From Mucilaginibacter sp. dw_454 (GTDB lineage Bacteria > Bacteroidota > Bacteroidia > Sphingobacteriales > Sphingobacteriaceae), in the NCBI RefSeq assembly GCF_018449775.1, contig NZ_JAAVVB010000003.1:310001-374000 (forward strand): DNA of 64,000 nt, given 5' to 3'. The translations under genes were made by a program, and so were the position numbers. This document shows, one piece after another, positions 1 through 64,000 of this stretch. Below the pieces are notes generated by a model, which did not search any database, had not been told where the DNA came from, and saw only the letters and a program-made list of their open reading frames with translations. The stretch's first letter is position 1. Each line of letters opens with the position of its first letter.

Positions 1-1381
<1,381 letters not shown>

Positions 1382-1469
1382 TCAACACCATTTAAAATCG
1401 CTTTGTTTTAATTTCATCTGATTGTAATAATTATAATGATGTAATAAATATTATATCATATTTTAAATT

Positions 1470-1486
1470 TATATTTGATATATTTG
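1470..1486 (+). promoter_or_regulatory. Two overlapping -7-like boxes before the 143-aa gene
   Basis: TATATTTG occurs twice (1470-1477 and 1479-1486), each matching TAnnTTTG, 67-76 bases before the ATG at 1553. No convincing -33 TTG is present and the surrounding 250 bases are very AT-rich, so this is weak support. Confidence 0.25.
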
Positions 1487-1552
1487 AATTGTTGATAATG
1501 ATTATTGTCATTTGTCATCAATTTGTTAATCGGACTTTAAAAATGCATTGCC

Positions 1553-1984
1553 ATGTTTGAAAAACTTTTTATGCTTGTAAAAAATAACGCCGGGACGGCA
1601 GTTGTTAACAATCCAATTATTCCTGCAAAATACCATGAAGCGGTGATCAATGAAGCATCGAGTTCCATTATCGAGGTATTAAAAGGCCAAATGGAAAACG
1701 GAAAGCTTAAAGAGATGATCAAGTATTTTCAGTATCCTGGTATTTACAGCAATCCGTTAGTTAACAGCACGGTAAATAAGTTTGCTAATAAGCTTAACGA
1801 CTATTATGGTATTGAACCCGCAGAAGCTGTTATGATCGCCAAAGAGCTGATCCCGCCGGTAATGCAAGAAATGATTGAGCAATCTGCCAAACAAAATACC
1901 GATTTTACCCTAAGCAAACTGCTTTCTATGCTAAACGGTAACTACGATATGAACAATCTGCTGAGCCAGCTGGCCGTAGCATAA
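1553..1984 (+). CDS. Conserved-looking hypothetical protein, 143 aa
   Basis: I do not recognise a named family. The protein starts MFEKLFMLVKN and has no signal peptide or membrane segment, so it is probably cytosolic. It is predicted mostly helical, with amphipathic stretches around residues 25-60 (IIEVLKGQMENGKLKEMIKYF) broken up by short loops, and a leucine/methionine-rich tail (LLSMLNGNYDMNNLLSQL). Coding is supported by a clean ATG, no in-frame competitor and a strong terminator 20 bases past the stop. It lies between divergent pgi and co-directional prfB, apparently as a single-gene unit. Confidence 0.75.
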   Translation: MFEKLFMLVKNNAGTAVVNNPIIPAKYHEAVINEASSSIIEVLKGQMENGKLKEMIKYFQYPGIYSNPLVNSTVNKFANKLNDYYGIEPAEAVMIAKELIPPVMQEMIEQSAKQNTDFTLSKLLSMLNGNYDMNNLLSQLAVA

Positions 1985-2003
1985 CAATATTTAGAATTGG
2001 ATT

Positions 2004-2033
2004 AAAAGCCTGCTTAGCAATAAGCAGGCTTTT
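2004..2033 (+). terminator. Rho-independent terminator
   Basis: A 13-bp perfect stem, AAAAGCCTGCTTA paired with TAAGCAGGCTTTT around a GCAA loop, is followed by T residues. It lies 20 bases after the stop of the 143-aa gene. Confidence 0.88.
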
Positions 2034-2045
2034 TGCGCTTTAAGA

Positions 2046-2080
2046 AAGTCCTCTCCTTTGGAGAGGATTTAGGAGAGGTT
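2046..2080. repeat. GC-rich hairpin repeat, family E
   Basis: The stretch holds CTCTCCTTTGGAGAG (a palindrome) followed by GGAGAGGTT. It is a short copy of the element seen at 6430, 8762, 24407, 29776 and 33720. Here it precedes prfB and contains the CTTTG that could act as its -33 element. Confidence 0.6.
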
Positions 2081-2083
2081 TTA

Positions 2084-2091
2084 TATATTTG
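2084..2091 (+). promoter_or_regulatory. -7 box of prfB, giving a nearly leaderless mRNA
   Basis: TATATTTG matches TAnnTTTG and ends 5 bases before the prfB ATG at 2097. If transcription starts about four bases after the box, as in the Bacteroides model, the leader would be about 2 bases. A TTTG at 2057-2060 lies 23 bases upstream, slightly far for a -33 element. Confidence 0.5.
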
Positions 2092-2096
2092 CCACC

Positions 2097-3186
2097 ATGA
2101 CTAAAGAACAGATCCAGGATTTAAGGGATAGACTAATTTCCCTGAGGAGGCATCTTTGACATCGACAAGAAGCTCGATGCACTACAAAAAGAACAGGAAA
2201 TAACCGTAGGCCCTCATTTTTGGGACCACCCCAAAGAGGCCGAGAAGGTTTTAGCTTCCATTAAAACTAAAAAGGTTTGGACAGACGAATACCAGAAGGT
2301 AGCATCGGTTATTGATGATGCCGGAGTGATGTTCGACTTTTTTAAAGGGGGCGACGCTACCGAGGCCGAAATGCAGGAGCAATACAACCAGGCCATTAAA
2401 GTGGTAGAGGAGCTGGAGTTTAAAAACATGCTCTCGGCCGAAGAAGACCAGTTAAATGCCGTATTGCAAATAACCGCAGGCGCAGGTGGTACCGAAAGTT
2501 GCGACTGGGCCGGCATGCTTATGCGCATGTATATTATGTGGGGTGAGAAGAACGGCTATAAGGTGACTGAGCAGGATTTCCAGGAAGGAGAGTCGGCGGG
2601 GGTTAAGACTGTTACCTTGCAGTTAGAGGGCGAGTTTGCTTACGGTTATTTAAAAGGCGAAAACGGCGTGCATCGTTTGGTGCGTATATCGCCATTCGAC
2701 TCAAATGCCAAGCGCCATACTTCTTTTGCTTCGGTATATGTTTACCCTTTGGTGGATGATACTATCGAGATAGAGATCAACCCTGCTGATATTGAGTTCG
2801 AAACCTTCCGTTCTGGCGGTGCCGGCGGGCAAAACGTGAATAAGGTAGAGACTGCGGTACGGTTATACCACAAGCCATCGGGCATTATTATCAAAAACCA
2901 GGAGTCGCGCTCGCAGTTGCAGAATAAGGATAATGCTATACGCTTGTTGAAATCGCAATTGTATGAAATTGAGATGCGTAAGCGCCAGGAAGCCAGCAAC
3001 AAGATTGAAGGCAACAAAAAGAAGATAGAGTGGGGTTCGCAGATCCGTAACTACGTGTTGCACCCTTACAAGCTGGTTAAAGACTTGCGTACCGATCACG
3101 AAACATCAAATGCTGCGGCGGTATTGGATGGCGATTTGAACGATTTCCTGAAGGCTTACCTGATGGAGTTTGGTGGCGATAAGTAA
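2097..3186 (+). CDS. prfB: Peptide chain release factor 2, with +1 programmed frameshift
   Basis: Recognises UGA and UAA stop codons on the ribosome and triggers peptide release. It is read as two frames. Codons 1-20 run from the ATG at 2097 to an in-frame TGA at 2157-2159; a +1 shift at CTT then continues from GAC at 2158 to 3186, giving about 362 residues, normal for RF2. The stop-recognition tripeptide SPF is at about residues 198-200 and the catalytic GGQ loop ([11 protein letters not shown]) at about 243-245. The shift site has the classic layout: AGGAGG, three bases, CTT, TGA, C. Autoregulation by RF2 level is known for this family. It is not a pseudogene. A hairpin terminator follows. 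Confidence 0.96.
2145..2160 (+). promoter_or_regulatory. prfB +1 frameshift signal
   Basis: AGGAGG (2145-2150) lies three bases before CTT (2154-2156), followed by TGA and C. This is the same spacing as the E. coli site AGGGGG-UAU-CUU-UGA-C. The internal Shine-Dalgarno-like hexamer is notable in a genome where initiation regions lack such sequences. Confidence 0.93.
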
Positions 3187-3209
3187 CCTCATTACCTTAT
3201 AAATAACAC

Positions 3210-3240
3210 AAGGTCATGTTGATGCGTCAGCATGACCTTT
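3210..3240 (+). terminator. Terminator of prfB
   Basis: AAGGTCATG pairs with CATGACCTT, and the stem continues through a T-G wobble and TGA/TCA around a four-base loop. It is followed by TTTCT. It begins 23 bases after the prfB stop. Confidence 0.85.
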
Positions 3241-3271
3241 TCTGTTAATAGGCCCGCTCCTGGCCCTGCGT

Positions 3272-3412
3272 GTTTTGTTTCACGTGTGTGTTAAACAGAT
3301 GAAACAAGTGAAACAATATTTTTGGTTAACATTAAGAAAATCAATTATTTATAAAAATTTAGTGAAACAAAATGAAACAGTAAAAATGACTTTTAAGTCG
3401 GGTTTTGTTTCA
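3272..3412. repeat. Cluster of TGAAACA motifs in both orientations
   Basis: TTTTGTTTCA occurs at 3272-3281 and 3403-3412. Between them TGAAACA occurs four times, as TGAAACAAGTGAAACAA (3299-3315) and TGAAACAAAATGAAACA (3363-3379). The outer copies are inverted relative to the inner ones, so the region could fold or bind a protein. It is AT-rich and noncoding, and its function is unknown. Confidence 0.6.
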
Positions 3413-3453
3413 TTGTAAATCCAAATTAGTCTTCTTTTTTTCTATTTCTTAAA

Positions 3454-3535
3454 GCGTTAGTGATGGAAGCGGATACCGGCCTGTGAGTAAGGCCTCGCAG
3501 GCGTATGAGTGTACAGCACGGGCCGCAGGCAACGC
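3454..3535. other. GC-rich structured intergenic element, possible small RNA
   Basis: An 82-base GC-rich block inside AT-rich DNA. GCGTT at its start pairs with AACGC at its end, and inside it GGCCT-GTGAGTA-AGGCC forms a hairpin, with further GGCC and GCAGGC repeats. No convincing ORF covers it. From memory, blocks with the wording GATGGAAGCGGATACC recur between genes in Bacteroidota genomes. I cannot confirm this here or name a family. Confidence 0.45.
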
Positions 3536-3622
3536 CATTGGCAAAATTACGCAGTTCTTTCTTCACTCTGGTTGTGATCTTTCTATTATAAAACTTTTAT
3601 ACTTGTATAACCTTTTGTTAAA

Positions 3623-3910
3623 ATGAGCTTATCACACACTCAAAAACGAAATATTTTTTTTCTCCTTGCGTATTATCTTTTAGGAATAGCCTTAGTGGCC
3701 TATTTTAATGAGTCGGGTAATTATAAAACAGGTCCTTGTAATCCAGGTCTGGATACAATATTCACATTCTTATATTTTTTGGTGAACTTAATTCTATTGA
3801 TAATAAGCATCTTTAAAACTGTGAAAAACAGGAGTAATAAATATCTGCTGTATGTTAATTTAGGTGTAACGGCAGCGTTGGTTCTTTTTGTGGCGGTATC
3901 ATGTTTGTGA
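3623..3910 (+). CDS. Small membrane protein, 95 aa
   Basis: Family not recognised. Three hydrophobic segments are clear: residues 10-28 (IFFLLAYYLLGIALVAYF), 44-64 (IFTFLYFLVNLILLIISIF) and 75-93 (YVNLGVTAALVLFVAVSC). A short loop GNYKTGPCNPGLD lies between the first two and a basic stretch KTVKNRSNK between the last two, consistent with an inner-membrane protein. The upstream leader (3590-3616) is nearly identical to the one before the esterase at 3945. Base composition is AT-rich. Coding is likely but unproven. Confidence 0.6.
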   Translation: MSLSHTQKRNIFFLLAYYLLGIALVAYFNESGNYKTGPCNPGLDTIFTFLYFLVNLILLIISIFKTVKNRSNKYLLYVNLGVTAALVLFVAVSCL

Positions 3911-3913
3911 TAC

Positions 3914-3941
3914 AAAACGTTTATACTTGTGTAAGCCTTTT
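3914..3941 (+). repeat. Leader duplicated from 3590-3616
   Basis: AAAACGTTTATACTTGTGTA here matches AAAACTTTTATACTTGTATA at 3590-3609, and both continue into a CCTTTT run just before an ATG (3945 and 3623). TATACTTG is one base off the -7 consensus TAnnTTTG. This suggests a duplicated promoter/leader. Confidence 0.6.
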
Positions 3942-3944
3942 ATT

Positions 3945-4853
3945 ATGAAACTCTTTACTGTTACTTTGTTGCTGATGACTATTGCTACGTCAACTTTTGC
4001 GCAAGGCACTGCGCCCGCAATTCCGCTTTATCCTGATGGGGTAATTAATTCAAAACCCACGCCGGCTACTTATATAGAGTCAATAACCGGCGACATGCAC
4101 GTGTCTGACGTTAGTATCCCTACGCTTACGCCGTTTTTTCCCGAAAAAGGTAAAGCTAATGGCTCGGCTGTAATTATTTGCCCCGGTGGGGGATATGGCA
4201 TATTGGCGATAGGCCATGAGGGCTATGCCGTAGCGAAAGAGTTCAATAAAATAGGTATTGCAGCATTTATATTAAAATATCGCCTGCCGAGCGATCTGAT
4301 CATGATCAATAAAACTATCGGTCCGCTGCAGGATGCGCAAACCGCTATTATGATAGTGCGCAAAAATGCCGCGCAATGGGGCATCAATCCTCAAAAAATA
4401 GGCATCCTGGGTTTTTCGGCTGGTGGGCATTTGGCCTCGACGGCGGGTACTCACTTTAATAAACCGGTTATTGATAATCAGGGCATCAGCGTACGCCCGG
4501 ATTTTATGGTGCTGGCTTATCCGGTTATTACCTTTGCCGAGGCCACTACGCACAAAGGCAGTGTTATAAATCTCTTGGGCACCATGCCAACCCAGGCACA
4601 AATAGATTATTTCAGCAATGAGTTACAGGTAGCTGCCGATACCCCGCCAACCTTCTTAATGCAGGCCGGCGACGATGGCGCGGTACCTGTTGCTAATTCT
4701 ATTATGTTTTACCAGGCTTTGCAAAAGAATAAGGTAAAAACCGAGCTGCACCTGTTCCAGGCCGGCGGCCATGGTTTCGGGCTTATCAACCCTACAACTA
4801 AAGAGCTTTGGTTTGATTGGTGCGCAAGCTGGTTAAAACAAAATGGATTTTAA
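3945..4853 (+). CDS. Secreted alpha/beta hydrolase, acetyl-xylan-esterase-like (copy 1)
   Basis: Predicted exported carbohydrate esterase or related hydrolase of the BD-FAE/dienelactone-hydrolase-like group, 302 aa. The start chosen is MKLFTVTLLL, because it begins a signal peptide ending TSTFAQ near residue 20. An ATG-less extension upstream overlaps the preceding gene and adds no signal. The oxyanion region is CPGGGYG (79-85) and the nucleophile elbow GFSAGG has Ser158. The acid is in AGDDG (Asp243/244) and the histidine in GGHGFG (His276). It is about half identical to the next gene, so the two are tandem duplicates. Substrate is not determinable; deacetylation of plant polysaccharide is a reasonable guess. 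Confidence 0.85.
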   Translation: MKLFTVTLLLMTIATSTFAQGTAPAIPLYPDGVINSKPTPATYIESITGDMHVSDVSIPTLTPFFPEKGKANGSAVIICPGGGYGILAIGHEGYAVAKEFNKIGIAAFILKYRLPSDLIMINKTIGPLQDAQTAIMIVRKNAAQWGINPQKIGILGFSAGGHLASTAGTHFNKPVIDNQGISVRPDFMVLAYPVITFAEATTHKGSVINLLGTMPTQAQIDYFSNELQVAADTPPTFLMQAGDDGAVPVANSIMFYQALQKNKVKTELHLFQAGGHGFGLINPTTKELWFDWCASWLKQNGF

Positions 4854-4864
4854 ATCAAGTAGTT

Positions 4865-4959
4865 TGTCATCCTGAACGTAGTGAAGGATCTTATAAAAAA
4901 GGCAAGATAACGCGTCTATTACAAACGTATAAGATTCTTCGCTTTCGCTCAGAATGACA
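4865..4959. repeat. Inverted repeat, family B
   Basis: Starts TGTCATCCTGAACGTAGTGA and ends with the imperfect reverse complement ending CTCAGAATGACA, so the transcript could form a long hairpin. It is a diverged relative of the copy at 29683-29762 and lies between the two tandem esterase genes. Confidence 0.8.
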
Positions 4960-5012
4960 GACAGTTTTTAAAGTTGTATATAAATACAATGCCACCACAA
5001 AAACAATAACCA

Positions 5013-5915
5013 ATGAAAAAACTCATCTTAACTACATTAACTTTTATAGCTGCAATAACCATATCGCATGCGCAAGAAGTAACACCTATCCCGCTATATC
5101 CTCACGGCGTACCTAACTCCAAACCAGCGCCGGCCGATTATAAGGAAACCGACAATAAAGACTGGGCCTGGAAAGTGGTAAACCCGGTATTGCTGCCTTA
5201 CCCGGCCGATAAAAGTATTGCTACAGGCACTGCTGTTATTATTTGCCCGGGAGGCGGCTATGGTGGTCTGTCAATGGAAAATGAGGGTACCAACATCGCC
5301 AAAGCTTTTAACAAGATCGGCGTATCGGCCTTTATCCTGAAATATCGTTTACCAAGCGATCTGATCATGAAAGATAAAACTATCGGCCCGCTGCAAGACG
5401 CACAAACCGCTTTGCAAATTGTACGTAGTCGCGCGGCCGAGTGGAACATCAATCCATCAAAGGTGGGTATCATTGGCGCCTCGGCTGGCGGCCACCTGGC
5501 ATCTACTGTGGAGACTCATTACAAGCAAGTAGTGGTGGCTGATAAAACCGTCAGCGTTCGCCCTGATTTTGCTATTCTGATGTATCCGGTAATTACCTTT
5601 GGCGATCTGGCTCACCAGGGATCAAGGGAAGCGCTGATAGGTAAAAATCCGTCACAAGAACTGATTGATCTGTACAGTAACGAAAAACAGGTTACACCGG
5701 ATACGCCGCCCACCTTTATAGTGATGGCCGAAGACGACGGTACCGTACCGGTAGAGAATGCCTTGTTGTTTTATAGCGCCATGATTAAAAACAAGGTGAA
5801 AGGAGAGATGCACATTTATCAGTCGGGCGGCCACGGATTCGGTATCCACAACTCAAAAAGTACCGAGGAGTGGTTTAATTGGTGCGCCAGTTGGATGAAA
5901 GCTAACGGTTTCTAA
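5013..5915 (+). CDS. Secreted alpha/beta hydrolase, acetyl-xylan-esterase-like (copy 2)
   Basis: Paralogue of the preceding gene, 300 aa, with the same layout. It has a signal peptide MKKLILTTLTFIAAITISHA, then CPGGGYG (78-84), nucleophile elbow GASAGG with Ser157, acid in AEDDG (Asp241/242) and His274 in GGHGFG. Both copies share the strings KYRLPSDLIM and TIGPLQDAQTA, and both end with WCASW followed by a short tail. A family B repeat separates the copies, so they may be transcribed separately or in part together. Copy 2 differs around residues 45-65, next to the first strand, which may alter substrate access. Annotated from motifs only. Confidence 0.85.
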   Translation: MKKLILTTLTFIAAITISHAQEVTPIPLYPHGVPNSKPAPADYKETDNKDWAWKVVNPVLLPYPADKSIATGTAVIICPGGGYGGLSMENEGTNIAKAFNKIGVSAFILKYRLPSDLIMKDKTIGPLQDAQTALQIVRSRAAEWNINPSKVGIIGASAGGHLASTVETHYKQVVVADKTVSVRPDFAILMYPVITFGDLAHQGSREALIGKNPSQELIDLYSNEKQVTPDTPPTFIVMAEDDGTVPVENALLFYSAMIKNKVKGEMHIYQSGGHGFGIHNSKSTEEWFNWCASWMKANGF

Positions 5916-5964
5916 AACATATTATGGGTAAGTAAGTTAATACAACAACCAACCGCAATCATTT

Positions 5965-6444
5965 ATGCTCATCAAGAAAATACTTATAGGGGTAGACAAC
6001 AGTAAGTTTGCCGACAATGCCGCTCAATACGGGTTCGATATCGCCCATAAATTTAAAGCCAGAGTTGGGTTGGTGCATATTGTAGAACCGGTTGTAATGC
6101 CGTATAATAATGCCACTACAGACCCAATGCTGGGAACTGCAGATTTAGGCATGGCCGATGTAGAGATCATGAATATTCAGAACAACGCTTCGAAAACGAT
6201 GGTTGATGACTTTGTCAAAAAATACGGCGGCGATTTGGAAGTAACCCACTTTAACGAGTTTGGCGATACCGCCGAAGGAATTATTAATTGCGGTAATGAG
6301 TTTGGTGCCGATTTGATAGTAATAGGTACCCACAGCCGAAGCGGACTCGATCGTTTATTAATGGGCAGCGTGGCAGAGCATGTGGTGCGTCATGCTACCG
6401 TTCCGGTGTTGGTGGTGCCGTTTAATGAGGAAAGCCCCCTCTAA
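5965..6444 (+). CDS. Universal stress protein (UspA family)
   Basis: Single-domain Usp protein of 159 residues, normal for the family. It begins IKKILIGVDNSKFADNAAQYG, the usual first strand and acidic residue (Asp11). The nucleotide loop is GTHSRSGLDRLLMGS (121-135). The usual G-x2-G-x9-G-S motif is altered because the second glycine is a serine (Ser124), so ATP binding is uncertain. The last codons (ESPL and the stop) are encoded by the edge of the GC-rich repeat that follows. It is transcribed towards the serB fusion on the other strand. Its role in stress survival is inferred from the family only. Confidence 0.9.
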   Translation: MLIKKILIGVDNSKFADNAAQYGFDIAHKFKARVGLVHIVEPVVMPYNNATTDPMLGTADLGMADVEIMNIQNNASKTMVDDFVKKYGGDLEVTHFNEFGDTAEGIINCGNEFGADLIVIGTHSRSGLDRLLMGSVAEHVVRHATVPVLVVPFNEESPL

Positions 6445-6522
6445 ATCTCCCCCGGCAGGGGAGACTTTTTTCGATTCATCATTTGAAGCCCTCCCTACCG
6501 GGGAGGGTTTGGGAGGGGCTTA
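6430..6522. repeat. GC-rich hairpin repeat, family E, between convergent genes
   Basis: Contains CTCCCCCGGCAGGGGAGAC and, further on, CCCTCCCTACCGGGGAGGG, two hairpins with opposite orientation. It supplies the stop codon context of the usp gene (stop 6442-6444) and abuts the stop of the serB fusion (6520-6522). A bidirectional terminator role is likely. Confidence 0.75.
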
Positions 6523-7809
6523 GTAAAGTAACCTAAACCTGATCGTGTGCTCAATAGCCTTTAGTTGCTCCAGTACATCGGTATCATAACCCGTATTCAC
6601 ATCGGTTATCACATAGCCAATCTGCTCGTTAGTTACCAAAAACTCGGCAACAATGTTGATGTTGTGGCGGGCAAATACATCATTAATCTTAGCCAGGATA
6701 CCCGGTACATTTTTGTGAATGTGTATCAGTCTATGCGCATTGTTAACGCGTGGCGGCTGCAAGTCGGGGAAGTTACAACTGGTGTGGGTTTTACCCTCGT
6801 TCATAAAGGCAAGCACACGTTTAGGTAAAAAATCGTCGCTGCGCGGATTATGTTTAGGGTCGTCAAAAACAATAATACCTTGTTCGCAGGCTGCCTCACC
6901 CAGTTTACGGCCCACTTTACCAAAGCAGCCAATTACTTTAAGACGGCCGGCATTTTGAATTTGCTCTGGCGTAGGCTGATTTTCTTCATCGCAAAGCAGT
7001 ACGCCTGCTTCGTCTAAATACTTTTCTTCAAGGCTATCGCGCTGGCGAATGTTGTATCCCTCTTTCTTCATTTGAGTCAGCGCTTCTTCTTCAACATTAC
7101 CAATTACCAGGCATTTAATCCGGTTTTTAGGGTAGGATATAGCCCGTGGCAGTTTGTTGATGTATAAAAACTCGTCGAAGCTTGGGGTGATGTGATCGGC
7201 TCTTTCGGCTACAGATTTACGCTCAATATTCTCTGTAAAGGCAAAGAACTTTTTGATCATACCCGATTCCTTCAATTGGAAATCAGAATAACCATCGCCT
7301 ATACCATAAATATCGCCTTCAAGTTTCAGCTCTTTTAAAAGCTTAACCTTGCCGCCTTCTTGCGATAGCGGGTTTTCGCGGTCATAACCAATGATGTTAC
7401 CCTCATCGTCAAACACAAAAGTGTTAGCGTAGATATTTTCTTTTTTGATATGATACTCGGTAACTACCGGTGTAATAAATTCTTTAAATCCGCCGGAAAC
7501 GATCAATACCTCATCCTGGTGATTTTTAAAAAAAATGGTATTGCGCGAAAACGAGGTAGAAACTTTTTTCTTCAGGTGCGATATCAGCTGTTTCAGGTGT
7601 TCGCGGTTGGCTTGCAGTAACTTAACCCGTTTTTCAAGGCTCTCACTGAAAGATAATTTGCCTTCCATCGAAGCGTTGGTCAGGTCTTCTATCTGCTGAT
7701 ATATTTTTTCCCTGTCGGGATGGCTTTTTAAAGATATGCGGGCTAGCTCATCCAGCGCCTCAACTTGTGTAAAAGTACTATCGAAATCTATTATAAAATA
7801 TTGACTCAT
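6520..7809 (-). CDS. serB: Phosphoserine phosphatase fused to a SerA-like regulatory region without NAD domain
   Basis: The N-terminal half is an HAD phosphatase of the SerB type, which removes phosphate from phosphoserine in serine synthesis. Motif I is DFDST (8-12), motif II SGG (105-107), the lysine lies near 155, and motif III is GDGYSD (171-176). Residues 232-320 resemble the substrate-binding lobe of D-3-phosphoglycerate dehydrogenase (LKVIGCFGKVG). The Rossmann NAD domain is missing, and residues 345-429 match the end of SerA with its ACT domain (HRLIHIHKNVPGILAKIND ... IRFRLLY). The start MSQYFIIDF was chosen over an upstream in-frame ATG because the HAD strand begins there. The ACT domain may sense serine. 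The serB symbol applies to the catalytic half. Confidence 0.85.
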   Translation of the reverse strand: MSQYFIIDFDSTFTQVEALDELARISLKSHPDREKIYQQIEDLTNASMEGKLSFSESLEKRVKLLQANREHLKQLISHLKKKVSTSFSRNTIFFKNHQDEVLIVSGGFKEFITPVVTEYHIKKENIYANTFVFDDEGNIIGYDRENPLSQEGGKVKLLKELKLEGDIYGIGDGYSDFQLKESGMIKKFFAFTENIERKSVAERADHITPSFDEFLYINKLPRAISYPKNRIKCLVIGNVEEEALTQMKKEGYNIRQRDSLEEKYLDEAGVLLCDEENQPTPEQIQNAGRLKVIGCFGKVGRKLGEAACEQGIIVFDDPKHNPRSDDFLPKRVLAFMNEGKTHTSCNFPDLQPPRVNNAHRLIHIHKNVPGILAKINDVFARHNINIVAEFLVTNEQIGYVITDVNTGYDTDVLEQLKAIEHTIRFRLLY

Positions 7810-7870
7810 GCTGCTTAATAAAAATATCCCCTTAAGCTTAGCGGAACCGTAGGGACGACAAAAATGCAAT

Positions 7871-7930
7871 TTTTGATTGGTTATTTGTGTTAATTTATCG
7901 TAACAATTGTTAAAGAATAACCAATCAAAA
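7871..7930. promoter_or_regulatory. Nested dyads between serB fusion and DUF4136 gene
   Basis: A perfect 14-base inverted repeat, TTTTGATTGGTTAT (7871-7884) and ATAACCAATCAAAA (7917-7930), encloses a perfect 12-base palindrome TAACAATTGTTA (7901-7912). It lies between divergent start codons, with no gene in it, so it may be an operator or a structured leader. No regulator is encoded next to it. Confidence 0.55.
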
Positions 7931-7999
7931 AACTTAATTTGGTATTAAACCTTTTAACTACGGCTAGTCTAATAAAATAAATAAAAAGGGTATACCGCC

Positions 8000-8698
8000 A
8001 TGAAAAGATCGATTTATGCATTGCTGGTTATTGCAATGGTGTCAGGTTTATCAGCCTGCACAAGCTACAATTATTACACTGCGGGCTTAAACCGCACAAA
8101 CCTAAGTCAGTACCGTACATTTGCCTGGATGCCCCCGGCGCGTAGCCGTAACGCAGGCGCTAATACCAGTAACGTTGCCGACGCTAAAATTAAGGATGCG
8201 GCAACAGCTGCTTTACAAAGTAAAGGCTTAACACTGAGCCAGCGTAATCCGGACTTGATTGTGAGTTACTCGACCGTAGTAGGCAAAGGTACCCGCACTT
8301 ATTACTATCCAGAATATTATGGTGGTGGTTTCTATCCCGGCTTCGGCTTTGGTTGGGGCGGCTGGGGTGGTTGGGGCTGGCGCAGGCCTTACTATTACTA
8401 TGGCGAACCATTTATTTACGGAGGAATGGGCGTTGGGCAAGAGCAGTATAAAGAAGGAACTTTAATTATAGATTTGATTGATCGTCATAGCCGCCAGATT
8501 GTTTGGCGGGGCTTTGGCGTAGGCGAAATGCATCACAATCCACAAAAAGATATCGAAGCTTTACCAGAAGTTGTTGCCGGTTTGCTTGACCAGTTAAGCC
8601 TGGCTCCGTCATCAGCAGCACCTGCAGGCGGGGGCCATAATAGCCGCGACCATAGAGGCAGAAGAGGTAATTATGTACCAACCAGCCAATCTATTTAA
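8000..8698 (+). CDS. DUF4136 lipoprotein
   Basis: Predicted lipoprotein of 232 aa. The signal peptide ends in the lipobox LSAC (Cys20), so it is probably anchored in the outer or inner membrane. The DUF4136 fold follows: YRTFAWMPP (38-46), then DAKIKDAATAALQSKGL and NPDLIVSYSTV. A glycine/tyrosine/tryptophan-rich insertion (about residues 100-140, GFGWGGWGGWGW) precedes the strands TLIIDLIDRHSRQIVWRGFG. The tail is low complexity and basic. The family has no established function; envelope location is known for members. A strong terminator follows. Confidence 0.88.
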   Translation: MKRSIYALLVIAMVSGLSACTSYNYYTAGLNRTNLSQYRTFAWMPPARSRNAGANTSNVADAKIKDAATAALQSKGLTLSQRNPDLIVSYSTVVGKGTRTYYYPEYYGGGFYPGFGFGWGGWGGWGWRRPYYYYGEPFIYGGMGVGQEQYKEGTLIIDLIDRHSRQIVWRGFGVGEMHHNPQKDIEALPEVVAGLLDQLSLAPSSAAPAGGGHNSRDHRGRRGNYVPTSQSI

Positions 8699-8719
8699 TC
8701 GTCAGATAAAAATATAATG

Positions 8720-8753
8720 AAAAGCCCCTCTGCGTTTATTGCGAGGGGCTTTT
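8720..8753 (+). terminator. Terminator of the DUF4136 gene
   Basis: AAAAGCCCCTC (8720-8730) pairs perfectly with GAGGGGCTTTT (8743-8753), followed by a short T-rich run, 21 bases after the stop. Confidence 0.88.
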
Positions 8754-8761
8754 GTTGTTCA

Positions 8762-8886
8762 TCAGCCCCCTCTAAATCTCCCCCGGTAGGGGAGACTTAA
8801 ATGTATTTATATACAAGAAAGGCCTCATATAATGAAGCCTTCCTTTTTTTTAAGCCCTCCCTACCGGGGAGGGTTTGGGTGGGGCT
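8762..8886. repeat. GC-rich hairpin repeat, family E, with inner hairpin
   Basis: Left arm CTCCCCCGGTAGGGGAG, inner hairpin AAGGCCTCAT / ATGAAGCCTT and right arm CCCTCCCTACCGGGGAGGG followed by GTGGGGCT. The right end supplies part of the stop codon (TAG, 8885-8887) of the giant surface protein on the minus strand. Confidence 0.75.
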
Positions 8887-11800
8887 ACAACTTAACAAAG
8901 CTGCTGCGCCCGGTGAGCGAGTTGTCTTTGGTATTAATAATCTCAATAAAGTAAGTACCCGGGGTCAGGGCGCTTACATCGGTATGCCAATCGGGCTGTG
9001 CCGAGGTTGCTGATCTTACTACAATGCCAGACGTGTTGGTAACGGTTATTTTATAATTACCGGTTATAGCAGTATTGTCTGACGCCTTAAGCGTTACGTT
9101 TAATGTATTGGCTGTTGGGTTAGGATACAGGCTTATACGGCTGTTTACAATGTTAGTGCTGCCGGGTAATGAATACATTACCGTAATTAAGTTTGAGTAA
9201 GTAACGTTGCCTAACAGATCAATTTGTTTAAGGCGGTACATGTTCTGGCCGGTAACCGGGTGTGGGTCGAGATCATTATAAGTGCCTAAACCGGCAGATG
9301 TAAGGCTGTCAAGTATTGTAAAGGTCTTGCCGCCATCCACACTGCGTTGCAGAATATATTGGGTATAGTTAACTTCGTTTTCAACCGTCCAGTTTAGTTT
9401 TACTTCTGATGTATTTTTGATTGCACCAAAGCTTAGCAGGTGCACAGCCAGGGCCGCATCTGGTTTAATTAAAAGCCTGAACCGGTTAGCGCCTGTGCTG
9501 GCAGTGTCGCTGGTTACCGCAAAATCGTAGGTTTTATTAGCCTTTAAATCCAACGAATCGCGCAGGTAAGAATCTACCAGGAAGATGTCATAAACATTCG
9601 GAATGTCAGACAATCCGGTGGCGTTAAATTTATAAACTCCGGTTGATGTTACAGCGATATTTAAAGAGATAGTTTGTGTTTGCTTAGGAAAAGGAAGCTG
9701 GTTGATAACCAGCCTTCTGCCGTCGGCAGATCTGTTTGATAAACTCACAACGCCCGATCCCTGCAGATATAAAGCATCTTCGTTAAGGGTGTAATCAGCA
9801 TGTGCGGCATTGTTAAAAACAATGGCATTTTCGTCCTTATTAATAGAGTCTTTTGCCAGCTGTAAATGCATTTGGTAAGAAGCCGCAAGCGTGGTGGAGT
9901 TAAGATTAACAGCGGCGGCAGCCGGATGTGAATTTACTTTGGCAGATTCATTGAAAATTAATTGTGCACCCGTACCTGTTGCCCGTACAAAGAAGCCCTG
10001 CCCGCTTGGAATAATGTTACTGGCAGCCGAACTGCTGGGGATGCCACTGCCTGGCCCGGTAGTTAAATAAGTAACGTAGGTTTTACTTTGCGGATTGTAA
10101 ACGTAAATAGTTTTATCCAGGTTCGCACCATAAATGCCGGTGCCGTTATTGGTAGTGGTATACGTGTTCCAGTCAATAGAACAGGCATAGGGGTTACCTA
10201 CCAGGTTATAGCCTACGTTCCCAAACCTTGGGTCGCTTGAGCCTGAGGCCGCTGTGTATGATAAGTTAGCCCCGCCGGTAAACCATGGCGATACCACGAT
10301 TTGACCCTGGTTTAACGGGCCGTTTGCGCTTGATGTTACATCATTAGGTGGATTGCTGGATACGGTAGTGTTATTACCCCTGAAAAAATACATCACCCCA
10401 TTACCAACCGGTAAATTTTTATTGCCGTCTAGCGTGCCCACATTATAAGCGTTATTGATAGCAGTTATAGCTCTAAAAGTACCGGCATTAAAACTGGTAG
10501 TTGAAGGTGTTTGATCTTCGCGGTAAAGGTATAAAGTTGCATTACCCGCCGCGTCGAAACCACTGCTTGTGCCGCCGGCGCCTGTTAAATAACTACCGCC
10601 TCCCTGTAAAAACGAAAGATTAAAATAAGTATTGGGGGCACCCTGGTCTGATATTGGGGATGATACCAGTCTATATCCACGATTGGTAATGTCACCACCT
10701 CCTGTGAAAAAGGTTTGTACGTTTACAAAGCCGGTAATAGCTGCCGGTGCCGTTATTGGACCAATATTACCTGTGCCGCCAGCATTAGACAATATATCTA
10801 AATGTCCGTTAGCTGCTAACACTGCCGTGCCAGACATGGTCAGGAATCCAGCGGGGGCCAGGGCATAAGTACCCGTGTTCATAGTTTTAGTACCGCTTCC
10901 GCCAAAAGTTACGTTTCCAAATACCACACCATCGTCAGAGCTGTCATCCAGAGTTTGACTTCCTGTTCCGGTAAATTGTGCAGTGGCAAAATTGGTTAAT
11001 AAATCAACGTCACCGCCAGACGATGACCAATTGCCCGTTACCGTTACAGTACCCGTAGCAAGTTTTGTACCCGATGAAGAAAACGACAGATTGCTATAGG
11101 TGCCTGCTACTACATTTACCGCGGCTGTGGTGTAATATTCAACACCCACGTTCCATGTTTTACCAGAAGGAATAGGGCTTGTTGCCGCGCTCTGTGTCCG
11201 TATAAAACCAGTGCCGGTAGCAGTAAAACCAGCGCCGATAGCCAGCGTATTAGTGTTCATATCCAGGTTGCCTGCGGTTAGCGTTAGCGCGCCGTTTAAG
11301 GTATAAGTAGATGTAGTGGCCGGTAATAATACGCTACCCGTGTTATTAATGGTAATATTATTTATAGTTGCGGGCAAACCCGTACCTGCATTTTGCGGAG
11401 CAGCAGCGCCATCATAAACAAAATTAGCTGCTGTGCCAAAGTTACGCGTGCCTGTGCTCTGGATAGACCCTGTAGCGCCTGTAGATGATATGCCATCATC
11501 ATTCGCGGTTATTAGTGTGCCGCCGTTAACCAGCGTAAATGTACCGGTCGATCCATCAAGCACATTGACGTCAAAATCAACCGTTGCGTTATTATTAATG
11601 GCAAAGTTTACCCCGGTTGAAAAAGTGCCGCCGGTTTTAATGAAATTTTGCGTAGTTGTTCCTGAAAATGATATCAGATTATTAGAACCTGTTGTTTTTA
11701 TTGTACCGCCTGACACATTAAAATCGCCGGTGACATTCAAATTGGCGGTTGCGCTGTTAGTGTTACTCAATAAGAAATTACCGCCGGTTTGCGTAAAGCT

Positions 11801-14800
11801 TTTTACCGTTACGTTAGCGGTTGAACTGGCAGCTGTAACTAATTGAAATGTAGCTGTGCCGGTTGACGCGATAGTTAAATTATTCATCGATGCCGTGACT
11901 GTGCCAAGTGCTACGCCATTTGTAATGTTTTGGTTAGGGCAGTTCCAGATAAAGTTGCCAAAAGCCTGGCCGCCTCCGCCTATAGTGCCTGTATAGCTGG
12001 TGTAGCCAATGATCTCGCAGGTTGAACCCTGATCCCAGGTAGCAGTAGGGATAGTACCGGCAGTTGACGTGAAATTATGCTGATAATCGCCATCACTTTC
12101 AAACTTCAGCGTTCCTGTAGTGGTAATTGAGCCAGCGTTTACAATCGTACCGTGAACGTCTGCTCCTCCGCTACTAATAGCTAAGGAGCCTGCAACCGTA
12201 ATCGTTCCACCATTATCTACCACCAGGCTGTTTGCAGTACCTGTTGTAGCGGCAAGGACATTTACAGTAAGCCCATTTTGAATTTCAACGCCACCCGCGC
12301 TTGCACCCGGTACCAATGTAGAGGTTTGCCATCCGCCGGTGCCGGTTGTAGAGCTTTCCCAAATAGAAGCATCTGTCCAATCGCCCGAATTTGCGTTTCT
12401 AAAATGGTCGGTAGCTACAGTTGGAGGCACACTAACAGGTACACTAACGGTATTTGTTATAGCCCCGCTGGTTGCGGTTAGCGTGGGTAATGGGGTTGTT
12501 GATGTACTAACAATTTTTACATTCAAGGTTTTAGTACCGGCTACCAGCGCTGTAGGGGCAGGTAAAGTTGCTCCCCCGTCTGACGTTGTCATGGTGAAAG
12601 TGTTGGTATTGGTATTAATTAAGTTGTAATTAGCATCTACCGCATTTACTGTAATATTAAAAGCCGTGCCCCGGGCAGGCGGGTTGGCGGCGCCAGACTT
12701 GCCGTCAGATGTTCCGGGTTTGGCCGTCTCTCCGGGTAATAATATCTGAAGTTGCGCAAAAACACCGGCTACAACAGTAACAGAGGTGCCTGTGCTGCTG
12801 CTTTTGGTTCCATCTGTAACATCTTTAGCCACTACGTTTCTACCCGCGCCGGCAGTCTTAAAAGTAACGCTGAATGTTTTAGTTCCTGCAACTAAAGCAG
12901 TATTTCCCGGCAAAGCCGCATTAATATCTGTTGTCGAAGTTATGCTCACTACATCGGTAGGCGTGTTAAGTATGTTCCAGGCCGCATCTACCGCATATAT
13001 GGTAACATTAAAAGGGGTACCCGCGGTTTGCGGTGTTGTTGCGGTGCCCGATTTGCCCGTAGTTGTACCCGGTGCAGAAATTTCTCCCGGCATCAACAAT
13101 AACAACTTGGCAAAAACGCCTGAATTTACTGTAATACTAGATGTGGTATAAGGCGTTTTGGTAATATCAGCGTCGGTTGCAGTAACGGTTGTAGTACCTA
13201 TAGTTTTTAACGTCAATGAAAAAGTTTTCCCACCCGTTACTAACGCAGCAGCTGCCGGTGGGGTAGCCGCTGCATCTGTTGTTGTAAGCGTTACTACATC
13301 CGTAACCGTGGTAACCCTGTTCCAATTAGCGTCAACCGCATAAACCGTTACATTGAATGCTTTGCCTGCTGCCTGTATAGTAGGCGTACCTGATTTACCG
13401 GTTGCAGTGCCGGGTTTTGCAGTTTCTCCGGCAGTTATGGCCAGTAGTTGTACAAAAGCCCCAGGCGATACTGTAGTATTAGGACTAGCGTTGGCTGTAC
13501 GCGTGGTATTGGTGATATCAGATGCCGTAACTTTTCTTGTCCCGGATGTTTTAAATGTGTAGGTAAATGTCTGCGTGCCTGAAACCAAAGCCGCAGTGGC
13601 CGGATTAGTTGCGTTAGCATCAGTAGAAGTTATACCTACCACGTCATTAGCTGTCGTTATAATGTTCCAGTTTTTATCAACAGCGTTTACTGTAACAGTA
13701 AATGCTGTACCTGCTATTTGAGCAGTTGGAAGTGCACTGGTCTTTCCCGTTGTGGTGTTTGGTGCAGCTACTTCGCCGGGCATTAATAATTGTAATTTAG
13801 CAAAGGTACCCACCGTAACGTTGAAATTGGGGCTAGTATAGGCAGTCATCCCGCTATTGGTATTATCTACGGCCTGCAATGTGGCTGTTGTCGTCGGGGT
13901 TTTTAAAGTTACCGAAATTGTTTTTGTACCGGCTGCCATGGTTCCGGTGCTAGCCGGGTTTGTTAAAGCAGGATCATTGGATACGATATTAATCACGTCA
14001 GTTACAGCAACAGGGTTTACGGTGGTAACTGCTGATATTCTGTTCCAGTTAGCATCTACCGCATTTACAATAACATTGAAAGCGGTACCCGATGCTCTAT
14101 CGGTAGGTGTGCCGCTTTTGCCGGTTGCGGTACCCGGTGCAATAGCCTCGCCGGGTAATATCAACAGTAGCTTAACAAAAGCACCCGGTATTACCGCTAA
14201 CGATGCTGTAGAGATTGTTTTTGCTGCGGTTGCATCGGTTGCCGTAATTTTATAGCTACCGGCAGTTTTAAAAGTAAAACTAAAGGTACCCACGCCAGCC
14301 GAAAGTGCTGCACTTGCAGGCGGCGTTGCATTCAGGTCGGTCGAAGTTATAGCAACGTTATCAGTAATTGATGTTACGGTGTTATTACCGGCATCAACTG
14401 CGTATACGCTGAAATTAAACGCCGTACCTGCAACAGGTATGCTTGGCGCACCGGTTTTACCGGTAGTTGTTCCCTGTACAAACGTTTCGCCGGGCAGCAC
14501 GGTTAATAAATTGGCAAAAGCGCCCAGGTTTACAGTTATTTGTGCGCTGGTGTTGGTTTTAGTGCCATCGGTATTGTCGGTAATTGTAATGGTAGTTGTG
14601 GTGCTTACTGCTCTTAAAGTAACAGTAAAGGTTTTAGTGCCGCTTGCTAAATTGGCACTGGCGGGCGAATAAGTAGCACCGGCATCAGTCGACGAAGGTG
14701 TAAGCGCATCAGTAACCGAAGTTACTTTATTCCAGTTTGCATCAACAGCGTTTACTATAACGGCGGTGTTGGTACCTGCATTTATAGCCGTTGGTGTACC

Positions 14801-16060
14801 GCTTTTACCAGTGACTGTACCAGGTTGGGCGGTTTCGCCTGTAAGCAAAATCTGCAGCTTGGCATAAGCTCCGGGCACTACCGTAACGCTAGATGAAGTC
14901 CCGTTTTTGGTGCCGGTGGCTGTAACCGATCTGGTAGTAGTGGCTGTTTTTAAGGTAACACTAAAAGTTTGTGTACCTGCAGCCAGGGCAGCACTAGCCG
15001 GCAACGCAGCATTAGCATCGTTTGAAGTAATAGTTACACTTTCGGTAATTGATGTTACCGTATTAAATGCAGCATCAACCGCATATACGGTAGCATTAAA
15101 CGCTGTTCCGGCTGTAGGCGAGGTGGCGGTGCCACTTTTTCCGGTAGCTGTGCTGGGTTGATAAGTTTCGCCTGGTAATATTACCAGCAATGTGTTGTAC
15201 GCACCCACATTTACCGTAATTGCCGGGCTGGTGTTAGCAGTTTTGGTGCCATCAGTGGCGTCTGTAGCTGTGACGGTATTAGTGGTTCCGGGCGTTCTGG
15301 CCGTAAAAGAAAATGTTTTTGTGCCGGCGGCTAGATTTGCGTTTGCCGGCAAAGCTGCATTAGGGTCAGCTGCAGTAACATCAGTAATAGCAATATTATC
15401 TGTTGAGCTTACTACGTTCCAATTTGCATCAACAGCGTTTACAGTAAGTGTAATGGCCGTTCCGGCCGACACCGCCGATGGTGTGCCGGTTTTACCTGTT
15501 GTTGAACCCGCAGAAGCAGTTTCACCAGGCAATAACAATTGCAGTTTTGCAAATGTACCTGCAACCTGCGACAAAGCCCCCACGTTGGCAGCAGTTGTTA
15601 ACCCAACAACACTGGTGGATTGAGCCGTTATATTGATTGATGCAATTGGTTTTCTGATGGTGCCTTGAACCGGTAAGCCGGTTATGGTTATGCCATTGGT
15701 TGTGCTTGCGGCCGAGTTAGTATACGTTATTATCAGCGTGCCGCTTGAAACAACTTGAGTTACTATAGTAATATTGCCGGTACCGGTTACCAGGCCGGTT
15801 GCACCAGCCTGAAATTGCCAGTTAGCAGGTGCGGTTAAAGTTATGGTGCCTCCAACCAGCGAAAAATCATTTGCAGCCCCCGAAGCAATAGTAATTGTGC
15901 CTAATGCGGTGTAAGCGGGTGTTGCAAGACTGCCTGAGGCTTTGTCTGCAGATATATTGGTGCCACCTGTAGCCTGAGTAATACCTACAGTTGCAAAAGC
16001 GTGCAGGCAAATTAAACTTAAAGCAAAGAATATAGATAAAAACTTATTAGGGGTATACAT
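8885..16060 (-). CDS. Giant surface protein with nine Ig-like repeats and T9SS type A sorting domain
   Basis: A 2391-residue exported protein, probably displayed or released by the type IX secretion system. It has a signal peptide (MYTPNKFLSIFFALSLICLHAFA). Residues about 165-1210 hold nine tandem repeats of about 115 aa, each opening with a variant of FAKLQLLLPGET and containing a version of NAVDANWN, as in bacterial Ig-like adhesin folds. A strand-rich Thr/Gly/Asn region (about 1220-1780) follows. The last 615 residues are homologous to the end of the protein at 16586-20254. The C-terminus is a type A sorting domain (SLYPNPTANTLNV ... GRSSFVKL). Probable adhesin or matrix protein; ligand unknown. 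Confidence 0.88.
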   Translation of the reverse strand: MYTPNKFLSIFFALSLICLHAFATVGITQATGGTNISADKASGSLATPAYTALGTITIASGAANDFSLVGGTITLTAPANWQFQAGATGLVTGTGNITIVTQVVSSGTLIITYTNSAASTTNGITITGLPVQGTIRKPIASINITAQSTSVVGLTTAANVGALSQVAGTFAKLQLLLPGETASAGSTTGKTGTPSAVSAGTAITLTVNAVDANWNVVSSTDNIAITDVTAADPNAALPANANLAAGTKTFSFTARTPGTTNTVTATDATDGTKTANTSPAITVNVGAYNTLLVILPGETYQPSTATGKSGTATSPTAGTAFNATVYAVDAAFNTVTSITESVTITSNDANAALPASAALAAGTQTFSVTLKTATTTRSVTATGTKNGTSSSVTVVPGAYAKLQILLTGETAQPGTVTGKSGTPTAINAGTNTAVIVNAVDANWNKVTSVTDALTPSSTDAGATYSPASANLASGTKTFTVTLRAVSTTTTITITDNTDGTKTNTSAQITVNLGAFANLLTVLPGETFVQGTTTGKTGAPSIPVAGTAFNFSVYAVDAGNNTVTSITDNVAITSTDLNATPPASAALSAGVGTFSFTFKTAGSYKITATDATAAKTISTASLAVIPGAFVKLLLILPGEAIAPGTATGKSGTPTDRASGTAFNVIVNAVDANWNRISAVTTVNPVAVTDVINIVSNDPALTNPASTGTMAAGTKTISVTLKTPTTTATLQAVDNTNSGMTAYTSPNFNVTVGTFAKLQLLMPGEVAAPNTTTGKTSALPTAQIAGTAFTVTVNAVDKNWNIITTANDVVGITSTDANATNPATAALVSGTQTFTYTFKTSGTRKVTASDITNTTRTANASPNTTVSPGAFVQLLAITAGETAKPGTATGKSGTPTIQAAGKAFNVTVYAVDANWNRVTTVTDVVTLTTTDAAATPPAAAALVTGGKTFSLTLKTIGTTTVTATDADITKTPYTTSSITVNSGVFAKLLLLMPGEISAPGTTTGKSGTATTPQTAGTPFNVTIYAVDAAWNILNTPTDVVSITSTTDINAALPGNTALVAGTKTFSVTFKTAGAGRNVVAKDVTDGTKSSSTGTSVTVVAGVFAQLQILLPGETAKPGTSDGKSGAANPPARGTAFNITVNAVDANYNLINTNTNTFTMTTSDGGATLPAPTALVAGTKTLNVKIVSTSTTPLPTLTATSGAITNTVSVPVSVPPTVATDHFRNANSGDWTDASIWESSTTGTGGWQTSTLVPGASAGGVEIQNGLTVNVLAATTGTANSLVVDNGGTITVAGSLAISSGGADVHGTIVNAGSITTTGTLKFESDGDYQHNFTSTAGTIPTATWDQGSTCEIIGYTSYTGTIGGGGQAFGNFIWNCPNQNITNGVALGTVTASMNNLTIASTGTATFQLVTAASSTANVTVKSFTQTGGNFLLSNTNSATANLNVTGDFNVSGGTIKTTGSNNLISFSGTTTQNFIKTGGTFSTGVNFAINNNATVDFDVNVLDGSTGTFTLVNGGTLITANDDGISSTGATGSIQSTGTRNFGTAANFVYDGAAAPQNAGTGLPATINNITINNTGSVLLPATTSTYTLNGALTLTAGNLDMNTNTLAIGAGFTATGTGFIRTQSAATSPIPSGKTWNVGVEYYTTAAVNVVAGTYSNLSFSSSGTKLATGTVTVTGNWSSSGGDVDLLTNFATAQFTGTGSQTLDDSSDDGVVFGNVTFGGSGTKTMNTGTYALAPAGFLTMSGTAVLAANGHLDILSNAGGTGNIGPITAPAAITGFVNVQTFFTGGGDITNRGYRLVSSPISDQGAPNTYFNLSFLQGGGSYLTGAGGTSSGFDAAGNATLYLYREDQTPSTTSFNAGTFRAITAINNAYNVGTLDGNKNLPVGNGVMYFFRGNNTTVSSNPPNDVTSSANGPLNQGQIVVSPWFTGGANLSYTAASGSSDPRFGNVGYNLVGNPYACSIDWNTYTTTNNGTGIYGANLDKTIYVYNPQSKTYVTYLTTGPGSGIPSSSAASNIIPSGQGFFVRATGTGAQLIFNESAKVNSHPAAAAVNLNSTTLAASYQMHLQLAKDSINKDENAIVFNNAAHADYTLNEDALYLQGSGVVSLSNRSADGRRLVINQLPFPKQTQTISLNIAVTSTGVYKFNATGLSDIPNVYDIFLVDSYLRDSLDLKANKTYDFAVTSDTASTGANRFRLLIKPDAALAVHLLSFGAIKNTSEVKLNWTVENEVNYTQYILQRSVDGGKTFTILDSLTSAGLGTYNDLDPHPVTGQNMYRLKQIDLLGNVTYSNLITVMYSLPGSTNIVNSRISLYPNPTANTLNVTLKASDNTAITGNYKITVTNTSGIVVRSATSAQPDWHTDVSALTPGTYFIEIINTKDNSLTGRSSFVKL
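12430..15560 (-). repeat. Nine tandem coding repeats of about 345 bp
   Basis: Repeat openings (PGET-like strings) fall near 15530, 15170, 14840, 14490, 14150, 13775, 13430, 13085 and 12730, a period of about 340-360 bases. The repeats differ substantially in sequence, so the array is old rather than a recent slippage product. Positions are rough because read from translations. Confidence 0.8.
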
Positions 16061-16247
16061 ACTTTTCTATAAAGCAACCACGGTCCATACAACGTATGGT
16101 TGTAACATGGTTTTGTGCCATAATAATACAGATTTTTTGCTTATAAAAAACTGACTTAGAGTAAATTAATTTTTTACGATAAAAAAATAATTTTTATGAT
16201 AGTGATTTTCAAAAAAAATGTGAGGTATTTTAAATGGATAAAATGAC

Positions 16248-16275
16248 AAAAGCCATCTGCAACAGAATGGCTTTT
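16248..16275 (-). terminator. Terminator between PID-CTERM-like gene and giant gene
   Basis: AAAAGCCAT (16248-16256) pairs with ATGGCTTTT (16267-16275) around a ten-base loop, with a T run on the minus strand. It follows the stop of the 72-aa gene, so the giant gene probably has its own promoter in 16061-16247. Confidence 0.7.
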
Positions 16276-16344
16276 TAAAGTGAAATTGAAAATATTGTTG
16301 TTAAACTTTCTTGATCAGAAAAAATTAACCAGTTTTTGCAGATA

Positions 16345-16563
16345 CTATTTATCAGAAAGTTTTACAGCGTTTGTTTGCTTTTTGTATAAGTGTACAGTAG
16401 TAATAATTAAAGCAAGCGCAGCAAAAAAAACAACCCAGGTATCAATTGGGCAGGGGCCATCATCAATATCCCCGTCGGTACCACAGGTAGGGGTACCAAT
16501 CTGCGCAAATAACGTGACAGCGCTAAAAAGGAATAATATAGTTAAAAGAAATTTTCTTTTCAT
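16345..16563 (-). CDS. Small PID-CTERM-like membrane protein, 72 aa
   Basis: The protein has a signal peptide (MKRKFLLTILFLFSAVTLFA), then a short acidic, cysteine-containing segment PTCGTDGDIDDGPCPIDTW, one hydrophobic segment VVFFAALALIITTVHLY and a basic end KKQTNAVK. A PID tripeptide just before a transmembrane segment and a basic tail is the layout of the small Bacteroidota proteins called PID-CTERM. The assignment is from memory of that layout. It starts 22 bases after the stop of the 1222-aa T9SS protein, so the two are probably co-transcribed. Function unknown. Confidence 0.65.
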   Translation of the reverse strand: MKRKFLLTILFLFSAVTLFAQIGTPTCGTDGDIDDGPCPIDTWVVFFAALALIITTVHLYKKQTNAVKLSDK

Positions 16564-16585
16564 TTTGGCTATTATCAGTACAAAG

Positions 16586-19500
16586 CTACAACTTTACAAA
16601 TGTACTTTTACCGGTTAACGTATTATTCTTAGAATTTATTACCTGTATAAAATAAGTTCCCGGCATTAAATTATCTATCTGTGCCTGCCAGCTGCCACTT
16701 GTTGATGTAGCAGTTTTAACCAGCATGCCTGAACTATTAACAATACTTATTTTGTAAGTCGCTGCTACAAGGTCATTATTGTTGCTACCGGTAACCGTTA
16801 GGTTTAAGGTTGATTGAGCCGGATTAGGGTATACACTGATGTTGCTATTAGCTAGTACGGTATTTAACACATTGGCATACATTATCTTAACTATGTTTGA
16901 GTAAGAAACATTGCCCGCCACATCTGTTTGTTTTAAGCGGTAATAGTTGGTTCCCAATATAGGCGATGGATCAAGATCGTTATAAGTACCCAATCCGGCT
17001 GATGTTAGGCTGTCAATCACTTTAAAGGTTTTTCCGCCATCGGTGCTGCGTTCAACAACATAGCCGGTATAATCCGCTTCGTTTTCTGCAGTCCACTTGA
17101 GTTTTACATCGTTTGTGCTCTTTACCGCATCAAAACTTAACAAATGCACGGTTAAGGCAACATTTTGACGTATTACCAGGCTAAAACGATGGTTGCCATA
17201 AGTATTGGTATCTACATTGGCCTCAAATGTATAAACCGGATTGTTTTTCAGATCCAACGAATCTTTTTTATAAGCGTCCATCAACCAAACATCATACGCC
17301 GCCGGTATATTCTTGGCGGTTAATAGTTTTATTTGATAATTACCGGCCGCAGTCATGTTTACATTTAATGGTATAACCTGGCTTGATGAAGGAAAATTCA
17401 TTTGGTTTATAGCCAATGCGATGTTATCGCTTGAGCGGGTTGACAGGTTAACAGCACTGTTACCCTTCATGTAATCAGCGTCTTCATTGTAAACATAGGC
17501 TGCTTTTGCACTTGGTTTAAACAAAATAAGCGCGTCTTCGCTGGCAGTTGAATCTTTAAATAGTTCGACGCTTAAATATTTAGGCTGTACATCCGGGGCG
17601 GTAGTTGCCGTTGCTAATGATAAGGCTGACGAAGAAACCTGAGTGGTAGATTTATTTGATTCATGAAAGGTTAGCGTGGTACTTGTATTAGTAACAGTTA
17701 CAAAAAAGCCCTGTCCGCTAGATATGATATTATTACCTGTTGACGCGTTAAAATTGGTACCAACACCAAGAGGTGTGCCTGCTAAGTAAGTTGCATACGT
17801 TTTTTTGGTTGGATTATAAATATATATAGTAGCACCAACACCCGCATTGCTGGCAGATACCTTATCCCAGTCGATAGACGATGGATACGGATTGCCAACC
17901 AAATGATAACCTGCAGTGACACTGTTTTTGCTGGGGTTGTAAGATAAGGTGAAATCGGTCACCGTTGGATTAAACCAATCTCTCACTTTAACATCGCCCT
18001 GGTTTAAATAACCCGATGAACTAAAAGTAGTGGCTTTAGCTATCGTAGATGACACATAAGGGTTAGAAGTTGCTTTGCTGCCTCTGAAAAAGAACATAAA
18101 ACCATTGCCGGCAGGTAGGGTAGCAGAAGCGTCAATGCCACCATCGAATGAAAAAGTAGAACCGGTAATATTGCTAACCCCCCTGAAATTACCTGAGGTA
18201 AAATTTGAGTTGTTTGGCGCTATATTTTCACGATAAAAATAAAGCGTTGGCCCGCCGTTAGATGGCGCACTAAAGCCGCTACCGGTACCACCGGTACCCG
18301 TTGTATAACTGCCGTTATTTATATAGCTTAAATTAGGAATGATCAAGCTGCTGCTTGACACAGATACCGGCGATGATAATAATCGATAGCCGCGGCTGTT
18401 AGCAAGGCCGCCGGTTAAATAACGCTGCACAATTATAGTACCCGTGATACTGCTTGTGGCAGTCATTGCACCTATAGATGCAGCACCGCTGGCATCAGAA
18501 ACCAAAGTGAATGTACCCGTATTAGTTACAGCTATGCCATTGGTTGTTGTTGTTGGCCAGGTCATAGTAGCGGTACTTGCCATCGTTGAAGTGCCGGCAA
18601 CGGCCAGGTTACCAACTGTAGCAGAGGTGTTTTGAAGCGTTAGCGTAGCACCTGCATCAATTGTTAAGCCGTTGTTAACGGTAAGTTTATGGCCGGCAAA
18701 ATCAATAGATACCGGTGTGGTTGTAGAAGTATTTGAACCAAAAGGGCCAATTTCAAGTGAACTTACTGTAATATCAGAAGGTAATTGAGGTTGCACAGTG
18801 CTTGAGCTATATTGTGTAACACCAATTTTTACTATATCTGTGGTAGCTGAAGGGCCGATAGACGATGCTGTTATTGTATTGTCTTTTTTCCATGCCTTCT
18901 GTGTGGTCCATGTCGCAGCTGTAAGGCCGGTCCATTCCCATAAATCGCCATTATTTATAGGGGCAGATACAGAACTTGAAGAGTTACTGGAATATGGAGA
19001 GGAACTATTGAAAAATTGTGAGTAACTGTCGTTATTTGTATTACTTACCGAATAACTAACTGATGATGGATAAGGTGTCGTGAAAGTCGACATGACAGCG
19101 GCCGTTAAAAAATAATAAGTGATGTGGCCGGTGCTGCCGTCTGTATTGCCCCCGTTATAGTAACGTAGGTTCAAGCCTGATAAATCTTGCTGACTACTAG
19201 CACCATTGTTTTGCAGCGTGTAGGTCATTATCGGCGAAAGCCCGCTGGTTGATAAGGGCAGCGTACTGGTTTCATATAAATAACCGGGTACATTAATGCC
19301 AATAATATTGGCGAGGCCTGAATTATAGTCTATAACTAATCGGCCCATTACAATATCACCTCTTGCGCAAAGATTCATTCCATATAAAATGGCAGTACCC
19401 ATACCCGGATATAACGGACTGGATACACCGTTGCCGCTTATTGGCAAATAATCAAGTCTAACCTGGTAAAAGTTAAAATTATCAAATTGAAAGCGATCTG

Positions 19501-20254
19501 CAGCTGCAGATGTCGCGTCTAAATAACTCAAATTATATACGCTATCGTAATTGGCATTGATATTTAGCGACGACTGGGTGGTGCTAGCAGTTCTGTCAAA
19601 TACAAAAACATTATAATACCCTGTTACAGATCTTTCAATCCTTATTTGGTAAGTATCTTTATTATTGGGCATAGCTACATCCCACAATACCCTGTATTGA
19701 CTGGCTATAGTGCCATATCTTTGCCGGCCCTCTAACTTGCCGCCCACCTGCGTAACATAGATCCCCATTTTAGTTGATCCAGACAGGCTGCTAATCAACC
19801 AATATCTCCAGGAGTCGCTTCCGGCAACCATACTGGTAGAAGTTGCGTCGGGGTCAACGGTTGCTGCGCCGCTGGTATTTTTATAATCAAACTCCCACTC
19901 CCATGGCGCGCTGTTTAAACTAAGATTAGCGGCAGTGGCAGAGTTGTTTATAAAATTCCATGTAATGGTTCCTAAGGTTGAGCTGCCTACGGTTGAAAAA
20001 CTGTTGGTAGAATTTAAAGAGGATGCAGAAGCAAGTTTAATAGCAGCAGGTGTAGTTTGCGATGTTGCGCATGATGGGAAATAGGTAGTTGGGCTGGCTG
20101 TTCCGGTTGTGGCAGACTCTAAGTTATTATAATAATATTGTCTGGGTGTATTTGTGCCATCGTAAGATTCTTGCGCAAATGAAATTTCAAAACAAAACAA
20201 ATTGCAAAGCGTCAGCAAGAGAGCAGTAAAATATTTTAGTATCGGCTTTTTCAA
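16586..20254 (-). CDS. T9SS type A sorting domain surface protein, 1222 aa
   Basis: Exported protein with signal peptide MKKPILKYFTALLLTLCNLF... ending near FAQ. The N-terminal 500 residues are rich in Ser, Thr, Tyr and Asn and contain segments resembling a beta-sandwich carbohydrate- or adhesion-type fold (WEWEFDYKN, SWRYWLISS). I cannot name a domain there. Residues about 605-1222 are homologous to the end of the giant protein at 8885 (RGYRLLSSPVS, LVGNPYPSSIDW, YNEDADYMKGN). The C-terminus is a type A sorting domain (ISVYPNPAQSTLNL ... GKSTFVKL). Both proteins share identical design at their ends, implying shared export and a common ancestor. Confidence 0.85.
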   Translation of the reverse strand: MKKPILKYFTALLLTLCNLFCFEISFAQESYDGTNTPRQYYYNNLESATTGTASPTTYFPSCATSQTTPAAIKLASASSLNSTNSFSTVGSSTLGTITWNFINNSATAANLSLNSAPWEWEFDYKNTSGAATVDPDATSTSMVAGSDSWRYWLISSLSGSTKMGIYVTQVGGKLEGRQRYGTIASQYRVLWDVAMPNNKDTYQIRIERSVTGYYNVFVFDRTASTTQSSLNINANYDSVYNLSYLDATSAAADRFQFDNFNFYQVRLDYLPISGNGVSSPLYPGMGTAILYGMNLCARGDIVMGRLVIDYNSGLANIIGINVPGYLYETSTLPLSTSGLSPIMTYTLQNNGASSQQDLSGLNLRYYNGGNTDGSTGHITYYFLTAAVMSTFTTPYPSSVSYSVSNTNNDSYSQFFNSSSPYSSNSSSSVSAPINNGDLWEWTGLTAATWTTQKAWKKDNTITASSIGPSATTDIVKIGVTQYSSSTVQPQLPSDITVSSLEIGPFGSNTSTTTPVSIDFAGHKLTVNNGLTIDAGATLTLQNTSATVGNLAVAGTSTMASTATMTWPTTTTNGIAVTNTGTFTLVSDASGAASIGAMTATSSITGTIIVQRYLTGGLANSRGYRLLSSPVSVSSSSLIIPNLSYINNGSYTTGTGGTGSGFSAPSNGGPTLYFYRENIAPNNSNFTSGNFRGVSNITGSTFSFDGGIDASATLPAGNGFMFFFRGSKATSNPYVSSTIAKATTFSSSGYLNQGDVKVRDWFNPTVTDFTLSYNPSKNSVTAGYHLVGNPYPSSIDWDKVSASNAGVGATIYIYNPTKKTYATYLAGTPLGVGTNFNASTGNNIISSGQGFFVTVTNTSTTLTFHESNKSTTQVSSSALSLATATTAPDVQPKYLSVELFKDSTASEDALILFKPSAKAAYVYNEDADYMKGNSAVNLSTRSSDNIALAINQMNFPSSSQVIPLNVNMTAAGNYQIKLLTAKNIPAAYDVWLMDAYKKDSLDLKNNPVYTFEANVDTNTYGNHRFSLVIRQNVALTVHLLSFDAVKSTNDVKLKWTAENEADYTGYVVERSTDGGKTFKVIDSLTSAGLGTYNDLDPSPILGTNYYRLKQTDVAGNVSYSNIVKIMYANVLNTVLANSNISVYPNPAQSTLNLTVTGSNNNDLVAATYKISIVNSSGMLVKTATSTSGSWQAQIDNLMPGTYFIQVINSKNNTLTGKSTFVKL

Positions 20255-20662
20255 TTTGTACTAGTATGAGTCTAACTCGTGCATAAAGGCAAAAATTATG
20301 CAAAATATGGCCTGTGATAGCTAAAATTCAAGTATTTGCGTTATTTGAACCTTGTCTTTTTTGACTTACGAACTTATGGTGATAATAATTTAATTATAGC
20401 GATAGTAATTTTATCCCCAACACGGGTAAAAAAATACCCATTTTAGAATCGATACAGATCGCTAATTACCAACTATACGTAAATTTGAAGTTGATAGTCT
20501 TGACCTACTCCATCTTAGAGTAAGGTTTTTAATACCGCTGATAAGTAGGTTATTATGGGGATATAAAAATTTAAATGTTGGCGTTTTAATATTTCATAAA
20601 ATGCATAAAAATGTGCAAACTTGTTGTTGGTTAAACTTTGTGTAACCCTATTAAATTCTTAT
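20255..20662. other. Divergent intergenic region between T9SS proteins
   Basis: About 400 AT-rich bases between divergent start codons. A TAAATTTG at 20480-20487 matches the -7 consensus on the plus strand but is 176 bases before the protease ATG and has no -33 partner. No ORF, tRNA or strong dyad was seen. Confidence 0.4.
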
Positions 20663-23600
20663 ATGAATAAATTTTACCGCGGGGCGATTTTATGTGTGTT
20701 AATGGCGTTTGCGGGCCATGCTTTTGGCCAACAGATATTGGTTACGGAAGCAAAGAAAAAAGAACTTAACGATATATCGGTTAAGGCTGGTAATAGCTTT
20801 GCCAAAAGCCACCAAAAAGCTATGGCACAGGCGCGGGCACATGGTTGGTATTTAAATCGTAAAACACGTAACGGGGGGCGTATGGCGCTGCAGAGCATCA
20901 CTAATTTGGGTTTCCCTAAATACGTGTCGACCAACGATAATGTGGACGCGGCTGCAACTACCGGAACAAAACAAGTGCAACCTGGCGGGTCAACTGGTCT
21001 TAACTTATCAGGTTCGAGCGCGTTTTTAGCTAATAAGCTGGCCATGTGGGACGGCGGATGGCCGCTGTCGACACACCAGGAATTTGCCGGTAAAACGTTT
21101 ACTCCAAAAGATACTTCGACAGTTGGCGACCATCCAACCCACGTGGCCGGCACGCTGATGGCTAAAGGTGTTTATGCCCCGGCCAAAGGCATGGCTCCGG
21201 ATATGGGTACGCTCATATCTTATGATTTTGAAAATGATGTGGCCGAAATGAGTCGCGAAGCGCCGAATTTGCTTTTATCCAATCACTCTTATGGCGATGT
21301 GGCCGGTTGGGATTATGACGATACACAGCAACATTGGATATGGTATGGGTTACCCGGTGATACGGTAGACTATGCTTTCGGTTTTTATGATGACCGGACA
21401 GCAGCGTGGGACAAAATTGCCTACAATGCGCCTTATTACCTGATTGTTGAATCATCTGGCAATAGCCGTGGTTATCCCGGCCCGGCTGTAGGGCAAAACT
21501 ATTATGGCTTTTCCAGCCGCACCAACCCCTCAATTGTACTTAAAGGGCCACGACCCGCTGATATTAGCAGTAACACTGGCTATGACATCATCAGCACTAC
21601 AGGTACCGCAAAAAATATTTTGACGGTAGGTGCCGTTAATCCGCTGCCAAACGGGCCCGCGGGTAGTTCCAGTATTTCGATAGCCAGTTTTAGTAGCATA
21701 GGTCCGACAGATGATGGCCGGATTAAGCCTGATATAGTAGGCGACGGTGTTAATATTTTGTCGACGGGAAGCGACAGCCCAACTGCTTACAGTTCTGAGG
21801 ATGGCACATCTTTTTCGGCACCAAATGTAACGGGGTCGCTGCTGCTGTTGCAAGAGTATTACGCCAAAAAAAATGGCGGCGCTTTCATGAAGGCGGCAAC
21901 ACTAAAGGGATTGGCTTGTGCTACCGCTATTGATGCAGGTAACGTAGGGCCTGATTATATTTTTGGCTGGGGGCTATTAAACATGCCTGCAGCTGCCCAG
22001 GTTATTACCGACAATAATACCAAAACGCTACTAAAAGAAACCACGCTTACGCAAGGGCAAACTCAAACTATAACGGTTGTTGCATCTGGAAACGGGCCGT
22101 TGATAGGTACAATATCATGGACAGACCCTGACGGAACACCCACTGCCGACGGCGTTATTAATAACAGAACACCTAAGTTGGTAAATGACCTGGATGTGCG
22201 TATCAGTGATGGCAGCACCACCTATATGCCCTGGGTATTAGACGTTAACAATCCTGCTGCACCTGCTACTAAAGGCGACAATATTCGCGATAATATCGAA
22301 CAGGTATACATCCCTACGGCTATCCCCGGCAAAACATATACCATAACGGTAACGCATAAGGGCACACTGCAGTCGGGATCGCAGCCTTACTCGCTGATAT
22401 TAACCGGCATAGGCGGTGCAACCTATTGCGCGTCTGGCCCATCTTCGTCTGCCGATTCAAGGATTAATAACGTAACCCTGGCTAATATAAACAACACACC
22501 GGCAGCCGGTTGCACAACCTATAGCGACTATACCAACCAAACCGCTACGCTTGAACAAGGCAAGGTTTACCCGCTTAGTTTAACATTGGGTACCTGCGGC
22601 GCTAACTTTAACAAGATTGCTAAGGTTTACATAGATTGGGACAGCAACGGCGTATTTGATGCTAATGAACTGGTTGCCACTACCGGCGTTATTAATGGCA
22701 CGGGCACTTATACTACAAATATAACTATACCCACAACGGTAATCCCCGGCAATTATAGCTTAATGCGTGTGGTACTGACCGAAACCAGCGATGCCAACGC
22801 CGTACAGCCTTGCGGAACTTATGCCAAAGGCGAAACGCAGGACTATCGCGTAATCTTTAGCCAAACCAGCAGCGATGCCGGTATTATGGCTATTGTTAAT
22901 CCGGTGGCATCGGGTACTTGTAATGGTGTTAACAATATCACCGTAACCGTTAAAAATTATGGCGGCGCCCCAATAACTAACATCCCGGTAACTGTTGCAA
23001 TTAAAGCGGCCGATGGCACGGTAACCAACATTACCGAAACTTATACCGCTACACTTAACCCGTTGCAGCAAGATAACTTTACGTTGAGCAGTACATTTAA
23101 TTTTTTAGCTGGAGCAACTTATACCATAACGGCTGCTACTACTTATCCAAATGACCCTTTCAGCAGTAATAACCAGGTAACAGAAACAGCAGCTATCAGC
23201 ATCCCGGGCTCGCCCGACAGCTTATCGGCAGTTTATTGTAATAACCTTAACCAATATATATTATCAGGTAAGGGCGACGGCACTTTATTTTGGTATAAAA
23301 ATATTGGCGACGCGTTACCAATTGCTTACAGCAATTATGCGCTTACCTCAACCGCGCCGGTAAACAATATCTATTACGCGGGTTTAAACGATTTTACAGC
23401 GGCTGTTGGCCCGGCTACTAAAAACGTATTTACCGGTGGCGGGTATAATCAATTTACCCCGGCAATACAAGTGTACACCGCTGTGCCTGCCATTATTCAA
23501 ACTGCAAAATTGTACATTGGTAACCCGGGAGTAATTGAATTTGATGTTACCGACCAATTTGGAAAGAAAGTGTCGACAGTTTCAATTAATGCTACTGCCA

Positions 23601-24403
23601 CCCGCTCAACACCAGGGCCGGGCGCTCAGGTTGACGATCCGAATGACCAGGGCCGGGTTTACAATTTAAATTTACTGCTGCCTGCCGCAGGCACTTATAC
23701 TATTACACCTGTTTACGATGCTACGGTAACGCTTTATCGTAACAATGCGGGTGTTACGGGGTATCCGTTTAATGCAGCGGGGATATTTAAAATAACAGGC
23801 AATACCGCTATCCCGGATGCGGGCACCGACACTACCTACTACAAAGGATTTTACTATTATTTGTACGATTTAAAAGTTAAAAGTGCAGGGTGTACCACTG
23901 GCGAAAGGGTATCGGTTACCGTAGAAAAGCCAATTATAACGCAATCGGGTATCACGTTAAACTCAAATTATGCTTCGGGCAATCAATGGTATTTAGATGG
24001 CAAAATAATAAACGGCGCCACCGGCCAAACGTATACGCCAACGCAAAGTGGACAATACCAGGTAATTGTAACCACAAATTCGGCTTGCCAACAACAGTCG
24101 GATACCTATAATTATGTGCTGCTTGCGCTGCACCCTGGTACAGATACGGATATTGGTTTAGTAGTTTTCCCAACCCCGGCTAATAAGCAGCTTAATGTGA
24201 TTTTTGATGCTAAGGCTGCCGACAATCTGACATTGTCGCTGGTTAACAGTAAAGGCGCCATTGTGTATGCTAAAACCCAGTCTATATCGGCAGGAAACTT
24301 TAGCACCGTTATTAACGTGGCTAACCTGGCGCCCGGCGCCTACGTGCTCAGAACCATTTTGGGTACTAAGTTATACGGCAAAAAGGTATTGATCATAAGA
24401 TAG
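20663..24403 (+). CDS. Subtilisin-like (S8) serine protease with GEVED, CARDB-like and T9SS sorting domains
   Basis: Secreted endopeptidase of 1246 residues. The start MNKFYRGAIL was chosen because it opens a signal peptide ending FGQ; an upstream in-frame start only adds non-signal residues. The catalytic triad of the S8 family is visible: Asp130 (MWDGG), His157 (DHPTHVAGT) and Ser383 (GTSFSAP), with the oxyanion Asn266 (ESSGNS). A jelly-roll segment follows (about 470-595), then a GEVED-type domain (YIDWDSNGVFD ... CGTYAKGETQDYRV), a CARDB-like domain (about 740-850), more beta domains and a type A sorting domain (VVFPTPANKQLNV ... GKKVLIIR). Divergent from the surface-protein cluster, and possibly acting on proteins or on surface partners. 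Confidence 0.92.
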   Translation: MNKFYRGAILCVLMAFAGHAFGQQILVTEAKKKELNDISVKAGNSFAKSHQKAMAQARAHGWYLNRKTRNGGRMALQSITNLGFPKYVSTNDNVDAAATTGTKQVQPGGSTGLNLSGSSAFLANKLAMWDGGWPLSTHQEFAGKTFTPKDTSTVGDHPTHVAGTLMAKGVYAPAKGMAPDMGTLISYDFENDVAEMSREAPNLLLSNHSYGDVAGWDYDDTQQHWIWYGLPGDTVDYAFGFYDDRTAAWDKIAYNAPYYLIVESSGNSRGYPGPAVGQNYYGFSSRTNPSIVLKGPRPADISSNTGYDIISTTGTAKNILTVGAVNPLPNGPAGSSSISIASFSSIGPTDDGRIKPDIVGDGVNILSTGSDSPTAYSSEDGTSFSAPNVTGSLLLLQEYYAKKNGGAFMKAATLKGLACATAIDAGNVGPDYIFGWGLLNMPAAAQVITDNNTKTLLKETTLTQGQTQTITVVASGNGPLIGTISWTDPDGTPTADGVINNRTPKLVNDLDVRISDGSTTYMPWVLDVNNPAAPATKGDNIRDNIEQVYIPTAIPGKTYTITVTHKGTLQSGSQPYSLILTGIGGATYCASGPSSSADSRINNVTLANINNTPAAGCTTYSDYTNQTATLEQGKVYPLSLTLGTCGANFNKIAKVYIDWDSNGVFDANELVATTGVINGTGTYTTNITIPTTVIPGNYSLMRVVLTETSDANAVQPCGTYAKGETQDYRVIFSQTSSDAGIMAIVNPVASGTCNGVNNITVTVKNYGGAPITNIPVTVAIKAADGTVTNITETYTATLNPLQQDNFTLSSTFNFLAGATYTITAATTYPNDPFSSNNQVTETAAISIPGSPDSLSAVYCNNLNQYILSGKGDGTLFWYKNIGDALPIAYSNYALTSTAPVNNIYYAGLNDFTAAVGPATKNVFTGGGYNQFTPAIQVYTAVPAIIQTAKLYIGNPGVIEFDVTDQFGKKVSTVSINATATRSTPGPGAQVDDPNDQGRVYNLNLLLPAAGTYTITPVYDATVTLYRNNAGVTGYPFNAAGIFKITGNTAIPDAGTDTTYYKGFYYYLYDLKVKSAGCTTGERVSVTVEKPIITQSGITLNSNYASGNQWYLDGKIINGATGQTYTPTQSGQYQVIVTTNSACQQQSDTYNYVLLALHPGTDTDIGLVVFPTPANKQLNVIFDAKAADNLTLSLVNSKGAIVYAKTQSISAGNFSTVINVANLAPGAYVLRTILGTKLYGKKVLIIR

Positions 24404-24406
24404 ACT

Positions 24407-24529
24407 GCACCCCTCCCCAAAGGGGAGGGCTTTAAAATTGTTTTATATTAAAAAAGGCTCTCATTTGGAGAGCCTTTTTCTTTTAAGATATCGTAAGCCC
24501 TCCCCTTTGGGGAGGGTTGGGTGGGGTCG
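24407..24529. repeat. Family E repeat enclosing a terminator
   Basis: GC arms (CCCCTCCCCAAAGGGGAGGG on the left, GCCCTCCCCTTTGGGGAGGG on the right) flank a clear hairpin AAAAAGGCTCTC / GAGAGCCTTTTT at about 24451-24479. It starts just after the protease stop and ends against the stop of the beta-barrel gene, so it probably terminates both. Confidence 0.8.
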
Positions 24530-25027
24530 CTATTTAAACACATATTTAACGCCCAGCCCCGGTGCCAGGTCAACAAACGGGCCGCTAATCAATTCTATCC
24601 TTGGGTTAAGATCAAGGCTTACTGCAATGGGCGATTGCGGGATGATATACTCCAGCCCCACAACCCCATCTACACCTAATAACACCTGTGCGCTATCGTA
24701 ATAATGATATTCGCCATCAAAAGTACGGTAAGAACCCTGGCCAATTGAGCCAATATGGGCACCAAAACCGTAGTAAAATTTAAGTGCGGGTACATTAAAT
24801 GCCTCCTGGTTAATTTCATACAAACCGCTAAAAACAACGCCATGCTGCCTGAACCCGATAACGCCCTCCAGCGAAATATCCTTGTTCATAAAATATTTAC
24901 CGGATATACCATTTTCATATCCGCCAAATTTTAAACCGGCTGCAATAGTATAATCCTGGGCCTGCGATCGCGTAGCAAAAAATAAAGAAGCAAATGCAAT
25001 AAGTAGTGTATAAGTTAAGTTTTTCAT
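24530..25027 (-). CDS. Outer-membrane beta-barrel-like protein, 165 aa
   Basis: The start MKNLTYTLLI was chosen because it begins a signal peptide (ending about SQAQ, residue 23); a longer frame upstream adds 33 residues without features. The mature part alternates polar and hydrophobic residues, as in strands of a small barrel: YTIAAGLKFGG, DISLEGVIGFRQHG, LKFYYGFGAHIG, VVGLEYIIP, and an aromatic end VKYVFK. No named family can be assigned. It is divergent from the MarR gene. Confidence 0.7.
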   Translation of the reverse strand: MKNLTYTLLIAFASLFFATRSQAQDYTIAAGLKFGGYENGISGKYFMNKDISLEGVIGFRQHGVVFSGLYEINQEAFNVPALKFYYGFGAHIGSIGQGSYRTFDGEYHYYDSAQVLLGVDGVVGLEYIIPQSPIAVSLDLNPRIELISGPFVDLAPGLGVKYVFK

Positions 25028-25168
25028 GTTAGTATAACGGTGTGTTTTTAAATTTATGGTAATGACCGGCAAAATATCGAATGGTTTAACAACAGTTAAG
25101 GCTTTTGGTTTAGCCAGTAGTTTCATAAAAATTACTTACACTTGCTTATTCAAACAGTAATTGAGCAG

Positions 25169-25627
25169 ATGCCTTCGCACATAAAACATCAGGAAACCAT
25201 TGACTACTTTTTGAAAATAGTTTGGCAAACTGTGGCTAACCGGTACAATGCGCTTGTTGCTGATTTTGGCATAACGCAGTCTATTGGTTATCTGTTGATT
25301 AATATTGATGAGGAGGAGGGTACCACGGTATCGCAGGCGGCGGCGCTGCTGGGCTTAAAATCAACCAGTTTATCGCGGATGCTTAACCAACTGGAGGCAA
25401 CAGGCCTCATCTATCGCGAATCGAACAAAGGCGATAAACGTTCGGTAAAAATTTACCTGACACCCCTGGGTAAAGAAAAACGCCACCTGGCGCGGGTAGT
25501 TGCCAAGCAGTTTAATAATTATTTAAATGCCCACATCAGCGAAGCAGATAAGGAATATTTGACCGACATGCTTAAAAAAATTAACCAGCTTACCCTTAAC
25601 TACAAGCCTGAAGGTAACCAGAAATAG
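25169..25627 (+). CDS. MarR-family transcriptional regulator
   Basis: DNA-binding regulator of 152 residues, usual for MarR proteins. The ATG at 25169 (MPSHIKHQ) is preferred over a TTG nine codons upstream. The winged helix is seen as VSQAAALLGLKSTSLSRMLNQLEATGLIYRES (about residues 55-86) followed by the wing DKRSVKIYLTPLG. N- and C-terminal helices should form the dimer. It is divergent from the beta-barrel gene, which could be its target, but no operator was identified. The ligand is unknown. Confidence 0.88.
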   Translation: MPSHIKHQETIDYFLKIVWQTVANRYNALVADFGITQSIGYLLINIDEEEGTTVSQAAALLGLKSTSLSRMLNQLEATGLIYRESNKGDKRSVKIYLTPLGKEKRHLARVVAKQFNNYLNAHISEADKEYLTDMLKKINQLTLNYKPEGNQK

Positions 25628-25710
25628 ACAATCAGTACACACTAACCCAAAATGATTGGCGTTTTAAATGTTAAAAAATGTTAACCTGCCATTTTTGAAT
25701 TATAAAAGAA

Positions 25711-25718
25711 TAAATTTG
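25711..25718 (+). promoter_or_regulatory. -7 box of first FKBP lipoprotein gene
   Basis: TAAATTTG matches TAnnTTTG and ends 15 bases before the chosen ATG at 25734. No -33 TTG at the normal distance. The position supports the downstream start, since an upstream in-frame ATG at 25668 would precede the box. Confidence 0.4.
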
Positions 25719-25733
25719 CCCATTGGAAACGTA

Positions 25734-26273
25734 ATGAACAGGGTAGTAGTAATTATATTGTTTTTTATAGCGGGTTTAACCGCTTGTAAGAAAGAAGACA
25801 ACGGTGGTTCGGTAGCGTATAAGGCACAAGCTGCTGAAGACGACTTACTTGTCAGCAATTTTTTAAAGGCCAACCCTACACTAACTGCAACAAAAATTGA
25901 TACATCCGGCGTATACTATGTTGTTGAGCAGCCCGGTACGGGCACTGACTTGTTTACCAACTCAACCCAGGTTACAGTTGGATATACCGGCCGGTTAATT
26001 AATAAAGATTTAACGGAGCAAGTATTTACCCAAACAAAAGATTCGACGAGTGATTTTCATCCATCGTTTGTCTTATCGCAGGTTATTTTGGGTTGGAGAT
26101 TAGGTATTCCTTTCGGAAAAAAGGGCGGAACTATACGATTATTAATACCTTCGCGTTACGCATACGGGCCCGCGGCACAACCGCTGGTTGGGGTGACATT
26201 TGGATTAAAGAATGGTTTACCTGCAAATGCAGTGGTTGATTTTGATATTACACTGTACGATGTTATTAACTAA
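25734..26273 (+). CDS. FKBP-type peptidyl-prolyl isomerase lipoprotein
   Basis: Lipoprotein of 179 residues beginning MNRVVVIILFFIAGLTACKK, whose lipobox places Cys at about residue 18. It catalyses cis-trans isomerisation of proline peptide bonds or acts as a chaperone in the periplasm. The single FKBP domain (about residues 65-178) shows VTVGYTGRLINK, a bulge with FTQTKD, the segment GWRLGIPFGKKGGTIRLLIPSRYAYG (the conserved G...G..IP..LAYG block) and a final strand VDFDITLYDV. An upstream in-frame start is disfavoured because it precedes the promoter box. The next gene encodes a related two-domain protein. Confidence 0.85.
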   Translation: MNRVVVIILFFIAGLTACKKEDNGGSVAYKAQAAEDDLLVSNFLKANPTLTATKIDTSGVYYVVEQPGTGTDLFTNSTQVTVGYTGRLINKDLTEQVFTQTKDSTSDFHPSFVLSQVILGWRLGIPFGKKGGTIRLLIPSRYAYGPAAQPLVGVTFGLKNGLPANAVVDFDITLYDVIN

Positions 26274-26377
26274 TAAAATACGCTGTGCTTAATGCACCGC
26301 TTAATGATAAAATAGCTTAAAAAGCATAAGTCCGGATTAAAATAAATTGGCCGGATGTTATGATACAATACACACAA

Positions 26378-27304
26378 ATGAAAAGAACTACTACGCTTTT
26401 GTTATTATTTGGTTTGATAGCCCTGGCAGCTTGCCGAAAAGACAAGTATGACCCCTCTATTAATCAATATGATGACGACCAGATTAAGGCTTATATTACT
26501 GCCAATGGCTTAACCGGTATGACCCGCGATACATCGGGCATTTATTATAAATTGATAGATCCGGGAAAAGATACCGTGTTACAGTATACCAGTAACGTAG
26601 ATATGGTTTTTACAGTAAAGAGTATTGATAACAAATATATATCAACAGACTCAATAGCTAACCACTACGACGGTTTCCTGGGTCATATATCCACTACAAC
26701 CAGCCCTATAGGTTTAGGTACTACCGGGTTGCAGGAGGCTGTTAAGAATATTGTAAATCATAATGGTGGCATAGCTCGCCTTATTGTACCCTCTCGTTTA
26801 GCTTATGGCGTTAACGGTACGGGTGTAGGTAGTAGCTCAAACACAGCCGGCCGTATTGCAGGTAATCAATGTTTAGATTATTATGTACACATAATTGGCG
26901 ACGCAGCTGCCCAATTAGCTTATGATCAATTGCTGATTAAAAAATACATAGCCGACAATAACTTAACCAACATGAAGCAAGACCCTGCCGGCTATTGGTA
27001 CGGTATAGACGAGCCTGGATTGAGCACCACACCAATTACAGATAACAGTAGCATAATTGTAACTTATACTGCACAGTTACTAAACGCTACAATAGCCAGT
27101 CAGTTTAATGGTGTAGGGGGTACTTCATTTGACGTACCTGACCTTATACCGGGTGTGCGACTTGGATTAGAGAAATACGGAACTACCGGTGCATTGATAA
27201 CCTTCCTGTTTCCGTCGGTTTTTGCTTACGGCAAGGCAACTACCACCATACCGCCAAACAGTGTTTTTAGGTATGATACACGTATAATTAGTATTTCAAA
27301 CTAA
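26378..27304 (+). CDS. Two-domain FKBP-type lipoprotein
   Basis: Lipoprotein of 308 residues (MKRTTTLLLLFGLIALAACRKD, lipobox LAAC). It contains two FKBP-like units in tandem. The first lies at about residues 45-170, with DGFLGHISTTTSPIGLG in place of the usual substrate loop and LIVPSRLAYG. The second lies at about 185-308, with IIVTYTAQLLN, PGVRLGLEKYG and FLFPSVFAYG. Both are degenerate relative to active isomerases, so a folding or chaperone role without catalysis is possible. An ATG at 26360 would only add six residues. The stop overlaps the photolyase stop by four bases in convergent orientation. Same-strand neighbour of another FKBP gene. Confidence 0.82.
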   Translation: MKRTTTLLLLFGLIALAACRKDKYDPSINQYDDDQIKAYITANGLTGMTRDTSGIYYKLIDPGKDTVLQYTSNVDMVFTVKSIDNKYISTDSIANHYDGFLGHISTTTSPIGLGTTGLQEAVKNIVNHNGGIARLIVPSRLAYGVNGTGVGSSSNTAGRIAGNQCLDYYVHIIGDAAAQLAYDQLLIKKYIADNNLTNMKQDPAGYWYGIDEPGLSTTPITDNSSIIVTYTAQLLNATIASQFNGVGGTSFDVPDLIPGVRLGLEKYGTTGALITFLFPSVFAYGKATTTIPPNSVFRYDTRIISISN

Positions 27305-28608
27305 CGACTAAGCGCTTGTTTAAAAGCTTTTAAACAGCGGTCTCGTGCGAAAGCATGATCTACAATGGGTTTTGGATATTTGCTGAAGTCGGCATATTCC
27401 GGGACCCATTTTTTTATGTAAGTTAAATCCGGGTCAAAACGTTTAGTTTGCGCATCCGGGCTAAAAATGCGGAAATACGGTGCGGCATCGGTACCCGATC
27501 CGGCAGCCCACTGCCAGCCACCCACATTGCTGGCCATTTCATAATCCAGTAGCTTCGAAGCAAAGTAATGCTCGCCCCAGCGCCAGTCTATCAGCAAATC
27601 TTTAGTTAAAAAGCTGGCCGTTAACATGCGGATGCGATTATGCATAAAACCGGTTGCGTTCAGCTCGCGCATGCCGGCATCAACCAATGGATAACCGGTT
27701 TCACCCTTGCACCAGGCCTCAAATTGTTTTTCATCGTTGATCCATTTAATTCGATCGAAACCGGGTTTAAAAGCCTTGGTAGCCGTTTCCGGGAAATGAT
27801 GTAAGATCATCATATAAAACTCGCGCCAGATCAATTCATTCAGCCAGTTTTTTTCGTGCGCCTGATTGGCATCGGTAGCTACTTTACGAATGCTAACCGT
27901 GCCAAAACGTAAATGTATGCCAATATGCGAAGTGCCTTTTACGGCCGGATAATCGCGTTTTTCAGCATACCCATCAATAACAGTTTTATAGCTTTTTGCG
28001 GGAACAGACTGCTGGCTGAGTTCAAAACCCATGTCTTTTAATGTTGGCAGGAGTAGGTGCTTTGTTGGGAGCAGGTTCTTTAAATATTTTTTTGTGGGAT
28101 ATGATTTCAGGTAAAAGTCATTCAACTTTTGCGTCCATTTACGGCTGTAAGGGGTGAAGACGGTGTATGGCTTACCATCGTCTTTGGTTACTTCATCCTT
28201 TTCAAATATTACCTGGTCCTTGTAAGTTTTAAATTCGATGTTGTGTTTATGTAGTAACTGGCTAATGGTTTCATCGCGGGTTTCAGCATAAGGCTCATAA
28301 TCGTGATTGGTGTAAACCGCCGCAACATCATATTCTTTTAATACTTTGTGCCAGGCTTGCTTTACATCGTTATAAATAACCAGCAGGCTGCTGCCGTGAG
28401 CTTGCAGTTCTTCTTGTAGTTCTTTTATGGTATCATAAATAAAAGTTACGCGGGTGTCTTGCTTGTTGTCAAGCTTATCCAGTATCGCCGGGTCAAAAAT
28501 AAACAGACACAACACCGGGTTGCCGCTTTTTAGCGCGTGATAGAGGCCTGCATTGTCGTCCAATCGCAAGTCTCGTCTAAACCAGAAGATGGTGGTTTTT
28601 TGTGTCAT
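27301..28608 (-). CDS. phrB: Deoxyribodipyrimidine photolyase (class I-like)
   Basis: Flavoprotein that uses blue light to split cyclobutane pyrimidine dimers in DNA. It has about 435 residues starting MTQKTTIFWFRRDLRLDDN, the standard N-terminal antenna-domain strand. An ATG three codons upstream is also possible. The C-terminal FAD domain shows the family blocks CKGETGYPLVDAGMRELN, GFMHNRIRMLTASFL and WAAGSGTDAAPYFRIFSP, with the tryptophans expected for electron transfer. Family membership is clear; class I rather than cryptochrome is inferred from these blocks. It stands alone on the minus strand, sharing the last four bases with the FKBP gene. Confidence 0.93.
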   Translation of the reverse strand: MTQKTTIFWFRRDLRLDDNAGLYHALKSGNPVLCLFIFDPAILDKLDNKQDTRVTFIYDTIKELQEELQAHGSSLLVIYNDVKQAWHKVLKEYDVAAVYTNHDYEPYAETRDETISQLLHKHNIEFKTYKDQVIFEKDEVTKDDGKPYTVFTPYSRKWTQKLNDFYLKSYPTKKYLKNLLPTKHLLLPTLKDMGFELSQQSVPAKSYKTVIDGYAEKRDYPAVKGTSHIGIHLRFGTVSIRKVATDANQAHEKNWLNELIWREFYMMILHHFPETATKAFKPGFDRIKWINDEKQFEAWCKGETGYPLVDAGMRELNATGFMHNRIRMLTASFLTKDLLIDWRWGEHYFASKLLDYEMASNVGGWQWAAGSGTDAAPYFRIFSPDAQTKRFDPDLTYIKKWVPEYADFSKYPKPIVDHAFARDRCLKAFKQALSR

Positions 28609-28618
28609 GATATTCATT

Positions 28619-28703
28619 TGTCATTGCGAGGAGTGAAACGACGTGGCAATCGCACGCGTTCTGCTTTTCTCTTTGCGATTGCCACGCTACGCTCGCAATG
28701 ACA
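28619..28703. repeat. Inverted repeat, family A
   Basis: Begins TGTCATTGCGAGGAGTGAAA and ends with CTACGCTCGCAATGACA, arms almost complementary (GTGGCAATCGC / GCGATTGCCAC). About 85 bases between photolyase and epimerase genes. Confidence 0.85.
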
Positions 28704-28709
28704 GTGTGG

Positions 28710-29621
28710 TTATGCTTTATAAATATCCTTCAGCGCCCAAACCAATGTAGGATATTTAAACTTAAATCCGGCTTCCTCAATTTTTTGTGCCGATCCTTTT
28801 TGGCTGCTTAGCACCATGCTGCTCATTTCGCCAAGCACCAGTTCTAAAGCAAAACCCGGCACACGGGGTAACCACAATGGTCTATGTATTTCTTTAGCTA
28901 TTGCTTTGGTTAATTGTTTATTAGTTACCGGGTTAGGGGCTACCATATTATAGTCGCCGCTAAGGTTTTCATTCTCGATGGCATACAGGTACATGTCTAT
29001 CACATCCTCTTCGTGTATCCATGATACCCATTGCTTGCCGCTGCCTAACGGCGCGCCTACGCCAAATTGTATCGGTTTGGCTAAAACCGGTAAAGCCCCG
29101 CCCTTGGCATCAAGCACTATGCCGGTTCTGAACTTTACTAAGCGCAGGCCGAAACCTTCGCCAACATCAACAGCATGTTCCCATTGCAGGCTTACGTTTG
29201 CCAGGAAGTCGGTGCCGGGGGCGCTATTTTCGGTTAGTAGCGTGTCGGCCCTGTCGCCATAATAACTAATGCCCGACGCTGATATAACAGCTTTAACGGT
29301 ATGCTGTGGTTTAGCTTTAAGCAGTTTATAAATTAGCCCTATTGATTTGGTACGGCTTTCAATGATCTCTTTTTTACGCTTTTCGGTCCAGCGGCCGTCG
29401 CCAACATTAGCCCCTGCAAGATGTATAATGGTATCGACACCGTTGATGCAATTTTCATCGATCTGATTTTTAGTAACGTCCCAGATAAAAGTAGTTACTT
29501 CGGGGTTAGTGCCGGGCGTGCGGCTAAGGTGATTTACCTGATAACCTTTGCCTAATAAAAGATCCGTTAGCTTGCGGCCAATTAGCCCTGTGCCGCCGGT
29601 AAGTAGAATGCGTTTGCTCAT
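28710..29621 (-). CDS. TIGR01777-family NAD(P)-dependent epimerase/dehydratase
   Basis: Short-chain dehydrogenase-like protein of 303 residues. The start MSKRILLTGGTGLIGRKL is the natural N-terminal strand. An in-frame ATG 15 codons upstream was rejected because the -7 box at 29637 lies between. The glycine loop TGGTGLIG (8-15) binds NAD(P). TIIHLAGANVG and the SASGISYYG segment (catalytic region) are also seen. A C-terminal DUF1731-type block (PGFALELVLGEMSSMVL, GFKFKYPTL) completes the YfcH/TIGR01777 architecture. The substrate is unknown in this family. Single gene with its own promoter. Confidence 0.9.
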   Translation of the reverse strand: MSKRILLTGGTGLIGRKLTDLLLGKGYQVNHLSRTPGTNPEVTTFIWDVTKNQIDENCINGVDTIIHLAGANVGDGRWTEKRKKEIIESRTKSIGLIYKLLKAKPQHTVKAVISASGISYYGDRADTLLTENSAPGTDFLANVSLQWEHAVDVGEGFGLRLVKFRTGIVLDAKGGALPVLAKPIQFGVGAPLGSGKQWVSWIHEEDVIDMYLYAIENENLSGDYNMVAPNPVTNKQLTKAIAKEIHRPLWLPRVPGFALELVLGEMSSMVLSSQKGSAQKIEEAGFKFKYPTLVWALKDIYKA

Positions 29622-29636
29622 TGAATGTGTTAACAG

Positions 29637-29644
29637 CAAAGGTA
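29637..29644 (-). promoter_or_regulatory. -7 box of the TIGR01777 epimerase gene
   Basis: On the minus strand TACCTTTG matches TAnnTTTG and ends 15 bases before the ATG. Expected leader about 12 bases. No TTG at the -33 distance was found. Confidence 0.4.
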
Positions 29645-29682
29645 GGGCAGGTGTTTGGGATGGCAATGTATTTTACAATAAT

Positions 29683-29762
29683 TGTCATCCTGAGCGTAGC
29701 GAAGGATCTTGTATAAGCGATTGGTAAAACGTATAAGATCCTTCGCTATGCTCAGGATGACA
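29683..29762. repeat. Inverted repeat, family B
   Basis: Begins TGTCATCCTGAGCGTAGCGA and ends CGCTATGCTCAGGATGACA. The arms are nearly perfect complements with a 25-base centre. Sister of the element at 4865-4959. Confidence 0.88.
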
Positions 29763-29775
29763 AACTGTTTTTAAG

Positions 29776-29806
29776 CTCCTCCCCTTTGGGGAGGCCGGGA
29801 GAGGTG
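29776..29806. repeat. Short family E repeat abutting SNF2 stop
   Basis: CTCCTCCCCTTTGGGGAGG followed by GGAGAGGTG ends directly before the TAA (minus strand, 29807-29809) of the SNF2 gene. A terminator role is plausible. Confidence 0.6.
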
Positions 29807-32701
29807 TTACCCCAAAATCTCCCTAATATCATCCGCAGAAAGCGACTTGATAAAACTATCCTCAGTAGTAATCAATGCACGCGACATGCTTAATTTGCGC
29901 TGCTGCAGGGCCAGGATCTTTTCTTCGACCGTGTCTTTGGTAATGAACTTGTAGATGAACACGTTTTTTGTTTGGCCGATGCGGTGCGTACGGTCGATAG
30001 CCTGCTGCTCAACCGCCGGGTTCCACCAGGGGTCGAGGATAAAAACGTAATCGGCTTCGGTAAGGTTAAGGCCCACACCACCGGCTTTGATGGATATCAG
30101 GAACACACGGGTGTTCTTATCCTCCTGGAATTGCTTCACCACATCGCCGCGGTTTTGAGTAGCGCCGTCCAGGTATACGTAAGGGATCTTTTGCTCGTCG
30201 AAATAATTACGGTAAATGCTTAGCTGCTTCACAAATTGCGAGAAGATGAGCACTTTGTGTCCACCGTCCAATACTGTATTTAACGTGTGCGTAACGTTCT
30301 CGAATTTGCCTGAGTCGCCCTCATAATTCTGGTCGATCATGTAGGGGTGGTTGGCAATCTGGCGCAGCTTGGTTAGCCCCTGTAATACCTGGATCTGGCT
30401 TTTGGCAAAAGTGCCATCCTCCAGGCTACGCAGTAGCTCATTACGGTATTCTGATTTTACCTCTTCATATACCGAAGCCTGTTCTTCGCTCATCTGGCAA
30501 TAGAACAAGTTTTCGGTTTTAGGCGGCAGCTCGGTAGCTACCTGCTCTTTGGTGCGGCGCAGTACAAAAGGTTTGATGAGCGCCTGCAGTTTGCGGGCCT
30601 TTTCTTCGTCTTTTTTCTTTTCTATGGGCGTTACAAACTCGTTCATAAAATACTGCTGCGAACCTAGCAGCCCCGGATTAATAAACGACATCTGCGTCCA
30701 CAGATCATTCACCGAGTTTTCTACGGGCGTACCGCTCAAGATCAGTTTAAAGCGCGATTTTAACTGCTTAACAGATTGATAAGATTTTGACGACGGATTT
30801 TTGATGTTCTGACTTTCGTCCAAGATCACGTAATCAAAAAAGTAACTTTTAAACAGCTCCACGTCAATACGGGTAATGCCGTAGGTTGTAATAACGACAT
30901 CATAATTGGCAAATACCTCTGGCGATTTATAGCGGAACGTACCGGTATGCACCATGAGCCGCAGCTTGGGTGCAAACTTTTTGGCCTCATTAAGCCAGTT
31001 GTAAATCAGCGAGGTAGGCATGATAACCAGTGAAGTACTTTTGCCACCGTCGGCCTCGGTATCTTCTTTATGTTTTTGCAGCAGGGCCAGGGTTTGTATG
31101 GTTTTACCCAAGCCCATATCATCGGCTAAACAGCCGCCAAAATGAAAGTTCTTTAAAAAGTGGAACCAGTTATAGCCAGCCTGCTGATATGGCCTTAAAC
31201 TGCCCGAAAAGGTCTCAGGTTGCGCTATGTCTTCTAAATGGTCAAAGTCCATCAGCTTTTGCAGCTTGCGGTTCATGGTTACCTCGGCCATCTCACCGCT
31301 GGCCAGGTCATTTACTAATCCCAGATGATGGCGGCGCAATTTGATCTGATCGCCCGGCTCGCTGAAATGTAGTAAGTTTCCGTATTGCGAGAACCATTGC
31401 TCGGGTATCACCGCCACCTCGCCCGACGGTAGGGTAAATTCCTTTTTATGATTAAGGATATGATTTTTTAGTTGGATGAACGGAATTTTATACGGCCCGA
31501 AATAAACAAAGGCGTTGATATCGAACCAGTCGTTGTCCTCCTTAACCTCCAGGTCTATCTTGCTGGTTCCAAACACGTAGCGTTTTTGACCCTCGGGTTG
31601 CTCAATCTCAAAACCTTCGTGTTTCAGTTCGTCATGATGCTGGTTAAGCCATTCAAAAATAGAGTGCGCCTGGTTGGTGTCATCATCCTTATGTACCACC
31701 TCGAGGTTTTGAAACAGTGACGACACTGTTTTTAAGCCCCAACCCTCTAATAGAGTGAGTTTATTCTTCTCCCAGGTTACCGAGCGTTTTATGCGGTGGA
31801 AGGTGTAATTATCACCATCGCGCTCCATGCGGACGGAAATATTCCTGCCATCGCCGTAAGGGAAAATATAGCCGGCGTATTTAAAATATAATTGCAATTG
31901 CGAAGTGCCGCCCTCAACGTAGATAGGTTTAAGCATGGGGATGGCCTCATGCTTTTCAGTATCAATGGTAAAACCTTCGGCGTAAACGTTGTGCTTTTCG
32001 ATTAAAGGTGCCACAAACTTTTCGAAGTATGATTGCTCTGACGATCGTGGTATAGCGATATAGCGTTTATTGAGAAAAGGCACCAGTTTTTTACCTTCGA
32101 TCTCTTTATCGAAATGATAAAGCGTGTCATCCATCAGCATCCAGGCCGGTTGGTTACAGATGATCTCGGCATTTTTGAACATGAACTCAATGCGCATGCC
32201 CTGGTATTTGATGGTAGGGAAGTAGCGAATCTCCTCCTCATTGCGCCTAAAGTGGAACAATACCGACGCTGACTCCCCGGCTATTTTAACCTCGCGCTCG
32301 GCAGGGTAGCCCTCTTTGCTCATGACGTAGATCTGCCTGTCGCCTAACAGGTTCAGGGCCTCGGCCATGCGTTTTTCTATCTTAGGACGTATGGTCTCAA
32401 AAAATTGATCGGTAAAAATTTTGGCAAAAAACTCCGACGGGCGAATAGGCTTTTTATGAAACTTTTTGATGACGTTGCCCTGCTCCATCTCCTCTAAAAT
32501 TTTAATGAGCTTGATATCGATATCATCGACACAGGCAGAAAACTCGGTAGCAGTGTTAGAGAAAAGGCGCTGGTGGGTTAATGAAAATTCGCCATTAGGG
32601 TTTAGTTGGACCACGTGAGGCTCAATAACATAGCCCAGGTATTCATGCTTGGCAATGGCATAAATAATCTGGCAGGGTTTTGAACTATCGACGCGTAACA
32701 T
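29807..32701 (-). CDS. SNF2-family DNA helicase/ATPase
   Basis: Large superfamily 2 ATPase of 964 residues, presumably translocating on DNA to remodel protein-DNA or nucleic-acid complexes. The N-terminal 480 residues are a bacterial SNF2-associated extension, with no named domain recognised. Helicase lobe 1 has Walker A DDMGLGKT near residue 530, motif Ia, and the Walker B variant DESQ near residue 629. Motif III is LILSGTPVENS. Lobe 2 contains VLIFSQFVKQL, SIKAGGVGLNL and QAIDRTHRIGQ (the arginine-finger block). The start MLRVDSSKP is the first ATG of the frame. It is flanked by repeats on both sides and is apparently a single-gene unit. Client unknown. Confidence 0.94.
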   Translation of the reverse strand: MLRVDSSKPCQIIYAIAKHEYLGYVIEPHVVQLNPNGEFSLTHQRLFSNTATEFSACVDDIDIKLIKILEEMEQGNVIKKFHKKPIRPSEFFAKIFTDQFFETIRPKIEKRMAEALNLLGDRQIYVMSKEGYPAEREVKIAGESASVLFHFRRNEEEIRYFPTIKYQGMRIEFMFKNAEIICNQPAWMLMDDTLYHFDKEIEGKKLVPFLNKRYIAIPRSSEQSYFEKFVAPLIEKHNVYAEGFTIDTEKHEAIPMLKPIYVEGGTSQLQLYFKYAGYIFPYGDGRNISVRMERDGDNYTFHRIKRSVTWEKNKLTLLEGWGLKTVSSLFQNLEVVHKDDDTNQAHSIFEWLNQHHDELKHEGFEIEQPEGQKRYVFGTSKIDLEVKEDNDWFDINAFVYFGPYKIPFIQLKNHILNHKKEFTLPSGEVAVIPEQWFSQYGNLLHFSEPGDQIKLRRHHLGLVNDLASGEMAEVTMNRKLQKLMDFDHLEDIAQPETFSGSLRPYQQAGYNWFHFLKNFHFGGCLADDMGLGKTIQTLALLQKHKEDTEADGGKSTSLVIMPTSLIYNWLNEAKKFAPKLRLMVHTGTFRYKSPEVFANYDVVITTYGITRIDVELFKSYFFDYVILDESQNIKNPSSKSYQSVKQLKSRFKLILSGTPVENSVNDLWTQMSFINPGLLGSQQYFMNEFVTPIEKKKDEEKARKLQALIKPFVLRRTKEQVATELPPKTENLFYCQMSEEQASVYEEVKSEYRNELLRSLEDGTFAKSQIQVLQGLTKLRQIANHPYMIDQNYEGDSGKFENVTHTLNTVLDGGHKVLIFSQFVKQLSIYRNYFDEQKIPYVYLDGATQNRGDVVKQFQEDKNTRVFLISIKAGGVGLNLTEADYVFILDPWWNPAVEQQAIDRTHRIGQTKNVFIYKFITKDTVEEKILALQQRKLSMSRALITTEDSFIKSLSADDIREILG

Positions 32702-32746
32702 GAGCTTCTGAAAAAAAATTAAGAGAAGCTACATCAACAAAAAATT

Positions 32747-32754
32747 CAAACCTA
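32747..32754 (-). promoter_or_regulatory. Possible -7 box of the SNF2 gene
   Basis: On the minus strand TAGGTTTG fits TAnnTTTG, 45 bases before the ATG, without a clear -33. An AGCTTCT / AGAAGCT inverted repeat lies between box and gene (32703-32729). Confidence 0.35.
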
Positions 32755-32826
32755 AACAGAATTTGCTTTAAACCGAAATGAAAGGTGTTAAATAATTATT
32801 AACAATGAGGTGTGTGGATAACCTAT

Positions 32827-32902
32827 TGTCATTGCGAGGAGAAACGACGAAGCAATCGCGAACTTTGCAACGTGCGATTGCCACGCTACGCTCGCAATGA
32901 CA
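32827..32902. repeat. Inverted repeat, family A
   Basis: Starts TGTCATTGCGAGGAGAAACG and ends CGATTGCCACGCTACGCTCGCAATGACA split over two arms with a short centre. It lies between the dapF stop and the SNF2 start. Confidence 0.85.
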
Positions 32903-32920
32903 GCTTGGAGTTAATTAACC

Positions 32921-33706
32921 TTAAACTTCCACTTCTCCCGCAAAAACCAACATCGCAGGCCCTTCCAAAAAGATATTGGTAAACGAGATCCCATTATAAT
33001 CAAAACGGATATTCAGATTGCCGCCTAATACTTTAATGGGGGTTTGTATGCTGCCGGTTTGGTTATGATGTTTGGCCATGGCTAAGGCTACAGCTGTTAC
33101 GCCGGTACCGCAGGCGTAAGTTTCGTCCTCTACACCGCGCTCGAAGGTGCGTACAAAGTAGCCGCTGTCTGCAGGTTCTACAAAGTTTACGTTAATGCCG
33201 TTGGCTTTATAAGTATCATTATTGCGGATGGCATAACCATCGGCATACACATTTTTATGGTCCAGACCATCGGCAAAAGCTACATAATGCGGCGAACCGG
33301 TATTTAGTACGTAGGCCTCTTCGTCTTGAGTAATGGTATCTACATCAATCATTTGCAGGCTCACCCAATCGCCGTGTTCTGAAATTTTGGCATGATGCGG
33401 ACCGTCTACTGCCAAAAAATCTGTATCTGTGCTGATGATGCCCAGGTGTTTGGCAAAAGCCACAATACAGCGACCACCGTTGCCGCACATACTGCTTGGC
33501 TGGCCGTCGGCATTGTAATAAACCATCTCAAAATCGTAGCCTTCTTTGTATTGAAGAAACATGATACCATCGCCGCCGATACCGAAACGGCGGTCGCACA
33601 GCTTAGAAATCATAGCCGGATTATGGTGATTTACAACGCTTTGGCGGTTATCAACCAAAATAAAATCATTGCCTGCGCCCTGGTATTTATAGAAATGTAT
33701 CTTCAC
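32921..33706 (-). CDS. dapF: Diaminopimelate epimerase
   Basis: Converts LL- to meso-diaminopimelate in lysine and peptidoglycan precursor synthesis; cytosolic. It has 261 residues if started at the GTG read from 33706 (VKIHFYKYQGAGNDF, the family's usual opening). An in-frame ATG further upstream lies inside a family E repeat and was rejected. The two catalytic cysteines sit in MCGNGGRC and YACGTGVTAV, with substrate residues in the same blocks. Divergent from htrA. No good -7 box was found between, so its promoter may lie in or beyond the repeat. Confidence 0.95.
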   Translation of the reverse strand: MKIHFYKYQGAGNDFILVDNRQSVVNHHNPAMISKLCDRRFGIGGDGIMFLQYKEGYDFEMVYYNADGQPSSMCGNGGRCIVAFAKHLGIISTDTDFLAVDGPHHAKISEHGDWVSLQMIDVDTITQDEEAYVLNTGSPHYVAFADGLDHKNVYADGYAIRNNDTYKANGINVNFVEPADSGYFVRTFERGVEDETYACGTGVTAVALAMAKHHNQTGSIQTPIKVLGGNLNIRFDYNGISFTNIFLEGPAMLVFAGEVEV

Positions 33707-33719
33707 AATTGTGTATATT

Positions 33720-33825
33720 AAAGGCCCCACCCAAACCCTCCCCGGTAGGAAGGGCTTCAAATATAAAATTAAATATAATCTACTCCCAAAGTCTCCTCTA
33801 CCGGTGGAGATTTAGAGGGGGCTTA
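33720..33825. repeat. Family E repeat upstream of dapF
   Basis: GCCCCACCCAAACCCTCCCC, GGTAGGAAGGGCTTC and then CTCCTCTACCGGTGGAGA with GGGGGC at the end. Two hairpin units in the pattern of 6430-6522, here lying between divergent genes rather than after a stop. Confidence 0.65.
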
Positions 33826-33912
33826 TATAAGTCAAAAGCCCGGCCAAAACAACATTGCCCTGTCGCGGGTTTAACTTTAACATTTTTTAACATATAAACG
33901 TATAACTAACTG

Positions 33913-33944
33913 TTGTTTATACCGTCTATATGGTATTAAATTTG
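33913..33944 (+). promoter_or_regulatory. Promoter of the Deg protease gene
   Basis: TTG (33913-33915), 21 bases, then TAAATTTG (33937-33944): both parts of the Bacteroidota consensus at about normal spacing. The ATG is 47 bases beyond. Among the best promoter matches in the window. Confidence 0.6.
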
Positions 33945-33991
33945 AGTAGCGAATTTAGCAATTATCAAACAGAAACAATAAGACAGATAAG

Positions 33992-35548
33992 ATGAAAAGA
34001 ATTGGTTTAACATTATTAACTGCTTTTGTAGGCGGCGCTATGGCGTTAGGTACCTACAAAGTGATTGAGAATAAGTATGCTGATAACATGAGCTTTGATG
34101 ATAAGCAACAAGTATACTTTACAAGCAATAAAATGGCGCCTGCTATTACATCATCGGCAGGCGAGGTTGATTTTACACAGGCTGCAGCCGCAGTAACCCC
34201 GGCGGTAGTTTATATCCGCACTACTTATAGCAACACGGCGCAAAACTCGCAGCAAGACCAACTGCAGCGTATGTTTGGCGATATGTTTGGTCAGCGTGGT
34301 GCGCCACAGCGCAGTGAGCCGCAAATGGCATCAGGCTCGGGCGTAATTATTTCGCCTGACGGTTATATCGTAACCAATAACCACGTAGTGGCTAAAGCAG
34401 ATAAGATTGAGATCACCACCAACGATCACCGCCGCTTTACCGCCAAAGTAATTGGCACAGACCCAAATACCGACCTGGCCCTGATTAAAATTGATGGCGA
34501 GAACTTGCCTATAGTAAAACTAGGTAACTCTGACGATGCTAAAGTAGGCGAGTGGGTGTTAGCTGTAGGTAATCCTTTTAACCTGACATCAACTGTTACT
34601 GCGGGTATTGTGAGCGCAAAAGGCCGTGGTATAGGCATTATTGGTTCTGAAGATCAGGACGATGATAACAGCAACCCGTTTGGCCCAACTCGTAATTCAA
34701 ACAAGCCAAAGGTTAAAAGTGGTATAGAATCGTTTATTCAAACAGATGCTGCCATTAACCCGGGTAACAGCGGTGGTGCGTTGGTAAATACTAAAGGCGA
34801 GTTGATTGGTATTAACTCTGCTATCGCATCGCACACCGGCTCATACGAAGGTTATGGTTTTGCCATCCCTATAAACCTTGCTAAAAAGGTATTGAATGAT
34901 ATTAAACAATACGGCGCTGTTAAACGTGGGATGATTGGTGTTACTTTTGCCGATTTAAGTGAAGCTGATAAAAGTGCCGGTTTAAATACCGATAAAACTA
35001 ACGGTTTATACATTACCGGTGTATTACCGGGCAGTGCAGGTGAAGCAGCAGGCTTGAAAGAAGGCGACATTATTACCAAAGTTGAAGGTAACACTGTTTA
35101 TGAGTCGTCTGACTTGCAAGAGCACGTTGCCCGTTTACAACCAGGCGATAAAATTAACCTGACTGTAGCACGTGGTGGGTCAGAGAAAACTGTTGCGGTA
35201 ACGCTTAAAGCGGAAACTGCCGCAAGCCCACGTACTGCTGTGGTTTCAAGATCAGCAACCGAATTATATAACAAACTGGGCGGTAGCTTTATGCCACTGA
35301 ATGCAGCTCAGAAAGCAAAATTCCGCGTTAGTGGTGGCGTAATTGTTACCCAGGTGCGCGAAGGCGGTATCATAGATGAGGCAGAATTGCCAACAGGTAC
35401 CGTGATTACCAATATCAACAAAATGCCGATTAACAGCACAAACGATATTGATAAGGCAGTAACTAACCTGAACAATGGTTTGTTGACCATTAGAGGATAC
35501 TATCCTGATGGTACTAAGTTTAACAACACATTTTCGGTAGATCAATAA
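33992..35548 (+). CDS. degP: HtrA/Deg-type serine protease (two PDZ domains)
   Basis: Periplasmic protease/chaperone that degrades or refolds damaged envelope proteins. It has 518 residues with an N-terminal hydrophobic stretch (MKRIGLTLLTAFVGGAMALG) that serves as signal or anchor. The trypsin-like domain carries His131 (NNHVV), Asp161 (TDLALIKID) and Ser260 (GNSGGAL). An acidic insertion EDQDDD with NSNPF occurs near 220-230. PDZ1 begins about residue 305 (GMIGVTFADLS ... GLKEGDIITK) and a divergent PDZ2 near 430. It has its own promoter and a terminator after the stop. The symbol covers the family, since DegP/DegQ/DegS cannot be told apart here. Confidence 0.93.
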   Translation: MKRIGLTLLTAFVGGAMALGTYKVIENKYADNMSFDDKQQVYFTSNKMAPAITSSAGEVDFTQAAAAVTPAVVYIRTTYSNTAQNSQQDQLQRMFGDMFGQRGAPQRSEPQMASGSGVIISPDGYIVTNNHVVAKADKIEITTNDHRRFTAKVIGTDPNTDLALIKIDGENLPIVKLGNSDDAKVGEWVLAVGNPFNLTSTVTAGIVSAKGRGIGIIGSEDQDDDNSNPFGPTRNSNKPKVKSGIESFIQTDAAINPGNSGGALVNTKGELIGINSAIASHTGSYEGYGFAIPINLAKKVLNDIKQYGAVKRGMIGVTFADLSEADKSAGLNTDKTNGLYITGVLPGSAGEAAGLKEGDIITKVEGNTVYESSDLQEHVARLQPGDKINLTVARGGSEKTVAVTLKAETAASPRTAVVSRSATELYNKLGGSFMPLNAAQKAKFRVSGGVIVTQVREGGIIDEAELPTGTVITNINKMPINSTNDIDKAVTNLNNGLLTIRGYYPDGTKFNNTFSVDQ

Positions 35549-35570
35549 GCTAACGGAAATTAAAGAATAG

Positions 35571-35596
35571 AAAAACCCGGTGATGAGCCGGGTTTT
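35571..35596 (+). terminator. Terminator of the Deg protease gene
   Basis: AAAACCCGG pairs with CCGGGTTTT around a seven-base loop (TGATGAG), followed by a T run. It starts 22 bases past the stop. Confidence 0.88.
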
Positions 35597-35611
35597 TTGT
35601 TTTTCCCAATT

Positions 35612-35697
35612 TGTCATTGCGAGCGTAGCGTGGCAATCGCAAGGAGAAAAGCTTGAACGCGTGCGATTGCCACGTCGTTTCACTCCTCGCAATGACA
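35612..35697. repeat. Inverted repeat, family A
   Basis: Left arm TGTCATTGCGAGCGTAGCG, right arm ending CGTTTCACTCCTCGCAATGACA; the two arms include GTGGCAATCGC / GCGATTGCCAC. About 86 bases between Deg protease and RlmI genes. Confidence 0.85.
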
Positions 35698-35731
35698 AGA
35701 TGGTGAAGGGTTATTAAACCACCGTAATTAC

Positions 35732-35739
35732 TACCTTTG
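35732..35739 (+). promoter_or_regulatory. -7 box of the rRNA methyltransferase gene, near-leaderless
   Basis: TACCTTTG matches TAnnTTTG and ends 5 bases before the ATG at 35745, predicting a leader of one or two bases. The -33 TTG is not obvious. Confidence 0.45.
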
Positions 35740-35744
35740 CGCCC

Positions 35745-36932
35745 ATGATTGACGTTATACTAAAAAAAGGCAAAGAAAAAGCAATACATCACCGCCATCC
35801 CTGGGTTTTTTCTGGGGCGATAGAAAAGGTTAAAGGCAAACCTGCCAATGGCGATATTGTGCGATTGGTGAATGCCGGTGGCGAGTTTCTAGCTTATGGT
35901 TTTTATAACGATCAATCGCGCGTGGCATTGCGACTGCTGGAATGGGACGAAAATGTGCCGGTAGATGAAGCCTGGTTTCGTACCAAAGTTGGCGAAGCTG
36001 TCGCCGGCCGTAACGATATTTTAAGCAATGGCGACACCAATACCTGCCGGTTGATCTTCAGCGAATCTGATTACCTGCCGGGCTTAATCGTCGATAAATA
36101 TGCCGATCATTTGGCGGTGCAGGTGCTAACCTCAGGTATCCAAAACATGATGCCGGTGATCATTGATGAACTGCGTAAACTGCTTAACCCAAAAAGTATT
36201 TTTGATAAGAGCGATGCCTCGTCGCGGCAGCACGAGGGTTTGGACACGGATAACGTGGTATTATTTGGCGATAACCCGCCTGATTCTGTAGCAGTAAAAG
36301 AAAACGGCGTTATCTATAACATCAACATCGCCGAGGGCCAAAAATCAGGCTTTTACTGCGACCAGCGCGATAACCGCCGTATTGTGGCTGCACATACCAA
36401 AGGTAAAAAAGTATTGGATTGCTTTAGCTATACCGGTGGCTTTACGCTGAATGCACTGGCTGGCGGCGCGGCTTCAGTGACGAGCGTTGACAGCTCGGCA
36501 TTGGCAATAGAAACCCTGAAAGAAAACATCAGCCTAAATAAGCTTGACGCTACCAGGCATAGCGCCATTCAATCAGACGTAAACAAACAGCTGCGCGTTT
36601 TTAAAGAAGCCGGCGAGACATTTGATATCATCATACTTGACCCGCCCAAATACGCCCCGTCGCGCTCTGCTTTAGAAAGAGCCTCGCGCGCTTATAAAGA
36701 TTTGAACCGTATTGCCATGCTCCTGCTCAACAAAGGCGGCTTGCTGGCCACTTTCTCCTGCTCAGGCGCTATGGACATGGAAACCTTTAAACAAGTACTG
36801 GCCTGGGCCGCGTTGGACGCCGGTAAGCAGGTGCAGTTCATCGGCCAGTTTTGCCAGCCTGAAGATCATCCTGTGAGGTCATCGTTCCCGGAAGGGGAGT
36901 ATTTAAAGGGTTTGTTTTGCAGAGTGTTTTAG
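35745..36932 (+). CDS. rlmI: PUA-domain rRNA large-subunit methyltransferase (RlmI type)
   Basis: S-adenosylmethionine-dependent enzyme that makes m5C at about position 1962 of 23S rRNA in the E. coli orthologue. It has 395 residues. The N-terminal PUA domain opens ILKKGKEKAIHHRHPWVFSGAIE. The catalytic domain has the SAM motif VLDCFSYTGGFTL near residue 223, acidic VTSVDSS, DPPKYAP near residue 298 and the cysteine in FSCSGAM near residue 337. The first ATG fits the PUA strand exactly. It sits alone behind a family A repeat and a -7 box. Confidence 0.93.
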   Translation: MIDVILKKGKEKAIHHRHPWVFSGAIEKVKGKPANGDIVRLVNAGGEFLAYGFYNDQSRVALRLLEWDENVPVDEAWFRTKVGEAVAGRNDILSNGDTNTCRLIFSESDYLPGLIVDKYADHLAVQVLTSGIQNMMPVIIDELRKLLNPKSIFDKSDASSRQHEGLDTDNVVLFGDNPPDSVAVKENGVIYNINIAEGQKSGFYCDQRDNRRIVAAHTKGKKVLDCFSYTGGFTLNALAGGAASVTSVDSSALAIETLKENISLNKLDATRHSAIQSDVNKQLRVFKEAGETFDIIILDPPKYAPSRSALERASRAYKDLNRIAMLLLNKGGLLATFSCSGAMDMETFKQVLAWAALDAGKQVQFIGQFCQPEDHPVRSSFPEGEYLKGLFCRVF

Positions 36933-37111
36933 GTTGGTCATACAAAGCGAAAGGTGCCGCTCTGATGCTCGAAAAGTAGGCGCTAACGTTAACCTTATTC
37001 AGGTCAATACAACTAAACATTATTTGGCTGCTATTTGATTGAAATAGGAAACCGCTGCTTTTCGGGAACAATTTGATAAACATGGCTTTGCTATTACCCT
37101 TAGCAGAACTG

Positions 37112-39280
37112 TTATTTATAGGGTAAGGTAAATGCCACATAGGCATCACTTGATTTACCGCCCCATTTAGATCCTCCGCAAGCTATTACAATATATTGTT
37201 TGCCATCCACTTCATAAACAGCAGGCGTGGCTACTCCGGGAGCAGGAAGCTCCGTCTCCCATAGCGTTTTCCCGGTTTTTTTATTGATCGCTCTAAACTT
37301 CCCATCTGCCGATGCGCCAATGAAGATCAAACCGCCAGCTGTTACTACAGGACCGCCATAATTTTCGCGGCCGGTGGTGGGTATACCTTTTTTCTTCAGT
37401 GATTCAAACTCGCCGAATGGCACCTGCCAACGGTATTTACCGGTATTAAGGTCAATTGCACTAATGGTGCCCCAGGGTGGGCTTATCGCGGGATAGCCTT
37501 CTTTTGTAAGGAATTTATTATAGCCGGTGAAGCTGTATGACGGTTTAGAATTGTTATTGTTTTTTATTGCCGTTCCGGTATAAGGTTTTGCCTGCTCTGT
37601 TTCCAGGGTAAGGACAAATGAACCAATGGCAGTTTTCTCTGCCTTGCTGAGCTGGGCGAAGCCGGGCATCATTCTCCGTCCGGTAGACAATAATTCACTA
37701 AACTGGTTAAAGTCATATTTCTTTTCAACGCCAATCAAAGATGGGTAATCTCCTGAACCGAGGCGTTCGGGGCCATGACAGCCCATGCAATTTTTCTGGT
37801 ATAGCGTAACACCAGCTTCCAGGTTAGACATCGATTTTTTATTGTCTGATTTTTCTTTAACCAGATTTAATACCCAGGCCATTTCATTTGCGTTTACATA
37901 CAGCGTATTTGTTTCCGGGTCTATCGCAGGCCCTCCCCATTCGCCGCCGCCATCGTAACCGGGTAATATGATGGTTCCTTTTTCTGTTGGTGGTGTAAAT
38001 ATCCCTTGTGAGCGGTAAGTTTTAAAGCGGCTTTTGATTTCCTGATAAGAAGAATCATCAACGATATGATTCAAATCCTTCTCTGTCATGATCTGTCTTA
38101 CAAATGGTTTCGGCAATACAGGAAATGGTTGGGTGGGGCTCAGCTTTTCGCCCAAAGCTGCATCGTTAACAGGCACCGGCCTTTCCTTAATCGGAAAAAG
38201 TGGTTTACCTGTTACCCTGTCAAAAACAAATACCATACCGGATTTAGTGGTTTGTACAACGGCGTCGATCTTCTTTCCGTTCTTCCTGATGGTCACCAGT
38301 ACAGGTGCGCTGCTGATATCCATATCCCATACGTCATGGTGAACCGTCTGAAAATGCCATTTCAATTTTCCGGTAGCTGCATCCAATGCTAAAATGCAAT
38401 TTCCAAACAAACCTTTTCCCCAGCGGTCACCGCCGTAAAAATCATTCGTTGGGCTGCCTACGCCTGCAAACAGCAGCCCTCTTTTGTTGTCAAGACTAAA
38501 TCCTGACCAGGCATTGGTAGAGCCCATTCGTTTATATGCTGTTTTGTCATCCCAGGTATTGTATCCAGCTTCACCCGGGTAAGGTATCGTATGAAATATC
38601 CACTTTTGCTTTCCGGTTCTTACGTCGAAACCGCGGATATGGCCCGGAGTTGATTCGCTTACCAGTCCGCTTGTAATAAAAAGGTCTTTATAGATGATCA
38701 CTGGTGAGGTAGGTGAAATAGAAACACCTTTTTCGTCCCGGCCGAGACCTTTCCTCAGATCCACGCCACCGTTTACGCCGAAGCCTGGAATGAGTTTACC
38801 TGTTTCTGCGTTAACAGCAAAGGCAATCGGGCCAACGGTATAGATTATACGTTTATCATCGCCATCTGCCCAGTAGACAACCCCACGGTTCATATTAACA
38901 CTGTGTCTCGCCCAGGTCTTATTATCACTGCTGTCGGCAGGGTCAAAATGCCACTTTTCTTTACCTGTCGCAGCATTAACTGCGAATAGTTTCAGATGCG
39001 GCGAAACCCCAAACAAGGTATTGTTTACAATGATGGGGTTACATTCCATAGGGCCGTATTTAGTTCGGTCTTCATTTTCGGAATGGTACACCCAAGCTAC
39101 CTTAAGCTGATTAACGTTGGAAGTATCGACCTGTTTTAGAGCGGAATATTTGATATTATCGCCGCTGCCACCATAAATTTTCCAGTCGGAATATTTCCGA
39201 TGTATCATATAGGCAGCTGAAGTCAGGATAGCGACTGAAAAAGTCACCGCGAGCCATAATTTAGTCTTTTTGATTACCAT
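37112..39280 (-). CDS. PQQ-dependent dehydrogenase (quinoprotein) with cytochrome c domain
   Basis: Predicted periplasmic quinoprotein of 722 residues, oxidising an alcohol or sugar and passing electrons to its own heme. The N-terminal segment (residues 9-25) is a signal anchor. Repeated eight-bladed propeller motifs follow (YGGSGDNIKYSALKQVDT, LFAVNAATGKEKWHF, ALDAATGKLKWHFQT, AIDLNTGKYRWQVPFG), with a WGKGLFGN region. A single class I cytochrome c insert has heme motif CMGCH near residue 500 and a likely distal Met in RMMPGFAQLS. Which substrate is used cannot be read. Upstream lie a sugar-isomerase-like gene and an AraC regulator, pointing to sugar use. Start MVIKKTKLWL is the first ATG. 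Confidence 0.88.
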   Translation of the reverse strand: MVIKKTKLWLAVTFSVAILTSAAYMIHRKYSDWKIYGGSGDNIKYSALKQVDTSNVNQLKVAWVYHSENEDRTKYGPMECNPIIVNNTLFGVSPHLKLFAVNAATGKEKWHFDPADSSDNKTWARHSVNMNRGVVYWADGDDKRIIYTVGPIAFAVNAETGKLIPGFGVNGGVDLRKGLGRDEKGVSISPTSPVIIYKDLFITSGLVSESTPGHIRGFDVRTGKQKWIFHTIPYPGEAGYNTWDDKTAYKRMGSTNAWSGFSLDNKRGLLFAGVGSPTNDFYGGDRWGKGLFGNCILALDAATGKLKWHFQTVHHDVWDMDISSAPVLVTIRKNGKKIDAVVQTTKSGMVFVFDRVTGKPLFPIKERPVPVNDAALGEKLSPTQPFPVLPKPFVRQIMTEKDLNHIVDDSSYQEIKSRFKTYRSQGIFTPPTEKGTIILPGYDGGGEWGGPAIDPETNTLYVNANEMAWVLNLVKEKSDNKKSMSNLEAGVTLYQKNCMGCHGPERLGSGDYPSLIGVEKKYDFNQFSELLSTGRRMMPGFAQLSKAEKTAIGSFVLTLETEQAKPYTGTAIKNNNNSKPSYSFTGYNKFLTKEGYPAISPPWGTISAIDLNTGKYRWQVPFGEFESLKKKGIPTTGRENYGGPVVTAGGLIFIGASADGKFRAINKKTGKTLWETELPAPGVATPAVYEVDGKQYIVIACGGSKWGGKSSDAYVAFTLPYK

Positions 39281-39357
39281 TTGAAATAATGCCTTTTTTA
39301 CAATATCACTATTGTTTTTGGTTTTGCGCTTATCCAGTACTGTTAAGCGTCAACTGT

Positions 39358-40269
39358 TTAGTTTAGGAGGTTTAACTGTTTGTGGTAATAAGTTATTTCA
39401 TTAATAACAGATGCCAGGTTACTGGGTTTTTCTTCCGCGTCCCGTTCTATCATTAAATAACCCTTAAAATTCTGGCGTTTTAATTTCTTGAAAACTGCCG
39501 GAAAATTAACCACACCCTGACCCATTGGGATATCTTTCAACTCGGGGTGGTTAAATTTAGCAATGTCTTTAAGGTGGATTGCTATGATGTGCCCCTGCAA
39601 CTTTTTCAAACCTTCCACGGGGTCAATACCGCTTTTTGGCCAGTGACCCAAATCCGGGCAAGCTCCAAAATTGGGATGATTTTTTATGGCAGCCAAGACA
39701 GAATCGGGACTCCAGTAAGCGCTCATACCTTTCCAATGATTATGAATGGCAAGCTTTAGGTGATATATGCCGGCAAGACTATCAATCATGTCCCACATAT
39801 TTACCGGGGGTTCGGCAGTAACGTATTCAACGTTTAGCTGCTTGGCCAACTTAAATTGCTTTTCCCATTCTTGTTTATTATTCCCCCCGGTCAGGTAGAT
39901 TGATGTCATTTTAATCTTTTTATCACTGAGGCTCTTTTTGATCTTATTTATCCCAGCCGGTGAAAGCTGCATAATCATGGAGTCTCTGAATTCCTTGCCG
40001 GCGCTGGCGAATGAAAATCCTTCTACATATTTAACACCTGCGCTGTCGGCAAGCGCCAATTGCTTTGGAAAGGAAAAACTATGAAAGGCATATAAGGCGA
40101 TACCTAACTTCCATTGTTCATCTTTTTTTATAATGCTTTTTTTGCATTTTACTGAATTTATATTTGTATTAGTTTTCTGATTAGATTTTGGGCGGATTTT
40201 CAGGCCGGTATGATCTGTAGAAGTTATGAAAAACAAGCTGGAGATAATCAAGGCAGATAAATTGTTCAT
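39358..40269 (-). CDS. Secreted sugar-phosphate isomerase/epimerase-like TIM barrel
   Basis: Xylose-isomerase-like TIM-barrel protein, about 303 residues. The start MNNLSALIISSLFFI was preferred over an in-frame ATG seven codons upstream because it opens a hydrophobic signal-like stretch. Barrel blocks are KLGIALYAFHS, EYVTAEPP, KLAIHNHW with His as possible metal ligand, ACPDLGHWPKSGIDP, IAIHLKD and YLMIERD. This resembles the secreted sugar-phosphate isomerase/epimerase-like proteins common in Bacteroidota. It is followed by the quinoprotein gene in the same direction, 77 bases away, suggesting a two-gene operon. Actual substrate unknown. Confidence 0.85.
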   Translation of the reverse strand: MNNLSALIISSLFFITSTDHTGLKIRPKSNQKTNTNINSVKCKKSIIKKDEQWKLGIALYAFHSFSFPKQLALADSAGVKYVEGFSFASAGKEFRDSMIMQLSPAGINKIKKSLSDKKIKMTSIYLTGGNNKQEWEKQFKLAKQLNVEYVTAEPPVNMWDMIDSLAGIYHLKLAIHNHWKGMSAYWSPDSVLAAIKNHPNFGACPDLGHWPKSGIDPVEGLKKLQGHIIAIHLKDIAKFNHPELKDIPMGQGVVNFPAVFKKLKRQNFKGYLMIERDAEEKPSNLASVINEITYYHKQLNLLN

Positions 40270-40398
40270 TTTAAGGGATTCTATAAGCAAAGTGATTTAT
40301 CAAAAGTAAAAAGGCAGAACTACTTTAAGAAATACACCATTTGCAGTTTCTAATACAATATTTACATTTACTGATAGTTATATGAATATTTGATTTAA

Positions 40399-41262
40399 GT
40401 GAAAAAGATACTACGGCAACTGGCCAAACCCGAAAATTCAAGTTTTATAGTTAAGGAAGAGATTGCCGCGCAGTTTGCAGCGCCCTTTCATTTTCATGAG
40501 GGATATGAATTTACCTATATAGTTAATGGTCACGGAAAGTTTTATGGGGGTGATGGTCTGATGAATTTTACTGAGGGTGATTTATACCTTTTTGGCATAG
40601 GCTTCCCTCATTATTTTGTAAATGACAAATCATTCATTAAATCGGGCGATCTTGGCCATTCCATTGTTATTCAGTTCGGCGAAGACTTTTTCGCAGATAA
40701 CTTCTCCTTGAAACCAGAGTTTTTGGAAGTTAAAACCTTCCTGAAAAAGGCCAATCATGGCATTAAGGTGGCCAACCCCAGTTCCCATTTGAAAAAGTTG
40801 TTACTGGAAGCGCCTAAAACGCCGGGCTTGAAAGGATTGATTAATCTATTAGAAATCCTGAACATTCTTGCTTCATCAAAAAAAGAACAAATTTCTATGA
40901 TTAGCGCTGACTCTTTTGATTACTATTTATCCAATCAAAAAAAGGAGAACAAATTAGATGAAGTGTACAAATACGTTTTAGGTAATTTCAAGGATGAGAT
41001 TACCAGTCAAAAAGCAGCCGCGCTGGCCTTTATGAATGAATCTGCTTTCTGCCGGTATTTTAAACGACGAACCAATAAAACACTTTCTCAATTTATAAAT
41101 CATGTCCGCGTTACGCACGCGATCCATTTACTGACAGAAGGCGATCTGAGTATTTCTAAAGTTTGTTTTGAATGCGGCTTCGGAAACCTGTCTTATTTTA
41201 ATCGCCAGTTTAAAGCGGTTACAGGTAAAACCCCATATAATTACCGTAAAGAGTATGCTTAA
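40399..41262 (+). CDS. AraC-family transcriptional regulator
   Basis: DNA-binding regulator of 287 residues, started at GTG 40399; a TAA immediately precedes it in frame. The N-terminal cupin-like domain has FHFHEGYEFTYIVNGHGKF and FTEGDLYLFGIGFPHYF, where a sugar or other small effector may bind. The C-terminal AraC domain has two helix-turn-helix motifs (SQKAAALAFMNESAFCRYFKR and ISKVCFECGFGNLSYFNRQFK), ending with the typical GKTPYNYRKEY. It is divergent from the isomerase/dehydrogenase genes and likely controls them. No operator was picked out. Confidence 0.92.
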   Translation: MKKILRQLAKPENSSFIVKEEIAAQFAAPFHFHEGYEFTYIVNGHGKFYGGDGLMNFTEGDLYLFGIGFPHYFVNDKSFIKSGDLGHSIVIQFGEDFFADNFSLKPEFLEVKTFLKKANHGIKVANPSSHLKKLLLEAPKTPGLKGLINLLEILNILASSKKEQISMISADSFDYYLSNQKKENKLDEVYKYVLGNFKDEITSQKAAALAFMNESAFCRYFKRRTNKTLSQFINHVRVTHAIHLLTEGDLSISKVCFECGFGNLSYFNRQFKAVTGKTPYNYRKEYA

Positions 41263-41414
41263 TATTTATGGTTTTATAATAAAAACGGCCCAGCTTGTTT
41301 GTGAAAACTCCAGTCCGGAGATGGTGTTATTAATGTCTGTCGCTTATGATTGTTATTTTAACGATTCAACAAAAGTAAAGCGGCTTTTCTCCCTGCGATT
41401 GCATAACAATAAAA

Positions 41415-41452
41415 ACACAAAAGGCCATTGCATTTGCAATGGCCTTTTGTGT
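41415..41452. terminator. Bidirectional terminator
   Basis: An 18-base perfect stem (ACACAAAAGGCCATTGCA and its complement) around a TT loop, between convergent AraC and DUF4097 genes, with T-rich flanks on both sides. Strong in either direction. Confidence 0.9.
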
Positions 41453-41470
41453 TGATAGGCGGATTGGCAA

Positions 41471-42928
41471 TCAATCAAATTTTACATTGCTGTAGTTTGA
41501 TTTGATGGTGATCACTTTGTCGGCGCTGCCTTTACCTACGTGACCTTTATAGTTTTTGGTTGAGGTGTAGCCTCTTTCGTTGTCGGGCGTTTTGCTGGTG
41601 ACGTTGGTCGAGTTGTCGTATAAAAAGTCGCCATAATGTGTGGTGACATCAAAGTCTGCATTGGTATCGCCCACGGTCATTAATTTTACCGGCGCATAGG
41701 TTGAGTTTACATCTAAGGTTTTTAAACCTTTACCCAGGTTGTTGATCACCAGACCATCGCCATATTTGATAGTGATAGTGCCCGATGAAGTAAGCTTACC
41801 AATTTTTACCGGACTATAGCTTGCTGTAGCGTTCAGGTTATCAGCCTGGTCTAAAGCCAAACTACCGTAAGATACGTTTACCTGGCTGCCAGTAACGCTG
41901 CCGATGTTGGCATCGCCATATTTAACAACAATTACATTGTCTGTATTAGTTAATGCTTTAGCCACCAGGCCGCCATAGCTGGTCTTAATATTTAGTTTAC
42001 CATCCAGGTCGGGCAGGTTTACTGCGCCATAGCGGTTGTTTACCGTAAGTGCAGCTTTTGCAGGCATGTAAATAGTATAGTTGATAATTACTTTGCGCAC
42101 TTTGGTTATTTTGCCGTTTTGCGTCATGGTGCCCCACCAACTGTTTTGACCTTGATTGATATCTGTTTTAAAGGCTACCAGGTTGTTGTCTTTACTGCTG
42201 TTGATGGTAGTTTGATCCAGTAATTTCTGCGCATCGCCATCCTCGTTAGCGTAAGCTTTGATATCAACGTCAACCTTAACCTCTTTCTTAGCCCAGGTAT
42301 TGACAGTGATCTTACCGTAGTTGTTGTCGACCTGAATAGCATCGTTGCCGTCTAAAGAATAACTTTTGCTAAAGGTTTTGCTTTTCTCTTTAACGTCGCC
42401 ACTTTGAATTTGCTTTTGAAAATTAGCATCGGCTTCGGCATTGTTAAAATGAAAGTAGTTACCACTAAAGCTACGGTTAAAGTTCCTGCTCATCAGTGAG
42501 TCAAAGCGCATGCCGTTGGCTTTGCGCATTACCAGCATTTTTTGCTGAAACAGTTCAGAATTTTTCTTGCGCTCATCGGCGTTTAATTCTGACATTTGTC
42601 TGTTCAGGTCGTGCATTTGCTCCTGTAGTTTCTGCATTTTTTTGCGATAGACGCTGTCTTTAGGATTAATCATATAAACTTCAGATCCACCATAGTTATA
42701 TAATGGTGCCACGGCATAGGTTTGCGAACCCGAAAGCCCTGCAATTTGATCATAAGTACCAGGCGTGTAAACATACACGCTTTGTGCCGGTGCTACAGCC
42801 GGTGTTGCCGGGGTAGCCTGTACAGGCGGCGTTGCTGGTACCGGTGCAACGGTTTGTGCATTTGCAGCGCTAAAAGTCACCAGACTTATCAGGGCTGTTA
42901 ACGCTATATTATATACTCTTGATTTCAT
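41471..42928 (-). CDS. DUF4097-like exported protein with coiled-coil N-terminus, ECF module 1
   Basis: Exported protein of 485 residues. The start MKSRVYNIAL opens a signal peptide ending SAANAQ; a further ATG upstream would start inside the preceding gene. Next comes a proline/alanine-rich stretch, then a charged helical region (KKMQKLQEQMHDLNRQMSELNADERKKN). The second half is repetitive strand-rich sequence (NNRYGAVNLPDLDGKLNIK, SYGGLVAKAL, VVKYGDANIGSVTGSQVNV, IKYGDGLVINNL), as in the DUF4097/putative auto-transporter-like beta-helix. It overlaps the anti-sigma gene by 20 bases, so it is part of the sigma-led operon. Function unknown; a surface or periplasmic structural role is a guess. 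Confidence 0.8.
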   Translation of the reverse strand: MKSRVYNIALTALISLVTFSAANAQTVAPVPATPPVQATPATPAVAPAQSVYVYTPGTYDQIAGLSGSQTYAVAPLYNYGGSEVYMINPKDSVYRKKMQKLQEQMHDLNRQMSELNADERKKNSELFQQKMLVMRKANGMRFDSLMSRNFNRSFSGNYFHFNNAEADANFQKQIQSGDVKEKSKTFSKSYSLDGNDAIQVDNNYGKITVNTWAKKEVKVDVDIKAYANEDGDAQKLLDQTTINSSKDNNLVAFKTDINQGQNSWWGTMTQNGKITKVRKVIINYTIYMPAKAALTVNNRYGAVNLPDLDGKLNIKTSYGGLVAKALTNTDNVIVVKYGDANIGSVTGSQVNVSYGSLALDQADNLNATASYSPVKIGKLTSSGTITIKYGDGLVINNLGKGLKTLDVNSTYAPVKLMTVGDTNADFDVTTHYGDFLYDNSTNVTSKTPDNERGYTSTKNYKGHVGKGSADKVITIKSNYSNVKFD

Positions 42929-43466
42929 TTTTTTGTTGATTTTTAAATTCATTAAACTGTTCAATAACATTTAGTTGTTGGTTCAGTACCTCTGTTTGTA
43001 CCTGCAAATTCCGGATCATTGCACGTAAAACAGCCTCCTGATTGGGGCTTGTTAATAAGTCTTTATTTAATTTATGGTAGGTAGAATCCATTTTGGTAAT
43101 CTCGGCAGTAAACTCGCTGTATAAAGCCGGATCTGTTTTGGCCAAACTTTTTAGCTCATTACGCTTACTGGCAATCAGTGATGTGTATTGTACTTGCTGG
43201 CGGGCATATTCAGGATTGATTGCCGCCAGACTAACGGTGGCCGGTTGTTTATGTGTGTAATAAAAGAAACAGGCCCCCATTACCATAATTACTGTAGCGG
43301 CAACCCGCAAAACAAAACCTAAAGAGAAGGTTTTAGCTTCCTTTTTTTTCTCGATGAACTCCTCGGGTAATTCGGCTTCTATGCGGCCCCAAAGGTTTGC
43401 CCTGGGTTCCAGATCGCTAAATTCTTCGCGGTTGTTTTTAATAAAATCTTCTAATTGCTTGCTCAT
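42909..43466 (-). CDS. Anti-sigma-factor-like membrane protein, ECF module 1
   Basis: Protein of 185 residues. A short cytosolic N-terminus (SKQLEDFIKNNREEFSDLEPRANLWGRIEAELPEEF) is followed by one membrane helix (about 50-69, VLRVAATVIMVMGACFFYYT) and an extracytoplasmic helical domain (MDSTYHKLNKDLLTSP, QEAVLRAMIRNLQVQTEVL). No zinc-binding HxxxCxxC is present. The layout and the 4-base ATGA overlap with the sigma gene upstream suggest an anti-sigma factor or sensor of this module. The resemblance in layout to the membrane partners of the other two sigma genes here supports that. Confidence 0.7.
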   Translation of the reverse strand: MSKQLEDFIKNNREEFSDLEPRANLWGRIEAELPEEFIEKKKEAKTFSLGFVLRVAATVIMVMGACFFYYTHKQPATVSLAAINPEYARQQVQYTSLIASKRNELKSLAKTDPALYSEFTAEITKMDSTYHKLNKDLLTSPNQEAVLRAMIRNLQVQTEVLNQQLNVIEQFNEFKNQQKNEIKSI

Positions 43467-44050
43467 TGTGTTATTCCCTTTCTGCTTAAAATCTCGCTCA
43501 ACTTTCTTTTTGCTCTTAAAAATTGTGTTCGTGATGTATTCTCTGTAATATTTAATATCTGCCCAATCTCTTCATGATCATACCCCTCAATTAAATAAAG
43601 CGATATCACTTGTTTATATCCCTCAGGCAACTCATTCATTGCCTCTTTTATTTGTGCTACTTTATATTGCGTTTCCTCGTCATCAAATGCTTCTTCGTCG
43701 GCCAGATTGTCAACATCGTCGCCCAGTTCAACCAACTCTACTTTGCGTTTGCGCAGCAGGTTTATAGAACGGCTTACCACAATTTGCTTGAGCCATAAAC
43801 CAAATGTGGTTTCCTGCCTGAAATCGTGGATGCGTTTAAAAGCATCTAAGAAAGACTCCTGTAAAACATCTTCGGCTTCGGCAATATTGCCCACTATCCT
43901 AAAGGCGACGTTTAACATCGCTTTAGCGTAGTGTTTATACAACTCATAGCAGGCTTTTTTACTGCCCTGTTTGCATTCCACCACTAAATTGTAGTGTTTG
44001 TCGATAAATAAGGTCTCCAAGTTTCTTACAGCTTTCGAGTTATAGGACAA
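43463..44050 (-). CDS. ECF RNA polymerase sigma factor, module 1
   Basis: Sigma-70 family ECF factor of 195 residues, directing RNA polymerase to a small regulon. Region 2 shows CYELYKHYAKAMLNVAFRIVGNIAEAEDVLQESFLDAFKRI, with the SINLLRKRKVELVEL end of region 2.4. Region 4 shows LPEGYKQVISLYLIEGYDHEEIGQILNITENTSRTQFLRAKRKL. An acidic linker (DDVDNLADEEAFDDEET) lies between. It heads an operon with an anti-sigma-like gene and a DUF4097 gene, with overlapping stops and starts. Its promoter target is unknown. Another in-frame ATG (ETLFIDKHYN) lies about a dozen residues in. Confidence 0.93.
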   Translation of the reverse strand: MSYNSKAVRNLETLFIDKHYNLVVECKQGSKKACYELYKHYAKAMLNVAFRIVGNIAEAEDVLQESFLDAFKRIHDFRQETTFGLWLKQIVVSRSINLLRKRKVELVELGDDVDNLADEEAFDDEETQYKVAQIKEAMNELPEGYKQVISLYLIEGYDHEEIGQILNITENTSRTQFLRAKRKLSEILSRKGITQ

Positions 44051-44203
44051 CGTTATTTTTGGGATGTTGCACGCAATTGAATTTTTTATGAAATAAATAT
44101 GAATTTAAGGGATTTGGGTGGGAATAGGGGAGCCGTGTTGATATTCTTAACGCCTAGTAGTGTAGCAATCTCAAAGTCGCTTTGTTAGCTTGTCGCTTGG
44201 TGA

Positions 44204-44616
44204 CGCTCAATTGCCGCTAAGGCTGTGTCTTTTGTCTTGATACAAAAGGCACCAAAAAATCAAGCCAGCAAAAACCTTCCCCCCACAGGCCAGACTCCCA
44301 GGCCCGGTTTGCTGACAGGCCATTGCGCTTTTTTTGAATCTACAAAATGTGCAGATTCTGCAATAGAAGCAAAACGTCAGACGCAGAGCTTCAGGCGAAA
44401 GCGGGTAAAACAATGGTGGCCTTGTGCGGCTGCAGGGCTGTTGGGAATGTGCCTGAAGCGTCGGCCAAGTGCGACAACAGGCGGCACAGGCCCCTGCCCA
44501 GGTTTTACCCGATTTGCAGCGCAAAGGCCTTGAGCGCAAAGAAGCCTTGTGTATGACTTGATTTTTGGTTCTTTTCATCAAGGAAAAGAACAAAGCCAAC
44601 CCGCGGCGATTGAGCG
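44204..44616. mobile_element. Putative MITE-like element with imperfect terminal inverted repeats
   Basis: A 413-base intergenic block whose ends are imperfect inverted repeats about 60 bases long. The left end (CGCTCAATTGCCGCTAAGGC then GTCTTTTGTCTTGATACAAA and CACCAAAAAATCAAG) matches the reverse complement of the right end (CTTGATTTTTGGTTCTTTTC, ATCAAGGAAAAGAACAAAGC, CGGCGATTGAGCG). The interior is GC-rich compared with its flanks. Only overlapping ORFs lacking any protein signature occur in it. No transposase is present, and target-site duplications were not clear. The flanking stretches 44051-44203 and 44617-44665 hold no recognised feature. Confidence 0.6.
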
Positions 44617-44665
44617 GGCCGATCTATACAGTATGGATAAACTTAGTGGCATGCAATAAGATTGC

Positions 44666-45202
44666 TTATACAACGTCACGTTCTTTCAAAAACTCATCTA
44701 TCACCTTAACAGCACGCTCATACCGCTCCTCACCAGCGCCATTAATAACTACATAATTAGCGTCCAACGCCTTCAACTCATCATGCCATACCTGCATAAA
44801 ATGCTCGCGCATATTTGGGAAATCGCGTAGGGGATCATCCTGCCAGGGCAGGTCAATGTTTAATAGTAAATAGAGGTCGTATTTGTGATTTGGTAGTTCG
44901 TCCAATACCACTTGCGGCGTTTTACCAAATATCTCATCGCTCCATATTTTTACAGTGATGAAGGTAGTGTCGCAAATCAGGATTTGGTTGGCTTGCGGCA
45001 GGATTTCTTTTTCCAACGCAACCTGTCCGTAAAACATATTGATCTCGTCTTGCCAGGTAGGGGGTTCGGTCAGCTTCTCGCAATAGCCACGGGCATACTC
45101 GGGCACCCATACCGTATTATAATGCTTAGCCAGGAAGGCAGACATGGTTGATTTGCCGGTAGACTCAGGCCCTACAATAGCAATTTTTACCGGGTTATTC
45201 AT
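44666..45202 (-). CDS. NadR-like nicotinamide riboside kinase / AAA-type ATPase
   Basis: P-loop kinase of 178 residues. The Walker A loop GPESTGKS (11-18) directly follows the first strand. The segment WVPEYARGYCEK is typical of NadR-type ribosylnicotinamide kinases, which phosphorylate nicotinamide riboside to NMN. It continues with ILICDTTFITVKIWSDEIFG and YDLYLLLNIDLPWQDDPLRD. It lacks the adenylyltransferase domain found in enterobacterial NadR. It lies 13 bases downstream of pnuC on the same strand, which supports this role. Thiamine or pyridoxal kinase functions are less likely. Confidence 0.85.
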   Translation of the reverse strand: MNNPVKIAIVGPESTGKSTMSAFLAKHYNTVWVPEYARGYCEKLTEPPTWQDEINMFYGQVALEKEILPQANQILICDTTFITVKIWSDEIFGKTPQVVLDELPNHKYDLYLLLNIDLPWQDDPLRDFPNMREHFMQVWHDELKALDANYVVINGAGEERYERAVKVIDEFLKERDVV

Positions 45203-45215
45203 GGTGTTAATATTT

Positions 45216-45824
45216 TCAAGAGGTCCTGCTTTTTAGATCAAGCTTTTTATACCAATCCATATAGCCCATTAGCGCTATGGGGATATAAATGGCATACATG
45301 AAGGCGGTGGCATCTAAACCCTTTACAATATATATGCCCACATAAATAGTATCTACAAAAACCCAGATCAGCCAGTTCTCTACCACTTTGCGTGCCAGCA
45401 ACACTTGCGCCACTAGGCTACAGGCTGCACAAAAACTGTCTATATAGGGGAAAGAAGCTGTAGTATATCTTAATACCGAGCCTAAAAATAATGTAAACAC
45501 TACCGTAGCAATCAATGAAATCCAGACCTCTTTTTTTGTTATGAGTTTTACCGGGGTTCTGTCTGCCGATGCCGGGGCCTTGCTCCAAAAATACCAACCG
45601 TAAATGTTCACCACCAGGAAATACACTTGCAGGCCCATGTCGGCAAAAAGATTTTTCTCGTAAAAAATAAAAATGTAGATAGTTACGCTGATGATAGCAA
45701 ACGGCCAGTTCCAAATGATGTTTTTGGCGGCCAGGTACACGCAAAGTAAACCGGTTATTACGCCAACTATCTCCCAAAGAGATTGTTGCTGCCACCAAAT
45801 TTGCAGATCGTGTATAAATGTCAT
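45216..45824 (-). CDS. pnuC: Nicotinamide riboside/mononucleotide transporter PnuC
   Basis: Inner-membrane transporter with about seven helices, 202 residues, bringing nicotinamide riboside into the cell. The family pattern is seen in WEIVGVITGLLCVYLAAKNIIWNWPFAIIS and YIFIFYEKNLFADMGLQVYFLVVNIYGWYFWS. VFVDTIYVGIYIVKGLDATAFMYAIYI includes the conserved substrate-site residues of this family. It precedes the kinase gene by 13 bases, so transport and trapping by phosphorylation are linked. The -7 box abuts the ATG, so the mRNA may be leaderless. No riboswitch was seen in the upstream region. Confidence 0.93.
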   Translation of the reverse strand: MTFIHDLQIWWQQQSLWEIVGVITGLLCVYLAAKNIIWNWPFAIISVTIYIFIFYEKNLFADMGLQVYFLVVNIYGWYFWSKAPASADRTPVKLITKKEVWISLIATVVFTLFLGSVLRYTTASFPYIDSFCAACSLVAQVLLARKVVENWLIWVFVDTIYVGIYIVKGLDATAFMYAIYIPIALMGYMDWYKKLDLKSRTS

Positions 45825-45828
45825 TTGT

Positions 45829-45836
45829 CAAATATA
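45829..45836 (-). promoter_or_regulatory. -7 box of pnuC, leaderless
   Basis: On the minus strand this reads TATATTTG, ending 4 bases before the ATG of pnuC, predicting a leader of zero or one base. The rest of 45837-46080 is AT-rich without a gene. Confidence 0.5.
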
Positions 45837-46090
45837 AAAAAATAGCCGGTTTTGCCGTGGCCAGTGCTCCTGCTGAAAAGTGGCCTTAATGTGCTTAGAA
45901 ACGATAAATGAATAAAAATTCATTTAATTTTCATTTAAGGCAAATAAAAATAGGTTTTGTTATATAAAAACCCCTAAATTTATGCCTAAGATTTAAACAG
46001 GTATCGCCGGGAACACTTTTGTTGTGCGGTTAGCGGGAAGTGCGGAATAAGATGCCACAATTTAATTGTTAATTTTTTTTGTGAAAAAAG

Positions 46091-46120
46091 AAAGCCGTTC
46101 CTTCATAGGGGAACGGCTTT
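46091..46120 (-). terminator. Terminator after the efflux operon
   Basis: AAAGCCGTTCC pairs with GGAACGGCTTT around an eight-base loop. The minus strand then runs into a T-rich tract. It lies just past the stop of the emrB-like gene (46126) and is its only obvious terminator. The preceding 45837-46090 holds nothing recognisable. Confidence 0.85.
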
Positions 46121-46125
46121 TGTTT

Positions 46126-47673
46126 TTAGTGCACGTCGGTAGGAACCTTGACGTTCTTCTTGAAAGGTTGCAGGTAGAGCAACGGTATCGAGAAGAGCAT
46201 TACCAGCCCTGATATATAATAGGCATCGTCATAGGTTAATAGTAACGATTGACGGGTTACTGCACCCTCAATGGCAGCGTAGGCCATATGCATGGCGTCT
46301 ATAGTCGATTTGCCTTTGGCCAGAAATGCCTGCTCCATCATATGCAGCCTGTCGTTAAAGGCATTATTATAAGGGTTGATATTGCTCAACAGGTTACTGC
46401 GGTGAAAAGCAGTACGAATGTGAATAATGGTAGTTAACACCGCAATACCGAACGAACCACCCAGCTGACGCATCATATTGTTCAGACCGGTACCCTGACC
46501 CAGTTCCGGGCCTTTCAGGTCGGCAATGGCAAGGGTAGTTAACGGTACGAATAATAAAGCCATACCCACACCTCTGATCAGTAAAGGTATCAATACATCT
46601 TTCTGCCCGGTGCCCAGCGTCGAGTTACTCAACATCGTGGTAAACACAAAGAACAAGAACATACCGCCGGTTGCCATAAATTGAGCCGGGATACCTTTGT
46701 TAAGCGCCTTGCCTATAAAAGGCATCATCACAATAGTACATACACCGCCGGGAAACAAGAGTTCGCCTGTTTGCTGCGCGGAAAAGCCGAGCAGGTTCTG
46801 ACAAAATACCGGAAACACAAACACCGACCCATATAAACCAAAGCCCAGTACGAACGACGTAAACATACCCACTGCAAAACTTCGGTGTCGCAAAATGCTG
46901 AAATTTACAATAGGGTAGTCTATACTCAACTCTCGCCAAATAAATAATATTACTCCTAAAACAGCGGTAACGCTAAGCACCAGGATATAAGTTTTAGCAA
47001 ACCAGTCTTCATCTTCTCCTTTTTCTAATATGGTTTGTAAGCTTCCTACGGCTATGGCAAGCAACAGAATGCCCCACCAGTCGATAGGTTTACCTTTGGC
47101 CTCCTTGGGGGTTTCATTAATAAAGGTGAAAGCACAAAACGCAGCCAGCGCGCCTACCGGGATGTTTACATAAAAAATCCAGCGCCAGGTAGCGTGGTCT
47201 GTAATATAGCCACCAATGGTTGGGCCTACAGTAGGGCCTACAACCGCACCTAAACCAAATAGTGCCGTAGCGGTACCAATTTGCTCTCGCGGCCAGGTTT
47301 CAACCAAAATAGCCTGCGAGGTTGAAATTAAACCACCACCTGCCAAACCTTGCAAGATCCGGAACATTACCAGTTCGTTCAAACTTGTGGCGTTACCGCA
47401 CAAAAACGATGCTATGGTAAATACAATGATAGATGTTATAAAATATTGTTTACGCCCAAACCGGCTGCCTAACCAGCCTGACATGGGCAATATAATTACG
47501 TTTGCCACTGCATACCCGGTAACTACCCAGGCAACATCCGTAAGGGTTGCGCCAAGGTTTCCTTGTATTACGGGCAGGGATACGTTTACAATCGTGGTAT
47601 CAATAAGCTCCAGCAATGAAGCCACGATAACCGTGATGGTAATGATCCATTTTTTAAAGCCAGTTTCAGCCAT
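46126..47673 (-). CDS. emrB: DHA2-family multidrug efflux permease (EmrB-like)
   Basis: Inner-membrane proton-driven exporter of 515 residues with about 14 hydrophobic helices. It begins FKKWIITITVIVASLLELIDTTIVNVSLPVI (helix 1 with the D-T-T motif). The loop after helix 2 reads GWLGSRFGRKQYF, and motif C is GLGAVVGPTVGPTIGG. It is the last gene of tetR-tolC-emrA-emrB and needs the fusion protein and TolC-like channel to cross both membranes. Substrates are unknown. Gap to the emrA-like gene is about 50 bases. Confidence 0.93.
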   Translation of the reverse strand: MAETGFKKWIITITVIVASLLELIDTTIVNVSLPVIQGNLGATLTDVAWVVTGYAVANVIILPMSGWLGSRFGRKQYFITSIIVFTIASFLCGNATSLNELVMFRILQGLAGGGLISTSQAILVETWPREQIGTATALFGLGAVVGPTVGPTIGGYITDHATWRWIFYVNIPVGALAAFCAFTFINETPKEAKGKPIDWWGILLLAIAVGSLQTILEKGEDEDWFAKTYILVLSVTAVLGVILFIWRELSIDYPIVNFSILRHRSFAVGMFTSFVLGFGLYGSVFVFPVFCQNLLGFSAQQTGELLFPGGVCTIVMMPFIGKALNKGIPAQFMATGGMFLFFVFTTMLSNSTLGTGQKDVLIPLLIRGVGMALLFVPLTTLAIADLKGPELGQGTGLNNMMRQLGGSFGIAVLTTIIHIRTAFHRSNLLSNINPYNNAFNDRLHMMEQAFLAKGKSTIDAMHMAYAAIEGAVTRQSLLLTYDDAYYISGLVMLFSIPLLYLQPFKKNVKVPTDVH

Positions 47674-47723
47674 TTTTTGTTAGTATTATTTAATTAGTCA
47701 GGAGCCTGAACCCCCGGCTAAAT

Positions 47724-48782
47724 TTAGTTTTCAGTATTTACAGATACGTTAACACTCATACCCGGACGCAGTTTATCTAAAACGTCTTTTGAAGCGTTGA
47801 TCTTAATTTTGATGGGGATACGTTGTACTACTTTTACAAAGTTACCTGTAGCATTGTCCGGAGGTAATAATGAGAATTTAGCGCCGGTTGCAGGGGCAAA
47901 GTTGTATACCGTACCTTCAACTTTCATATCAGGATAACCATCAACCTCAATGTCAACTTTTAAACCGTTTTTGATTTTCTCTAATTGGGTTTCTTTAAAG
48001 TTAGCAGTGATGAACAAGCTGTTATCATTAACAATAGAGAATAAAGTTTGTCCGGCTTGTACCAATTGACCCAATTGCACATTCTTTTTAGATGCCACGC
48101 CACTTGCAGGGGCTTTAACATCTGTATAGCTTAATTGCAGTTTAGCATAGTCAACATCAACCTGGCGTTGGCTAACACCTGTATGGGTAACTTTTAACTG
48201 GTCGCGGGTGGTACCAATTTGTTGTACCGCTGCTTTGTATTGATCTTTAGCTGCAGCCAAATTAGCGTTTGCTACGTCAAGGTCAGATTTAGCCTGATCA
48301 AATTGTTGTTGGGTAATAGAACCATCTTTTACCAGGTTGGCAAAACGGGCATAATCTTTAGCAACTTTGTCTAAACGTGCCTGTGCCGATACTACACCTG
48401 CTTTAGCCACTGCAGAGTTTGATGCAGTAGTAAAGATCTGCGACTCGCCTACGCCTACGCCGGCACTTGCGCCAACTTGAGCAGATTGAGCTTGTTCTAA
48501 TTTTACCTGGTAATCGCGAGGGTCAATTTTAACTAATATCTGGTCTTTGTTAACATGCATGTTTTCTTCAAAGTAAATGCTGTCAACGTATCCGCCAACG
48601 CGTGCTACTACCGGGCTTATATCGCCGTCAACCTGAGCGTCATCAGTATCAACGTGCTTGCCGTAGTATATATATTCTTTTACACCAAAGATTGCACCAC
48701 CTATAAGTATAAGGCCTAATATAATAGGAAGTACTCTGTTGGGTTTCTTTGCTGGTGTTTCGTGTGTGTCTTGCTTTGCCAT
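47724..48782 (-). CDS. emrA: Membrane fusion protein (EmrA/HlyD-like)
   Basis: Periplasmic adaptor of a tripartite pump, 352 residues. One membrane helix sits near residues 17-36 (VLPIILGLILIGGAIFGVKEY). Next comes the biotinyl-lipoyl-like start DTDDAQVDGDISPVVARVGGYV, and a coiled-coil hairpin between about residues 90 and 210. The second lipoyl half is YTDVKAPASGVASKKNVQLGQLV, and beta-barrel segments run to VSVNTEN. It lies between the TolC-like and permease genes with short spacers. The identification as EmrA-type rests on its pairing with a DHA2 permease. Confidence 0.93.
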   Translation of the reverse strand: MAKQDTHETPAKKPNRVLPIILGLILIGGAIFGVKEYIYYGKHVDTDDAQVDGDISPVVARVGGYVDSIYFEENMHVNKDQILVKIDPRDYQVKLEQAQSAQVGASAGVGVGESQIFTTASNSAVAKAGVVSAQARLDKVAKDYARFANLVKDGSITQQQFDQAKSDLDVANANLAAAKDQYKAAVQQIGTTRDQLKVTHTGVSQRQVDVDYAKLQLSYTDVKAPASGVASKKNVQLGQLVQAGQTLFSIVNDNSLFITANFKETQLEKIKNGLKVDIEVDGYPDMKVEGTVYNFAPATGAKFSLLPPDNATGNFVKVVQRIPIKIKINASKDVLDKLRPGMSVNVSVNTEN

Positions 48783-48804
48783 TTTATTGAGTGTTGTTGT
48801 TATA

Positions 48805-50163
48805 TTATTTGTTAAGTTTTCCGGTTGATTTCATTAGGGTATAGTAGGCCAGTCCTGCATCAGCTTTAGCTAATTCAAGATTGATCTGTGCCTGGTAGAG
48901 TAGGGTCTCGGCATCAGCTTTATCTGTTGCCGACGCGATATTGCTTTTGTATTTTGAAGCCAGTATGTTGTTGTTTTCGCCGGCTTGCTCTATTGATGTT
49001 TGTAAAAGTTTGATCTTATCCAAAGCAGTCTCATAAGCGTGATAGTTTTGGTTCACTTCGTTTTTGATATTATCTGAAGTAATGCCTTTGTTTATCTCCA
49101 CCTCGTCGCGCTGAATGTGCGCTTGCGACAGTTTGTTTTTGTTGGTCCACAATGAGCTAAAATTCCATGAAGCGGTTAAGCCAATGGTCACCGGCGTAAT
49201 AAAGCTACCTATTTTAGGTATCGGGCTGCCGGCCACGTCAACATAATAACCACCTGCCGATGCTGCCAATGTTGGCGTTGTATTGGCGTTGATAGACTTG
49301 ATGTTGGTTTCGGCATACTTGCCGCGTAATTCAAGTTGTTGAAACTCCTGGCGATTACTGAAAGCGCTGTCGATATAATTATTCAACGGACCCAGTTCTC
49401 TGGTTGGTTCGATGATCTGATCGATATTCAATTGTGTAGTTTCAGGTAAACCCAAAAGGATGTTCAGATCATAGTTAATTACTTTGCGATTTTGTTCCAG
49501 GTCGATGCCGGTTAACTGAACGTTAGCGCGCTGTAACTGGAAACGCAGCACATCATTCTTGGTAACCAAACCCTGGTCAAAAAAACGTTGCGATTGGTGG
49601 ATTTGCGCATCAATAGTCTCCAAATTTTGCGCTACCACCTTTTTGCTTTGCAATACCTTATACAGATTGTAATAAGCGCTGATGATATCGTACTTGATCT
49701 GGTCGCGGTCCTTATCGGCATCCAGACGAGATATGCTGGTTAACAATTGATTAGATTGTTGCGCATATTTTAGTTTACCACCTGCAAAAATGGTTTCGTT
49801 TAACGATACGATACCTAAGTAGGCATTGTCGTTTTTTGGCAGGCCGATGCTTTCTGAACCAAAAGCCAGTTTATTGTAAGGAATCTCCGCACGATCGTAA
49901 GCAAAACTTACAGAACCGGTAGGCAAAACATTGTCTTTAGTCTGGTTGTACTGGGCAACTGCTTCGTCGATTTTTGATTGCGAAAGTTTCAAAACCTTGC
50001 TATTGGCCAGGCCAAGTTTAACGGCTTCGTCTAATGTGATGGTTCTGTCCTGAGCGTGCGCTCTGTTAGACACCAGCGACATCAGCAGCAGGGATAGCGC
50101 TATCGCTAATATCGGCAGCTTGCAGAGATGTAGTTTGTGGGATGTATTAAATTGTATATTCAT
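48805..50163 (-). CDS. TolC-family outer-membrane efflux protein
   Basis: Outer-membrane channel partner, 452 residues. A signal peptide (about residues 14-38, ending HAQ) is preceded by a somewhat long N-terminus, so a later start is possible. The duplicated OEP repeat is visible: TLDEAVKLGLANSKVLKLSQSKIDEAVAQYNQ and, in the second half, NKLSQAHIQRDEVEINKGIT. Long helices between them should form the periplasmic tunnel. It lies just 5 bases from the tetR stop (50169), so it is in the tetR operon. Confidence 0.92.
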   Translation of the reverse strand: MNIQFNTSHKLHLCKLPILAIALSLLLMSLVSNRAHAQDRTITLDEAVKLGLANSKVLKLSQSKIDEAVAQYNQTKDNVLPTGSVSFAYDRAEIPYNKLAFGSESIGLPKNDNAYLGIVSLNETIFAGGKLKYAQQSNQLLTSISRLDADKDRDQIKYDIISAYYNLYKVLQSKKVVAQNLETIDAQIHQSQRFFDQGLVTKNDVLRFQLQRANVQLTGIDLEQNRKVINYDLNILLGLPETTQLNIDQIIEPTRELGPLNNYIDSAFSNRQEFQQLELRGKYAETNIKSINANTTPTLAASAGGYYVDVAGSPIPKIGSFITPVTIGLTASWNFSSLWTNKNKLSQAHIQRDEVEINKGITSDNIKNEVNQNYHAYETALDKIKLLQTSIEQAGENNNILASKYKSNIASATDKADAETLLYQAQINLELAKADAGLAYYTLMKSTGKLNK

Positions 50164-50168
50164 AGTTC

Positions 50169-50798
50169 TTAGTTGAATAGGTATGCTTTTAATAAATTTT
50201 TCATGAAGCTTTTAATCTGCGGCTTCAATCTTGTTTCAATCATTTTGTCGTCGGTAATGTCGTACCCTAACAAAGGTTCTGCCATCATTGGCGTATTGAG
50301 TATGTAGTTTTTAGTTCCGTACAAAGTGGCTATAACCATGGCTACGTCAATGTCTTTTTTAAACTCGCCGTTAGCAATGCCTTCGTTTAATATTTTGTCG
50401 AGTTCCGTAACGTTCTTCAACAACATATCTCTCAGTTTATGAGAAAGATCATTCCCTCTATTCATACCCATTTCCTGGTACAAAAGTTTTTGGAAACAGT
50501 TGTTAGCTACCACTTTATCGCCATACAATTCAATGTACTGCTCCATTTTTGACCAGGCACTGATACTGCCATCATTACCCAGGTTTTGCAAAATGTCTTG
50601 AAAAGATGCGATCTTACGTTGAAACACCGCCAGGAACAAACCATCTTTCGAGCCGAAATAATAGTTGAGCATGGCCATGTTAACACCGGCTTCACCAGAT
50701 ATCAATCGGGTTGAGGCGCCGTCAAAACCTTTTTCTGAGAACACGCGCTCGGCGACGTCCAGAATGTGGTCTTTTTTATCAATTTTATCTTTGTCCAT
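50169..50798 (-). CDS. TetR-family regulator of the efflux operon
   Basis: Repressor-type regulator of 209 residues. The N-terminal helix-turn-helix is KDHILDVAERVFSEKGFDGASTRLISGEAGVNMAMLNYYFGSKDGLFL (about 9-56). The C-terminal helical part should bind the inducing compound. It is the first gene of a four-gene pump operon, so it probably represses itself and the pump until a substrate binds. Palindromic candidates for its operator lie immediately upstream at 50819-50838 and 50894-50909. Confidence 0.92.
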   Translation of the reverse strand: MDKDKIDKKDHILDVAERVFSEKGFDGASTRLISGEAGVNMAMLNYYFGSKDGLFLAVFQRKIASFQDILQNLGNDGSISAWSKMEQYIELYGDKVVANNCFQKLLYQEMGMNRGNDLSHKLRDMLLKNVTELDKILNEGIANGEFKKDIDVAMVIATLYGTKNYILNTPMMAEPLLGYDITDDKMIETRLKPQIKSFMKNLLKAYLFN

Positions 50799-50812
50799 AA
50801 TCTTTTAACACC

Positions 50813-50909
50813 ACAAAGTTAATCAAACGATTGATTAAAGTAAAATTATTTTTATGTTAACTTTGTAAGTTATTGATAATCAACTATAAAAAATTAATCA
50901 ATCGATTAA
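50813..50909. promoter_or_regulatory. Promoter/operator region of the tetR efflux operon
   Basis: A -7-like TAACTTTG on the minus strand (50814-50821) is overlapped by the dyad TTAATCAAACGATTGATTAA (50819-50838). A second dyad TTAATCAATCGATTAA lies at 50894-50909. An outer inverted repeat ACAAAGTTAA (50813-50822) / TTAACTTTGT (50857-50866) encloses the first. The shared core TTAATCAA..CGATT suggests two binding sites of one dimeric regulator. No -33 TTG was found. The rest of 50910-51035 is unremarkable. Confidence 0.7.
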
Positions 50910-51035
50910 CTAATTAGGTGAATTTGGTGTTAAGCCCTTGTTTTATTGACGATTGAAATAATAGGAATTGGACAAAAGGGGTGGGGAAATGTTACAATAT
51001 AGTCCTCAGTTTGAGGGCGACTATCCTACCGACCC

Positions 51036-51130
51036 GTCATTGTGAGCGAGGTACGAGCGTGACAATCTCTTTACGACAAGGCGAACAAGCGATCCGGAGA
51101 TCGTCACGCTCGTACCTCGCTCACGATGAC
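51036..51130. repeat. Inverted repeat, family C
   Basis: GTCATTGTGAGCGAGGTACG at the left and CGTACCTCGCTCACGATGAC at the right are near-complementary arms of about 32 bases, with a 30-base centre. Related in style to families A and B but with its own arm sequence. Confidence 0.85.
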
Positions 51131-51208
51131 GAAGTGGTATAATGAATCCTCACCAAAAAATTACGATTGTATAACCTAAACCTATATTTTGTACTATCAA
51201 TCTTTTAA

Positions 51209-51216
51209 TATCTTTG
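51209..51216 (+). promoter_or_regulatory. -7 box of the PIG-L gene, leaderless
   Basis: TATCTTTG matches TAnnTTTG and ends three bases before the ATG at 51220. A start four bases beyond the box would be the A of the ATG. No TTG at 19-21 bases. Confidence 0.4.
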
Positions 51217-51219
51217 GCT

Positions 51220-53694
51220 ATGAACCGTTTCATTCTATTTGCCGCCATTTTATTGACAACCGGCCACGCTTTTTCGCAAACCGCCCCGCCGGCCGACCTG
51301 GTAACTATTCAACAGAGCTTAAATAAATTAAATGTACTGGGCAGTGTGCTTTACGTGGCCGCGCACCCCGACGATGAAAATACCCGCCTGCTGGCTTACC
51401 TGGCGCAAGAAAAGCATTACCGCACCGGTTACTTGTCGCTTACCCGCGGCGATGGTGGCCAAAACCTGATAGGCAATGAGCAAGGCGAGGTGTTAGGTTT
51501 AATACGCACCCAAGAACTATTAGCGGCCCGCAGAGTTGATGGCGCTGAGCAGTTTTTTAGTCGCGCCAATGATTTCGGCTTTTCAAAAGGACCGGGCGAG
51601 ACTTTAAAGATCTGGGATCATGAAAAAGTATTGGGCGATGCCGTGTGGGTGATCCGTAAGTTCAGGCCGGATGTGATTATCTGCCGTTTCCCAACTACAG
51701 GCGAGGGCGGCCATGGGCATCATACTTCATCGGCCATTATAGCGCAGGAAGCATTTGCTGCTGCGGCCGACCCGAAACGTTTCCCCGAGCAATTAAAATA
51801 TGTACAAACCTGGCAAGCGAAACGACTGTTGTGGAATACCTTCAGTTTCGGTACCGTGAATACCACGGCCAACAACCAGTTTAAAATTGACGTAGGCGTT
51901 TATAACCCGATTTTAGGTAAAGGTTACGGCGAGATGGCTGCCGACAGCCGATCGAACCATAAAACACAGGGCTTTGGTACACCTAAGGTACGCGGAGCCG
52001 GTTTAGAGTATTTTAAAACGATCCTGGGCGATGCACCTAAAGACAGCCTGCTGTCGGGCGTTAACACCACCTGGACCCGTGTTGCGGGCGGCGAGTCAAT
52101 AGCCGAGCAGATCAACTTCATCAAAAAGAATTTCGACAGCCAAAACCCGCAAAATTCGGTTCCGGCCTTAATTGATGTATTGAACCGGGTTGCTGCGATT
52201 AAAGATACCTACTGGCGCGATCAAAAATCAAAAGAATTAAGGGACCTGATTACTGGTTGTGCGGGATTATGGTTTGAATCGTACGCCATGGAGCCGGTTT
52301 ATGCGGTTGGCGATAGCATCGGCATTGTTTCTCAGATCTATACGCCTTATAAACTGGCTATCCCTGGCTTCGAGATCAGGTCGACCCCAAAATACTCCAA
52401 CATTTATGAGGATAGGTTAGGCTCGGCCTTTAAGCCCGGTGTATTGTTGCGTGATACATTGACCGGCGCAGGCAAAATAGCAGCTAAGTTGTCGCAGCCT
52501 TATTGGCTGGCCGCTCCGCATAATTTAGGCACCTATACCTTGCCTAACGATACGCTGGCGGGTAATCCGGAAAATACTGATTACCCGCGTACCTGGTTCT
52601 CTTTTGCCATGGGCGGTAAAAAGGTGACCTATGAGCGTAAACTGATGTATAAATATGTTGACCCTGCCAAAGGCGAGATCTATGCACCAGTGGTAGTTGC
52701 CCCGCCGGTTACAACTAATATCCTGAGTAAAGATTACATTTTTAGCTCGGCGCAGCCGCAAACCGTACAGGTAAAACTGCAAAGCTTTACCAAAGCCAGC
52801 GGCAGCATTAGCCTGAAAGCGCCGTCGGGCTGGAAGATCAGTCCTGAAAGCATAGACTTTACTAATAAAGCCAAAGGAGCCGAGTGGGTAGAGACATTTA
52901 CCATAACGCCAACCGGCAGCAACCCGCGTACAGATATTTTAAAAGCAGTGGTTACAACACACGGTAAAGAATGGTCTATGGGTATACAGCGAATCAATTA
53001 TGATCACATCCCGGCCATTACTTTGTTCCCACCGGCCGAAGCGAAGCTGATCAACATCGACCTAAAAACTGCGGGCAAAAAGATTGGCTACCTGGCCGGT
53101 GCCGGCGATTTGGTGCCTGAAGCGCTAACGCAAGTGGGGTATGAGGTGCACCAATTAACAGAGAACGATATCATGAATACCGATCTGTCAATTTACGATG
53201 CGATAGTTGTTGGTGTGCGTGCTTATAATATTAACCCACGTTTGGTAGTTGAGCAGCCAAAGCTGCTGCAATACATTAATAATGGTGGCAATATGGTAGT
53301 ACAATATAATGTATACGCGCCGCTGGTGCTGAATCAGGTTGGCCCGTATCCGTTTAAAATAACCAATGATAGGGTGACTGATGAGAATGCCAAAGTTACT
53401 TTCTTGGAGCCGCAAAACCCGGTGCTAAACTACCCAAACAAAATTACAGATGCCGATTTTGACGGCTGGATCCAGGAGCGCGGATTGTACTTTACCAGTA
53501 GCGTTGACAATCACTATTCAAAAATACTGAGCATGGGCGATCCGGGAGAAGGGCAAAACCCAGGCTCATTGATCGTAGCCGATTATGGCAAGGGCCGCTT
53601 TGTTTATACCTCGCTTGATTTCTTCCGCGAATTGCCTGCGGGTGTGCCTGGGGCGTATAGATTGTTTGTGAATTTATTGAGTAAGCCGCAGTAA
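51220..53694 (+). CDS. Secreted PIG-L family deacetylase with large C-terminal extension
   Basis: Exported protein of 824 residues; signal peptide MNRFILFAAILLTTGHAFSQ. The N-terminal LmbE/PIG-L domain (about 40-230) removes acetyl groups from N-acetylated sugars in known members. It has the zinc motif AHPDDE (48-53) and the second metal motif GHGHH (164-168). The middle (about 240-500) has beta domains with no named match. The C-terminal 230 residues (IGYLAGAGDLVPEALTQVGYEVHQL, IVVGVRAYNIN, YINNGGNMVVQYN) resemble a ThuA/glutamine-amidotransferase-like fold. The start at the first ATG is clear and a terminator follows. Substrate unknown. Bacillithiol biosynthesis BshB is unlikely given the secretion signal. 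Confidence 0.87.
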   Translation: MNRFILFAAILLTTGHAFSQTAPPADLVTIQQSLNKLNVLGSVLYVAAHPDDENTRLLAYLAQEKHYRTGYLSLTRGDGGQNLIGNEQGEVLGLIRTQELLAARRVDGAEQFFSRANDFGFSKGPGETLKIWDHEKVLGDAVWVIRKFRPDVIICRFPTTGEGGHGHHTSSAIIAQEAFAAAADPKRFPEQLKYVQTWQAKRLLWNTFSFGTVNTTANNQFKIDVGVYNPILGKGYGEMAADSRSNHKTQGFGTPKVRGAGLEYFKTILGDAPKDSLLSGVNTTWTRVAGGESIAEQINFIKKNFDSQNPQNSVPALIDVLNRVAAIKDTYWRDQKSKELRDLITGCAGLWFESYAMEPVYAVGDSIGIVSQIYTPYKLAIPGFEIRSTPKYSNIYEDRLGSAFKPGVLLRDTLTGAGKIAAKLSQPYWLAAPHNLGTYTLPNDTLAGNPENTDYPRTWFSFAMGGKKVTYERKLMYKYVDPAKGEIYAPVVVAPPVTTNILSKDYIFSSAQPQTVQVKLQSFTKASGSISLKAPSGWKISPESIDFTNKAKGAEWVETFTITPTGSNPRTDILKAVVTTHGKEWSMGIQRINYDHIPAITLFPPAEAKLINIDLKTAGKKIGYLAGAGDLVPEALTQVGYEVHQLTENDIMNTDLSIYDAIVVGVRAYNINPRLVVEQPKLLQYINNGGNMVVQYNVYAPLVLNQVGPYPFKITNDRVTDENAKVTFLEPQNPVLNYPNKITDADFDGWIQERGLYFTSSVDNHYSKILSMGDPGEGQNPGSLIVADYGKGRFVYTSLDFFRELPAGVPGAYRLFVNLLSKPQ

Positions 53695-53735
53695 ATGTGC
53701 AGATATGCAGATGTGCGAATGTGCAGATGATTATA

Positions 53736-53769
53736 AATAAGAAATGCCGATTAATCGGCATTTCTTATT
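53736..53769. terminator. Bidirectional terminator
   Basis: AATAAGAAATGCCGAT (53736-53751) pairs with ATCGGCATTTCTTATT (53754-53769) with a two-base loop, between convergent PIG-L and DUF4097 genes. The preceding 40 bases repeat GTGCAGAT-like units. Confidence 0.9.
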
Positions 53770-53783
53770 ATATGTAAATCTTG

Positions 53784-54500
53784 TTATGGTTTCCTCAAAT
53801 AGATCTTTCCATAATCCGAACTAAGTACGCAGGCAGATTTATTATTTCCCGCATCCGCAGTAATAGAATTAAAGAAGTCACGTTTTTCGTGTGCGGTAAT
53901 CTTCATGTCCAGGTTTGACAATATTTCGCCAAAACGCGTTGTTGCCTTCAAGGTGCCCGTATGAGCAGTATTGATAGTAGCATCAACACCGCCATAAGTA
54001 TCATCTACTGTAATAGGGGCGTTAAAGTTGGCTATCTCTACCATACCATAAGTGGCTTTAATATTGGTTGCGCAACCTGCGGGTACCTTAATTTCAACAA
54101 CCGCGTCAATATTGGCGCCTTCGTTAGACTGTGTTACGCCAGGTAGCTTCTGAGCATCCTTGTATTCTTGTTTAGTTTTATAAAACGTTTTTACACCATT
54201 ACGTGTAATTGAATATTGGCGCGGTATTTTATCGAAATTGGTATGGTTGCTAATGGTTACAACACCATTTAACTCCTGTTCTTCCAGGCTGAAGTAATCA
54301 TTTTTTTCGGCATCATTTAAATCAATTTTAGCAACAACAGATATCTCGTTTTTATCCCAGGTACTTATTTTTACGGTCGGATAATCGAACTTAAAATTAA
54401 TTGGCTCGCCGGCTTTAACCGGGTAAGAGCGGGTGATGGTACTTTGTGCCTGCGCGCCAAAAGCCAGGGCGCAGCAAATGCATACGAAAAGATTTTTCAT
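53784..54500 (-). CDS. DUF4097-like exported protein A, ECF module 2
   Basis: Exported protein of 238 residues with signal peptide MKNLFVCICCALAFGAQAQ; the start is the natural one, as the in-frame ATG further upstream is inside the neighbouring gene. The strand-rich middle and end (FDYPTVKISTWDKNEISVVAKI, IKVPAGCATNIKATYGMVEIANF, ATTRFGEILSN, VLSSDYGKIYLRKP) match the DUF4097 beta-helix style. Its last residues SSDYGKIYLRKP closely resemble those of the adjacent paralogue (TSEYGKIYLRTGK). It follows that gene by 31 bases in the same direction, so it belongs to the operon led by the sigma gene at 56721. Confidence 0.78.
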   Translation of the reverse strand: MKNLFVCICCALAFGAQAQSTITRSYPVKAGEPINFKFDYPTVKISTWDKNEISVVAKIDLNDAEKNDYFSLEEQELNGVVTISNHTNFDKIPRQYSITRNGVKTFYKTKQEYKDAQKLPGVTQSNEGANIDAVVEIKVPAGCATNIKATYGMVEIANFNAPITVDDTYGGVDATINTAHTGTLKATTRFGEILSNLDMKITAHEKRDFFNSITADAGNNKSACVLSSDYGKIYLRKP

Positions 54501-54531
54501 GTCAATTTTTTTTAAGGATGTCTGTTTTTGA

Positions 54532-55299
54532 TTATTTGCCGGTACGCAGGTAGATCTTTCCGTACTCAGAGGTGAGCTTAAAATCTGTGCCACCGCCATT
54601 GATCTTTCCGTTAACCAGCTTACCATAGCTAATCATATTATCGGCTTTGTTTTTCTCAATCACTATTTTCAAATCTGCCGATGCCAAAATCTCGCCGAAT
54701 GAAGTGCTCAATTTAACATCTGCTTTAGTTTCTGTAGGCACAGTTACGTCTACAGCGCCATAAGTCGAAGCAATTGAAACAGGGCCTTTGATAATGCCGT
54801 TAAATTTAGCTTTAACTTCACCATACAGTGCTCTAACGGTCATCGGGCCGGTTACGTTGTCAAGCACTACCTCATTATAATCAGCAGACACTTCAATCTC
54901 ATTCGTCATATTTTTGAATTCGATTTTACCAGCATCTGCAACCACATGGCATGCCGAAGAAACGATTATATTTTTGGGAACCATTATTTTAAGGCCGGCC
55001 GAATTACCTACCGGGTGTACCTCGAGGTTGTTGCCGTTTTCCGTAACGCTGATACCAAGTCCGGTATTGTCTGTATAACCGTCGCCGCTTATGGCGCGCA
55101 GGCCTTTAGCGCGCGGGTCTTTTTCTTTTTCTTTTAAGGCTGATTTAAAAACAACTTCGTTGCCATCGTAACCTTCAACAGTAACTTCGGCCACGTCGAG
55201 CGTAATTTTGCCGCCAGATTTGGCAACTTTATATTCCTGGGCGCTGGCCAAGCCAAACATCGAAAGCCCAAGTAGTGTAGTAATGATATATTTTTTCAT
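54532..55299 (-). CDS. DUF4097-like exported protein B, ECF module 2
   Basis: Exported protein of 255 residues with signal peptide MKKYIITTLLGLSMFGLASAQ. The remainder is repetitive beta structure (LDVAEVTVEGYDGNEVVFKSA, EIEVSADYNEVVLDNVTGP, VRALYGEVKAKFNG, VSIASTYGAVDV, LSTSFGEILAS, DFKLTSEYGKIYLRTGK), with turns in the pattern YG(E/A/K)V. It lies immediately before paralogue A and after the anti-sigma-like gene, 92 bases away. Function unknown. Three such proteins in this window are tied to ECF modules, which suggests envelope-stress responsive envelope structures. Confidence 0.78.
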   Translation of the reverse strand: MKKYIITTLLGLSMFGLASAQEYKVAKSGGKITLDVAEVTVEGYDGNEVVFKSALKEKEKDPRAKGLRAISGDGYTDNTGLGISVTENGNNLEVHPVGNSAGLKIMVPKNIIVSSACHVVADAGKIEFKNMTNEIEVSADYNEVVLDNVTGPMTVRALYGEVKAKFNGIIKGPVSIASTYGAVDVTVPTETKADVKLSTSFGEILASADLKIVIEKNKADNMISYGKLVNGKINGGGTDFKLTSEYGKIYLRTGK

Positions 55300-55391
55300 T
55301 TTCTTTTTAAATTAATTTGTTGGTGATTTAACTATTTGCATTCGCTTAGCTTTCCGTCATGCATGAACCGATGGGCTTAGCGTTCGCTTTT

Positions 55392-56183
55392 TTATGATGA
55401 TTGCAATTGATTGATGCCCGAGTAGGCACAATCTCTTACAGGTTTTTGTGTATTTTGATCGTTTACTAATTGTTCCAATTGTTCTAATATGCCTGATGTT
55501 CTCATCCTGATCAATAAATTGATCATAGCTATTTGCACCACAGGGTCATGCTGCTGATTTAGCGCGTTGGTTAACTGTTTTCTTACATAAGTCTCCTGGT
55601 AAAATTTGGCTAAGCCATCCAATGCGGCTAACCTTACATTACTGTTAGGATCATTATTCAGCGTTTTTACCAGCGCATCAATTACATAATTATCCTTTTG
55701 GCCAATTTTTTCGGTAGATACTGCGGCCAAACGGCTGGCCGGCGATTCCATATTATTCAGGCTGGCATACATTACATGCTGTTGATTAACCGGGTGATGT
55801 TCTTTTAATTTAGCGACAAATACCTGTTTGCGTACATTCAAGTCATTGTCTACCGAGTCGATACTTTTTTGAGCCGGTTTGTTTGCGGCTATTACTTTAG
55901 TAGCTGTATCGGGTTGCATAATAGGTGGTTGTAACTTAACAACAGCAACACTATTTTCCGGTTGATGACGCAAGGTTAAAAAAGCAACCGCACCTACAAT
56001 TACCAGCGCACAAGCCGCCGCGGCCCAGCGTAACACCCGGAACGGAATAACTATGCCCGCAGGCTTTTCCTTCTGCTCGGGCTGCATTTCTTCGAGGATC
56101 CGGCCCAGCACAAAGGGGGGCGGCGTTTTGTCGTCAAACCCATCGCGGTTTTTTGCTATAAACTTTTCTAAATCATCATTCAT
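55392..56183 (-). CDS. Anti-sigma-like membrane protein with HEAT-like repeats, ECF module 2
   Basis: Protein of 263 residues. A cytosolic start (NDDLEKFIAKNRDGFDDKTPPPFVLGRILEEM) parallels the anti-sigma-like protein of module 1. One membrane helix follows at about residues 52-70 (WAAAACALVIVGAVAFLTL). The extracytoplasmic region has HEAT-like helical pairs (VIDALVKTLNNDPNSNVRLAALDGLAKF, LTNALNQQHDPVVQIAMINLLIRM, LEQLVNDQNTQKPVRDCAYSGI). It overlaps the sigma gene start region by eight bases. The role as anti-sigma factor or signal sensor is inferred from position and topology. Confidence 0.72.
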   Translation of the reverse strand: MNDDLEKFIAKNRDGFDDKTPPPFVLGRILEEMQPEQKEKPAGIVIPFRVLRWAAAACALVIVGAVAFLTLRHQPENSVAVVKLQPPIMQPDTATKVIAANKPAQKSIDSVDNDLNVRKQVFVAKLKEHHPVNQQHVMYASLNNMESPASRLAAVSTEKIGQKDNYVIDALVKTLNNDPNSNVRLAALDGLAKFYQETYVRKQLTNALNQQHDPVVQIAMINLLIRMRTSGILEQLEQLVNDQNTQKPVRDCAYSGINQLQSS

Positions 56184-56721
56184 GATAACTGCCTTGTTTA
56201 AGGGTTTGTAATATTCTATGTTTTGCCCGGTGGTATTGGGTCCTTACAGTTCCGTTTTCCAAACCAAGCAGCTCCGCAATTTGTGTATGCGGTATTTCTT
56301 CAATAGCATACAGGTTAAAAATTGTGCGGTAACCTTCCGGCAAGGCATCAATAGCTGCATTTACGGCATCCATATTATAAGCGAATGCATCTTCATCTAT
56401 CAGATCCTCGTCTTCCCGATCGGGCATCCATTCTGTCTCCAGTTCCACAAACCGCAGCTTTCTTTTTCTCACCAGGTCTATAGATTTATTGATGGCTATC
56501 CGTTTAACCCATGACCTGAAACCACTACTCTCTTTTAAACTGGCTATGCTCTTAAATGCAGCCACAAAACTATCCTGCAAAATATCTTCAGCCTCGCCGG
56601 TATGATTCACCAATCTCAATATCGAACTATAAACCGTTTTAGCGTGCAGGTTGTACAGGCCGGTATAAGCCGCCGGGTCACCTTGTTTGCACCTGGTTAT
56701 AAGTTCTTCTTGTTTAATCAT
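56176..56721 (-). CDS. ECF RNA polymerase sigma factor, module 2
   Basis: ECF sigma factor of 181 residues. Region 2: AAYTGLYNLHAKTVYSSILRLVNHTGEAEDILQDSFVAAFKSI, then RSWVKRIAINKSIDLVRKRK. Region 4: LPEGYRTIFNLYAIEEIPHTQIAELLGLENGTVRTQYHRAKHRIL. An acidic linker with DREDEDLIDEDAFAYNMD is close to that of module 1. It heads an operon of anti-sigma-like gene plus two DUF4097 genes, mirroring module 1. The upstream 333 bases carry a family D repeat and no other gene. Confidence 0.93.
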   Translation of the reverse strand: MIKQEELITRCKQGDPAAYTGLYNLHAKTVYSSILRLVNHTGEAEDILQDSFVAAFKSIASLKESSGFRSWVKRIAINKSIDLVRKRKLRFVELETEWMPDREDEDLIDEDAFAYNMDAVNAAIDALPEGYRTIFNLYAIEEIPHTQIAELLGLENGTVRTQYHRAKHRILQTLKQGSYHE

Positions 56722-56874
56722 TCGTAAAAGCCGATCAGCTTAATATTATTGTTTAATTACTATCCTATCGTAAACAGTTGAATAATGTTACAGTAATTTG
56801 AGAAGTTTTTTTATTTTTTTGAGGATTATAGTTGGTGAAACTGAAAAAAGGGTGTCAGTATAATAAAATAAGCC

Positions 56875-56959
56875 TGTCATCTCGACGAGGAACGAGGAGA
56901 GATCTATACACGTGCAATCTAAGCATGTGTATAGATCTCTCCCTACGGTCGAGATGACA
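56875..56959. repeat. Inverted repeat, family D
   Basis: TGTCATCTCGACGAGGAACG at the left, CTCCCTACGGTCGAGATGACA at the right, with inner arms GAGAGATCTATACAC / GTGTATAGATCTCTC. About 85 bases, between sigma gene 2 and the symporter operon. The rest of 56722-57003 is featureless AT-rich sequence. Confidence 0.85.
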
Positions 56960-57003
56960 TCAAAGGAAATTTCAATATCCTATCCTTTTTTACTATCAAA
57001 CTA

Positions 57004-57034
57004 TTGCTACACATCATATAATAAATTACTTTTG
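57004..57034 (+). promoter_or_regulatory. Promoter of the symporter operon
   Basis: TTG (57004-57006), a 20-base spacer, and TACTTTTG (57027-57034) match both consensus parts. The ATG of the 63-aa gene is 21 bases beyond, so a leader of about 17 bases is expected. Confidence 0.6.
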
Positions 57035-57054
57035 CAGCACTACATAATAAGATC

Positions 57055-57246
57055 ATGAGCAAACATCACCCACAAACAGATAAAAGTTTAGATTACATTT
57101 ATTACCTGGTAGGTACATTAAGCGGCGCTTTTGTAGGCGTTGTTATTGATGTAGCTTTCAAATATGTTATCATAGGTGCTATTTTAGGATTTTTAACTGC
57201 GGCCTTCTTCGTCAATGTATTGGCTAAAAGCAGTGAAGAAGCCTGA
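57055..57246 (+). CDS. Small membrane protein, 63 aa, of the symporter operon
   Basis: Family not recognised. Two hydrophobic segments span about residues 14-30 (YIYYLVGTLSGAFVGVV) and 36-57 (FKYVIIGAILGFLTAAFFVNVL). Polar ends and a hydrophilic first dozen residues suggest a small inner-membrane helper. It begins 21 bases after a promoter box, and its 3' end overlaps the next small gene by 14 bases. The overlapping run into the SSF symporter supports a joint function. Confidence 0.7.
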   Translation: MSKHHPQTDKSLDYIYYLVGTLSGAFVGVVIDVAFKYVIIGAILGFLTAAFFVNVLAKSSEEA

Positions 57247-57358
57247 TCCTGAACTTCCTTCATTTATACGCAACTGGAACCAGTTTTACGGCATTGTAGC
57301 CGGGTGGCTGGTTTTTTTAATTATAATTTTCTGGCTCATTACCCTTTATCTTAAATGA
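57233..57358 (+). CDS. 41-codon small protein overlapping both neighbours
   Basis: A 41-residue reading frame starting at GTG (57233-57235) and ending TGA at 57356-57358. It begins VKKPDPELPSFIRNW; the middle is NQFYGIVAGWLVFLIIIFWL and the end ITLYLK, a single transmembrane helix. Its stop overlaps the ATG of the SSF symporter in an ATGA, and its start overlaps the preceding 63-aa gene. Short proteins of this kind (LPSFIxxWxQFY then one helix) directly before SSF genes are, to my memory, common in Bacteroidota. Too short to be sure by itself; the GTG start is inferred. It may be a small symporter subunit. Confidence 0.6.
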   Translation: MKKPDPELPSFIRNWNQFYGIVAGWLVFLIIIFWLITLYLK

Positions 57359-59052
57359 GCTTAACCGACTGGATCGTTCTTGGTACTACCATATTGCTCA
57401 TCATTAGCTATGGGCTCTGGAAAAGCGGTACCAATAAAAACATCGACCAGTTTTTGATGGGCAACCGCTCTTTATCCTGGTATCATATTGGTTTTTCGGT
57501 TATGGCTACGCAGGCCAGCGCCATTACTTTCCTTTCTGCACCCGGACAGGCTTATAGCGATGGGATGCGCTTTGTGCAGTTTTACTTCGGTTTGCCGCTG
57601 GCGATGATTGTTTTGTGTATCACTTTTGTGCCGATATTTCATCGCCTTAAAGTATATACTGCGTACGAGTTTTTAGAGCAGCGCTTTGACCTGAAGACCC
57701 GCGCGCTTACCTCCGGATTATTCCTGATCCAACGCGGGCTGTCAACCGGTATAGCTATTTATGCACCGGCTATTATCTTATCTATTATCCTGAATATTAA
57801 TACCACCTACACCACTATATTTATTGGGGGATTGGTGACATTTTACACCGTGCTGGGAGGCACCAAAGCGGTATCATATACCCAATTGCTGCAAATGAGT
57901 ATCATCTTTGTGGGTATGTTTGCTGCCGGGGCATTGGTGGTAGTATTGCTGCCGCACCACATCGGTTTTGCACATGCCCTAAAGCTGGCGGGTAAAATGG
58001 GCAAAATGAACGTCATCGACTGGAAATTTGACCCCTCAAGCAGGTACAACATCTGGAGCGGTATCATTGGCGGGTTTTTCCTGCAGTTATCTTACTTCGG
58101 CACAGACCAGAGCCAGGTTGGGCGATATTTAACCGGCAGCTCGGTAGGGCAGAGCCGCATGGGCCTCATCATGAATGGCCTGATCAAAATACCGATGCAA
58201 TTTTGTATCCTGCTGATAGGGATCCTGGTATTTGCATTCTACCAGTTTAACAAGCCGCCTATGTTCTTTAACCAATACGAGGTTAAGCAGGTCAAACAAA
58301 GCCAGTATGCCGGGAAATACAACGTGCTCGAGGGAAAATATGCCATGGCCTTTGAGCAGCGAAAAACTAAGGCTAATGAGTTGATGGCCGCGATTGATAG
58401 TCATGATCAAACGCAAATAGATAAGGCCCAGGCCAGCCTGAAACAAGCCGACGCTGCCACCACCGACATCCGCAGGCAAAGCATCGGCCTGATGAAAAAG
58501 AATAACCGGCAGGCCGATACCGATGATACTAATTATGTATTCCTGAATTTTGTTACACATTATTTGCCACGAGGGCTGATAGGTTTACTCATAGCCATTG
58601 TTTTCCTGGCGTCTATGGGCTCAACGGCCAGTGCTTTGAACTCTTTAGCGTCGACTTCGGTAGTTGATATTTATAAACGCACCATCAACCCCGGCGCGTC
58701 CGATAAAAATTATTTACTGGCATCCCGGCTGGCAACTGTTTTTTGGGGAATGGTCTGCATTGCCATGGCGCTTTACGCAGGCAAAATGGGGAATTTGTTA
58801 GAAGCCGTGAATCAATTAGGGTCATACATCTACGGCACTATTCTCGGCGTATTTGTAGTGGCTTTTTATGTAAAAAGGGTAGGTGGCAGCGCAGTATTTA
58901 TCGCGGCGTTATTGTCTGAAATTATAATCTGCATCATGGGCTATTATGGCGTGGTAGCTTATTTATGGCTAAACGCCATAGGTTGTTTCCTGGTGATCTT
59001 CTTGAGTTTATTGCTCAATCCAATAATGCACGAAAAGGCTAAAATCGCTTAA
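57355..59052 (+). CDS. Sodium:solute symporter (SSF family)
   Basis: Integral membrane cotransporter of 565 residues with roughly 13 helices, using a sodium gradient to take up a solute. Helix 1 is TDWIVLGTTILLIISYGLW, and the characteristic GFSVMATQASAITFLSAPGQAYSDGMRFVQFYFG gives the family pattern. It also has YFGTDQSQVGRYLTG and, near the end, VFLASMGSTASALNSLASTSVVDIYKR. An unusual hydrophilic loop rich in K, Q and A (about 325-385) interrupts the core. The substrate could be a sugar, amino acid or vitamin. The ATG overlaps the stop of the 41-codon gene. Confidence 0.93.
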   Translation: MSLTDWIVLGTTILLIISYGLWKSGTNKNIDQFLMGNRSLSWYHIGFSVMATQASAITFLSAPGQAYSDGMRFVQFYFGLPLAMIVLCITFVPIFHRLKVYTAYEFLEQRFDLKTRALTSGLFLIQRGLSTGIAIYAPAIILSIILNINTTYTTIFIGGLVTFYTVLGGTKAVSYTQLLQMSIIFVGMFAAGALVVVLLPHHIGFAHALKLAGKMGKMNVIDWKFDPSSRYNIWSGIIGGFFLQLSYFGTDQSQVGRYLTGSSVGQSRMGLIMNGLIKIPMQFCILLIGILVFAFYQFNKPPMFFNQYEVKQVKQSQYAGKYNVLEGKYAMAFEQRKTKANELMAAIDSHDQTQIDKAQASLKQADAATTDIRRQSIGLMKKNNRQADTDDTNYVFLNFVTHYLPRGLIGLLIAIVFLASMGSTASALNSLASTSVVDIYKRTINPGASDKNYLLASRLATVFWGMVCIAMALYAGKMGNLLEAVNQLGSYIYGTILGVFVVAFYVKRVGGSAVFIAALLSEIIICIMGYYGVVAYLWLNAIGCFLVIFLSLLLNPIMHEKAKIA

Positions 59053-59092
59053 ACGAACCAACCAGGATAGCTCAAAAGTATCAGAAAAAATA

Positions 59093-59124
59093 AATGCCCC
59101 TTCGAACTTGCTTCTTGGGGGCAT
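59093..59124 (+). terminator. Possible terminator of the symporter operon
   Basis: AATGCCCC pairs with GGGGCATT around a 16-base loop, without a convincing T run. It is 40 bases after the symporter stop. Further on are CTGGCA/TGCCAG near 59151-59166 and a 16-base palindrome ACTTTTTTAAAAAAGT at 59217-59232. Confidence 0.5.
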
Positions 59125-59306
59125 TCAACCTAAACCTTATCACAATTAAACTGGCAAGATTGCCAGCTTGTCATTATTAACGCAATTACTATACCAATAG
59201 TACCCGTTTTACTGATACTTTTTTAAAAAAGTGCTTTTATACTGAAGGCGGGTTGTGCATAGCTTAACTAATCGTCCTTTTTAGAAAGCAAATTGTACAA
59301 TTTAGC

Positions 59307-59804
59307 TTACGCTTGTTTATGCAATAGGCGTTTTCGCATAAATCCGTCTGCTAAAAACAACAACAGTACGGTATCAAAAAATAGAAATACTTTTAAAGTG
59401 CTGCCACTTAGCAAAGCCTTAAAGTTGGGCAGTGGTGTAGTATTTGATACCGCATGACTACCTGCCGACCAATGAATACTGCCCAAAGCCATACCCAGCA
59501 TTACGGTTAAACTAATAATAAAAAATCCGCCGATAGCCCACATCAGGCCTTTATTTACCCGGGTTTTGAGCGGCTTTTGAGTAGCGTACTCCGTACGGAT
59601 GGCCTCCATCACGTTATATGTAAAAGCCATATGTGGCTCGTCAAGCTCAACGCCCGCAGCCATTTCCTGGTTAAAGGTTAATAGCTCCTGGTATTTTTGG
59701 CGATAGCGCTCGTCGCCGGCAATTAGTTGCTCAATTGCAGTCTGCTCTTTAGCGGTGAGATTGCCGTCAATGTAGTCCCAAAGTTTTTCTTCCATGTTAC
59801 TCAT
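59307..59804 (-). CDS. Anti-sigma-like membrane protein, ECF module 3
   Basis: Protein of 165 residues. The cytosolic start MEEKLWDYIDGNLTAKEQTAIEQLIAGDERYRQKYQELL is the family's usual helix bundle. Two membrane helices (about residues 84-104 and 137-154) and a short linker follow. No zinc site (HxxxCxxC) is present. It shares ATGA with the sigma gene (four-base overlap) and lies after it on the same strand, the standard ECF/anti-sigma pair. Two near-adjacent ATGs exist; the first is taken. Confidence 0.78.
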   Translation of the reverse strand: MSNMEEKLWDYIDGNLTAKEQTAIEQLIAGDERYRQKYQELLTFNQEMAAGVELDEPHMAFTYNVMEAIRTEYATQKPLKTRVNKGLMWAIGGFFIISLTVMLGMALGSIHWSAGSHAVSNTTPLPNFKALLSGSTLKVFLFFDTVLLLFLADGFMRKRLLHKQA

Positions 59805-60385
59805 ATCAGTTCTTTAACTTCGTGTTTTAAATTACGCTCCAGTTTTTCTTTCAATCGCTGGCGCGCCCTAAATAATTTCACTTTTACACTGTTGGCTTCT
59901 ATGCCTAAGGTTTGCGCTATTTCTTCGAGAGATTGCTCGCCTTTGTAAAACAGGGTTATAATCGTCGCGTCATCGGCAGATAATTGCTCAATAGCCTGGT
60001 TAAGGTAAAACGACCTTGACTTGTTCTCGGCATTATTAACGTCATAGCCCGACGGCGTGTTTTCAATTTGTATGTGTGTATCCTCGTCATCTATCGACGC
60101 GGTATCTATTCTCTTTTTGCGCAGCGACGTCATGGCTGTGGTATATACTATAGTATATAGCCAGGTGCTAAATTTCGACTCCTTTTTAAATGAATCTAAC
60201 GAGCGGTAAGCTTTGATAAAACAATCCTGCGCTACTTCTTCTGCATCCTCACGGCTTTTAGTGAAGCGCATAGCCAGTGTAAACACAAAACGCTGGTGCC
60301 GTTTAACCAGGTCGGCATAAGCCGATTGGTTGCCCGCCATTGTTTTGGTGATCAGTTCTATATCTGAAAGCTTGCTCTGCATCAT
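59801..60385 (-). CDS. ECF RNA polymerase sigma factor, module 3
   Basis: ECF sigma factor of 194 residues (193 if the second of two adjacent ATGs is used). Region 2 reads YADLVKRHQRFVFTLAMRFTKSREDAEEVAQDCFIKAYRSL, followed by KFSTWLYTIVYTTAMTSLRKK. Region 4 reads SADDATIITLFYKGEQSLEEIAQTLGIEANSVKVKLFRARQRLKEKL. It is a different subgroup from modules 1 and 2, as the linker is short and lacks the acidic run. Pairs with the anti-sigma-like gene 59307-59804. The regulon is unknown. DUF6249 protein on the other strand may be related. Confidence 0.93.
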   Translation of the reverse strand: MMQSKLSDIELITKTMAGNQSAYADLVKRHQRFVFTLAMRFTKSREDAEEVAQDCFIKAYRSLDSFKKESKFSTWLYTIVYTTAMTSLRKKRIDTASIDDEDTHIQIENTPSGYDVNNAENKSRSFYLNQAIEQLSADDATIITLFYKGEQSLEEIAQTLGIEANSVKVKLFRARQRLKEKLERNLKHEVKELI

Positions 60386-60488
60386 TTACATATACTCTGA
60401 CTACACAAATTGGGGTTAGGTTACATGTTTTTATAAATATCGCTAATTTCAGATATATTTAACTTTTGATATCCGATTTTAAAAATCT

Positions 60489-60567
60489 GTCATTGCGAGC
60501 GTAGCGTGGCAATCGCAAGGGGAAAAGCCGGAACGCGTGCGATTGCCACGCTACGCTCGCAATGACA
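60489..60567. repeat. Inverted repeat, family A
   Basis: TGTCATTGCGAGCGTAGCGT and its exact complement ACGCTACGCTCGCAATGACA form the ends, with GGCAATCGCA / TGCGATTGCC continuing inwards. About 79 bases. The rest of 60386-60688 contains no recognised feature. Confidence 0.9.
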
Positions 60568-60688
60568 GATTTATTTGTTAAAAAAATTTAAATTGCCTGT
60601 AACCTGATTTAAAAAGAGGTAGTCATAGCTTGCAAATACACCAACGAGGGTGTGTCAGTAAATGATTAACTTTTAAAAAAGACATAAA

Positions 60689-61051
60689 ATGGATCAAGAA
60701 CAATTAGCCGTAATGATACCGATGGTGGTTTGCACCGGGATGTTTGCCATGATATTTGGTATAGTTTATTTGCGCAACCGCGAACGCATGGCCATGATAG
60801 AACGTGGCATGGACCCACGTACGGCAACGGACGTAAAGAAAATGAATCATAACGCAATACTCACCTGGGGATTGCTGCTGGTAGGCGCAGGATTAGGATT
60901 GTTTTTGGCTTTTTTAGCAGACTGCATTATCAAGCCTGATAGCGATACCGCGCCTGCATTATTCTTTTCACTGATAGCTATGTTTGGCGGCGCAGGCTTA
61001 TATCTTGCTTACTACATCCAACGCAAGCACGACCGTAAAGAAGTTGAATAA
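60689..61051 (+). CDS. DUF6249-like membrane protein, 120 aa
   Basis: Inner-membrane protein of 120 residues. Helix 1 (about 7-27, AVMIPMVVCTGMFAMIFGIVYL) is followed by a conserved-looking cytosolic segment RNRERMAMIERGMDPRTATD, the DUF6249 style. Helices 2 and 3 follow at about 58-78 and 87-105, and a basic C-terminus YIQRKHDRKEVE ends it. In related genomes such proteins often accompany ECF sigma and anti-sigma genes. Here it is divergent from module 3. Function unknown. Confidence 0.78.
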   Translation: MDQEQLAVMIPMVVCTGMFAMIFGIVYLRNRERMAMIERGMDPRTATDVKKMNHNAILTWGLLLVGAGLGLFLAFLADCIIKPDSDTAPALFFSLIAMFGGAGLYLAYYIQRKHDRKEVE

Positions 61052-61072
61052 GGCTGATTGAAAAGCTATAGA

Positions 61073-61100
61073 AAAGGCCGGCGATTATTCAACGGCCTTT
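61073..61100. terminator. Terminator between DUF6249 and DinB genes
   Basis: AAAGGCCG (61073-61080) pairs with CGGCCTTT (61093-61100) around a 12-base loop. Convergent genes on both sides. Short stem, so moderate support. Confidence 0.65.
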
Positions 61101-61104
61101 CGCT

Positions 61105-61614
61105 TTATACTCCGTAGCGTTCTTTTAAAATATTGAGGTGATGTACCTCATGCCCGGCCAATATGTATACTATGGTATTAACCTGTATGGGGCTGCCGTT
61201 TGCGATTCCCTTGTTTTCTATCTGTTCCGGCGTCAGTGCGCGTATCATATAAAGATTTGCTTCGCGGACGGTTTTAAATTCGGCTGACAGGTCTTGAATA
61301 GATCTGTCGTTGGCGTTTGATAGCTCAACATAAACGTTTTCATCAAAGCCAGGCAGTTCTTGCTGCCCGCGCGAAAAGGCCAGTATGCGGTAGGCAAAGG
61401 TGCGTTCGGCATCAATTAAATGTCCCACAACCTGTTTAATGGTCCACTTGCCGGGGCCATAAGCATGGTTAGCCTGTTCATCTGTCAGGCTGTTAAATAA
61501 TTGATAAGTTGATGTTTTTAAGCCTTCTAGTTTTTCCAGGATATTTTCCTGGTCAACCAGCTTAATATAGGTGCTGTAAAAACTTTCGTAAGCTGTGCGT
61601 TCGGGCTTGTGCAT
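61105..61614 (-). CDS. DinB-family putative metal-dependent protein
   Basis: DinB/YfiT-like four-helix protein of 169 residues. The metal-binding histidines are His65 (VVGHLIDAERTFAYR), His155 and His159 (AGHEVHHL). The pattern KWTIKQVVGHL is typical. Members bind a divalent metal and some are thiol transferases, but the role here is unknown. Only one base separates it from the upstream histidine kinase stop, so the two are co-transcribed. The start is the first ATG. Confidence 0.9.
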   Translation of the reverse strand: MHKPERTAYESFYSTYIKLVDQENILEKLEGLKTSTYQLFNSLTDEQANHAYGPGKWTIKQVVGHLIDAERTFAYRILAFSRGQQELPGFDENVYVELSNANDRSIQDLSAEFKTVREANLYMIRALTPEQIENKGIANGSPIQVNTIVYILAGHEVHHLNILKERYGV

Positions 61615-61615
61615 G

Positions 61616-62830
61616 TTATCTGATATTTTTTAGATTGATCCTAAAGGTTGTGCCTTTACCCAATTCAGAGTCGCGCACAAAAATATGTCCGTCGTGGTAG
61701 TTTTCTACAATACGTTTGGTTAACGACAGGCCCAGCCCCCAGCCGCGCTTACGCGTGGTGTATCCCGGTTGAAAAACCGTGGCAAATTTGGAGCGGGGGA
61801 TGCCCTTGCCGGTATCGGTTATATCGATATGGACAAGATCCTTAGTTTTATTAGTGCCAATATCAACCTTTATACTGCCCTTGCTGTCAATGGCGTTTAC
61901 TGCATTTTTAAGCAGATTCTCAATCACCCAGTCAAACAGCGGAATATTTAAACCGGCCACCAGGTCGGGGTCGCCCTTAATTTCAAAGCTAATGTTGTTG
62001 CTGGTGCGTATTTTAAAATAATTTACAAAATCCTCCACTACATCAAACACCGAATGATCTTCCAGCTTTGGTTTAGAGCCGATCTTCGAGAAACGGTCGG
62101 CCACTATCTCAAGCCGCTTTACATCGTTCTCCATTTCAAGCATAAGCGGGTCGTCCTCGGCGTTAAACTTATCTTTCAATAATTCAATCCAGGCCATCAG
62201 CGATGAGATCGGCGTACCCAATTGATGCGCCGTCTCTTTGGCTAACCCCACCCAAACCTGGTTCTGCTCAGACTTGCGCGACGAGTTAAATGTAGTGTAG
62301 GCCAGCGTTAAAAATACCGCAATAACCGAAAGCTGAATGTATGGGAATAATTTTAATTGACTTAAAAGCGCCGAGTCTTTATAATAAACCAGGTTATCGC
62401 CATGCCCCAATCCCGGCAGATTGATAATGATAGGCTCATGCTGAGATTTCATGACCTCCAGCTCACCCTTAAAGTATTGCGGATCATACTTGGGCATTTT
62501 AGCGTCCGACTGCATTTCCGGAGGGATCTCGATATAGGTTTTGGTGGTATCTAAGCCTCTAACGGTTTTGATGTCGCCTTTTTCGTCGGTAACAATGGCG
62601 GGTACAGCCAAACTATCTCTTACCGTCAACACATAAGGCAAAAAGTCATTATCGTCAGACGTTAAACTTTGCCTGATACTTAACGCCCACAGTTGCGCAC
62701 GGGTACGCTCGGCGCGGGCTATATTCCTAACCAAATATTGCGTGTAAAACAAAGACCCGGAGGCAATAATTACTGCAAAAGCAAGCAATATGTATTTCCA
62801 GAATCGTTTATTTTGATAGGTGTTCATCAT
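61616..62830 (-). CDS. Sensor histidine kinase
   Basis: Membrane histidine kinase of 404 residues, autophosphorylating in response to an unknown signal. Helix 1 is at about 12-32 and helix 2 at about 160-180, with a periplasmic sensor domain between (RQSLTSDDNDFLPYVLTVRDSL, IIINLPGLGHGDNLVYYKDS). The phosphoacceptor is His202 (KETAHQLGTPISSL). The ATPase domain has the N box ENLLKNAVNAI, G1 DTGKGIP, and the F/G2 region GWGLGLSLTKRIVENY. No response regulator is encoded in the window. It is the first gene of a pair with the DinB-like gene. Confidence 0.93.
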   Translation of the reverse strand: MMNTYQNKRFWKYILLAFAVIIASGSLFYTQYLVRNIARAERTRAQLWALSIRQSLTSDDNDFLPYVLTVRDSLAVPAIVTDEKGDIKTVRGLDTTKTYIEIPPEMQSDAKMPKYDPQYFKGELEVMKSQHEPIIINLPGLGHGDNLVYYKDSALLSQLKLFPYIQLSVIAVFLTLAYTTFNSSRKSEQNQVWVGLAKETAHQLGTPISSLMAWIELLKDKFNAEDDPLMLEMENDVKRLEIVADRFSKIGSKPKLEDHSVFDVVEDFVNYFKIRTSNNISFEIKGDPDLVAGLNIPLFDWVIENLLKNAVNAIDSKGSIKVDIGTNKTKDLVHIDITDTGKGIPRSKFATVFQPGYTTRKRGWGLGLSLTKRIVENYHDGHIFVRDSELGKGTTFRINLKNIR

Positions 62831-62855
62831 CTAAGCTTCAAATAACGTAATTTTT

Positions 62856-63014
62856 GAGCTTAAAGCATAAAGCATAAAGCGAAAAACGGTTTTTAAGCCG
62901 AAAGCGAAAAGCATAAAGCGAAAAGCTAAATGGTGCAAGCTTTCAGCTTTGGTCTTTTAGCTTTCAGCTTTAAATGACAAAGCTTTAACCTTTCGGCTTT
63001 TAGCTTTCGGCTTC
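62856..63014. repeat. Low-complexity AAAGC / GCTTT repeat region
   Basis: The first half repeats AAAGCATAAAGC and AAAGCGAAAAGC; the second half repeats the reverse complements GCTTTCAGCTTT and GCTTTTAGCTTTCGGC. The whole 160 bases could form a long imperfect hairpin just before gltX. No gene is present. Confidence 0.85.
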
Positions 63015-63021
63015 ATAATTC

Positions 63022-63029
63022 TATCTTTG
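63022..63029 (+). promoter_or_regulatory. -7 box of gltX, near-leaderless
   Basis: TATCTTTG matches TAnnTTTG and ends 7 bases before the ATG at 63037, predicting a leader of about 4 bases. It lies at the edge of the AAAGC repeat region. Confidence 0.45.
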
Positions 63030-63036
63030 CCGCACA

Positions 63037-64000
63037 ATGTCAGATAAAAGAGTTAGAGTAAGATTTGCGCCAAGCCCAACCGGTGGCTTGCATTTAGGCG
63101 GTGTGCGTACCGCATTGTTCAATTACCTGTTCGCCAAAAAACATAATGGCGATTTTATATTAAGGATAGAAGACACCGACCAAACCCGTTTTGTTGAAGG
63201 TGCCGAACAATATATTATTGACTGCCTGAACTGGTGCGGCATTACGCCCGATGAAAGCCCGGTTACTCCCGGCCAGTATGCGCCATATCGCCAAAGCGAA
63301 CGCAAAAGCCTTTATCGCCAATATGCCGAGCAGTTGGTAATGCAGGGCCATGCTTACTACGCTTTTGACACTGCCGAGGAACTGGACAAAAATCGCAAAG
63401 AGATCCCTAATTTTCAATATGGGCAGGTTTATCGCGATGGTTTGCGTAACTCTTTGTCGCTGCCACAGCATGAGGTTGATCAATTATTGGCCGATCATAC
63501 CCCGCATGTTATCCGCATAAAAATTCCGGCCGACCAAAGCGTTAGCTTTACAGACATGATTCGTGGCCGCGTTAGTTTTGAAACTAATACGGTTGATGAT
63601 AAAGTTTTATTAAAGGCCGATGGTATGCCTACCTACCATTTGGCTGTTGTGGTTGATGATTATTTGATGAAGATCTCGCACGCTTTTCGCGGCGAGGAAT
63701 GGTTACCATCGGCACCCGTACATTTATTATTGTGGGAATATTTGGGCTGGAAAGCCGATATGCCGCAATGGGCACACTTGCCGTTGATATTAAAACCCGA
63801 TGGACACGGCAAACTAAGCAAACGCGATGGCGCCCGTTTAGGCTTCCCGGTATTTGCGCTAGATTGGGAAGGCAGTCCCGGCTTTAGTGGAATGGGCTTT
63901 TTGCCTGAGGCATTTGTAAATTTTTTGGCGACGCTGGGCTGGAACGACGGGTCAGGCCAGGAGATTTATACGCTTGAAGAGTTAGTTGGCAAGTTTTCTA
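63037..64000 (+). CDS. gltX: Glutamyl-tRNA synthetase (3' end outside window)
   Basis: Cytosolic class I aminoacyl-tRNA synthetase that charges tRNA-Glu. The frame begins MSDKRVRVRFAPSPTGGLHL, where the HIGH equivalent is HLGG (residues 19-22). It continues through FILRIEDTDQTR, FTDMIRGRVSF, and LADGMPTYHLAVVVDD-type sequence to the KMSKS equivalent KLSKR (259-263). The window ends after 321 codons, so about a third of the usual 500 residues, the anticodon-binding part, is missing. The ATG fits the standard start. Identity is secure. Confidence 0.96.
   Translation, partial: MSDKRVRVRFAPSPTGGLHLGGVRTALFNYLFAKKHNGDFILRIEDTDQTRFVEGAEQYIIDCLNWCGITPDESPVTPGQYAPYRQSERKSLYRQYAEQLVMQGHAYYAFDTAEELDKNRKEIPNFQYGQVYRDGLRNSLSLPQHEVDQLLADHTPHVIRIKIPADQSVSFTDMIRGRVSFETNTVDDKVLLKADGMPTYHLAVVVDDYLMKISHAFRGEEWLPSAPVHLLLWEYLGWKADMPQWAHLPLILKPDGHGKLSKRDGARLGFPVFALDWEGSPGFSGMGFLPEAFVNFLATLGWNDGSGQEIYTLEELVGKFS

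Follow-up and report, generated by a model that had tools for sequence, protein, structure and literature searches.

The window analysed here, a stretch of 64,000 nucleotides, lies on contig C13 of a genome of 4.7 Mb, whose relatives, among them Mucilaginibacter sp. PPCGB 2223, point to the genus Mucilaginibacter. It contains two similar operons, and the question it raises is how they came to resemble each other. The initial annotation read them as copies of one regulatory circuit whose sensor domain had been exchanged, and listed a third ECF sigma/anti-sigma pair nearby. We found all of the genes that it named, all on the minus strand (Table 1). The existence of the three ECF sigma/anti-sigma pairs was confirmed, and sigma-1, sigma-2 and sigma-3 (181-195 amino acids) score above the Pfam cut-offs for both Sigma70_r2 and r4_2. 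The sigma gene and its partner gene overlap in every module, by 4 bases in modules 1 and 3 and by 8 in module 2. Three starts needed correcting, namely those of T1 (to ~42928), TR-B (to 54500) and sigma-1. The last moves from 44050 to, probably, the conserved TTG at ~44020, because a start at 44050 would overrun the conserved promoter. As had been described, modules 1 and 2 share the order sigma, membrane anti-sigma and exported Toastrack(s), and are operons of the same logic.

Table 1. Features of the three modules, with positions counted from the first letter of the window
Feature	Position	Strand	Basis or remark
Module-1 putative autoregulatory ECF promoter, TGCAAC-N17-GTC	44046..44071	-	Conserved in 27/32 type I loci; shuffled expectation 0.10; in no other class
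Sigma-1, type I ECF sigma	43463..44020	-	Sigma70_r2 1.1e-13, r4_2 3.6e-14; start set by conservation (TTG)
Anti-sigma-1, predicted to have a helical ASD in the cytosol, one TM (49-72) and an outer three-helix bundle	42909..43466	-	AF2 pLDDT 77.7; in 36/37 genus genomes
T1, exported Toastrack-like: signal peptide, helix, all-beta domain 180-485	41471..42928	-	AF2 pLDDT 80.6; profile versus TR-B E 4e-17
Likely terminator of the module-1 operon	41414..41453	-	18-pair stem and T run
Module-2 cassette	53688..56984	.	Missing in G019, whose flanks have 69 bp between them
Module-2 putative autoregulatory ECF promoter, TGTAACAT-N14-CGAT	56767..56792	-	Relaxed form in 18/21 hybrid loci; 0 in other classes
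Sigma-2, hybrid-clade ECF sigma of type I descent	56176..56721	-	Pfam, sigma tree, AU test
Anti-sigma-2, chimera: type I ASD (~1-46), TM, linker, type II HEAT (~134-261)	55392..56183	-	Pfam, alignment, HEAT tree, ASD profiles
TR-A, exported Toastrack (DUF4097)	54532..55299	-	PF13349 25.4 bits versus cut-off 22.9; groups with IIb TR-A
TR-B, exported Toastrack-like	53784..54500	-	Profile versus TR-A E 1.6e-15; groups with IIb TR-B 98/99
Palindrome 3' of TR-B, likely terminator	53736..53769	-	17-nt arms, 100% complementary
Sigma-3, unrelated ECF lineage, outside the Toastrack system	59801..60385	-	Pfam; sister is C15_26595
Anti-sigma-3, without a Toastrack partner	59307..59804	-	Weak zf-HC2 and anti-sigma profile matches

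The three ECF genes lie within 16.6 kb. The genome encodes about 29 ECF sigma factors, counted after removal of four RpoD-like factors and one of 406 residues, and in such a genome ~12% of random layouts bring three ECF genes as close together (P 0.12). The clustering as a feature in itself was rejected on this basis. Phylogenetic trees placed sigma-3 as sister to an unrelated sigma factor on contig C15. Given this and the chance expectation, the sigma triple is not one unit. Module 3 is unrelated to modules 1 and 2, and it has no Toastrack.

Gene-order parsing of the fetched loci resolved four classes, throughout which operon order is preserved. Type I, which includes module 1, comprises a sigma factor, a helical anti-sigma and one Toastrack (T1). 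Type IIa has a sigma factor, a HEAT anti-sigma (with a zinc motif in most cases) and two Toastracks; type IIb is similar, mostly lacks the zinc motif and has outputs like TR-A and TR-B. The hybrid class H (21 loci), in which a type I-like anti-sigma start is joined to HEAT and followed by two Toastracks, includes module 2. This genome encodes an extra sigma-HEAT-two-Toastrack module outside the window, of type IIa (contig C16, locus L023). Type I anti-sigmas were detected in 74 of 396 genomes of the class and in 36 of 37 of the genus, the single miss being a genome of 61% completeness. Hybrids of full length are present in 3 of the 37 genus genomes, as well as in Pedobacter, Sediminibacterium, Flavihumibacter and other Chitinophagaceae. 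Among the genus genomes, module 1 is core and module 2 is accessory. Type II operons are also found in Aminicenantes, KSB1, Latescibacterota and Balneolota. No T1 gene adjoins the type I pairs of family f15 (L109, L224, L226, L235, L242 and L250).

The partner proteins combine a shared start with different outer domains, in agreement with the initial annotation. The cytosolic starts of anti-sigma-1 and anti-sigma-2 are similar (28% over residues 1-167, E 4e-7; profile E 8e-18), and the outer domains are unrelated, being a predicted helical bundle in anti-sigma-1 and HEAT in anti-sigma-2 (HEAT_2 E 9.6e-10; 39.1 bits versus a cut-off of 27.7). All 18 of the aligned hybrids also match HEAT_2. The AF2 model of anti-sigma-1 has low-confidence helices at residues 3-11, 13-16 and 23-32, a TM segment at 49-72 and an outer three-helix bundle. 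Matches of this protein to TssO, COG6_N and IcmG look like coiled-coil noise and were set aside. Class I anti-sigma domains (ASDI) are described as three-helix N-terminal domains that bind sigma, precede a TM and are encoded beside an ECF sigma gene. Measured against this description, anti-sigma-1 and anti-sigma-2 adjoin an ECF sigma gene, have no zinc motif and have no Pfam ASD match. A Pfam search at E up to 1 detected no FecR domain in the partner proteins. The acidic linker that had been noted in sigma-1 and sigma-2 is real, although it is shared by all of their sigma clade (median net acidic 9-10, compared with 5 in other sigmas) and not specific to the pair.

The outputs had been called DUF4097 proteins, a designation that stands for TR-A, which passes the Pfam cut-off and of whose aligned relatives 12 of 17 match PF13349 at E 0.01. 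T1 and TR-B miss the cut-off, with no PF13349 match of their own, and their assignment depends on relatives and profiles: at E 0.01, 4 of 28 T1 orthologues and 2 of 16 TR-B orthologues match, and profile matches link T1 to TR-B and TR-A to TR-B (E-values in Table 1). The all-beta domain in the structure prediction for T1 is mostly at pLDDT >90. Profiles of T1 and anti-sigma-1 returned no more than weak matches among PDB sequences, mostly to designed or other helical proteins.

Toastracks have been predicted to be intracellular, and those fused to TM segments to serve as sub-membrane scaffolds in PSP/Lia systems (PMC11237479). The proteins of modules 1 and 2 might likewise act as scaffolds in the cytoplasm. 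However, T1, TR-A and TR-B all start with signal-peptide-like stretches, the residues at the expected cleavage site are invariant in TR-A (AQ, A20 and Q21) and in TR-B (Q19), and no PspC or LiaI-LiaF-TM fusion was found with Pfam. We consider a cytoplasmic scaffold improbable, and the predicted signal peptides argue against an intracellular location for the Toastracks of this branch.

Phylogenetic analyses bear directly on the proposal that module 2 is a duplicate of module 1, altered in its sensor domain alone, with outputs that are paired copies. Within this genome, sigma-1 and sigma-2 are reciprocal best matches (37%) and sisters (91/75), and the N-termini of their partners are homologous, as duplication would predict. 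In a wide sigma tree (124 rows), sigma-2 instead falls among the 21 hybrid sigmas, which form one clade (100/100) inside type I; the nearest neighbour of this clade is a type I sigma of family f36 (L245; 100/99). Type II sigmas, 38 in number, fall into a clade of their own (100/99). Constraining the hybrid sigmas to group with the Cyclobacteriaceae IIb sigmas gave a tree 142 log units worse, which was rejected (AU p ~1e-9). Since the hybrid clade is nested in type I and its neighbour belongs to f36, the split between sigma-1 and sigma-2 is far older than this genome, and predates the family. Thus the sister relationship, put forward by the initial annotation as a test of duplication, holds within the genome and not in the wide tree.

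The remainder of module 2 has a different affiliation. Residues 1-46 of the hybrid anti-sigmas match the type I ASD profile (E 8e-18) and not the type II or III profiles, whereas the hybrid HEAT domain groups with Cyclobacteriaceae IIb (98/93). TR-A and TR-B of the hybrids group with the Cyclobacteriaceae IIb outputs (SH-aLRT 99 and 99), TR-B with 98/99 in a careful tree; the AU test against hybrid TR-B joining T1 was borderline (p 0.049). In a quick TR-A tree the hybrids were not quite a single clade, so the direction of the body transfer is less sure than the kinship of the bodies. The combination of a type I ASD with type II HEAT and Toastracks places the break within anti-sigma-2, after the TM and before the HEAT-side sequence begins (~residue 125 in the alignment). 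Judged from these relationships among sequences, module 2 is an old hybrid, in which a type I head (sigma and ASD) was joined to a type II body (HEAT and two Toastracks), and not a copy of module 1.

A third, unrelated head, which has a sigma and an N-terminal domain of its own, was identified on HEAT/Toastrack bodies at seven loci (two in Runella, the rest in f15 and f67). In two of these (L119 and L142), the HEAT domain groups with that of the type II-headed loci L130/L132 (98/86). The occurrence of a third head on such bodies implies that heads were exchanged at least twice. For one kind of sensor there is a choice of related heads, each bringing a promoter type of its own. The separate ancestries indicate that the unit of exchange splits at the membrane, with the sigma factor and its binding domain on one side and the HEAT sensor and Toastracks on the other.

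The chromosomal site of module 2 provides a further line of evidence. The site is flanked by genes for a PIG-L-type hydrolase and a symporter. Both are syntenic in the nearest relative (G019), with 69 bp between them in place of the 3.3 kb that holds module 2 in the window. Module 2 is also absent at this site from two further relatives (G003 and G001), and G003 has it on another contig. The empty sites, together with the presence of module 2 elsewhere in G003, make it look like a movable cassette, and the 3.3 kb in this chromosome looks like one ready-made insertion. Duplication is difficult to reconcile with an old sigma split, with a HEAT domain and two outputs that group with another operon family (the Cyclobacteriaceae HEAT operons), and with a module that relatives lack at the syntenic position, module 1 being core. 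We therefore regard it as highly improbable, and the outputs as something other than paired copies. Look-alike operons side by side need not be duplicates.

Each class of operon has its own candidate promoter motif upstream of the sigma gene. The following counts gauge conservation and are not an independent test, because the motifs were derived from the same sequences and close relatives inflate the numbers: TGCAAC-N16..18-GTC in 27 of 32 type I loci, TG[TC]AACA-N15-CGA[TC] in 18 of 21 type H loci, GTAACC-N15-[AG]GT[TC] in 21 of 27 type IIa loci, GTAACCTT-N11..15-GGTA in 7 of 11 type IIb loci and TGTAATG-N12..17-TCGTCT in all 7 type III loci. The shuffled expectation was at most 0.1 for each motif, and there were zero cross-matches between classes. 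The spread of the motifs across families is independent of close relatives.

Genome-wide, the strict type I pattern matches twice: at the type I operon itself and just upstream of another ECF sigma gene (contig C16, L026). The strict H pattern also has two, the second within a transposase-like ORF. Across 12 genomes of the genus we counted 24 strict type I sites, versus 23 for a reversed control, most genomes having one at their own operon; looser sites were indistinguishable from chance. At this stringency, the site counts support self-control and not a broad regulon, although a regulon reaching beyond the operon itself may exist. No minus-strand terminator was found inside the module-1 or module-2 operon, and strong palindromes close both. 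With genes that overlap or lie close together, no internal terminator and one conserved ECF promoter before each sigma gene, the outputs appear to be tied to the sigma operon. Independent transcription of the outputs, which the initial annotation had named as evidence against its circuit, is unsupported.

Taken as a whole, these results are best explained by two self-contained envelope-sensing circuits, of which module 2 is a head/body hybrid in an inserted cassette; we place the probability of this reading at roughly 0.8. The computed part comprises gene content, the order of the operons, promoter motifs specific to each class, mixed ancestry and the empty site in relatives, and we infer sigma release, autoregulation in vivo, the Toastrack-HEAT contact and the signal. 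The membrane anti-sigma would hold its ECF sigma through the cytosolic N-terminal domain. A signal of envelope state, perceived at the outer domain (the three-helix bundle in module 1, HEAT in module 2), would free the sigma factor, which may then transcribe chiefly the operon that encodes it, using the promoter type of its class. Sigma, anti-sigma and the exported Toastrack(s) would increase jointly. The exported Toastracks would be the output and might also serve the sensor as a ligand, which would close a periplasmic feedback loop.

HEAT and both Toastracks were kept together through the head exchanges, which suggests a joint role beyond the membrane, where HEAT might be the sensor and the Toastracks its ligand; this joint inheritance is the evidence for a possible contact between them. 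Alternatively, the Toastracks may be plain effectors, for example stabilising the envelope, that never touch the sensor, and their linkage to HEAT may reflect a recombination point upstream, inside the anti-sigma gene. One crossover there would carry all downstream genes together, and Toastracks elsewhere have been linked to membrane-stress protection (PMC11237479). We give this possibility a little under an even chance. On the other hand, the combination of HEAT and two Toastracks is retained in Bacteroidota, Balneolota, Aminicenantes, KSB1 and Latescibacterota and on three heads, which suggests, without proving, contact. We tentatively propose, as one possibility about which we are somewhat doubtful, that these circuits consist of two interchangeable halves meeting at the membrane, that heads were exchanged at least twice, and that the HEAT sensor directly reads the secreted Toastracks of its own operon. 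If true, this would be a sigma system that gauges its own exported product.

ECF/anti-sigma pairs and Toastracks are each already known. In the literature searched, coverage of which is incomplete, we found no description of sigma-HEAT-Toastrack operons or of head exchange, nor of secreted Toastracks in sigma circuits of Bacteroidota and other phyla. The operons offer a testable role for Toastracks, a large family of poorly known function.

In Bacillus subtilis, SigW and SigX promoters share the -35 element, and the -10 element gives specificity. The candidate type I and hybrid promoters described here are similar in this respect, with a shared -35 and a -10 that is GTC-type in type I and CGA-type in the hybrids. 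As in the RpoE-RseA and SigW-RsiW systems (ECF/ASDI, PMC7406223), the gene for a two-domain ECF sigma overlaps that for a single-pass anti-sigma, in which predicted N-terminal helices precede the TM, and the operon has a candidate promoter of its own with an AAC-type -35. Unlike in those modules, the type I and hybrid N-terminal domains have neither the Hx3Cx2C zinc motif nor a Pfam match, and the sensors are a helical bundle or HEAT. In the survey of PMC7406223, only 6% of Bacteroidetes ECFs are reported to adjoin an ASDI. TR-A belongs, and T1 and TR-B probably belong, to the same protein family as the PSP/Lia Toastracks (DUF4097/DUF2154/DUF2807; PMC11237479), for one context of which an operonically linked sigma factor is mentioned, but here the outputs carry predicted signal peptides and not membrane-domain fusions. 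Pfam detected no PspA, PspC, LiaI-LiaF-TM, HAAS(-PadR) or two-component partners among the operon genes of the window. Finally, orthogonal ECF sigma/anti-sigma sets have been built for synthetic circuits (PMC3817407). The sigma factor and anti-sigma domain described here would resemble such sets in forming an insulated control unit. In contrast to those sets, the exchange here appears to be natural, with a break inside the anti-sigma gene near the membrane, and the separate histories of the sigma/ASD half and the sensor/output half show a natural seam of the ECF switch.

The cytosolic N-terminal head of the anti-sigma factors may have been reused outside operons for Toastrack (DUF4097-like exported beta) proteins. 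This suggestion comes from a sister sigma clade (L019, L111, L112, L025, L020 and L031), in which the partner proteins have a similar N-terminal motif and carry or adjoin outer-membrane beta-barrel-like proteins. Within family f15, no T1 gene, the single Toastrack of type I modules, was seen beside the type I sigma/anti-sigma pairs at L109, L224, L226, L235, L242 and L250. A standalone exported Toastrack-type protein with repeated GSGD motifs (L113:3066-3770, C13:437565; DUF4097, 52 bits) adjoins an M1-peptidase-like gene and is without a sigma partner. Elsewhere in the genus, a different genome (G024:C14, L105:3453-4858 and downstream) has a more distant operon that encodes a sigma factor, a weakly HEAT-like anti-sigma factor and two Toastracks.

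We identified a strict match to the type I promoter pattern (C16:114286-114311; L026, just upstream of 4377) a short way upstream of a further ECF sigma gene (C16_113992). A membrane partner is encoded alongside this sigma factor, and a gene resembling those for outer-membrane receptors follows downstream. The promoter match could reflect cross-regulation or chance.

Half-sites of a palindromic REP-like family, GTCATTGCGAGCGTAGCGTGGCAATC, number 248 in the dw_454 genome, versus 0 for the reversed control. Two places in the window hold such or similar palindromes.

REP-like and similar palindromes at the edge of the module-2 segment and upstream of sigma-3, an ECF sigma gene of unrelated lineage
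Feature	Location	Window position	Detail
REP-like palindrome	upstream of sigma-3	60483-60572	perfect 35-nt inverted pair
Similar palindrome	right edge of module-2 segment	about 56874-56960
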